Part shown: one piece after another, positions 1 through 32,701 of the stretch
Numbering within the stretch: the stretch's first letter is position 1
How the letters are laid out: each line of letters opens with the position of its first letter
Source: Azonexus sp.
GTDB taxonomy: Bacteria > Pseudomonadota > Gammaproteobacteria > Burkholderiales > Rhodocyclaceae
DNA length: 32,701 nt
Direction: 5' to 3'
Assembly (NCBI GenBank): GCA_030691385.1
Contig: JAUYEI010000084.1
Location: 1 to 32,701 of the forward strand
Notes under the pieces: model-generated
What the model was told of the DNA's origin: nothing
Databases searched by the model: none
What the model saw: only the letters and a program-made list of their open reading frames with translations
Translations under genes and position numbers: made by a program

Positions 1-127
1 TGGTGCGCCTGGGCGGGCGCCCGGCTTTGTCGCGCCTTCTTGCCGGCATGAGCCTGCTGCGGCGTCGCTTCGCGCCGGCCATCCCGCCCCGGCGCACCAT
101 CTGCCACGTCCAACTGAGGTTTCAAGG
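1..127 (+). mobile_element. MITE-like element, copy 1 (left part outside window)
   Basis: This is the right-hand part of a short non-coding element that recurs at 1417-1611 and, inverted, at 16372-16605. It shares the stretch reading GGCATGAGCCTGCTGCGGCG and the right end TCCAACTGAGGTTTCAAGG with those copies. The window edge cuts the left end. No transposase is present, so mobility is inferred from the repeated, collinear structure and the inverted terminal ends seen in the complete copies. Confidence 0.8.
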
Positions 128-274
128 TTCAATTACGCCAAAAGGCCTACTGGTCACGGTACAATTCCCGGCTCGCCAATCAACACTCTCAACCCGGCAA
201 GCAGCGAACGATTTTCTGGCAATTATTCGACAAATAGCTGTCCAACTCGTACCCGAGCATTTCTGTAGAGAACC

Positions 275-1243
275 ATGAACACAGTGCACCAACTGTCCCA
301 AGTACCGAGTACTACCGACACCCCCCCGGAAGGCACGCGTCGCATCATCGACGGCCTGGAGCGCGTTTTCTACGATGGTTACTGGATCAAGACCTACCCG
401 GTCCCGGCCGATACGCTGGAAGCCAAGAAAAAACTGATCGACGCCCTGACCCGGCGCCTGTTCAACCACACCGAACACGGCCTCAACATTCCCGGCACGC
501 GTCTCCACGAAGCACGCAGCACCTACCAAGCCGAAACCGATCCGGCGCGCAAACGCGTCAAGGGCGCCATGCTGGCCGGCGCGCTGTTCAACCGGGCGGC
601 CGATATTTTCCGCAAGCTGGTCGAACTGCAGGCTTGCGGCATTGAAATCCTGAGCGACAACCCGCTCATGCGCGAATGCGGCAAATGCCTGCTCGAGGCC
701 ATGGAACTGGGCCGCTGCGTCATGCACCGGAGCGGCGAAGAAGGCATCGACGAACTGTGGGGCGAACCCTTCCGCGCCTTCTCCATCCCGCTCGAAGACT
801 TTTACGAAAGCCGCTACATCAAGATCGGCCAGGTCCTGCGCGACATCGATCTGATTTCGAATGCGATGATCGACAATTTCAGCGGCATTCCGGCCTTCTC
901 CGACATCGAAGCACCAGTCCGCGACCTCGCCATCGCCGCCAAGATCAAGACCGAAACCCTGCGCACCGACAGCGACATATTCGATGTCTGGGCGCGCATG
1001 GTGACGGCGGGGGAACGCCTCGCCGACCTTACCCTGCTGACCGGGCCTGGCGTGTTCAGTGCCCCGTTCACCTACAATATGTCGGACGGCCTGCAACTGA
1101 TCCGCCAGGGTCGCGACCTCATTTTCTACATTTCCCGAGCCAGAACGGCCATGCCGAAAAGCACCCGGGAATATATCGAGCGCTGCAAGAACTACCTGGC
1201 CACCGGCCGGGCACCGCTCTTTCCGGCGCACTTTCCGGCTTAA
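275..1243 (+). CDS. Conserved-looking hypothetical protein, 322 aa
   Basis: I do not recognise this protein. It begins MNTVHQLSQVPS and has no signal peptide or membrane segment, so it is probably cytoplasmic. The sequence is rich in alternating charged and hydrophobic residues, suggesting a mostly helical fold. Two cysteines form a CGKC motif near residue 136. Codon use matches the flanking housekeeping genes, and the frame is open for the full length, which favours a real gene. A purine-rich stretch (AGAGA) precedes the ATG. It stands alone between two direct copies of the MITE-like element and converges on a ccmI-like fragment, the two stop codons overlapping. A function cannot be assigned from the sequence. 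Confidence 0.75.
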   Translation: MNTVHQLSQVPSTTDTPPEGTRRIIDGLERVFYDGYWIKTYPVPADTLEAKKKLIDALTRRLFNHTEHGLNIPGTRLHEARSTYQAETDPARKRVKGAMLAGALFNRAADIFRKLVELQACGIEILSDNPLMRECGKCLLEAMELGRCVMHRSGEEGIDELWGEPFRAFSIPLEDFYESRYIKIGQVLRDIDLISNAMIDNFSGIPAFSDIEAPVRDLAIAAKIKTETLRTDSDIFDVWARMVTAGERLADLTLLTGPGVFSAPFTYNMSDGLQLIRQGRDLIFYISRARTAMPKSTREYIERCKNYLATGRAPLFPAHFPA

Positions 1244-1416
1244 CGCAGGCGCCGGATCAACGCGCCGAGCTCGACAACCAGCGTCGTATTGCCCAGCCGG
1301 GCCTTGACCGGCGTAGCCAGAATATCGCCCTTGCCTGGTTCGGCGCTGCCGCTTCTCGAAATCCTGGCTGTCACGAGCACTTCAGAGAATTGCGAAATCG
1401 TCCGTCCCGGCATGAT
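1240..1416 (-). pseudogene. C-terminal remnant of cytochrome c biogenesis protein CcmI/CcmH-type
   Basis: Read on the minus strand, this stretch encodes about 58 residues starting MPGRTISQFSEVLVTARISR and continuing through SGSAEPGKGDI to the stop. This matches the conserved C-terminal tail of CcmI (the TPR-containing heme-lyase subunit also called the C-terminal part of CcmH), where a MxPgxtLSqFpqv motif is followed by ARiSkSG.A.p..GDl. The rest of the gene is missing. Homology stops within a codon or two of the end of the MITE-like element at 1417, and menE lies on the other side. It is therefore most likely a fragment left by an insertion or rearrangement. Identification is by motif only. 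Confidence 0.65.
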
Positions 1417-1611
1417 CCTTGAAACCTCAGTTGACCGCTTATCCAGCCTTGGCCAGCCGCATGAATACAGGCCTTTGCGCCTTCGATGCCATTCACCCGT
1501 TGGGTGACAGCGCGACGCGGCTGCTGGCACGTCTGGTCGGGCGTCCGGCTTGGTCGCTCCGGCCATCCCGCCCAGACGCACCATCAGCCGCGTCCAACCG
1601 AGGTTTCAAGG
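1417..1611 (+). mobile_element. MITE-like element, copy 2 (195 bp, internally deleted)
   Basis: The ends are CCTTGAAACCTCAGTTGACC on the left and the near-inverted GTCCAACCGAGGTTTCAAGG on the right, giving imperfect terminal inverted repeats of about 16-20 bp. It is collinear with the inverse complement of the copy at 16372-16605 but lacks about 39 bp in the right half. No clear target-site duplication flanks it. It has no credible ORF. Its left edge truncates a ccmI-like gene, and its right edge supplies sequence just upstream of menE. Confidence 0.85.
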
Positions 1612-1613
1612 TT

Positions 1614-1619
1614 TATAAT
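1614..1619 (+). promoter_or_regulatory. Possible -10 box (TATAAT) at the MITE edge upstream of menE
   Basis: A perfect TATAAT lies 2 bp after the right end of the MITE-like element and 9 bp before the menE start codon. No good -35 hexamer is seen at 16-18 bp. If used, the transcript would be almost leaderless. The same 11-mer TATAATCGAAC occurs upstream of the gst gene at 20247. Confidence 0.35.
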
Positions 1620-1628
1620 CGAACGCTT

Positions 1629-2894
1629 ATGGCAGCCCCCACCTCACTGGCTCAACATCTGCAGCAGGCCGCGGCCGAACGTCCGCATGCCACCGCATTG
1701 CGGGTTGCCGGCCACTGCCTGAGCTTTGCCGATCTGTTCGCCGACAGCGAAAAACTCGCCGGTCAGCTTGCCAGCCGCCGGGGGGCCATCATCGAAGCCG
1801 GCGACAGCCTGCACCTGGCGCGCCATGCCTGCGCCTGCAGTTTTCAGAATTGGCCGTTTTTTCCGGTTGACCGTGGGAATGCCTTCCCGGCGATCAAGCA
1901 GCCGCTGACCGACGTCGCCCTGATCATCGCGACCAGCGGCAGCGCGGGGAAGCCGCGCGCCGTGCTACTCGGCAACGCCCAGCTCGACGCCGCGGCCGCC
2001 AACTCGAACGAACGCCTGCCGCTGCACCCCGGCGATCTGTGGCTGAACTGCCTGCCGCTCTACCACATCGGCGGCCAGTCCATTTTGTGGCGCTGCGCCC
2101 GGGCTGGCGCGACCGTGCTGCTCCATGACGGTTTCGCCGCCGAGCAGGTTGCCACCGACCTCGCCACCCAAGCAGCCACCCACATTTCGCTGGTCCCGGC
2201 CATGCTCGCCCGGCTCCTCGACCTTGGCGCCAAACCGCCGGCCAGCCTGCGCGTTGCGCTGATCGGCGGGGCCGCGCTCTCGCAGACGCTCCACGACCGG
2301 GCCGTCGCCGCCGGCTGGCCGCTCTACCCGAGCTACGGCATGAGCGAAACGGCAGCCCAGTTCGCCACCTTCGACCCAGCCGAGGGCGCCTGGCACCAAG
2401 GCCTGGTCGGCCGGCCCATGCCCGGCCACAACATCCGCCTCGGCGCCGACGGCCACCTCCAGGTGCGCGGCCCGCAGGTCATGCGCGGCTATCTCGACGG
2501 CAGCGGCATCGACGCCGACGGCTGGCTGACCACCGGCGACCTCGGCCGGATCGACGCCGCCGGCCGCCTGACCATCCTCGGCCGGGCCGACGACATGCTG
2601 ATCAGCGGCGGCCGCAATGTGCATCCGCAGGAAATCGAATCCTGCCTCGCCGCCTGCCCCGGTGTGCTTGATGTCGCCGTCACCGGCCAGCCCGACCCGG
2701 TGTGGGGCGACCTCATCGTCGCCCTCGTCGTCGGCCCCGTCGCGCCGGCCGACCTGCTCGCCCACGCCCGCCGCCATCTGCCATCGGCCGCCTTGCCGCG
2801 AAAAATCCACACCGTCGAGTGCCTGCCGCGCAATGCCACCGGCAAGCTTGAACGCGCCGCGCTACGCCGCCTCGCGGTGGAGGCAGGGCAATGA
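1629..2894 (+). CDS. menE: o-Succinylbenzoate-CoA ligase (MenE), ANL superfamily
   Basis: It activates o-succinylbenzoate with ATP and forms the CoA thioester in menaquinone synthesis. ANL motifs are in order: the P-loop TSGSAGKP near residues 102-109, YGMSETAA near 236, TGD near 302, the hinge GRADDMLISGGRN and the C-terminal catalytic-lysine motif NATGKLER near 402-409. At 421 aa it is slightly shorter than E. coli MenE. The ATG at 1629 is preferred because the upstream frame is only MITE sequence. It overlaps the next gene (isochorismate synthase) by ATGA, which supports the menaquinone role over other acyl-CoA ligases. The short region before the P-loop (FFPVDRGNAFP, about 77-87) is encoded by the dispersed GGTTGACCGT repeat. 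Confidence 0.85.
   Translation: MAAPTSLAQHLQQAAAERPHATALRVAGHCLSFADLFADSEKLAGQLASRRGAIIEAGDSLHLARHACACSFQNWPFFPVDRGNAFPAIKQPLTDVALIIATSGSAGKPRAVLLGNAQLDAAAANSNERLPLHPGDLWLNCLPLYHIGGQSILWRCARAGATVLLHDGFAAEQVATDLATQAATHISLVPAMLARLLDLGAKPPASLRVALIGGAALSQTLHDRAVAAGWPLYPSYGMSETAAQFATFDPAEGAWHQGLVGRPMPGHNIRLGADGHLQVRGPQVMRGYLDGSGIDADGWLTTGDLGRIDAAGRLTILGRADDMLISGGRNVHPQEIESCLAACPGVLDVAVTGQPDPVWGDLIVALVVGPVAPADLLAHARRHLPSAALPRKIHTVECLPRNATGKLERAALRRLAVEAGQ
1857..1881 (+). repeat. Dispersed GGTTGACCGT repeat inside menE
   Basis: The stretch contains TTTTTTCCGGTTGACCGT followed by GGGAATG, identical over its core to intergenic copies at 6461 and 16656. It is read in frame as FFPVDRGN within MenE. Confidence 0.75.
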
Positions 2895-4231
2895 TCCACG
2901 CCCTGCGCCGCTGCCTGAGCGCCCCGGCAACGCTAGCCCGGCTCGAAGCGCTGGCTGTCGGCGCCCCCGCCTCGGCCCCGGTCAGCCTGCGTGTTTCGCT
3001 CGGCCGCGGCACGACCGACTGGCTGCCGCTGCTGCCGGCCGACGCCCCGTACTGGTATCGCGCCCGCCCCGATCACCACGAATATCGTCTCGCCATCGGC
3101 CACGCCCTGCATGTCAGCAGCGCCGGCCCCAACCGTCTGGCCGCGCTGGACAACGCCTTCGCCGGTTTCTGCCGCGACTGGCGGCGCAACGGGCCGGCCT
3201 TCGCCTTCGCCGGTTTTGCCTTCGACGCCGGCAACAACGCGCCACTGCCCAACGCCCTGCTCGCCATCCCGACCATCCTGCTCGAATCGCTCGCCGGCGA
3301 ATGCTCGGTCACACTGAGCGTACCGGCCGGCCGCCTCGCCCAGGCCGCGGCCGAATGGCCGCACTGGCTGGCCGCACCGGCCATCGCCAGCGCCCCACCA
3401 CAGCACCCCGGCCGCCCCGAAACGCTGGCCGAGCGGGCCTGGATAGCCCGCGTCAACGCCGCGCTGCGCGACATCGAGGCCGGCCGGGTGGACAAGATCG
3501 TCCTCGCCCGCAGCCGGAAAATCGAGGCCGATGCACCGTTTTCGGCCGCCACCGTGCTCAGCCAACTGCTTGCCCAGCAACCATCGAGCCTGGTCTACGC
3601 CTACGGCAACAGCCTGCACAGCTTTGTCGGTGCCACGCCGGAACGCTTGGTCCGCCTCGCCGGCACACGTGTCGATGCCGACGCGCTGGCCGGCACATCC
3701 TGGCCTGGCTCGCTGGCCCTGTCCGAAACCAAGAACCGGCGCGAACAGGCACTGGTCGTTCAGGCGATCTGTGCGGCACTCGCGCCATTCTGCGAGAAAC
3801 CCCCGCTCGCCGAGCCGGCGCGGGAACATGCGGCCGGCCAACTGCTCCATCTGCGCAGCCGGGTGGCCGCCATCGTCCGGCCGGGGACGACGCTGTTCGA
3901 ACTGGTTCGCGCCCTGCATCCAACGCCGGCCATCGGCGGCTTTCCGGTCGCCGCGGCACTGGCCTGGCTGGCCGAACACCACGAGCAGCGCAGCGGCTGG
4001 TACAGCGGCGGCATCGGCCTGCTGACGCCGGACGGCGACGGCGAGTTTTCGGTCGCCCTGCGCTCGGCCCTGCTCGCCGGCAATACGGCCGAATTGCAGG
4101 CCGGCGCCGGCATTGTCACCGGCTCCGACGCGCAGCATGAACTGGCTGAAACCACCGCCAAACTGGGTACCGTACTCGCCGCGCTGATCCCGCCGCTCAC
4201 GCCGGAATCCGGCGACAGTCTCCGCGCCTGA
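2891..4231 (+). CDS. menF: Isochorismate synthase (MenF-type), chorismate-utilising family
   Basis: It converts chorismate to isochorismate, the first committed step of menaquinone synthesis. The C-terminal chorismate-binding domain is clear: DKIVLAR near residue 201 carries the general-base lysine, FVGATPERL follows, HPTPAIGGFP lies near 342-351, and GAGIVTGSD with a downstream ELAETTAKL forms the magnesium-binding end. The N-terminal part is variable, as is usual for the family. Length (446 aa) is normal. The start ATG overlaps the menE stop by 4 bp, indicating translational coupling. A siderophore-type or salicylate-type isochorismate synthase would be the alternative, but adjacency to menE favours MenF. 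The other men genes are not in the window. Confidence 0.87.
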   Translation: MIHALRRCLSAPATLARLEALAVGAPASAPVSLRVSLGRGTTDWLPLLPADAPYWYRARPDHHEYRLAIGHALHVSSAGPNRLAALDNAFAGFCRDWRRNGPAFAFAGFAFDAGNNAPLPNALLAIPTILLESLAGECSVTLSVPAGRLAQAAAEWPHWLAAPAIASAPPQHPGRPETLAERAWIARVNAALRDIEAGRVDKIVLARSRKIEADAPFSAATVLSQLLAQQPSSLVYAYGNSLHSFVGATPERLVRLAGTRVDADALAGTSWPGSLALSETKNRREQALVVQAICAALAPFCEKPPLAEPAREHAAGQLLHLRSRVAAIVRPGTTLFELVRALHPTPAIGGFPVAAALAWLAEHHEQRSGWYSGGIGLLTPDGDGEFSVALRSALLAGNTAELQAGAGIVTGSDAQHELAETTAKLGTVLAALIPPLTPESGDSLRA

Positions 4232-4265
4232 GAATTTGGCGAAAATTTACGTTTCACGCAGTAAA

Positions 4266-4284
4266 CCCGGTTGACCGTAGCAAT
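4266..4284 (+). repeat. Dispersed GGTTGACCGT repeat upstream of ppk
   Basis: CCCGGTTGACCGTAGCAAT lies between menF and ppk. The 11-bp core CGGTTGACCGT is exact, but the T-rich stretch and hairpin that accompany it elsewhere are missing or diverged. Confidence 0.6.
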
Positions 4285-4343
4285 CAACGACAGAACGTCA
4301 TCTCCCTGCAATTTTTATGCAACAAAATGATGGGCTTAAAGCC

Positions 4344-4366
4344 TATACTTCAGAAAAAACATGGAG
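4344..4366 (+). promoter_or_regulatory. Possible -10 box and Shine-Dalgarno for ppk
   Basis: TATACT at 4344-4349 could be a -10 element; no convincing -35 is present. GGAG at 4363-4366 sits 8 bp before the ATG at 4375 and decides that start over the in-frame ATG at 4327, which lies upstream of the promoter-like sequence. Confidence 0.4.
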
Positions 4367-4374
4367 ATGACGCG

Positions 4375-6456
4375 ATGACCCATCCGCTGCCAAAACCCCG
4401 CTTCCCGACCGAAAATTACCTCAACCGCGAACTCGGCTTGCTCGCCTTCAACCGGCGCGTTCTGGCCCAGGCCGAAGACGAGCGCATGCCGCTGCTCGAA
4501 CGCCTGCGCTTCCTGTGCATCGTCTCGAGCAACCTCGACGAATTCTTCGAAATCCGCATGGCCGGGCTCAAGGAGCAGGTCAAGGCGCACGCCACCGTGG
4601 TCACCACCGACGGCAAGACAGCGCAGGAAGCCTACCGGCTGGTCTCGGCCGAGGCGCACGCCATCGTCAACGAACAGTATCAGCACCTCAATGACATCAC
4701 CCTGCCGGCGCTGGCCAACGAGGGCATCCGCTTCCTGCGCCGCTCGACGTGGAACGAGGCGCAGCGCGAGTGGATCCGCAATTATTTCATCCACGAAATG
4801 GTGCCGGTACTGACGCCGATCGGGCTCGACCCGTCGCACCCCTTCCCGAAAGTGCTGAACAAGAGTTTGAACTTTGCCATCGAACTCGAAGGCAAGGATG
4901 CCTTCGGGCGCAGTTCCAACGCCGCCATCGTCCAGGCGCCGCGCGTCCTGCCGCGCGTCATCCAGTTGCCGGAAGAACTGGCCGGCTGCGCCTACGGCTT
5001 CGTTTTCCTGTCGTCGATCCTGCATGAATTCGTCGGCGAACTGTTCACCGGCATGACCGTGCTCGGCTGCTACCAGTTCCGCGCCACGCGCAATTCCGAC
5101 CTTTTCGTCGACGAGGAAGAAGTCACCAACCTGCGCACCAAGCTGCAGGGCGAGTTGCCCCAGCGCCATTTCGGCAACGCCGTGCGTCTCGAAGTCGCCA
5201 ACAATTGTTCGGAGGCGATGACCGAATTCCTGCTCGCCCAGTTTGCCCTCAAGCCGACCGATCTTTACCGCGTCAATGGTCCGGTCAATCTCGTCCGCCT
5301 CATGCAGGTGCCGGACTGGGTCGATCGCCCCGACATGAAATTCCGCCCCTTCGTGCCCGGCCTGCCCAAGGCCGTCGGCAAGGGCGTCAATATTTTCGAC
5401 AGCATCCGCAAGACCGACGTGCTGCTCCACCACCCCTACCAGTCTTTCGCGCCGGTCATCGAGTTTCTGAGTCAGGCGGCGACCGACCCGGCCGTGGTCG
5501 CCATCAAGATGACGGTCTATCGCACCGGCACCGACTCGGTGCTCATGGAGTCGCTGATCCGCGCCGCCCAGAACGGCAAGGAAGTCACCGTCGTCGTCGA
5601 ACTCATGGCGCGCTTCGACGAGGAAGCCAACATCAGCTGGGCGACCAAGCTCGAAGACGTCGGCGCCCACGTGGTTTATGGCGTCGTCGGCTACAAGACG
5701 CACGCCAAGGCCCTGCTCATCGTGCGCCGCGAAGAAGGCGGCCTCAAGCGCTACGCCCACCTCGGCACCGGCAACTACCACCCGCGCACCGCCCGCCTTT
5801 ATTCCGACTTCGGCCTGATGACGGCCAACGACGAAGTCACCCGCGACGTCAGCGAAGTCTTCAAGCAACTGACCGGGCTGGGTCAGGCGCGCACGCTCAA
5901 GCACCTGTGGCAGGCGCCTTTCACGCTGCACGCCAATGTCGTCGCCGGCATTCTTGCCGAGGCAGAAACCGCCAGGGCCGGCGGCAAGAGCCGCATCGTC
6001 GCCAAGATGAATTCGCTGCTCGAACCGGAAGTCATCGACGCGCTCTACCAGGCCTCGCAGGCCGGCGTCGATATCGACCTCATCATCCGTGGCGTCTGCG
6101 CCCTGCGCCCCGGCGTCCCGGGGCTGTCGGAAAACATCCGCGTCCGCTCCATCATCGGCCGCTTCCTCGAACACCACCGGATCTTCTACTTCCTGGCCGG
6201 CGGCAAGGAAACCGTCTACCTCTCCAGCGCCGACTGGATGGAGCGTAATTTCTTCAAACGCATCGAACTCGCCTTCCCCATCCTCGACCCCAAGCTCAAA
6301 AAGCGCGTCATCACCGAAGGCCTCAAGTTCTACCTGGCCGACAACCAGCAAGGCTGGGACATGAACGGCCAGGGCGCCTACCAGCGCCGTCGCTCGTCGC
6401 GCAGCAAGCCGCACAACGCCCAGGGCGAACTGATGGTGACGCTGGGCACCAGCTAA
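4375..6456 (+). CDS. ppk1: Polyphosphate kinase 1
   Basis: PPK1 reversibly polymerises the gamma phosphate of ATP into inorganic polyphosphate, usually at the inner membrane. The protein (693 aa, close to E. coli 688) starts with the N domain (NRELGLLAFNRRVL, SSNLDEFFEIRMAGL), followed by the head domain and two phospholipase-D-like catalytic domains. The autophosphorylated histidine lies in YKTHAKALLIV near residue 443 and the second catalytic histidine in LEHHRIFYF near 600. The late motif SADWMERNFFKRIE is also intact. It is followed by a terminator-bearing repeat, so it appears to be a single-gene unit. No convincing PhoB box was seen upstream. Confidence 0.97.
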   Translation: MTHPLPKPRFPTENYLNRELGLLAFNRRVLAQAEDERMPLLERLRFLCIVSSNLDEFFEIRMAGLKEQVKAHATVVTTDGKTAQEAYRLVSAEAHAIVNEQYQHLNDITLPALANEGIRFLRRSTWNEAQREWIRNYFIHEMVPVLTPIGLDPSHPFPKVLNKSLNFAIELEGKDAFGRSSNAAIVQAPRVLPRVIQLPEELAGCAYGFVFLSSILHEFVGELFTGMTVLGCYQFRATRNSDLFVDEEEVTNLRTKLQGELPQRHFGNAVRLEVANNCSEAMTEFLLAQFALKPTDLYRVNGPVNLVRLMQVPDWVDRPDMKFRPFVPGLPKAVGKGVNIFDSIRKTDVLLHHPYQSFAPVIEFLSQAATDPAVVAIKMTVYRTGTDSVLMESLIRAAQNGKEVTVVVELMARFDEEANISWATKLEDVGAHVVYGVVGYKTHAKALLIVRREEGGLKRYAHLGTGNYHPRTARLYSDFGLMTANDEVTRDVSEVFKQLTGLGQARTLKHLWQAPFTLHANVVAGILAEAETARAGGKSRIVAKMNSLLEPEVIDALYQASQAGVDIDLIIRGVCALRPGVPGLSENIRVRSIIGRFLEHHRIFYFLAGGKETVYLSSADWMERNFFKRIELAFPILDPKLKKRVITEGLKFYLADNQQGWDMNGQGAYQRRRSSRSKPHNAQGELMVTLGTS

Positions 6457-6460
6457 AAAC

Positions 6461-6487
6461 CATTCCGACGGTCAACCGGAAAAAAGG
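6461..6487 (-). repeat. Dispersed GGTTGACCGT repeat, 3' of ppk
   Basis: CATTCCGACGGTCAACCGG plus an A-run starts 5 bp after the ppk stop. It continues into GGCGAAAAATGAAATGCGGC, which forms the left arm of the terminator hairpin. This is one of the best preserved copies. Confidence 0.85.
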
Positions 6488-6497
6488 GCGAAAAATG

Positions 6498-6525
6498 AAA
6501 TGCGGCTTGCGGGCCGCATTTTTGT
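6498..6525. terminator. Bidirectional intrinsic terminator between ppk and the attH-like gene
   Basis: A 9-bp perfect stem, AAATGCGGC and GCCGCATTT, with a 6-base loop is followed by T-rich sequence on the plus strand (TTTTTGTTG). On the minus strand the arm is followed by TTTCATTTTTCGCC. It can end both converging units, and its left arm is part of the dispersed repeat. Confidence 0.8.
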
Positions 6526-6536
6526 TGTGCGAGACC

Positions 6537-6557
6537 ACGTCCAACTGAGGTTTCAAG
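6537..6557 (+). repeat. Solo right end of the MITE-like element
   Basis: CGTCCAACTGAGGTTTCAAG matches the right terminus of the copies at 1-127 and 1417-1611. It ends directly against the stop codon of the minus-strand gene at 6558. The rest of the element is missing. Confidence 0.7.
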
Positions 6558-7661
6558 TCAAATGCTGATTTTCTCGCCATACCCGGTCATCTCCAGATAG
6601 CCGTATCCGACGTTCCGGCCGTCTTCCGCGACGCGTACCGCGCCTTCCCAATAGACGGCACCGGTCGAGGCACGGCTGTCGAGTTCCTGATCGTCGATCA
6701 GCGGTCGCAACAGCAGGATCCGCCGGCCTATGCGGACCCGCCATTCGACCGGATAGACAATGCCGGTACGCCCGGAGCGCCAGTGGCGCAAGGGCTCGAA
6801 AGCGACATCCGCCGGCGCCAGCACTTGCGCCTGGCCACCGGCCGGCCGGAAGGTCGCCGCCGACCACAGCGGCGACCCATCCCGGTGGCGCAGACGAAAG
6901 GCCATCAGCGCACCGCCATCGTCAAGATTGACCCCGAGCCAGTCCCAGCCCTGCGCCGCCTCCGGCAGTAGCTGGCTGGACCACTCGTGATCCAGCCAGG
7001 CACGGCCGGTCACCGGATGGGGCCGACCGGCGAGCGTCACCGTGCCGCTCGCCGCCAGTTGCGGACGGCTGTAGTAATAGCTGGCATGGCGCGGGTCGGG
7101 GGCCTTGACGCTATACCCCGAGCGGCCGTGGAGCAGCGGCGGCGCGGCGGCGACGAGATCGAGCGCGTAGGCGAAATCCGCGGCCTTGGCCTCGATGCGA
7201 TAGTGCTCGCCGTGCTGCGCGAAACGCCAGTCGCCGATCCATAGACCGGTTTGCCCGGTGGCAAAGCCGGCGCGGCCAAAACCGGTGCGTGCGGCGCGCT
7301 GGTCGTGATGCAGGCGCCCCCATTGCGGGTCGGCGATCGCGGCATGGGCGAGCACTAGCTGGCGCGGCGCGAAGGCACTCGGGTTGTCCTCGGCGAGGCC
7401 GGTGCGCAGGCGGAAGAAAGTGCTCTGAAAACCCAGCGGCCTGCCGTCCGCCAGACTCAGCCAGCCGGTGGCATACCACCACTCGATGCGAAAATCCGGA
7501 TGCGCGCCGTGATCGCGCGGAAAAACCAGTTTGTAACCGGGGACAACGGCAGCGAAATCCTCTGCCGCACCGCGCTGCGGGCCGGCCCATACGGCCATGG
7601 CGCGCCATGCCGGCAGGCTGGCCAGGGCAAGGAGCAAGGCGCGGCGTCGGGACATGATCAC
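6558..7661 (-). CDS. Secreted lipocalin-like / AttH-family protein (DUF2006-type, carotenoid 1,2-hydratase-like fold)
   Basis: The N terminus (SRRRALLLALASLPAWRAMA) looks like a Tat or Sec signal, so the product is probably periplasmic or lipid-facing. The mature part has the AttH/CrtC-like motifs EWWYATGWL near residue 60, STFFRLR, YYYSRPQL, GRAWLDHEWSSQ and GWDWLGVNLDDG. In related operons this protein accompanies an FtsX-type ABC exporter (AttEFGH-like). Its ligand is unknown, and the annotation predicted hydrolase is not supported by visible catalytic residues. The start at 7661 overlaps the upstream permease stop by ATGA, showing coupling; an alternative ATG is 6 bp downstream. Length (367 aa) is typical. 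Confidence 0.8.
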   Translation of the reverse strand: MIMSRRRALLLALASLPAWRAMAVWAGPQRGAAEDFAAVVPGYKLVFPRDHGAHPDFRIEWWYATGWLSLADGRPLGFQSTFFRLRTGLAEDNPSAFAPRQLVLAHAAIADPQWGRLHHDQRAARTGFGRAGFATGQTGLWIGDWRFAQHGEHYRIEAKAADFAYALDLVAAAPPLLHGRSGYSVKAPDPRHASYYYSRPQLAASGTVTLAGRPHPVTGRAWLDHEWSSQLLPEAAQGWDWLGVNLDDGGALMAFRLRHRDGSPLWSAATFRPAGGQAQVLAPADVAFEPLRHWRSGRTGIVYPVEWRVRIGRRILLLRPLIDDQELDSRASTGAVYWEGAVRVAEDGRNVGYGYLEMTGYGEKISI

Positions 7662-10150
7662 CAGTCCTCGCGCACCGCGAGCACCGCCTCCTGGCGCATC
7701 GCCTGACGTCCGGCAGCGACGGCGGCCAAGGCCGCCAGGGCAAGCAGGGCGGCGGCGAAAATGGCCAGCGACAGCCAGGGGATGTGGAGGTCCATGCTCC
7801 AGTGGAAGCTCTGCCGGTTGACCACTTCGACCAGGACCAGCCCGATCGCCGCACCGGCCAGCAGACCGCCGAGCACGCCGACGCCGGCCGCCAGCGCCCC
7901 TTCCTGGGCCAGCATCCAGCCGATCTGGCGGCGGGTCAGGCCGAGATGGCGGAGCATGCCGAATTCGCCGCGGCGCGCCGCCGCCAGGGCGGCGAAACTG
8001 GCCGCCACGCCGGCCAGACCGATGACAATGGCGACCGCCTCGAGCAGATAGGTGACGGCAAAAGTGCGATCAAAAATGCCCAGGCTAAGGGCGCGGATTT
8101 CTCCCGGATAGGCGATTTCTAGGCTTCCCGGATCAGCCGTGGCGATCAGCGCCGCGGCAACGGACGCGGCGCTGGCTCCGGGGGCGAGGTCAATGGCCGC
8201 ATCGTTCACCAGCGGGTCGCCAGTCATCCTGCGGTAATCGGCAAGGTCGATCAGCACGGCGCCGGTCTGCCGCGCGTAGTCGCGCCAGATGCCGGCGACG
8301 TGAAAACGCTCGGCGCGCCCGGCGAGCGGCAGCGCCACCTGTTGCCCGGGCTGCCAGCCATACAGGTCGCGCATGGCTTCGGAAATCCACACCGCCGGAT
8401 TGCCGCCGCCCGCCAGTTGCGCCTTGCCGACCAGCGGGAGCTCACGGCCGTCCGCTGACACCGGCCGGGCAATCAGCGCCACCGGCGCCTTCCCGGCCGC
8501 GAGGCGCAGGCTGTCGTGGCGGGTGAAACGGCTGCTCGCGACCCCGGAAACGGCACCAATCCGGGCTTGCAGAGCCGCATCGAGATGCCCGCTGGTATTG
8601 GCGCGGCCGGCGCGCAGGTAAAAATCGGCCGGCAGGATCTGGTCAAGCCATTGGTCTACCGACTCACGAAACGACGTCACCATGATCGCCATCGCCGCCG
8701 CCAGCGCAACGCTGACCAACACCCCGGCGGCGGCCACCACGGCATGCCCGGGCGCCGCGATCAGCCGGGCCGCCGCCAGGCGCCCCGGCACCGACCGGCG
8801 TGCCCGCAGCAAGCAGCCGAGCAGCGTGGCCATCGCCGGCAGCAACAGGACGCTCCCGGCCAGCAGCAAAGCGATGGCCAGATAACCGCCCACCGGCAGG
8901 CCATGCAGCGGCGGAATCCAGCAGGCGGCCAGGCTCGCCAGCAACAGGACGATGGCCTGCCCGGCGCTGCCGCCTCCGCCGGGCAGCCTTGCCTCGTCGC
9001 CGGCCTTCAAGGCCTGTGCTGGCGCCACGCTGGCGGCCTCGCGCGCCGGCAGCCAGGCACCGGCGACGCCGGCAAGCAGTCCGAGTGCGACATAGGACGC
9101 GATCGCCGCGGGCTGAAACTGCAGGCTCGGCTGCAGACCGGAAAAATAACCGGCCCCCAGGTCGCCACCGAGTAGTGCCAGGGCGCCCCAGGCCAGACCA
9201 AGGCCGAGCGCCGCACCCAGCACGCCGCCGAGCAGCCCGACCAGCGCCCCCTCGGCCAGCAGCCAGGCGAACAGGCTGCGGCGGGCAAGCCCGATGGCGC
9301 GCAGGAAGGCGAACTCGGTGCGCCGCCGGACGACCGACAGGGCCTGCGCCGAGAAGACGAGAAAGCCGCCGGTCAGCAAGGCCATCGCCGCCAGCAGGGT
9401 CAGATTGACCCGGTAGGCGCGCGACAGGTTGGCCGCTTCGTTGGCAGCGGCCTGCGGCGTCTCGATCAGCACGCCGACCGGCAATACGGCTTGCAGCGCG
9501 GTGCGCGCCGCGGCCGGCGCCACCCCTTCGGCCAGGCGCAGATCGATGCGCGTCAAGCGGCCAAGCCGGGCAAAGCGGGCCTGCACGGCGGCAATATCCA
9601 TCACCGCCAGGCGGCGATTGTCGCGCGCGCCGGGCAGATCACCGGCCACCCGCAAATTCAGGGAACGGGTTCCCGACTGAACGCGCAGGGTCGCACCAGG
9701 CTCTACGCCAAGCGCCGTTTGCGCTGCCGCAGCGAGGAAGATTGCGTCCTCCGACAGCGCGGCAAAGCGCTCCGCCGCCGACGTTCCGGGCAGCAAGGCC
9801 GGCCTCACTCGGGCCAGCGTAAAGACATCGATGCCGAGCAGTTGCAGGGTTTCCTCATGCCCGGCCAGCTTCACCTCGACCTCGACCATGGGGCTCGCCG
9901 CTGCCACCTCGGGGCGGGCAGCGAGCAGGGCGTAGAGATTTTCATCGAAACCGCCGCGCGGCCCGACGACGCTGAGATCGGCCTCGCCGGCCACGGTCTG
10001 CAGTCCGCGCCCGAACTCGGCGAGGGCCGCCTCATGTACCGCCTGCACCGCCATGCCGAGAGCCACACCGAGGACAATTGCCACGCAGGAAAACAAGGTC
10101 GCCACCCGCCGTCGGGCCAGTGAGCCGAGAAAGACGGGGGCCAGTCTCAC
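7658..10150 (-). CDS. ABC transporter permease, double FtsX/MacB-like
   Basis: This is an 830-aa inner-membrane protein with an N-terminal membrane segment (ATLFSCVAIVLGVALGMAVQ), a periplasmic MacB-like core, and a first FtsX block around residues 250-360 (FLVFSAQALSVVRRRTEFAFLRAIG). A central pair of membrane segments follows, then a second periplasmic domain and a C-terminal FtsX block (ARRGEFGMLRHLGLTRRQIG). The doubled architecture resembles LolC/E-like or AttF-AttG-like permeases that extrude lipophilic substrates rather than drive classical import. It overlaps the ATPase stop and the AttH-like start by 4 bp each, so all three form one unit. The substrate cannot be read from the sequence. 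Confidence 0.9.
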   Translation of the reverse strand: MRLAPVFLGSLARRRVATLFSCVAIVLGVALGMAVQAVHEAALAEFGRGLQTVAGEADLSVVGPRGGFDENLYALLAARPEVAAASPMVEVEVKLAGHEETLQLLGIDVFTLARVRPALLPGTSAAERFAALSEDAIFLAAAAQTALGVEPGATLRVQSGTRSLNLRVAGDLPGARDNRRLAVMDIAAVQARFARLGRLTRIDLRLAEGVAPAAARTALQAVLPVGVLIETPQAAANEAANLSRAYRVNLTLLAAMALLTGGFLVFSAQALSVVRRRTEFAFLRAIGLARRSLFAWLLAEGALVGLLGGVLGAALGLGLAWGALALLGGDLGAGYFSGLQPSLQFQPAAIASYVALGLLAGVAGAWLPAREAASVAPAQALKAGDEARLPGGGGSAGQAIVLLLASLAACWIPPLHGLPVGGYLAIALLLAGSVLLLPAMATLLGCLLRARRSVPGRLAAARLIAAPGHAVVAAAGVLVSVALAAAMAIMVTSFRESVDQWLDQILPADFYLRAGRANTSGHLDAALQARIGAVSGVASSRFTRHDSLRLAAGKAPVALIARPVSADGRELPLVGKAQLAGGGNPAVWISEAMRDLYGWQPGQQVALPLAGRAERFHVAGIWRDYARQTGAVLIDLADYRRMTGDPLVNDAAIDLAPGASAASVAAALIATADPGSLEIAYPGEIRALSLGIFDRTFAVTYLLEAVAIVIGLAGVAASFAALAAARRGEFGMLRHLGLTRRQIGWMLAQEGALAAGVGVLGGLLAGAAIGLVLVEVVNRQSFHWSMDLHIPWLSLAIFAAALLALAALAAVAAGRQAMRQEAVLAVREDW

Positions 10151-10800
10151 GTCTGCAGCCCATCGACGGTCAGGCGCAGGATGCGGTCGGCCGTCGCCGC
10201 AGCTTCCCGCGAATGGGTGACCAGGATGCCGATGGCGCCGGCCCGGTGTATATGATCGGCGAGCAGGGCCAGCACTTTCGCCCCGTTCGCCGGGTCGAGA
10301 TTGCCGGTAGGCTCATCGGCCAGCACCAGGCGCGGGCCATGGATCAGTGCCCGGGCAATCGCCACCCGCTGCAGTTCCCCCCCGGACAACTCGCGCGGCC
10401 AGCTCGCGGCGCGCTGGCCGAGGCCGACCGCGTCGAGCAAGGCCTGCGCCGGCTCGTCCGCCGCCTTGCCATCGACGCCCTGCAGCCACAGGGGCAGGGC
10501 CACGTTTTGGCGCACGGTCAGGTGCGGCAGCACGTGAAAGGCCTGAAAGACGAATCCCATCTTGTTCCGGCGCAGACGGGTCAGGGCATCGTCGTCGAGT
10601 CCGGCGTAGTCATCGCCGTCAAGCGCCAGCCGCCCGCTGTCGGGCCGGTCCAGTCCGGCGACAAGGTTGAGCAGGGTCGATTTGCCGACCCCTGATTCGC
10701 CGACGATCGCCACGTATTCACCCGAGCGCAGACAAAGGGACACCCCATCAAGCACAATGCGCTGATTGAACTGACGACAGAGAGCTTCGATTTCAAGCAT
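10147..10800 (-). CDS. ABC transporter ATP-binding protein, LolD/MacB-type
   Basis: This is the cytoplasmic ATPase of the exporter-like complex. Walker A is GESGVGKST at residues 34-42, the Q-loop is FVFQAFH near 84-90, the signature LSGGELQR is at 138-145, Walker B LVLADEP is at 158-164, and the switch histidine is H196 in LVTHSREA. Length (217 aa) fits the LolD/MacB/FtsE group. It is the first gene of the three-gene operon, and its stop overlaps the permease start. No strong Shine-Dalgarno is visible before the ATG. The partner permease and AttH-like protein make it part of the same export or lipid-handling system. Confidence 0.93.
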   Translation of the reverse strand: MLEIEALCRQFNQRIVLDGVSLCLRSGEYVAIVGESGVGKSTLLNLVAGLDRPDSGRLALDGDDYAGLDDDALTRLRRNKMGFVFQAFHVLPHLTVRQNVALPLWLQGVDGKAADEPAQALLDAVGLGQRAASWPRELSGGELQRVAIARALIHGPRLVLADEPTGNLDPANGAKVLALLADHIHRAGAIGILVTHSREAAATADRILRLTVDGLQT

Positions 10801-10921
10801 ATGGCTAGGAGGCTTCCAGACCCGGCCAGTTCCCCTTGAGTGAGGAGCGATGTGCTAGGGTAAGCAAGGGCATCACAATTGATTTGGCCGTTAACCATCC
10901 ACCATACACACCATTGCAGCC

Positions 10922-11302
10922 ATGTTCTACCGCCTTGCCGCCGAAGCTGTCCTGCTTCTCCATCTGGCCTTCATCGTCTTCGTCGTATTGGGCGCGGCGC
11001 TGGCCGCTCGCTGGCCATGGCTGCCTCTCGCCCACGTGCCGGCGGCGGCATGGGGGGTTTTCGTCGAGATCACCGGGCGCCTCTGCCCGCTGACGTCCGC
11101 AGAAAACTACCTGCGCGTCAAGGCTGGTCAATTGGGCTACACCGAGAGCTTCATCGAGCACTATCTGCTGACCATCATCTATCCAGCCGGTCTCACCAGG
11201 GAAATCCAGTTGGCGCTGGCCGCCGCGGTCGTCGCCATCAATATCGCAATCTACGGCTGGCTCTTCTACCATCGCCGCTCATCGAGCCATGGCGATGCTT
11301 GA
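10922..11302 (+). CDS. DUF2784 family membrane protein
   Basis: A 126-aa protein with three or four hydrophobic segments (about residues 8-28, 37-50, 75-90 and 97-117). It carries the family pattern: VLLLHLAFIVFVVLGA near the N terminus, HVPAAAWGVFVEITGRLCPLT in the middle and FIEHYLLTIIYP after it. DUF2784 proteins are small inner-membrane proteins of unknown role. It is divergent from the ABC operon, with 121 bp between them for two promoters. No Shine-Dalgarno of note precedes the ATG. A terminator-bearing repeat follows directly. Confidence 0.85.
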   Translation: MFYRLAAEAVLLLHLAFIVFVVLGAALAARWPWLPLAHVPAAAWGVFVEITGRLCPLTSAENYLRVKAGQLGYTESFIEHYLLTIIYPAGLTREIQLALAAAVVAINIAIYGWLFYHRRSSSHGDA

Positions 11303-11303
11303 A

Positions 11304-11349
11304 CCTTGAAACCTCAGTTGATCGAGACTTCCACGGTCAACCGGAAAAA
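11304..11349 (-). repeat. MITE end fused to a GGTTGACCGT repeat, 3' of the DUF2784 gene
   Basis: CCTTGAAACCTCAGTTGA (11304-11321), a left end of the MITE-like element, is followed 7 bp later by TTCCACGGTCAACCGG plus an A-run. The element body is absent, so only its terminus and the mini-repeat are joined. The composite begins 2 bp after the upstream gene's stop codon. Confidence 0.8.
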
Positions 11350-11362
11350 TTGGCAAAAAATG

Positions 11363-11388
11363 AAATGCGGCTGGCGGGCCACATTTTT
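11363..11388 (+). terminator. Intrinsic terminator after the DUF2784 gene
   Basis: The stem AAATGCGGC / GCCACATTT has one mismatch and is followed by TTTTTAT. It is homologous to the terminator after ppk (same left arm and same preceding repeat), so it travelled with the repeat and has since mutated in one arm. Confidence 0.65.
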
Positions 11389-11534
11389 ATTGGCGTCACA
11401 CCACTGGCATTCCAATCGCCAGTCACAACGCCGTAACGTAATGATGTTATCAATGATGACCCTCTCCAAGCATGCAGGGAGGGCGAGTTGCTCCCCAGGC
11501 GCTTGAGAATGAATGCGGTTTCGCAGAGGGAATC

Positions 11535-13289
11535 ATGGATACAAATATGGCTTCGAAAAAACAGGCTCACGGTCTCGGTCAACCGGGAGCCAATGTAATC
11601 GAAGAAGCGATGGCATCGCTGCAGCAACGTTTCGATCCCTTCGGCGTGACGACCTCACTGCTTAACGCGCAGGCGGCCTGGATGATGCATCCCCAGGAAT
11701 TGTCGCGGGCAATCGGCGCCATGTCCGGCGATGTCATCGCGCTGCAGACCCACCTCATGCGCCGTGCCTTTGGCCTGCCGAGCGACGATGTTGTCACGCC
11801 GAAAGCTGACGACGCGCGCTTCGCCGGTCCGGTCTGGAGCGAAACGGCGACCTGGGATATCGTCAAGGAAACCTATCTGGCGATTACGCACCGTCTCGAA
11901 GACATGCTCTTCGAAACCCCCGGACTCTCGGACAAGGAACGTCGGCGGGCGGCGTTCTGGGTACGCAAATGGCTCAATGCCATGGCGCCGACCAATTTCT
12001 TCCTGACCAATCCGGTCGCCCTGGGCAAGTACGTCGAGACCCATGGCGAAAGTCTGGTCCGCGGTTTCGGCAATTTCGTGCGCGATGTACAGGCAAAAAA
12101 CATCCGCATCGTCGACGAGGATGCCTTCAAGGTCGGCACCGATCTGGCGATCACCCCCGGCCGCGTGGTCTTTCGCAACCGGCTGGTCGAACTGCTCCAC
12201 TACACGCCGACCACGGCCCAAGTCCACCAGACGCCGATCGTCATCATCACGCCGTGGATCAACAAGTTCTACGTCCTCGACCTGACGCCGCGGCGCAGCA
12301 TGGTCAAGTACCTGACCGACCAGGGCTATCGCGTTTTCATCACCAGTTGGAAAAACCCGACGGCCGAGATGGCCAATGTCAGCTTTGACAACTATCTGCT
12401 GGAGGGCGTCGATCAAGTCGTCGACGTGGCGCGCCAGCTAAGCCAGTCGGCGCAGGTGCATCTGGCCGGCTATTGCATCGGCGGCACGCTGGTCGCCACC
12501 TATATGGCGTGGGCCAGCCGTCACTACGGCGGAAAGAAAATGCCGGTGGCGCACTGGACCTTGCTGACGACGCTGACGGATTTTTCCAAGCCCGGCGACA
12601 TCGATGTCTACATCGACGAAGGGTCGATTGCCGCCCTCGAAGAGAAAATGGCCAAGACCGGTTTTCTCGAAGGCGACGATATGGCGTCGAGCTTCCGCAT
12701 GCTGCGTTCGAACAGCCTGATCTGGCACTACTTTGAGCGGAGCTACCTGTTTGGCGAGCCGCTGCCGCCGATCGACGTGCTGTTCTGGAATACCGACACG
12801 ACGCGCATGCCGGCGGCGATGCACTCGTTCTACCTGCGCGAGATGTACCTGAACAACAATCTGGTCAAGCGCGATGCGCTGACCATTGCCGGCGAGCCGA
12901 TCGATCTGGACCGCATCACCCAGCCGCTCTACGCCGTGGGGGCCGAAGACGATCATATCGTTCCCTGGCGGCAGTCCTACAAAATCCGCCGCTACGTCAA
13001 TATCGAGGCGCCGGTGCGCTATGTCCTGACTACGTCAGGCCACATTTTCGGCATCGTCAACGCCGTGGTGACGCCGCCCAGACGCAGTTTCTGGGTAGCC
13101 GCCCCCGAGTGCAATGAAAGCCACGAACATTGGCAGGCCCGCGCCGACAAGAAGGCTGGCAGCTGGTGGGAAGACTGGCTGGCCTGGCTGTCGCCGCAGT
13201 GCGGGCCGCTGGTGACACCGCCCGACATCGACGCCAAGGTCGATCCCGAGCTCGGTCCGGCACCCGGAACCTACGTTTTTGAAAAATAG
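11535..13289 (+). CDS. phaC: Class I poly(3-hydroxyalkanoate) synthase
   Basis: It polymerises (R)-3-hydroxyacyl-CoA into PHA at granule surfaces. The protein (584 aa) has the N-terminal PhaC domain and an alpha/beta hydrolase core. The lipase-like box is GYCIGG with the catalytic cysteine at residue 314; the aspartate is in GAEDDHIVPW near 470 and the histidine in TSGHIFGIVN near 502. The tryptophan-rich tail (SWWEDWLAWL) and the ending PGTYVFEK are typical of class I enzymes. The ATG at 11535 has AGAGGGA just upstream and is preferred to the in-frame ATG at 11472. No phaA, phaB or phasin gene is adjacent; phaC stands alone here. Confidence 0.96.
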   Translation: MDTNMASKKQAHGLGQPGANVIEEAMASLQQRFDPFGVTTSLLNAQAAWMMHPQELSRAIGAMSGDVIALQTHLMRRAFGLPSDDVVTPKADDARFAGPVWSETATWDIVKETYLAITHRLEDMLFETPGLSDKERRRAAFWVRKWLNAMAPTNFFLTNPVALGKYVETHGESLVRGFGNFVRDVQAKNIRIVDEDAFKVGTDLAITPGRVVFRNRLVELLHYTPTTAQVHQTPIVIITPWINKFYVLDLTPRRSMVKYLTDQGYRVFITSWKNPTAEMANVSFDNYLLEGVDQVVDVARQLSQSAQVHLAGYCIGGTLVATYMAWASRHYGGKKMPVAHWTLLTTLTDFSKPGDIDVYIDEGSIAALEEKMAKTGFLEGDDMASSFRMLRSNSLIWHYFERSYLFGEPLPPIDVLFWNTDTTRMPAAMHSFYLREMYLNNNLVKRDALTIAGEPIDLDRITQPLYAVGAEDDHIVPWRQSYKIRRYVNIEAPVRYVLTTSGHIFGIVNAVVTPPRRSFWVAAPECNESHEHWQARADKKAGSWWEDWLAWLSPQCGPLVTPPDIDAKVDPELGPAPGTYVFEK

Positions 13290-13302
13290 GCCCAATTTTC
13301 GA

Positions 13303-13325
13303 AGGGCTGGTTTGTAATCAGCCCT
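13303..13325. terminator. Hairpin after phaC, possible weak terminator
   Basis: The stem AGGGCTG / CAGCCCT has a 9-base loop and starts 13 bp after the phaC stop. No T-run follows on the plus strand, so termination here may be weak or Rho-assisted. Confidence 0.4.
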
Positions 13326-13418
13326 CCGCTCGTCAAGAACCGGATTGCCGCAGAGTCATGCCTTTGCAACATCATCGTCGTAGGGTGACCCGATAACCTG
13401 TCGACGCGAAGAAATCCT

Positions 13419-16319
13419 TTGACTGCTGCTTCGGCCTCTCGCCACCGCTATCCGCTGCACGTCTACATTGGCGTGTTGTTCACTGCATTGGTGCTGTCTA
13501 CCGGTGCTTTGATCGCTGCGGTCGACTATGCCAATGCGCGCCGAATGGTGCTCGATGTCATCAGCGCGCTGTTCGAAAGTTCGGCCCGCGAAACGCTGGC
13601 CGAACTGCGCGCCAGCCACGAGCCCATCCGCACCCTGGTCGTGCAGCTTGCCCAGCGTCCCAATGCGTCCAGCGGTGGCCCGCAGGGGCAATTGAGCATC
13701 CTGCCCGTGATCAGCCGGGCATTGGATTTGACCCCGATGCTCTCGGCCATCTACGTCGGTTTCGCCGACGGCGGGATGTTCTATATCCGGCGACTCGACT
13801 ACAGGGCAGCCCAGCGCAATGAAAATGCACCGGCCCAGGCGGCCTACATGGTGCAACTCTCGGAGCCCGGCCCGCGCGGAAACACTGTGCGCTTTTACGA
13901 TGAAGAGATGGTGCTCTTGTCGACGCGCTCGGAAGAACTCCACCGCCCCTACGACATGACCTGGTTTCATGCCGCGCGGGAACGCTCCGGGTTGATTCGC
14001 ACGCCGGCATTCATGCTGCCTTCGCGCGATATCGGCTTTGCCATCGCCCAGGCAACCCCGGACGGCAAGGCCGTCATCGGTGCCGATCTCGCCCTCAAAG
14101 ATCTTTCGGCATCGTTGTCGCGCCAGCGCGCCTCGCCATCGGCGCAACTGGCGCTGACTGACCTGTCCGGGCAGGTACTGGCGGCGTCGCATGGCGCGTG
14201 GGGCTTGTCTGAAGGCGCGCAGGTTCAACTACCAACGCTGACCACCCTGGAAATGCCCATTCTGGTCAAGGCGTTTTCCGGCGCTGCATCTGCCAAAGGG
14301 GCTCGCACCCTGAGCAGCGACGGGCGCGACTGGGAGACCCTGGCCGTTACCGCCCAACTGGCCGATGGCGAGCCGCTCTACCTGGTCATGGCGGCGCCGC
14401 ATGACGAATTGCTGGCCGGGGTCGGCACCCTGCGGCGCTATGCCATCGCCTCGATTCTTGCCGTGCTCCTGTTCGCCATACCGATAACCTGGTGGATCGC
14501 CCGCCGGATTTCGCATGACCTGCGCAATCTGGCCTCCGATGCGCTGGCCATTCGCCACTTCAGGTTCGACGGCAAGGATGTGCAGTCGTTTGTCCTGGAA
14601 GTGGACGATCTGGCGCAGGCCATGGCCGGCATGCGGTCGACGGTCAGGCAGTTCCTCGACATCGCATCGCAACTGTCGGCCGAGCGCCATTTCAAGAGCC
14701 TGCTCGACGGCCTGATCGTCCAGACGGTCGCCGCCGCTCACGCCGATGCAGGTGCCATCTACCTGATGGATGACGAGGCTAAGGAACTGCTGCCGTCGGC
14801 CTGGCAAAACGTCAACCTGGATCGCCTGTTAACCGAGCCACCGGCAGTCGCGGTGGACGACGGGGAATCCGGCCATCCCTTACGTGATGCCTGCCGCGAA
14901 AAGAACATGGTCATCGGCCAGCTATCCGCGGTCGGCATGCCGGCCGGACTCGGTTGGCTGGCGGCCCGCTTTCCCGGCCAGAGCGTGTCATTCCTGGCGG
15001 TTCCCCTGAGCAATCGCGAAAACAGGACAATCGGCGTCCTCTTCCTCGCCAAGTCGGCTGTCGAAACCGCTTTCAGCTCCGAACAGGCCGCTTTCGTTAA
15101 CGCCCTTTCCGGGACGCTGGCCGTTGCCATCGACAATCAACGACTGATGCGGGCCCAGAAAGCCCTGCTCGATGCCGTGATCCGCGTCGTCGCCGGGGCC
15201 ATCGACGCCAAATCACCCTATACCGGCGGCCATTGCCAGCGCGTGCCGGAATTGACGCTGATGCTGGCCGAAGCAGCCTGCCAGAGTGAGAGCGGGCCGT
15301 TCCGCGACTTCAGGCTGGACGAGGATGAGTGGGAAACGCTGACTATCGCGGCCTGGCTGCATGACTGCGGCAAGCTGACGACCCCCGAATATGTGGTTGA
15401 CAAGGCCACCAAACTGGAAACACTGTCCGATCGCATTCACGAGATTCGCACCCGCTTTGAAGTACTCAAGCGCGATGCCGAAATTGCCTATTGGCGAAGC
15501 CTTGCCGAGGGTGGCGACAAGGCGGCGCTGGCTGCGGCCAGGCAAGTCGAACTGGCCGCTCTCGACGATGACTTTGCCTTTGTCGCCGCCTGCAATATCG
15601 GCGGTGAAGCCTTGGCTGAAGGGGCTGATGAACGACTGCGGCAGATTGCCGCCCGCACCTGGCAACGCACGCTGGATGACCGACTGGGTATTTCCCAGAT
15701 CGAGAAACGACGCAAGGAGCGCCAGCCGGCACCAGAGTTGCCTGTGGTCGAGGCCCTGATCGCCGACCGCGAGGACCACCGCATCGAACATCAGGCGGCC
15801 GGCCCCTTGCCGGCCGACATCAAGGTCACCGCGCCCACTTATCGCCTCGACCTCGGCGAACTGCATTGCCTATCCGTCAATCGCGGCACGCTGACCGCCG
15901 AGGAACGCTTTCTCATCAACAATCACATCGTCCAGACCATCGTCATGCTGCGCGGCCTGCCCTTCCCGGATTACCTGAAAGACGTGCCCGACATTGCCGG
16001 CAATCACCACGAGCATCTTGACGGCAGCGGCTATCCGCGCGGCCTGGAAGCGGCCGCGATGATCCCGCAGGCCCGCATGATGGCCATCGCCGACATCTTC
16101 GAAGCGCTGACCGCCTCGGACCGCCCCTACAAGCTGGGCAAGCCCCTTTCCGAAGCAGTTACCCTGCTGGCCGGATACGTGCGCATGGGGCATCTTGATC
16201 GAGATCTGTTCGAACTCTTCTTGCGCGAAGGCGTTCATCTGCATTTTGCCCAACGCTTTCTCGATGCGCGCCAGATTGACGAAGTCGATATCGAAGCAGC
16301 ACTCAGGCGAGCGGGTTAA
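13419..16319 (+). CDS. Membrane sensor with GAF and HD-GYP domains (putative c-di-GMP phosphodiesterase)
   Basis: A 966-aa protein. A membrane segment near residues 11-32 (VLFTALVLSTGALIAAVDYA) is followed by a Cache-like periplasmic region to about 335, a second membrane segment near 340-360, a HAMP-like linker, and a GAF domain about 430-575. The HD-GYP module follows: HDCGK near 647 and HHEHLDGSGYP near 863. HD-GYP enzymes hydrolyse c-di-GMP. About 150 residues lie between the HD and GYP parts, far more than in compact HD-GYP proteins. The start is probably the TTG at 13419, because no ATG precedes the first membrane segment; only a weak purine-rich GAAGAAA is upstream. It is a single-gene unit. 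Confidence 0.88.
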   Translation: MTAASASRHRYPLHVYIGVLFTALVLSTGALIAAVDYANARRMVLDVISALFESSARETLAELRASHEPIRTLVVQLAQRPNASSGGPQGQLSILPVISRALDLTPMLSAIYVGFADGGMFYIRRLDYRAAQRNENAPAQAAYMVQLSEPGPRGNTVRFYDEEMVLLSTRSEELHRPYDMTWFHAARERSGLIRTPAFMLPSRDIGFAIAQATPDGKAVIGADLALKDLSASLSRQRASPSAQLALTDLSGQVLAASHGAWGLSEGAQVQLPTLTTLEMPILVKAFSGAASAKGARTLSSDGRDWETLAVTAQLADGEPLYLVMAAPHDELLAGVGTLRRYAIASILAVLLFAIPITWWIARRISHDLRNLASDALAIRHFRFDGKDVQSFVLEVDDLAQAMAGMRSTVRQFLDIASQLSAERHFKSLLDGLIVQTVAAAHADAGAIYLMDDEAKELLPSAWQNVNLDRLLTEPPAVAVDDGESGHPLRDACREKNMVIGQLSAVGMPAGLGWLAARFPGQSVSFLAVPLSNRENRTIGVLFLAKSAVETAFSSEQAAFVNALSGTLAVAIDNQRLMRAQKALLDAVIRVVAGAIDAKSPYTGGHCQRVPELTLMLAEAACQSESGPFRDFRLDEDEWETLTIAAWLHDCGKLTTPEYVVDKATKLETLSDRIHEIRTRFEVLKRDAEIAYWRSLAEGGDKAALAAARQVELAALDDDFAFVAACNIGGEALAEGADERLRQIAARTWQRTLDDRLGISQIEKRRKERQPAPELPVVEALIADREDHRIEHQAAGPLPADIKVTAPTYRLDLGELHCLSVNRGTLTAEERFLINNHIVQTIVMLRGLPFPDYLKDVPDIAGNHHEHLDGSGYPRGLEAAAMIPQARMMAIADIFEALTASDRPYKLGKPLSEAVTLLAGYVRMGHLDRDLFELFLREGVHLHFAQRFLDARQIDEVDIEAALRRAG

Positions 16320-16371
16320 GTCGATAAGGCTGTCTGCTGATTTGCTGGCACGCAGCCAGGAAGCCGTTTAT

Positions 16372-16605
16372 CCTTGAAACCTCGGTTGGACGCGGCAGAT
16401 GGTGCGCCTGGGCGGGATGGCCGGCGCCAAGCGACGCCGCAGCAGGCTCATGCCTGCAAGGAGCAGCGACAAGGCCGGACGCCCGACCAGTCGTGCCAGC
16501 GGCCACGTAGCGCTGTCAGCCAAGGGGTGAATGTCTCGAAGGGACAAAAGCCCGTATTCATGCGACTGGTCAGGGATAGGTAAGCGGTCAACTGAGGTTT
16601 CAAGG
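16372..16605 (-). mobile_element. MITE-like element, copy 3 (234 bp, full length)
   Basis: The element runs from CCTTGAAACCTCGGTTGGAC to GGTCAACTGAGGTTTCAAGG. Its inverse complement is collinear with copies 1 and 2 and contains the 39 bp missing from copy 2. The ends are imperfect inverted repeats. A minus-strand ORF of about 100 codons crosses it, but its product is merely the translated repeat. It lies between the HD-GYP sensor gene and the cytochrome b561 gene. Confidence 0.85.
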
Positions 16606-16616
16606 CTCAAGGTTAA

Positions 16617-16626
16617 CCTTGAAACC
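16617..16626 (-). repeat. Solo 10-bp MITE terminus head-to-head with copy 3
   Basis: CCTTGAAACC follows 11 bp after GGTTTCAAGG of copy 3, separated by CTCAAGGTTAA, which creates a local palindrome centred on GGTTAACC. It looks like the residue of a second, deleted copy. Confidence 0.55.
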
Positions 16627-16655
16627 AGCCGTTTGCACCACAAGCCGCGGTAAGT

Positions 16656-16680
16656 CATTCCGACGGTCAACCGGAAAAAA
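16656..16680 (-). repeat. Dispersed GGTTGACCGT repeat, 3' of the cytochrome b561 gene
   Basis: CATTCCGACGGTCAACCGG plus six A residues is identical over 25 bp to the copy after ppk. It is followed immediately by a different terminator hairpin. Confidence 0.85.
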
Positions 16681-16709
16681 GCCGCCAAATTGAAATCTGG
16701 CGGCTTTTT
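16681..16709. terminator. Bidirectional intrinsic terminator after cytochrome b561
   Basis: The stem GCCGCCA / TGGCGGC has a 10-base loop, with TTTTT on the plus side and, on the minus side, TTTTTT supplied by the adjoining dispersed repeat. It ends the minus-strand cytochrome operon. Confidence 0.85.
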
Positions 16710-16739
16710 CTTCTGACGGTTGGGAAACCTCTCCGTCGG

Positions 16740-17429
16740 TTACCAGATCGGCGTTTCCGCCGCCGGCGGCGGAGGCGGCTCGGGCAACCAGGCCCCGCTG
16801 GCGCCATAGACTGCAGCAGCGGCAACGATCAAGGCAACGATCGATACCTTCAGGCCGCCGCCCCTGGCTGGCTCGCCACTTACGCCCTCCTTCCAGCCGG
16901 TCAGCATGGGCTTGATCAGGTCGTCCTTCTTGAAGTGACCATGGAAGGCAACAGCAACAACATGGAGGACGACGAGGGCGATGAGCACGTTGGAAAGCAG
17001 GTGGTGGATGCCGGTCAGGCGGTCGCTCAGCACCTTGCTGACCAATTCGTACAGCGGGCCGACAAAGGCGATATCGTCGTTGGCGAACAGGCCGCTGGCG
17101 ACTTGCACGGTCAACAGGAAAATCAGGCTGAAAACGGAAAGCCCGCCCAGCGGATTGTGACCCAGGCCGCGCCATTCGCCTTTCAGATAAACCTTGATCC
17201 TGGCCGGCGTCGGGAAGAACTGGGCGAAGCGCGCGTAGGTCGAACCGGCGAAGCCCCAGACGAGACGAAAGGCAATAAGGCCGACGATGGCCAGACCGAT
17301 CTTGCCGTGCACGTCGATCAGCTTGCCGCCCACCTGCCCGCTGACGATGGCGACGACAAAGGCCAGTACGAGCAGCCAGTGAAACAGGCGGGTGGGCAGA
17401 TCCCAGAGGCGAATGCGTTGGCTGATCAT
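16740..17429 (-). CDS. Cytochrome b561-type di-heme membrane protein
   Basis: A 229-aa inner-membrane cytochrome b of the bacterial b561 / Ni-Fe hydrogenase b-subunit type. It begins RLWDLPTRLFHWLL with H17, then H41 (DVHGKIGL), H142/H143 (GIHHLLSN) and H156 (VVLHVVAV), which are the likely axial heme ligands over four membrane segments. A C-terminal proline-rich tail (PEPPPPPAAE) follows a fifth hydrophobic segment. It lies downstream of the cytochrome c' gene, with a hairpin terminator between them. The pairing suggests electron transfer between the quinone pool and the periplasmic cytochrome; that link is inferred from context only. Confidence 0.88.
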   Translation of the reverse strand: MISQRIRLWDLPTRLFHWLLVLAFVVAIVSGQVGGKLIDVHGKIGLAIVGLIAFRLVWGFAGSTYARFAQFFPTPARIKVYLKGEWRGLGHNPLGGLSVFSLIFLLTVQVASGLFANDDIAFVGPLYELVSKVLSDRLTGIHHLLSNVLIALVVLHVVAVAFHGHFKKDDLIKPMLTGWKEGVSGEPARGGGLKVSIVALIVAAAAVYGASGAWLPEPPPPPAAETPIW

Positions 17430-17451
17430 ATTCTTACCTTATCGGCTTCGT

Positions 17452-17477
17452 AAAAAACAGGCACCCGCAGGTGCCTG
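17452..17477 (-). terminator. Intrinsic terminator between cytochrome c' and cytochrome b561
   Basis: On the minus strand CAGGCACC / GGTGCCTG, an 8-bp perfect stem with a 4-base loop, is followed by TTTTTT. It sits 19 bp after the cytochrome c' stop and before the b561 gene, so the second gene would be expressed only by read-through, giving more cytochrome c' than b561. Confidence 0.85.
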
Positions 17478-17496
17478 TGCTGCGATTGGCGATGTC

Positions 17497-17955
17497 TTAT
17501 TTCTTGGCCTTGAAGTCGTCGTGACAGCCCTTGCAGGTATCGCCGAGTTTGCCCAATTGTGCGCCGACCGCGGCTGCGTCGCCGGTAGCGGCGACCTTGG
17601 CCATTTCGTTGGCTTCCTTGTTGAAGGCCATGGCGACCTTGCCGACCTTTTCCTTGTCGGTGAAGATGGCCGGCTTGGCGCGGGTTTCGTCCCAACCCTT
17701 GCCCTTGTCACTTCCCGGCACATACAACGCGCCCATGCCGGAATTGGCGATGGCCTGGATGGCGTTGGCGGCCTTGATGACTTCTTCCTTGTTGTAGGTG
17801 CCGCCTTCGACATTCATCTTGATACGACCCATGTTCCAGGCCATGAAGCCGTAGCCCGACTGACGGAACTTGATGGCGTCTTCAACCTTGACCTGGGCAG
17901 CGGCGGTGCCAGCCAGAGCAAGGGTCAGCAGGGCGAGCAGAAGCTTCGATTTCAT
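17497..17955 (-). CDS. Cytochrome c' (periplasmic, four-helix bundle)
   Basis: A 152-aa precursor with a clear signal peptide (MKSKLLLALLTLALAGTAAA, cleavage after residue 20) and one C-terminal heme-binding site, C141-K-G-C-H145, in the usual place for class II cytochromes c. The mature start VEDAIKFRQSGYGFMAWNMG also fits the family, where helix A supplies the residue on the distal heme face. Cytochromes c' bind NO and CO and are linked to nitric-oxide tolerance in denitrifiers. Length is typical. It is the first gene of the pair with the b561 gene, and a T-tracted hairpin follows it. Confidence 0.93.
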   Translation of the reverse strand: MKSKLLLALLTLALAGTAAAQVKVEDAIKFRQSGYGFMAWNMGRIKMNVEGGTYNKEEVIKAANAIQAIANSGMGALYVPGSDKGKGWDETRAKPAIFTDKEKVGKVAMAFNKEANEMAKVAATGDAAAVGAQLGKLGDTCKGCHDDFKAKK

Positions 17956-18033
17956 TGAGTTTTCTCCGTTGTTATTGAGGAAAGAAGGGATACACCCGGT
18001 AAACGACGGCCGGCCGCCATTTATTCCACAAGA

Positions 18034-18050
18034 ATTATAAGTTTCTTATA
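18034..18050 (-). promoter_or_regulatory. Possible promoter and inverted-repeat operator of the cytochrome c' gene
   Basis: On the minus strand TATAAT (18039-18034) could be a -10 box. It is overlapped by a perfect inverted repeat TATAAG-TTT-CTTATA (18036-18050). This position suits a repressor such as an NO-responsive Rrf2-type regulator, but the site does not clearly match a known consensus. No strong -35 is seen. Confidence 0.35.
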
Positions 18051-18117
18051 TGACGGATTTTCTGCTTTACGCTGAGCGTTTTTCATGCCGCCGTTGAGCT
18101 ATTTTGAAGAGCCCGCG

Positions 18118-18435
18118 TCAGACGGCAAAGACATGCTTGACGCGCAGCGCCGGCCCGCCCTGCTCAATGGCGATCAAGCGGGCGATGTTGGGGTGCTTGC
18201 CCGGGTTGGCGCGCTCGTCTTCGGTGTGCTCGGCGAAGATTTCCAGACCCTTCTTCGCGGCCTCGACGTTGATCGAGCCGAAGGTCTGCGCCAGATGGTT
18301 ATAAACGGCCAGCGAACCCTGGCTGCCGGCCTTGTTTTCGATGCTGGCGACGACGTTGCCGTCGGCGTCGAGCAGGTTGATCGCAGCCAGATGAGAGATG
18401 CCCGGGAGTTTTTTCAGGTTTTCGGCAAAAGACAT
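18118..18435 (-). CDS. DUF2322 family protein
   Basis: A 105-aa soluble protein without signal or membrane segments. The pattern ENLKKLPGISHLAAINLLDA, IENKAGSQGSLAVYNHL and GLEIFAEHTEDERANPGKHP matches DUF2322 as I recall it, a small family in beta- and gammaproteobacteria with no established function. It lies downstream of the purB and zinc-ribbon genes on the same strand, separated by 105 bp that include a TAG-rich repeat. Confidence 0.75.
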   Translation of the reverse strand: MSFAENLKKLPGISHLAAINLLDADGNVVASIENKAGSQGSLAVYNHLAQTFGSINVEAAKKGLEIFAEHTEDERANPGKHPNIARLIAIEQGGPALRVKHVFAV

Positions 18436-18504
18436 TTTAGTTGTTAGTCGGTGGTGGCGTTTGGTTAAGGATTGGCTCGGCGCTACGCGGCCGCATTCGG
18501 TTTT

Positions 18505-18540
18505 GCTAACAGCTAATGACTAGCCGCTAGCAACTAGCAC
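18505..18540. repeat. CTAGC/TAGTTG-rich short repeat cluster
   Basis: GCTAACAGCTAATGACTAGC followed by CGCTAGCAACTAGCACC consists of partly repeated and inverted TAGC/ACTAGC words. A related half, TTAGTTGTTAGTCGG, is at 18434-18448. It resembles the larger inverted repeat at 24961-25020 and fills the gap between the DUF2322 and zinc-ribbon genes. Confidence 0.55.
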
Positions 18541-18816
18541 CTATTTCCATTCCCGCTTGGCTTTGACCAGGCCGATGATCAACCCGGTCGTGAAGGTGAT
18601 GGCCGGCACGATGAAGGCAATCGCCTTGATGCCGCGTTCGGCGCCAAAGTCAAAGAGCAGCCAGGCGGCCGGCAGCAGGCCGAGAAACAGGCCGATCAAC
18701 CCGCCCCGGATGCCGCCGGCGATGACCTGTCGATCCGTCGTCTTGCGCTCACCGGTGCAGTGCGGACAGTAAATGGCGTCGGCCGGCACTTCCTGGCCGC
18801 ATTTGCTGCACTTCAT
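18541..18816 (-). CDS. Small zinc-ribbon membrane protein
   Basis: A 91-aa protein. The N terminus MKCSKCGQEVPADAIYCPHC has two CxxC knuckles (C3/C6 and C17/C20) that form a zinc ribbon. Two hydrophobic segments follow, about residues 33-53 and 64-84, and the end is basic (KAKREWK). The ribbon should face the cytoplasm. Its ATG lies one base after the purB stop (TGACATG), so it is translationally coupled to purB. The function is unknown; many bacteria carry such one-ribbon membrane proteins. Confidence 0.8.
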   Translation of the reverse strand: MKCSKCGQEVPADAIYCPHCTGERKTTDRQVIAGGIRGGLIGLFLGLLPAAWLLFDFGAERGIKAIAFIVPAITFTTGLIIGLVKAKREWK

Positions 18817-18817
18817 G

Positions 18818-20215
<1,398 letters not shown>

Positions 20216-20246
20216 TTACCCGCCCGGCGAAGCCGTCGCCATACGC

Positions 20247-20252
20247 TATAAT
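20247..20252 (+). promoter_or_regulatory. Likely -10 box of gst (TATAAT)
   Basis: A perfect TATAAT lies 27 bp before the gst start codon within the 94-bp divergent gap to purB. No clear -35 is found at 16-18 bp. Confidence 0.5.
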
Positions 20253-20279
20253 CGAACTCCCCAAATCAGAGAGCGCACG

Positions 20280-20888
20280 ATGAAGCTGATCGGCTCCCAT
20301 ACCAGCCCCTTCGTACGCAAAGTGCGGATCGTGCTGGCCGAAAAAAAGATCGACTACGAATTCGTCATCGATTCACCGTGGACGGAAGACAGCAAGGTTC
20401 CCGACATCAACCCGCTGGGCAAGATCCCCGTGCTGCTGCTCGACGACCATACCCCGCTCTTCGACTCGCGCGTCATCGTCGAGTACATCGACAACGTCAC
20501 GCCCAACAACAAGCTGTTTCCGGCCCCCAATCGCGAGCGCACCGAGGTCAAGCGCTGGGAAGCGCTGGCCGACGGCGTGCTCGATGCGGCGGTCAGCGCC
20601 CTGCTCGAAGGCAAGCGCCCGAAAAAGGAGCAAAGCGCCGGCTGGATAGCACGCCAGCACGACAAGGTGGCGCGCGGCCTCGCCTTCATGGCGACCGAAC
20701 TCGGCGACAAGAGCTTCTGCATGGGCACCCACATCTCGATGGGCGACATGGCCGTCGGCACCGCCCTCGGTTACCTGCGCTTCCGCTTCCCGGAAATCAA
20801 CTGGCCGGAAAGCCACCCGAACCTCGGCAAGCTCTACGACAAGCTCATGCTGCGCCCGTCCTTCGCGGATACCGTGCCGCACGACTGA
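20280..20888 (+). CDS. Glutathione S-transferase, YibF-like
   Basis: A 202-aa cytosolic GST. The thioredoxin-like N domain starts MKLIGSHTSPFVRKVRIVLA, with the S/T-SP-F motif that positions glutathione, NPLGKIPVL carrying the cis-proline loop near residues 43-51, and DSRVIVEYID near 61-70. The helical C domain includes SMGDMAVGTALGYL. This pattern matches the YibF-type GSTs of proteobacteria, whose physiological substrate is unclear. The ATG at 20280 follows GAGAGCG and a -10 box; the longer in-frame extension to 20175 would overlap purB and is rejected. A strong terminator follows. Confidence 0.9.
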   Translation: MKLIGSHTSPFVRKVRIVLAEKKIDYEFVIDSPWTEDSKVPDINPLGKIPVLLLDDHTPLFDSRVIVEYIDNVTPNNKLFPAPNRERTEVKRWEALADGVLDAAVSALLEGKRPKKEQSAGWIARQHDKVARGLAFMATELGDKSFCMGTHISMGDMAVGTALGYLRFRFPEINWPESHPNLGKLYDKLMLRPSFADTVPHD

Positions 20889-20912
20889 AACACCGGATCA
20901 GCCATAACGACA

Positions 20913-20941
20913 GGGGTGCCCGCGGGCACCCCTTGTTTTTT
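20913..20941 (+). terminator. Strong intrinsic terminator after gst
   Basis: GGGGTGCCCGCGGGCACCCC, a perfect GC-rich palindromic stem, is followed by TTGTTTTTT. It lies 24 bp after the gst stop. Confidence 0.9.
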
Positions 20942-21039
20942 GCGGAACGAAATCACGATCGGCCTTGTTTCAAATGAACCCCTGAGCCAATCTGGCAGTC
21001 AACTCTTTAGACCCGATAACCGGCGCGAGGCATAAAACT

Positions 21040-21645
21040 GTGAAAACCATACCCGATGATGTACCGATGCAGAAAGTCGCCCTCTCGCTGGCCACTGCGC
21101 TGGGCGCGCGCGATCTGCACACCCGGGCGCATTCCGACCGGGTCGTCCAGCTCTCGACCGAAATGGGTCAGCACATCGAACTCTCGGATGAAGAGCTGGA
21201 AATGCTCGCCTTGGGCGCGCAATTTCACGATCTGGGCAAGATTGGCATTCCCGACAATGTATTGCGCAAACCAGCCGCTTTCGAAGAAGACGAATGGATC
21301 TGCATGAAGCAGCATGCGGTGATCGGCGAACAGATCATTCTCGCCATCAATGGCGAACAATCGCCGGCCATCGCCCGCACCGTGCGCCATCACCATGAAC
21401 ATTTCGATGGTTCAGGCTATCCGGACGGACTGCGCGGAACGGACATTCCGCTCTATTCGCGGATCATCTCGCTGGCCGACAGCTACGACGCAATGGTCGA
21501 AACCCGGGCCTACCACCCGCCACGCCGGCACCAGGAAGTCATGGCCATCCTGGACAGAGAGGCCGGGAGCAAACATGATCCCGACCTGCTCAATGCCTTC
21601 CGGGTCATTATCGAAAAATCGTCGATGCGCGGCCAGGACGGCTGA
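21040..21645 (+). CDS. Stand-alone HD-GYP domain protein (putative c-di-GMP phosphodiesterase)
   Basis: A 201-aa soluble protein consisting almost only of the HD-GYP domain. It shows HTRAHSDRVVQLS near residue 27, the HD pair in FHDLGKIGIPDNVL near 63-76, HHHEHFDGSGYPDGL near 117-131, and the metal-binding region SLADSYDAM. All core metal ligands appear intact, so it is probably active. The late YR-containing motif is changed to AYHPPRRHQ. The start is the GTG at 21040 with GAGG 9 bp upstream. No receiver or sensor domain is attached, so control must come from expression or a partner. It converges with mnmA. Confidence 0.88.
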   Translation: MKTIPDDVPMQKVALSLATALGARDLHTRAHSDRVVQLSTEMGQHIELSDEELEMLALGAQFHDLGKIGIPDNVLRKPAAFEEDEWICMKQHAVIGEQIILAINGEQSPAIARTVRHHHEHFDGSGYPDGLRGTDIPLYSRIISLADSYDAMVETRAYHPPRRHQEVMAILDREAGSKHDPDLLNAFRVIIEKSSMRGQDG

Positions 21646-21656
21646 ACGCGTTCAGC
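21641..21656. terminator. 16-bp perfect palindrome spanning two convergent stop codons
   Basis: GCTGAACGCGTTCAGC contains the TGA of the HD-GYP gene on the plus strand and the TGA of mnmA on the minus strand, placed symmetrically. It can form a hairpin between converging transcripts but has no T-run. Confidence 0.4.
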
Positions 21657-22749
21657 GGATGACCCCGCCCCCCAGGCAGACGCGGCTCTCGTAGAGCACC
21701 ACCGACTGCCCCGGCGTGAGCGCCCACTGGGGCTCGGCAAAGCGGATTTCGCAGCTTTCACCATCGACACGTTCGACCTCGCAGGCTTGATCCACCGTCC
21801 GGTAACGCGGCTTGGCGGTATAAACCCAGTGCGTATGCGGCGCCTGCGCCGACACCCATGAAAGCTGCTCGGCGACCAGATCGTCTCGCAGCAGGGCCGG
21901 ATGGTCGTGCCCTTGGACGACGTACAGCACATTTTTTTCCATGTCCTTGCCGACCACGAACCAGGCGTCGTGATCGCCGCCGCCGGGCTGACCTTTTTCC
22001 TTGAGGCCGCCAATGTGCAGGCCCTTGCGCTGCCCCATGGTGTGGAACATCAGGCCGTCGTGCTCGCCGAGCACCTTGCCGTCATCGAGGCGGCGGATTT
22101 CGCCTTTCTTGGGCGGCAGGTAGCGACTGAGAAAATCCTTGAACGGCCGTTCGCCGATGAAACAAATGCCGGTCGAATCCTTCTTCGCCGCGACGTGCAA
22201 GCCTTCGGCCTCGGCGATCTTGCGCACTTCGCGCTTGTAGATGTCGGCCAGCGGAAAAAGCGTTTTCGACAACTGCGCCTGATTCAGGCGATAAAGAAAA
22301 TAGCTCTGGTCCTTGGTCCCGTCCTCGGCCTTGAGCAGCTGGAATTCGCCGTTGAATTCGCGCACGCCGGCGTAGTGGCCGGTGGCGATCTTGTCGGCGC
22401 CGAGTTGCATGGCGTGGTCGAGGAAGGCCTTGAACTTGATTTCGGAATTGCACAGGATGTCCGGATTCGGCGTCCGCCCGGCCTGGTATTCGCGCAGGAA
22501 CTCGGCGAAGACGCGCTCGCGGTATTCGCCGGCGAAATTGACCACCTCGACGTCGATGCCGATACGGTCGGCGACGCTCATCACGTCGATCAGATCCTGG
22601 CGCGACGAACAGTATTCCTCGGTGTCGTCGTCTTCCCAGTTCTTCATGAACAGGCCGATCACCTTCCAGCCCTGCTGCTTCAACAGCAAGGCCGCCACGG
22701 ACGAATCAACGCCGCCGGACAAACCGACGACCACAGTTTTTTCAGACAT
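21652..22749 (-). CDS. mnmA: tRNA-specific 2-thiouridylase
   Basis: MnmA adenylates U34 of Lys, Glu and Gln tRNAs and transfers sulfur relayed by Tus proteins. The protein (365 aa) has the PP-loop SGGVDSS at 11-17, the NWEDDD motif near 37-42, the first catalytic cysteine C100 ([13 protein letters not shown]) and the second C196 (STGICFIGE), plus the C-terminal beta-barrel region [13 protein letters not shown]. The start MSEKTVVV at 22749 is chosen by family alignment and the AAAGGGGC upstream. It overlaps the stop of the preceding secreted-protein gene by 8 bp. A longer in-frame start lies inside that gene and is rejected. Confidence 0.97.
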
Positions 22750-23296
22750 CGGGCCCAGCCCCTTTCTTCCATTCACCCAGCGGCAAAACCACCGCCGGCT
22801 GTCCATTATCGACGAACCAGCTATCGACGACGAAGCGCGGCGCTTCGCCATCCATTTTTTCCTCGATCACCGCTGACCAGTGCACGAAAAACACCGTGAT
22901 GGCGTCCCGCGCCACCGGTTCAAGAACCCTGTGCCAACGCAGGTAGCCGCGCGCTTCGAGCAGCTTGAGCAGGCGCGTCGTCGAGGTCGAATGATCGATG
23001 CAGTCCATCTTGCCCGAGACATGGCCGTCGGCGTAATTGCCGCCACGGTCGTTGTGGATGTCCGACTGCTCGCCAGCCCAGGCGTAGAGAAGGCCGATCG
23101 CCTCCGATATCATTTTTCGCTCATTTTCCGGGTTGACCGTGGAAATGAGCATGCGCCGCACCTCGCCGAACTGCCCCTCGGTGTAGCGGATATCCGCCTG
23201 CACCAGGCACCCGTAGCCGTAGCAGATGCGCACCGTTTCATCGGCCGCAACCGCGCCCGGAAGCGCCAGCAACAAGGCGAGCAGCCAGCGACGCAT
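22742..23296 (-). CDS. Secreted protein of unknown function (184 aa)
   Basis: I do not recognise this family. The start [18 protein letters not shown] is a typical Sec signal peptide, so the mature protein is periplasmic. It contains a cysteine pair ([10 protein letters not shown]) near residues 24-31 and a third cysteine in [11 protein letters not shown] near 97, a CxxH arrangement that resembles a catalytic or redox motif but cannot be assigned. The ATG overlaps the Nudix gene stop by one base (TGATG), and its stop lies within the mnmA start region, so it is co-translated between two housekeeping genes. A copy of the dispersed GGTTGACCGT repeat is embedded in frame ([12 protein letters not shown]). 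Confidence 0.75.
23111..23147 (+). repeat. Dispersed GGTTGACCGT repeat inside the secreted-protein gene
   Basis: CATTTTTCGCTCATTTTCCG followed by GGTTGACCGTGGAAATG aligns over about 37 bp without gaps to the copies after ppk and DUF2784, including the CATTTTTCGC half. It lies antisense within the coding frame. Confidence 0.75.
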
Positions 23297-23757
23297 CAGT
23301 CGTAATGCACGAGCAGGTCGAGCGGGTATTGCTTGCCGGCAATGAAATCCTCGATGCACTGGAGGATCAGCGGGCTGCGGTGCCTTTCCTGCGTCGACCT
23401 GACTTCGTCGAGCGTCAGCCAGCGGGCAGCAACAATACCTTCATCAAGCGGCCGATCGGCCTCATAACCGTGTAATTCGCCAGCGAAGGCGAAGCGCAGG
23501 TAGGTCGCATCGTCCTTGGTCGGATGCGTCCAGTTATAGACGCCGACCAGATGCGTCGGCTTGAAGTGGTAGGCGGTTTCTTCGAGCGCCTCGCGGACCA
23601 CGGCAGCGAGCAAGGACTCGCCCTTCTCAAGATGGCCGGCCGGCTGGTTGAAGGCCAGTCCGGCCTCGGTTTCTTCCTCGACCAGCAGGAATTTGCCGTC
23701 ACGCTGGACAACGGCGGCGACGGTGACATGGGGTTTCCAGATCATGCTCGGGTTCAA
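23296..23757 (-). CDS. nudJ: NudJ-like Nudix hydrolase
   Basis: A 153-aa cytosolic phosphohydrolase. The Nudix box at about residues 41-63 reads GHLEKGESLLAAVVREALEETAY, that is Gx5Ex7REx2EE, with alanine where the last glycycl position usually is. PHVTVAAVVQRDGKFLLVEE and HYHFKPTHLVGVYNWTHP-like segments follow the NudJ pattern. NudJ-type enzymes remove phosphate from nucleoside and thiamine-precursor pyrophosphates. Synteny with mnmA, as in E. coli, supports the name. A second ATG (MIWKPHV) 12 bp downstream is an alternative start. It is the first gene of the nudJ, secreted protein, mnmA unit. Confidence 0.85.
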   Translation of the reverse strand: MNPSMIWKPHVTVAAVVQRDGKFLLVEEETEAGLAFNQPAGHLEKGESLLAAVVREALEETAYHFKPTHLVGVYNWTHPTKDDATYLRFAFAGELHGYEADRPLDEGIVAARWLTLDEVRSTQERHRSPLILQCIEDFIAGKQYPLDLLVHYD

Positions 23758-23792
23758 TCGGCAAAGGCGCTATTTTACCCGCTGATTTCGGC

Positions 23793-23798
23793 TAGAAT
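23793..23798 (+). promoter_or_regulatory. Likely -10 box of ilvE (TAGAAT)
   Basis: TAGAAT lies 36 bp before the ilvE ATG, in the 77-bp divergent gap to the Nudix gene. ACGGAGAA at 23820-23827 is the Shine-Dalgarno. No clear -35 is seen. Confidence 0.45.
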
Positions 23799-23834
23799 TA
23801 TGGGCTTTTACAGGCGCAACACGGAGAATCGAAC

Positions 23835-24755
23835 ATGTCCATGTCGGATCGCGACGGCTTTATTTGGCAAGACGGCAAACTGGTGCCCTGGCGCGAAGCC
23901 ACCACCCACGTCCTCACCCACTCCCTGCACTACGGGATGAGTGTCTTCGAGGGCGTCCGTGCCTACAAGACCGAACGCGGCACCGCCATCTTCCGCCTGG
24001 AAGAGCACACCGACCGCCTGTTCAACTCCGCCCACATCTTCCAGATGGTCATGCCTTTCGACAAGGCGACCATCAACGAAGCGCACAAGGAAGTGCTGCG
24101 CGCCAACAAGCTCGAATCCGGCTACCTGCGTCCGATTGCCTTCTACGGCTCGGAAAAGATGGGCGTCTCGCCGAAGGGCGCCAAGGTCCATGTCGCCATC
24201 GCCGCCTGGCCGTGGGGCGCCTACCTCGGCGAAGAAGGCCTGGAGCGCGGCATTCGCGTCAAGGTGTCGAGTTTCACCCGCCACCACGTCAATATCTCGA
24301 TGGTCCGCGCCAAGGCCTCGGGCCACTACATCAATTCCATCCTGGCCAATAACGAAGTGACCAACGAAGGTTACGACGAAGCCATGCTGCTCGACCCTGA
24401 AGGCTACGTCGCCGAAGGTGCCGGCGAGAACCTGTTCATCGTCAAGAAGGGCAAGCTGTACACGCCGGACCTGACCTCCTGCCTGGAAGGCATTACCCGC
24501 GCCACCGTGCTGCAGATCGCCGAAGAGCTGGGCCTTGCCGTCCAGGAAAAACGCATCACCCGCGACGAAGTCTATTGCTGCGACGAAGCCTTCTTCACCG
24601 GCACCGCAGCCGAAGTCACGCCGATCCGCGAACTCGACGGCCGGCAGATCGGCATCGGCCGCCGCGGCCCGATCACCGAGAAGATCCAGGCCAAGTATTT
24701 CGACGTGGTCTATGGCCGCTCGGCCCAGCACGACAACTGGCTGGCCTACATTTAA
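23835..24755 (+). CDS. ilvE: Branched-chain amino acid aminotransferase
   Basis: A class IV PLP aminotransferase that carries out the last step of valine, leucine and isoleucine synthesis using glutamate. The protein (306 aa) shows THSLHYGMSVFEGVRAY near residues 28-44, the PLP lysine K160 in VRAKASGHYINS, the class IV signature EGYVAEGAGENLF near 190-202, and EGITRATVLQIAEELG. All match proteobacterial IlvE. It starts the plus-strand run ilvE, zf-CHCC, waaF, NTF2-like, hydrolase; the zf-CHCC gene starts 16 bp after it. Confidence 0.96.
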   Translation: MSMSDRDGFIWQDGKLVPWREATTHVLTHSLHYGMSVFEGVRAYKTERGTAIFRLEEHTDRLFNSAHIFQMVMPFDKATINEAHKEVLRANKLESGYLRPIAFYGSEKMGVSPKGAKVHVAIAAWPWGAYLGEEGLERGIRVKVSSFTRHHVNISMVRAKASGHYINSILANNEVTNEGYDEAMLLDPEGYVAEGAGENLFIVKKGKLYTPDLTSCLEGITRATVLQIAEELGLAVQEKRITRDEVYCCDEAFFTGTAAEVTPIRELDGRQIGIGRRGPITEKIQAKYFDVVYGRSAQHDNWLAYI

Positions 24756-24771
24756 GTTCAGGGAGAACGAG

Positions 24772-24960
24772 ATGTCCGACAACAAGACCGTTGAAATCAC
24801 CGCCCACGACCTGCCGCTGCACTGCCCGACGCCGAGCGTCGCGCTGTGGAGCCAGCATCCGCGCGTCTTCCTCGACGTCCTGAAGACCGGCGAAGTGACC
24901 TGCCCGTACTGCTCGACCAAGTACGTCTTCACGGGCGAAGCGCCCAAGGGGCACCACTGA
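24772..24960 (+). CDS. zf-CHCC zinc-finger protein (NDUFS6-like)
   Basis: A 62-aa protein with one zinc site formed by C18 (LHCPTP), H29 (SQHPRVFLDV), C44 and C47 (TCPYCSTKYVF). This is the Cys-His-Cys-Cys finger shared with the mitochondrial complex I subunit NDUFS6. In betaproteobacteria it commonly follows ilvE. The role is unproven; a part in respiratory complex assembly is inferred from homology. The ATG at 24772 follows GGGAGAACGAG. Confidence 0.9.
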   Translation: MSDNKTVEITAHDLPLHCPTPSVALWSQHPRVFLDVLKTGEVTCPYCSTKYVFTGEAPKGHH

Positions 24961-25020
24961 TAGTCGCTAGTAGCAAGTCGTTAGTTGCTAGCAACTAACA
25001 ACTAGTAACTACCGACTAGC
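24961..25020. repeat. 60-bp imperfect inverted repeat before waaF
   Basis: The centre GTTAGTTGCTAGCAACTAAC is a perfect 20-bp palindrome (24980-24999). The arms extend outward as TAGTCG-TAGT on the left and ACTA-CGACTA on the right with some mismatches. It fills the whole gap between the zf-CHCC and waaF genes and ends 3 bp before the waaF ATG, leaving no normal Shine-Dalgarno. It is related in wording to 18505-18540. Confidence 0.75.
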
Positions 25021-25023
25021 TTT

Positions 25024-26034
25024 ATGAAAGCGCTCATCGTCGCCCCCTCCTGGATCGGCGACACCATCATGGCGCAGCCGCTGTTTGCCCGCCTGCATGC
25101 CAGACATCCCGGCCTCCAGCTCGACGCCATCGCCCCGCGCTGGGTGGCGCCCGTCCTGCACCGCATGGCGGAAATCAGCGACGTCCTTGACAGCCCCTTC
25201 GGCCACGGCCAACTGTCGCTCAAGCCGCGCTGGAAACTCGCCCGCCAGCTCGCCGCCCGCCATTACGACGCTGTCTACGTCCTGCCCAATTCGCTCAAGT
25301 CGGCGCTCGTGCCGTGGCTGGCCGGCATTCCGCAGCGCGTCGGCTTCACTGGCGAATCGCGCTACGGCCTGATCAACGTCCGTCACACCCTCGACAAGGC
25401 CGCCCTGCCGCTCATGGTCGAACGCTTTGCCCAACTGGCCGAAACGCCGGGCAGTCGATTGGGAAATTTCATTTTCAGGCCAAAAATCCGGTCGACCGTG
25501 GAAGACCAGCAAAAAGCCCTGACCGAACTGGCCATCGCGCGCCCGGCCCGCGTTGTCGCCTTTTGCCCCGGTGCCGAATACGGCCCGGCCAAACGCTGGC
25601 CGGCTACCCATTTCGCGGCGCTGGCCAAAAAACTGGCCGAACAGGGTTGCGCCATCTGGCTCTTCGGTTCGCCCAAGGACCACGCCGTCGCTGAGGAAAT
25701 TTCGCAACTCGCCCCCGGCCTCTGCCGCAACCTGTGTGGCGCCACCTCGCTGACCCAGGCCGTCGACCTGCTGGCCATGGCCGAACTCGTCGTCTGCAAC
25801 GATTCCGGTCTCATGCACGTCGCCGCCGCACTGGACCGGCCGATCGTCGCGCTCTACGGCTCCTCGTCGCCCGGCTTCACGCCGCCGCTTTCCGACCGCG
25901 CCGACATCCTGAGCCTCAATCTCGACTGCAGCCCCTGCTTCAAGCGCGAATGCCCGCTCGGCCACCTCGACTGCCTCAACAAACTGCTCCCCGAGCAAGT
26001 CTTTGCCGCCTGCCAGAAAAGGATGACGCCATGA
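25024..26034 (+). CDS. waaF: Lipopolysaccharide heptosyltransferase II
   Basis: It adds the second L-glycero-D-manno-heptose to the LPS inner core at the cytoplasmic face of the inner membrane. This 336-aa GT9 family protein starts MKALIVAPSWIGDTIMAQPL with the conserved aspartate at residue 13. The nucleotide-sugar side shows FCPGAEYGPAKRWP, CNDSGLMHVAAAL near residues 258-270, and the loop ALYGSSSPGFTPPL. The tail SLNLDCSPCFKRECPLGHLDC is typical of WaaF. Its stop overlaps the next gene by ATGA. A dispersed-repeat copy encodes part of the interdomain linker (FRPKIRSTVE). Confidence 0.95.
   Translation: MKALIVAPSWIGDTIMAQPLFARLHARHPGLQLDAIAPRWVAPVLHRMAEISDVLDSPFGHGQLSLKPRWKLARQLAARHYDAVYVLPNSLKSALVPWLAGIPQRVGFTGESRYGLINVRHTLDKAALPLMVERFAQLAETPGSRLGNFIFRPKIRSTVEDQQKALTELAIARPARVVAFCPGAEYGPAKRWPATHFAALAKKLAEQGCAIWLFGSPKDHAVAEEISQLAPGLCRNLCGATSLTQAVDLLAMAELVVCNDSGLMHVAAALDRPIVALYGSSSPGFTPPLSDRADILSLNLDCSPCFKRECPLGHLDCLNKLLPEQVFAACQKRMTP
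25461..25505 (+). repeat. Diverged GGTTGACCGT repeat inside waaF
   Basis: GGGAAATTTCATTTTCAGGC followed by CAAAAATCCGGTCGACCGTG aligns without gaps to the copies after ppk and DUF2784. It has one change in the core (GGTCGACCGT). It is read in frame as NFIFRPKIRSTVE. Confidence 0.6.
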
Positions 26035-26462
26035 GCGGGCCAACCGTTTATGCCCTGCCCGACGACGTCGAACGCGCCTTCTACGAAGCCATCGTCGAGG
26101 GTGACGCCGACCGCATGATGCAGCTCTGGGCCGAAGACGACGAAACGCTGTGCGTCCACCCGACCGGCGTTCGCCTGCTCGGCCTCGTGCCGATCCGCGA
26201 AAGCTGGCGCAGCATCTTTGTCAATGCCCGCCTGCGCGTCCAGGCCGAACCCGTCGCCCACTGGAACGGCACGATCATCGCCGTCCATCACCTGACCGAA
26301 ATCCTTTTCGTCGGCGACGACCCGAACCCGCACGGTCCGCTCTACGTCACCCACGTCTACGTCCGCGGCCCGCATGGCTGGCGCCTGGCCAGCCGCCACG
26401 CCTCGGCCGCCGACGACAGCCATCAGGCGATGGCCGAGGCCGTGCCGCACACCCTGCATTGA
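26031..26462 (+). CDS. NTF2-like / SnoaL-like small protein
   Basis: A 143-aa cytosolic protein with the cone-shaped NTF2 fold pattern: an N-terminal helix (VERAFYEAIVEGDADRMMQLW), a strand with CVHPTGVRLLG, a helix with IRESWRSIFVNA, and terminal strands HVYVRGPHGWRLASRHAS. Such proteins act as small-ligand enzymes or as association domains; the substrate is unknown. The ATG overlaps the waaF stop by 4 bp, and its own stop overlaps the TTG start of the following hydrolase. It belongs to the ilvE-waaF unit. Confidence 0.85.
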   Translation: MSGPTVYALPDDVERAFYEAIVEGDADRMMQLWAEDDETLCVHPTGVRLLGLVPIRESWRSIFVNARLRVQAEPVAHWNGTIIAVHHLTEILFVGDDPNPHGPLYVTHVYVRGPHGWRLASRHASAADDSHQAMAEAVPHTLH

Positions 26463-27424
26463 AGCCGCCCAAGCCCTATCACGCACCGAGCTGGCTGCCC
26501 GGCGGTCAGGCGCAAACCTTGTGGCCGCTGCTCATCAAGCCGCAGCCGCTCAAGCTGCGCCGCGAACGCTGGACAACGCCCGATGGCGATTTCATCGATG
26601 TCGATCACCTTGACGGCCCGCCAGAAGCACCGCTGCTCGCCCTCTTCCACGGCCTCGAAGGCAGCGCCAACAGCCATTACGCCATCTCGACCGCCCACGC
26701 CTGCAAAGCCGCCGGCTGGCGCCTTGCCCTGCCGCATTTCCGCGGTTGCTCGGGCGAACTGAACCACCGGCCGCGCGCTTACCATTCCGGCGACGCCGAA
26801 GAAATCGACTGGATCCTGCGCCGCCTGCATGCTGCCAACGGCGGCCGCAAGCTCCACGCCGCCGGCGTTTCGCTCGGCGGCAACGCCCTGCTCAAATGGG
26901 CCGGCGAACGCGGCGTGGCGGCTGGCGAACTGGTCACCGGCGTTGCCGCGTTCTGCGCGCCGCTCGACCTCACCGCCTGCGGCCACCATCTGGCCAACGG
27001 TTTCAACCGCATCTACACCCGCCACTTCCTGACCACGCTCAAAGCCGTTTCGGCCAGCCGCCTGCAGCAGTTCCCCGGACTATTCGACGAAACCCGCATG
27101 CGCCGGGCAATCAATCTCTACGAATTCGACGATGCGGTGACCGCCCCCATCCACGGCTTTGCCGGTGCCGACGACTACTGGCGACGCGCCTCGGCCAAAC
27201 CGTGGCTCAAATCGATCGCCGTACCGACGCTCACGGTCAACCCGAAAAATGACCCGTTTTTGCCATCCCGCTATCTGCCGACGGCCGCCGACGTCAGCCC
27301 CTGCATCCGCCTCGAACAGCCCGAAAGCGGCGGCCATGTGGGATTTGTCACAGGTTCTTTTCCGGGAAATCTGGACTGGCTACCGCAAAGGCTTTTACAC
27401 TTCTTCCTTTTTGAAACGTCATAA
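26459..27424 (+). CDS. YheT-like alpha/beta hydrolase
   Basis: A 321-aa hydrolase of the YheT/ABHD1-3 group. The N-terminal motif PSWLPGGQAQTLWPLL is diagnostic. The nucleophile serine lies in GVSLGGNALLKW near residue 138, the acid in NPKNDPFLP near 264 and the histidine in SGGHVGFV near 291. The physiological substrate is unknown; members show esterase activity. No ATG is available before the PSWLPGG motif. The TTG at 26459, which overlaps the upstream stop as TTGA, is the natural start. It is the last gene of its unit. Confidence 0.88.
   Translation: MKPPKPYHAPSWLPGGQAQTLWPLLIKPQPLKLRRERWTTPDGDFIDVDHLDGPPEAPLLALFHGLEGSANSHYAISTAHACKAAGWRLALPHFRGCSGELNHRPRAYHSGDAEEIDWILRRLHAANGGRKLHAAGVSLGGNALLKWAGERGVAAGELVTGVAAFCAPLDLTACGHHLANGFNRIYTRHFLTTLKAVSASRLQQFPGLFDETRMRRAINLYEFDDAVTAPIHGFAGADDYWRRASAKPWLKSIAVPTLTVNPKNDPFLPSRYLPTAADVSPCIRLEQPESGGHVGFVTGSFPGNLDWLPQRLLHFFLFETS
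27231..27261 (-). repeat. GGTTGACCGT repeat-like stretch in the YheT-like gene
   Basis: CACGGTCAACCCGAAAAATG carries the exact 10-bp core. It also encodes the family's conserved TVNPKNDPF motif with the catalytic aspartate, so this copy may be a chance match or a selectively retained one. Confidence 0.35.
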
Positions 27425-27449
27425 ACGCATGACATCCGGGCAAGGGGCG

Positions 27450-27477
27450 TTGGCTACAGAGTTTGAAACAATATTCA
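27450..27477 (+). promoter_or_regulatory. Possible promoter of the algC gene
   Basis: TTGGCT (27450-27455) and TATTCA (27472-27477) have a 16-bp spacer and lie 48 bp before the ATG. The match to sigma-70 consensus is fair. Confidence 0.35.
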
Positions 27478-27525
27478 TGCATCATCCACACCTCCCCTCG
27501 CCGCAAACCTGACAACTGGACAACC

Positions 27526-28902
27526 ATGAGCCAACTCCCCGCAGAAATCTTCAAGGCCTACGACATTCGTGGCATCGTCAATAAATCGCTGACCGCCGAC
27601 GTCGTTCGCCAGGTTGGTCACGCCCTCGGTTCGCTGGCCGTCGAGCAAGGCCAGAAGGCCATCGCCGTCGGCCGCGACGGTCGCTTGTCCGGCCCCGAAC
27701 TGGCCGGCGCACTGATGGACGGCATCTGCGCCGCCGGTTGCGACGCCATCGACGTCGGCTGCGTGCCGACCCCGGTCACCTATTTCGCCGCCTACGAACT
27801 GGGCGTTCACTCCTGCGTCTCGGTCACCGGCAGCCACAACCCGCCGGACTACAACGGCCTCAAGATGGTCATCGGTGGCACGACGCTGGCGCTGGACGCC
27901 ATCCAGGACCTCAAAAAACGCATCGAAGCCGGCAACCTCAAGCACGGCCAGGGCAAGCGCACTTCGGCTGACGTCCTCAGCGCCTACGTCGAAAAAATCG
28001 TCGGCGACGTCAAGCTGGCCCGCCCGATGAAGATCGTCATGGATTGCGGCAACGGCGTCGCCGGCGCCATCGCCCCGGAACTCTTCAAGCGCCTCGGCTG
28101 CGACATCGTGCCGCTGTTCTGCGAAGTCGATGGCAATTTCCCGAACCACCACCCGGACCCGTCCAAGCCGGAAAACCTGGCCGATGTCGTCAAGGCCCTC
28201 AAGGAAACCGACGCTGAAATCGGCATCGCCTTCGACGGCGACGGTGACCGCCTTGGCGTCGTGACCAAGGACGGCGAAATCATCTTCCCGGATCGCCAAC
28301 TCATGCTCTTTGCCGCCGACGTGCTGTCGCGCGTGCCCGGTGGCACGGTCATTTACGACGTCAAATGCACGCGGCTCCTCGCCCCGTGGATTCGGCAACA
28401 CGGCGGCGTGCCGCTCATGTGGAACACCGGCCACGCGCTGGTCAAGGCCAAGCTGCGCGAAACCAGTGCTCCGCTGGCCGGCGAAATGTCCGGCCACACC
28501 TTCTTCAAGGAACGCTGGTACGGCTTCGACGACGGCCTGTACACGGGCGCTCGCCTGCTCGAAATTCTCTCCCGCTCGGCCGACGCCAACGCGCCGCTGA
28601 AAGACCTGCCGAATTCGCCGTCGACCCCGGAACTCAATATCAAGATGGCCGAGGGCGAACCCTTCACGCTGATCGACAAGTTGAAGGCCAACGGCAAGTT
28701 TACTGGCGCCGAGGAGATCATCACCATCGACGGCGTACGCGTAGAATACGCCGATGGCTTCGGTCTGGCCCGCCCGTCGAACACGACACCGGTGGTGGTG
28801 CTGCGTTTCGAGGCCGATAACGCCGTCGCGCTCGAACGCATCCAGGCCGATTTCCGCCAGGCCCTCAATGCCGTCTGGCCGGGGATTCAAGTGCCGTTTT
28901 AA
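27526..28902 (+). CDS. algC: Phosphomannomutase/phosphoglucomutase (AlgC-type)
   Basis: It interconverts hexose 6-phosphate and 1-phosphate, supplying GDP-mannose or UDP-glucose for LPS and exopolysaccharide. The protein (458 aa) shows FKAYDIRGIVNKSL at the N terminus, the phosphoserine loop TGSHNPPDYNG with S103, the metal-binding DGDGDRLG near 237, the sugar loop GEMSGHTFFKERW and the phosphate-binding RPSNTTPVVVLRFEA. The ATG at 27526 fits family length; the longer in-frame ATG at 27463 is rejected. manB would be an alternative name; AlgC-like dual specificity is inferred by similarity. The EAL/HDOD gene follows 8 bp later. Confidence 0.93.
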   Translation: MSQLPAEIFKAYDIRGIVNKSLTADVVRQVGHALGSLAVEQGQKAIAVGRDGRLSGPELAGALMDGICAAGCDAIDVGCVPTPVTYFAAYELGVHSCVSVTGSHNPPDYNGLKMVIGGTTLALDAIQDLKKRIEAGNLKHGQGKRTSADVLSAYVEKIVGDVKLARPMKIVMDCGNGVAGAIAPELFKRLGCDIVPLFCEVDGNFPNHHPDPSKPENLADVVKALKETDAEIGIAFDGDGDRLGVVTKDGEIIFPDRQLMLFAADVLSRVPGGTVIYDVKCTRLLAPWIRQHGGVPLMWNTGHALVKAKLRETSAPLAGEMSGHTFFKERWYGFDDGLYTGARLLEILSRSADANAPLKDLPNSPSTPELNIKMAEGEPFTLIDKLKANGKFTGAEEIITIDGVRVEYADGFGLARPSNTTPVVVLRFEADNAVALERIQADFRQALNAVWPGIQVPF

Positions 28903-28910
28903 GGGTTAAC

Positions 28911-30161
28911 GTGAGCGAAAACGCCGCCGACCAGCTATTTCTAGGACGCCAGCCCATCCTGGACCGCAATCAGCAGCTTTTCGCTTACGAACTGCTTTTC
29001 CGCAGCGGTAGCCGCAATTTCGCCGACATCACCTGCGGCGTGCAGGCTACCGCCACGGTCATCGCCAACGCTTTTACCGAGCTCGGCGTCGAAGCGGCAC
29101 TAGGCGAATGCCGCGGCTTCATCAATGTCGACGAGGCCTTCCTGTTCAGCGACCTGCTCGAATTGCTGCCGCGCCACGCCGTCGTTCTCGAAATTCTCGA
29201 AACCGTCCCGCCGACGCCGGCTATCATCGAACGCTGCATCGCCCTCAAAGCGGCCGGCTTTACGCTGGCGCTCGACGACGTCATCCAGCTTGAACCCGAA
29301 TACACCGAATTGCTGGCGCTGGTCGAGATCGTCAAGGTCGATATCCAGCCGCTGTCACGCATCCAGCTCATGCAACTGGTCATGAAACTGAAACCGATGG
29401 GCAAGCAATTGCTGGCCGAAAAAGTCGATTCGCGCGAGCAGATGGAGCAATGCCTGAAACTCGGCTTTTCGCTGTTCCAGGGCTACTACTTCGCCAAGCC
29501 GACGATCATTTCCGGCAAGAAGCTCGATCATTCGCAGATTTCGCTCATGAAACTCATGGGCCTGCTGCTCGGCGATGCACCGACGTCGGAAATCGAAACG
29601 GCGCTCAAGCCCGAACCCGGCCTGACCATCAATCTGCTGCGCATGACCAATTCGGTTGGCTCAGGCAGCAGCCAAAAAATCACCTCGCTCGGCCACGCCA
29701 TCACCGTCCTTGGCCGCCGGCAACTGCAGCGCTGGCTGCAACTGCTGGTTTTCTCGGCCGGCAACGCCAGCTTCACGAGCAACCCCTTGCTGCTCCTGTC
29801 CGCGACGCGCGGCCGGCTCATGGAACTGCTGGCAGCCGAATTGCAGCCAGGCGACACCGGCTTTGCCGACCAGGCCTTCATGGCTGGCATCATGTCGTTG
29901 ATGCCAGCGCTGGTCGGCCAGCCCATTGCCGAGATTGCTGCCCCTCTGGGTCTGACGGCCAACGTGCGCGACGCCCTGTGCGAGGGCAGTGGCCCGCTCG
30001 GCGCCCTGCTCCGCCTGGCCGAGAGCAGCGAATCCGGTGACATTCCGCTGTTGAGCGCAGCCCTGGATGCGCTGCCTGGCCTCAGCCCGAAAGCCCTTAA
30101 CCGCGCCCAGACGCAGGCCCTGCAATGGGCCAACAGCATCGGTCAGGAAGCAACGGCCTAG
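28911..30161 (+). CDS. EAL/HDOD domain signalling protein (degenerate EAL)
   Basis: A 416-aa cytosolic protein of the YuxH/CdgR-like type. The N-terminal EAL-like domain (1 to about 200) keeps the fold motifs GRQPILDRNQQLFAYELLFR, FINVDEAFLF, VKVDIQ and FSLFQGYYFAKP. The EAL signature itself is ELL, and the DDFGTG loop is replaced by LALDDV, so c-di-GMP hydrolysis is unlikely. The HDOD domain (about 205-400; MKLMGLLLGD, LRMTNS, TSLGHAITVLGRRQLQRWLQLL) lacks HD catalytic residues. Such proteins usually act as regulators or scaffolds. The start is GTG with AAGGG upstream, 8 bp after algC, suggesting co-transcription. Confidence 0.92.
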   Translation: MSENAADQLFLGRQPILDRNQQLFAYELLFRSGSRNFADITCGVQATATVIANAFTELGVEAALGECRGFINVDEAFLFSDLLELLPRHAVVLEILETVPPTPAIIERCIALKAAGFTLALDDVIQLEPEYTELLALVEIVKVDIQPLSRIQLMQLVMKLKPMGKQLLAEKVDSREQMEQCLKLGFSLFQGYYFAKPTIISGKKLDHSQISLMKLMGLLLGDAPTSEIETALKPEPGLTINLLRMTNSVGSGSSQKITSLGHAITVLGRRQLQRWLQLLVFSAGNASFTSNPLLLLSATRGRLMELLAAELQPGDTGFADQAFMAGIMSLMPALVGQPIAEIAAPLGLTANVRDALCEGSGPLGALLRLAESSESGDIPLLSAALDALPGLSPKALNRAQTQALQWANSIGQEATA

Positions 30162-30221
30162 CTTGCACTCACCGTTACAAAAATCGGACAGCCCCGGTAC
30201 AAAACGGGACCGCCACTCGTC

Positions 30222-30227
30222 TACAAT
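30222..30227 (+). promoter_or_regulatory. Possible -10 box (TACAAT)
   Basis: TACAAT lies 29 bp before the ATG of the small membrane protein; the upstream TACAAA at 18 bp spacing is a poor -35. Confidence 0.3.
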
Positions 30228-30256
30228 CTGGCCATTTTCACCACGCGAAACAGCCC

Positions 30257-30577
30257 ATGGACAACACCCGGCAGAACCCTCCGTTTAAACAAGGCACACC
30301 ATCCGGCCCATTGGCCAAGGTGGTCGCCTTCGTACTGAGCGCGACCTTTCTGGTCCTGGCCTTCATGTTCTCGCTGGTTGCGCTGGCCGTTGTTGCCGTC
30401 GTCGGCGTGCTGCTGGGCGGCTGGCTGTGGTGGAAGACGCGCGCGCTGCGCAAGCAGATGAAACAAATGCGCGAGGCCCAACAGATGGGCCAGGGTGAGG
30501 AACAAGCTGCGCGGAATAATCAGGTGATCGAGGGCGAATTCATCCGCGAAGTACCGCCCGGCCAGCGCCTGGGTTGA
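30257..30577 (+). CDS. Small membrane protein of unknown function (106 aa)
   Basis: Two adjoining hydrophobic segments span about residues 22-60 (VVAFVLSATFLVLAFMFSLV, then AVVAVVGVLLGGWLWW). A basic stretch KTRALRKQMKQMREAQQMGQ and an acidic tail with VIEGEFIREV follow. The VIEGEF ending is seen in many small proteobacterial membrane proteins of unknown role. It should be an inner-membrane hairpin with both ends in the cytoplasm. Its stop lies directly against the stop of the minus-strand gene at 30578. The ATG at 30257 is chosen because the upstream in-frame extension overlaps the EAL/HDOD gene. Confidence 0.8.
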   Translation: MDNTRQNPPFKQGTPSGPLAKVVAFVLSATFLVLAFMFSLVALAVVAVVGVLLGGWLWWKTRALRKQMKQMREAQQMGQGEEQAARNNQVIEGEFIREVPPGQRLG

Positions 30578-30880
30578 TCAGCGCAACTTGGGGTTGAGCG
30601 AGCCGCGGTTGTAATCCTTGTCGCCGGGCATCACTGTCCGGCCGATGCCAAAAACGCCGCCCTGCGCTTCGGCCGGGCGGGCCTTGTTTTCGGGATATTC
30701 CGCCGCCAGCTTCTGCGCCTCGGCCGCCATCGCGGCATCGACAAACTCCCAGCGACCGTTAGGAAAAAGACGTACTTTTTGCCCGTCGACCGTAGCCGCC
30801 TCGAGCGGCGTACGATCAAGCTCGGCGGCGAGACCCTGCCCCGCCGTCAGCGCCAGGATCAGCGCCAAAGCCGCTTTCAC
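30578..30880 (-). CDS. Small secreted protein (100 aa), unknown function
   Basis: It begins with a Sec signal ([20 protein letters not shown], cleavage near residue 18). The short mature part has [25 protein letters not shown], a motif seen in small periplasmic proteins of the DUF3157-like type, and ends in a glycine-rich basic tail. The start is GTG at 30880, overlapping the alaS stop by 4 bp (GTGA), so it is translationally coupled to alaS. The function is unknown. Confidence 0.75.
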
Positions 30881-32701
30881 AGCTTGCCGTCAACCCAGGC
30901 AGCCACCGAAGCCAGCGCCGCCGGCAGGTTTTCCGGCTGCGTACCGCCAGCCTGTGCCATATCCGGGCGACCGCCGCCCTTGCCGCCAACCTGCTGGGCG
31001 ACCATGTTGACCAGCTCGCCAGCCTTGACCTTGCCGGTCAGGTCAGCCGTCACGCCGGCAATCAGCGTCACCTTGCCATCGACCACCGAGGCCAGCACGA
31101 TGGCCGCCGATTTGAGCTTGTCGCGCAGCTTGTCCATGGTTTCGCGCAGCGCATTGACGTCGGCGCCCTCGAGCGTTGCCGCCAGAACCTTGGCGCCCTT
31201 GACGTCGACCGCGTTGGCCAGCATGTCGTCGCCCTGCGCCGAGGCCAGCTTGCCCTTGAGGGCAGCCAGTTCGCGTTCGAGCTTCTTGACCTGATCGAGC
31301 ACAGCCAGCACACGGCCATGGACGTCCTTGGGCAACACCTTGAGCGTACCGGCGACGCCGCCGAGGGCGGTTTCCATGTCCTGCATGTAGGCCAGCGCGT
31401 TGTCGCCGGTGACTGCTTCGACACGACGCACGCCAGCCGCGACACCACCTTCGGCCGTGATGCTGAACAGGCCGATGTCGCCGGTACGCGAAACGTGCGT
31501 GCCACCGCACAGTTCGCGCGAGGAACCGATGTCGAGCACGCGCACGTCGTCGCCGTATTTTTCGCCGAAGAGCATCATGGCGCCAAGTTTCTGGGCTTCG
31601 ACGATGGGCAGGACGCGGGTTTCGGTGGCGACGTTGGCGAGAATCTCGGCGTTGACAATGTTCTCGACGCGGCGGATTTCCTCGTCGCTCATCGGCTGGT
31701 TATGCACGAAGTCGAAGCGGGTCTTGTCCGGATCGACCTGCGAGCCCTTTTGCTGGACGTGCTCGCCGAGCACTTCGCGCAGCGCCTTGTGCAGCAGGTG
31801 AGTCGCCGAGTGGTTGCGCATGATGCGCTGGCGGGCCAGCACGTCGACCTTGGCATTGACGCCGTTGCCAACTGAAATGGTGCCAGTCTTGACGACGCCG
31901 TGGTGGCCGAAGACGGTGGCTTGAATTTTCTGCGTATCTTCGACAGCGAAAATGCCATGCACCGACTGCAGCGCGCCGCAGTCGCCGACCTGACCGCCGG
32001 ATTCGGCGTAGAACGGTGTGTCGTCGAGAACGACGACGCCCATTTCGCCTTCATTCAGTTGATTGACCGCAGCACCGTCCTTGTACAGGGCGAGCACGTT
32101 GGCTTTGTGCTCCAGCGCCGAATAGCCGTGGAAGGTCGTGGCCGGGCCGTCGTAGTCGAGGCTGGTCGCCATCTTGAACTTGCCGGCGGCGCGCGCCAGT
32201 TCCTTCTGGCGAGCCATGGCGGCGTCAAAGGCAGCGGCATCGACAGTGATCTTGTGTTCGCGGCAGATGTCCTGCGTCAGGTCGAGCGGGAAGCCGTAGG
32301 TGTCGTGCAGCTTGAAGGCCGTGTCGCCGCTGAAGACGCCGCCATCGCCAAGAGCTTTCAGTTCGCCGTCGAGGATGGCCATGCCGTGCTCGATGGTTTC
32401 GAAGAAACGGTCTTCTTCCTGCTTGAGCGTGGCGATGATCTTGAACTGGTTCTGGCCGAGTTCCGGGTAGGCCATGCCCATTTCGGCAACGAGGTCGGGC
32501 ACCATCTTGTGGAAGAAGGCAGCGCGGGCGCCGAGCTTGTAGCCGTGGCGGATGGCGCGGCGGATGATGCGGCGCAGGACGTAGCCACGGCCTTCGTTGC
32601 CCGGGATGACGCCATCGGCGATGAGGAAGGAGCAGGCGCGGATGTGGTCGGCCAGCACCTTGAATGAGGGATTGATTCCCCCTTCAACTCTATCTCTAGC
32701 A
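30877..32701 (-). CDS. alaS: Alanyl-tRNA synthetase, C-terminal two thirds (5' end beyond window)
   Basis: 607 codons are present and the frame stays open to the window edge, reading [18 protein letters not shown], so the gene continues outside; full AlaS is about 870 aa. Visible parts are the end of the catalytic domain ([20 protein letters not shown]), the tRNA-recognition domain, the editing domain with [11 protein letters not shown] (HxxxH) and [13 protein letters not shown] (CxxxH), which bind zinc and clear mischarged Ser- and Gly-tRNA, a coiled linker ([20 protein letters not shown]), and the C-Ala/DHHA1 domain with [15 protein letters not shown]. The internal GTG at 32658 is not a true start. 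The stop overlaps the next gene's start. Confidence 0.97.

Follow-up and report, generated by a model that had tools for sequence, protein, structure and literature searches.

A dispersed 41-bp element in Azonexus, a putative self-recognition signal for DNA uptake

The window analysed here (i.e. the whole 32,701-nucleotide stretch of an Azonexus sp. contig) carries genes for, among others, polyphosphate kinase, cytochrome b561, a heptosyltransferase and an alpha/beta hydrolase, with a short repeat dispersed between and within genes. The word GGTTGACCGT occurs seven times exactly, and sites with at most one mismatch number 10, compared with a mean of 1.72 and a maximum of 7 in 100 shuffles. The dispersed mini-repeat of the original prediction is real and larger than first described; its seven exact copies all stand, with some coordinates displaced by one base. 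Genome-wide, exact GGTTGACCGT occurs 462 times (225 + 237) and the reversed word 18 times (13 + 5), so the count is not near random, nor are the copies confined to the window, since hundreds lie elsewhere in the genome. Cores that are exact, with one mismatch and with two mismatches stand in the ratio 53:65:515, against a random expectation of 1:30:405.

GGTTGACCGT forms the core of a longer element, 41 bp in length, that carries A/T tracts on one flank with a spacing of about one helical turn, and the information drops to near zero immediately outside this element. The core is partly palindromic (CGGT-TG-ACCG), and the CATTTT half and GGRAATG flank noted in the original prediction are true parts of the consensus. 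A profile of the 41 bp, built from 46 copies lying outside the window, finds nine elements in it (scores 30.1–62.8; Table 1) and one weak match (19988–20028, score 13.0), with nothing above 8 in the reversed window. A further one-mismatch site, at 11575, has no tracts. It falls outside the profile's best 16 and is therefore treated as a chance match.

Table 1. Elements found by the 41-bp profile in the window.
Element	Strand	Core (position)	Context	Score
1841..1881	+	exact (1865-1874)	in AMP-dependent (menE-like) ligase gene; reads FFPVDRGN	58.5
4245..4285	+	exact (4269-4278)	intergenic, upstream of polyphosphate kinase gene	34.7
6461..6501	-	exact (6468-6477)	intergenic, after polyphosphate kinase	56.8
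11326..11366	-	exact (11333-11342)	intergenic, adjoins weaker hairpin	62.8
16656..16696	-	exact (16663-16672)	intergenic, inside strong hairpin	52.3
17100..17140	-	one mismatch, TGTTGACCGT (17107-17116)	in cytochrome b561 gene	35.4
23107..23147	+	exact (23131-23140)	in predicted gene adjoining mnmA	48.2
25466..25506	+	one mismatch, GGTCGACCGT (25490-25499)	in heptosyltransferase (glycosyltransferase family 9) gene	38.1
27226..27266	-	exact (27233-27242)	in alpha/beta hydrolase gene; encodes TVNPKNDPFLP	30.1

By our own gene calls, three of the exact window copies lie in genes, as had been proposed, and four are intergenic, where the original prediction had counted three, at terminators. Segment 6461–6521 forms a terminator-like hairpin (fold z −1.56), in which the distal T tract of the element is the T run behind the hairpin at 6498–6521. 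Folding is strong at 16656–16725 (z −5.18), weak at 11326–11395 (z −0.45) and absent at 4245–4300 (z +0.88). Some overlapping pairs of elements were seen, as were single copies at hairpins. In the window genome (hereafter G000), intergenic DNA makes up about 8% of the sequence but holds 32 of 53 sampled copies, and in the motif-rich genomes together the two orientations are equally frequent (10902/11036).

We examined the distribution of the element with a detector consisting of the core plus the distal tract (CGGTCRAC-N15-WWWWW). Among 76 genomes of the genus, 39 contain 251–992 copies, nine contain 45–126 and 28 contain 4–34, and the control gives at most 16. Outside the genus the detector gives background counts, with at most 14 copies in other genera of the family (194 genomes) and at most 26 in other genomes of the phylum (397 genomes). 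Among the genomes searched, the detector word is thus restricted to the genus, in hundreds of copies far above expectation, as is typical of uptake sequences. The cut for motif-rich genomes (200 copies) was chosen after the counts were seen, and the nine intermediate genomes, six of which enter the hydrolase test below, were grouped as motif-poor. The resulting pattern is patchy, and one gene tree shows at least seven changes of state on branches with support.

Core dialects differ between species, while the tract stays at the same place; this arrangement was found de novo in several species. The core of the window genome (ACGGTCAACC) uses ACGG and some other species use GCGG. For example, AGCGGTCGAC occurs 481 times in genome G039, where the near A/T tract is weak, and at most 55 times in each of the other 59 genomes. 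Counting GGTTGACCGT alone is misleading because some low-count relatives use other dialects, and a search restricted to this word was dropped for that reason. TTTTTCCGGTTGACCGT was also seen in two stretches of viral contigs.

How the copies arose was analysed in orthologues of two genes of the window. For the hydrolase site (27226–27266), 57 matches were found in 60 genomes and 50 were used in the alignment and tree; the seven genomes left out (G004, G006, G013, G022 and G042, with short matches only, and G001 and G050) each have fewer than 40 motif copies. None of the 50 orthologues has a gap at the site. The core is present in 28 of 30 motif-rich genomes and the TTTTT tract in 26 of 30, compared with 0 of 20 others for both. 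On a tree built without the columns of the element, the core lies in the expected direction in 6.8 of seven independent contrasts on average and never in the opposite one (median p 0.016). The motif-poor G001 and G050, added later, show no core, tract or gap in an alignment that would hide insertions. The heptosyltransferase site (25466–25506; 48 of 50 loci matched) is likewise free of gaps in all 48 orthologues, and GGTCGACCG is found there in 25 of 28 motif-rich and 0 of 20 other genomes, although the shorter core GGTCGAC also occurs in two of the 20 motif-poor genomes and there are only three supported independent pairs (p 0.25). The sequences at both sites are homologous codons. At these two in-gene sites the orthologues are gap-free, and the elements therefore arise by base substitution, not by insertion.

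These data bear on two of the three options left by the original prediction, namely a REP-like family and a mobile mini-element. REP/BIME sequences with their RAYT transposases occur as many short dispersed copies that are partly dyad and often intergenic, and the Azonexus repeat resembles them in all of these respects. A REP/BIME-like or MITE-like element spread by a RAYT (Y1) transposase would also account for the long, strong consensus and for the copies at terminator-like hairpins, and G000 has two Y1_Tnp genes, with at least one in 26 of 60 genomes of the genus. However, the absence of insertion at both sites, the frequency of copies within genes, the near-zero information just outside the element and the existence of several dialects with one architecture argue against it. 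Furthermore, of the six genomes with the most copies of GGTTGACCGT, four have no Y1_Tnp (G002, G052, G053 and G012, the last only 85% complete). On the gap test at two sites and the distribution of Y1_Tnp, we reject the mobile element and regard this REP/BIME-like or MITE-like alternative as very improbable.

Alternatively, the repeat could be a binding site of a chromosome-organising or recombination factor of the KOPS/FtsK, Chi/RecBCD or matS/SlmA/Noc type, given its chromosome-wide spread, partly palindromic core and copies within genes. KOPS and Chi are marked by replichore strand bias. All matches listed for G039 lay on the plus strand, but this did not hold in 20 sampled stretches, each of 20 kb, along that chromosome; 18 of them are occupied, and the copies divide 15/15 between the strands under positive GC skew and 6/14 under negative GC skew. 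No clear replichore bias is seen in this sample (400 kb, 50 copies), and KOPS and Chi were set aside. The length of the element and its phased A/T tracts also fit such sites poorly. In 28 of 76 species the word comes close to background, and at least seven switches were noted above, so that an essential chromosome function hardly fits; we regard this alternative, too, as very improbable. An operator of a global transcription factor or nucleoid protein, to which the imperfect dyad of the core and the intergenic enrichment might point, is the least credible explanation, because 21 of 53 copies in G000 (orientation 11/10) and 33 of 50 in G039 (17/16) lie in genes, convergent genes flank 10 of the 32 intergenic copies in G000, and the core switches dialect while the tracts stay constant.

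The remaining option, a DNA-uptake word, is favoured by the hundreds of copies in both orientations, the dialects, the gap-free orthologues at two sites, the A/T tracts and the presence of uptake genes. ComEC is found in 56 of 60 genomes, DprA in 75 of 76 and prepilins in all eight genomes examined, G000 included in each case; the one genome without a DprA match, G019, is motif-rich. The uptake machinery is thus present in carriers, but because ComEC and DprA also occur in most motif-poor genomes, competence genes fail to separate the two groups. Nor did any family among 109 putative prepilins occur in all four motif-rich and none of four motif-poor genomes, under a regular expression that admits a few false prepilins and misses some of 125 earlier matches; absence from G035 counts for little because only five regions of it were covered. 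G000 contains a cluster of FimT/PilV/PilW/PilE-type minor pilins (contig C103) that match NCBIfam and PDB sequences only as type IV pilins, one of them named PilV, and this cluster is a first candidate for the receptor.

Our results suggest, with a probability of about 0.85, that the repeat allows self-DNA to be recognised for uptake during natural transformation. The core (ACGGTCAACC/GGTTGACCGT) would be bound by a receptor on the cell surface, probably a minor pilin of the type IV class. The phased A/T tracts may help the DNA to bend or melt for entry through the outer membrane, and ComEC would then carry it inward. If fragments bearing the word enter more often, point mutations that improve it would be copied back by recombination, and copies of the word would consequently accumulate through substitutions, in either orientation, at any place that can accommodate them (i.e. 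in intergenic spacers, terminators and synonymous codons), with a dialect that differs by species. Where specificity or competence is lost, the word would decay, which may account for the motif-poor state.

The closest known architecture is that of the uptake signal sequence (USS) of the Pasteurellaceae, with its Hin type (AAGTGCGGT) and Apl type (ACAAGCGGT(C)). According to PMC1626085, the USS likewise combines a short strong core with a pair of A/T-rich segments, both on the same side and spaced by about one turn; segment 3 of the Hin type is centred 12 positions from segment 2, compared with about 11 between the Azonexus tracts. Subclade dialects, both orientations and origin by substitution are also common to both, as is a weaker signal where a species has presumably lost uptake. 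An intergenic share of 32/53 in G000 contrasts with the 35% implied for H. influenzae, 956 (65%) of whose USS are in coding regions (PMC1626085). The G039 dialect has AGCGGTC in common with the Apl type. Azonexus differs in being a betaproteobacterial genus, in its lower density of copies and in the core of the window genome, ACGGTCAACC, which lacks the inner GCGG of the USS. In our own alignment, the first tract starts at a distance from CGGT that exceeds the Hin-type spacing by about 6 bp. The Neisseriaceae DUS also has dialects, and PMC3630211 describes inverted or overlapping pairs and association with terminators, recalling the hairpin copies and overlapping pairs in Azonexus. The DUS has no flanking A/T tracts (PMC1626085, PMC12616744), and compared with it the Azonexus element is longer, A/T-flanked and without the inner CTG core. 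It is thus not a continuous word of 10–13 nt with an inner CTG and no flanking motifs, as the DUS is. Judged from sequence comparison, a putative uptake signal of USS-like architecture in a third bacterial family is the best explanation.

There is a slim chance that the AGCGGTC-plus-tract word of G039 and the Apl-type ACAAGCGGTC-plus-tracts word are dialects of one uptake-recognition system with a homologous receptor, which beta- and gammaproteobacteria would have either inherited in common or exchanged. If so, the repeated on/off switching within the genus offers a route to the USS receptor. Such uptake signals have to date been described in two other bacterial families. Adding a third, from the environment, with dialects and frequent changes between the motif-rich and motif-poor states, would mean that self-recognition has arisen or spread more often among transforming bacteria. 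It would also bring the evolutionary reasons for self-recognition and the identity of the USS receptor within reach of comparative tests beyond the known pathogen families.

The window contains seven exact copies of GGTTGACCGT and ten sites with at most one mismatch, whereas shuffled versions of it average 1.72 such sites. In its own assembly (3,448,501 bases in 129 contigs) the word occurs 225 + 237 times, compared with 13 + 5 for the reversed word. Alignment of copies (first 36, then 53 from 433 kb) places this core within a 41-bp element with the consensus ATTTCAWTTTTGGCCGWTTTTTCC-GGTTGACCGT-GGGAATS, whose information lies mainly in positions -24 to +16 and whose T-rich tracts occupy -8 to -3, -18 to -14 and -24 to -21. 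A profile built from 46 copies, all outside the window, finds nine elements in the window with scores of 30–63 and one more at 13, and nothing above 8 in the reversed window.

A detector of the core plus distal tract (CGGTCRAC-N15-WWWWW) was then run on 76 genomes of the genus: 39 contain 251–992 copies, nine (G047 and G048 among them) 45–126 and 28 only 4–34, with control counts of at most 16. Genomes with at least 200 copies are hereafter called motif-rich, and the nine intermediate ones are counted as motif-poor. Outside the genus, exact GGTTGACCGT reaches at most 22 copies in 118 genomes of the family's other genera, and the top detector count is 14 in 194 family genomes of other genera and 26 in 397 other genomes of the phylum, where controls reach 71. 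Searching named species genomes with a 37-bp pattern gave 39 matching stretches, all from Betaproteobacteria, Gammaproteobacteria, Proteobacteria, Rhodocyclaceae, Azonexaceae or Dechloromonas MAGs. The genus is probably Azonexus, whose former name is Dechloromonas (PMC12455942). In G073, which belongs to one of these other genera, TGCCAGTTGG, the reversed control word, occurs 98 times, while no other genome in that search exceeds 31; it is perhaps another over-represented word.

Exact GGTTGACCGT counts range from 2 to 580 per genome among 60 genus genomes, in part because the core varies in dialect between species. Sought as unsupervised 8-mers with A/T context, these are CGGTCAAC/ACGGTCAA in the window's genome (G000), CGGTCAAC and TGCGGTCA in G043, CGGTCGAC in G039, CGGTCAAC and CGGTCGAC in G030, CGGTCAAC in G059, and GTTGCGGT in G024 and G020; the distal tract keeps a constant position relative to the core across them. 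The best unsupervised 8-mers of G047, G044, G048 and G035 include no such word. The 10-mer AGCGGTCGAC has 481 copies in G039 (control 27); none of the remaining 59 genomes exceeds 55, a count that the control word also attains among them. The G039 dialect is at times palindromic (AGCGGTCGACCGCT; 3 sites in 400 kb), two words overlapping in opposite orientations, which recalls the overlapping pairs of the DNA uptake sequence (DUS) in S. muelleri (PMC3630211).

Orthologue comparisons at two in-gene sites indicate that elements are made by substitution. The alpha/beta hydrolase copy codes for TVNPKNDPFLP, and no gap occurs in or near it among 50 orthologues. Of the 30 motif-rich genomes, 28 have CGGTCAAC here and 26 have the TTTTT tract; the 20 others have neither and often encode the same residues via TTCCTG or TTTCTG. 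On a tree of this one gene, with the element columns removed, the motif-rich/motif-poor state requires 10 changes, at least seven of them on supported branches. Among seven independent contrasts, the core follows the expected direction in a mean of 6.8 and never the opposite (median p 0.016), and the tract in a mean of 6.4 (median p 0.031). Two motif-poor genomes added later (G001 and G050) have neither core nor tract at this site. The heptosyltransferase copy likewise shows zero gaps among 48 orthologues, with GGTCGACCG in 25 of 28 motif-rich genomes versus 0 of 20 others; the shorter GGTCGAC also occurs in 2 of the 20, and only three contrasts are supported (p 0.25). Both sites were picked for having a copy in the window, but contrasts in other clades are independent of that choice. 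The same kind of gap test has been used to argue that Pasteurellaceae uptake signal sequences (USS) are not insertions (PMC1626085). A REP-type origin might draw support from the Y1 transposase, which 26 of the 60 genomes carry, G000 among them (two matches), but this was not found in four of the six genomes richest in GGTTGACCGT (G002, G012, G052 and G053); together with the gap test, this absence speaks against such an origin.

Placement was assessed with a simple gene caller of our own making. Of 53 copies sampled in G000, 21 lie within genes (orientations 11/10) and 32 are intergenic despite 91.7% coding, 10 of these between convergent genes. In G039, 33 of 50 sampled copies of its word are within genes (17/16; coding 88.1%), with strands of 15/15 in one half of the sample and 6/14 in the other; summed across motif-rich genomes, strands are 10902/11036. 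Chromosome-partition or recombination signals are unlikely because of this strand balance and the on/off pattern among species. A second, MITE-like dispersed family in the window has inverted ends CCTTGAAACCTCAGTTG and a complete length of about 195–235 bp; at up to two mismatches, 433 kb of G000 contain 25 of its ends and 100 kb of G043 contain 2, with none in G047 or G039 (400 kb searched in each).

Coordinates of elements and other features (window positions unless a genome or another stretch is named)
Feature	Position	Remark
Element in alpha/beta hydrolase gene	27226-27266	
Element in heptosyltransferase gene	25466-25506	
Terminator-like hairpin	6498-6521	followed by distal tract of element
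Strong fold	16656-16725	
CCTTGAAACCTCAGTTG family	1417-1611, 16372-16605	
CCTTGAAACCTCAGTTG family, single ends	near 111, 6542, 11304	
Palindromic G039 sites (examples)	L081:12131-12144, 7343-7356	
Minor pilin cluster	G000:C103:500-7000 (L234)	FimT/GspH-like, PilV, PilW-like, PilE-like
Word at prepilin cleavage region	G000:C3:22640 (L008)	...VDRGFTLVEM
ComEC match in two pieces	G002:C33:109525-144033	motif-rich genome
ComEC match in two pieces	G044:C1:2218607-2251879	motif-poor genome

We also inspected the uptake machinery. ComEC is present in 56 of 60 genomes (41/41 of good ones) and DprA in 75 of 76 (50/51 of good ones; no match in motif-rich G019), and the presence of neither separates motif-rich from motif-poor species. 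In G002 and G044 the ComEC match is interrupted: some 33 kb separate its two pieces, and the break falls at one and the same profile position, as though comEC held a large insertion. Among the prepilins of four motif-rich and four motif-poor genomes, no family is both present in all rich genomes and confined to them. The minor pilin cluster of G000 is a receptor candidate; in the eight-genome comparison, its PilV- and PilW-like members find matches only in G039, which is motif-rich and from another clade. Uptake-like words also sit on the prepilin cleavage region of pilin-like genes, in G000 and in two similar cases in G039 stretches.

Discrimination by an uptake sequence is described as known only in Neisseriaceae and Pasteurellaceae (passages of PMC12616744). 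Searches within PMC yielded no paper on uptake sequences in Rhodocyclales or Rhodocyclaceae; among the matches listed for Dechloromonas/Azonexus and Betaproteobacteria, no such word is reported for the group, and those listed for GGTTGACCGT are papers on unrelated subjects. The D. aromatica genome paper calls this species likely transformationally competent and, in the passages covered, mentions no such word (PMC2907700). The USS combines a core of 9 bp with two A/T segments at intervals of roughly one turn, and Apl-type species have 10-mer counts (429, 506) similar to those found here, whereas Neisseria DUS are without flanking motifs (passages of PMC1626085). Because the window's genome is without the inner GCGG, we do not file the element as a Pasteurellaceae USS; from these comparisons, we file it as a probable variant of the uptake-sequence kind that would work like the USS.
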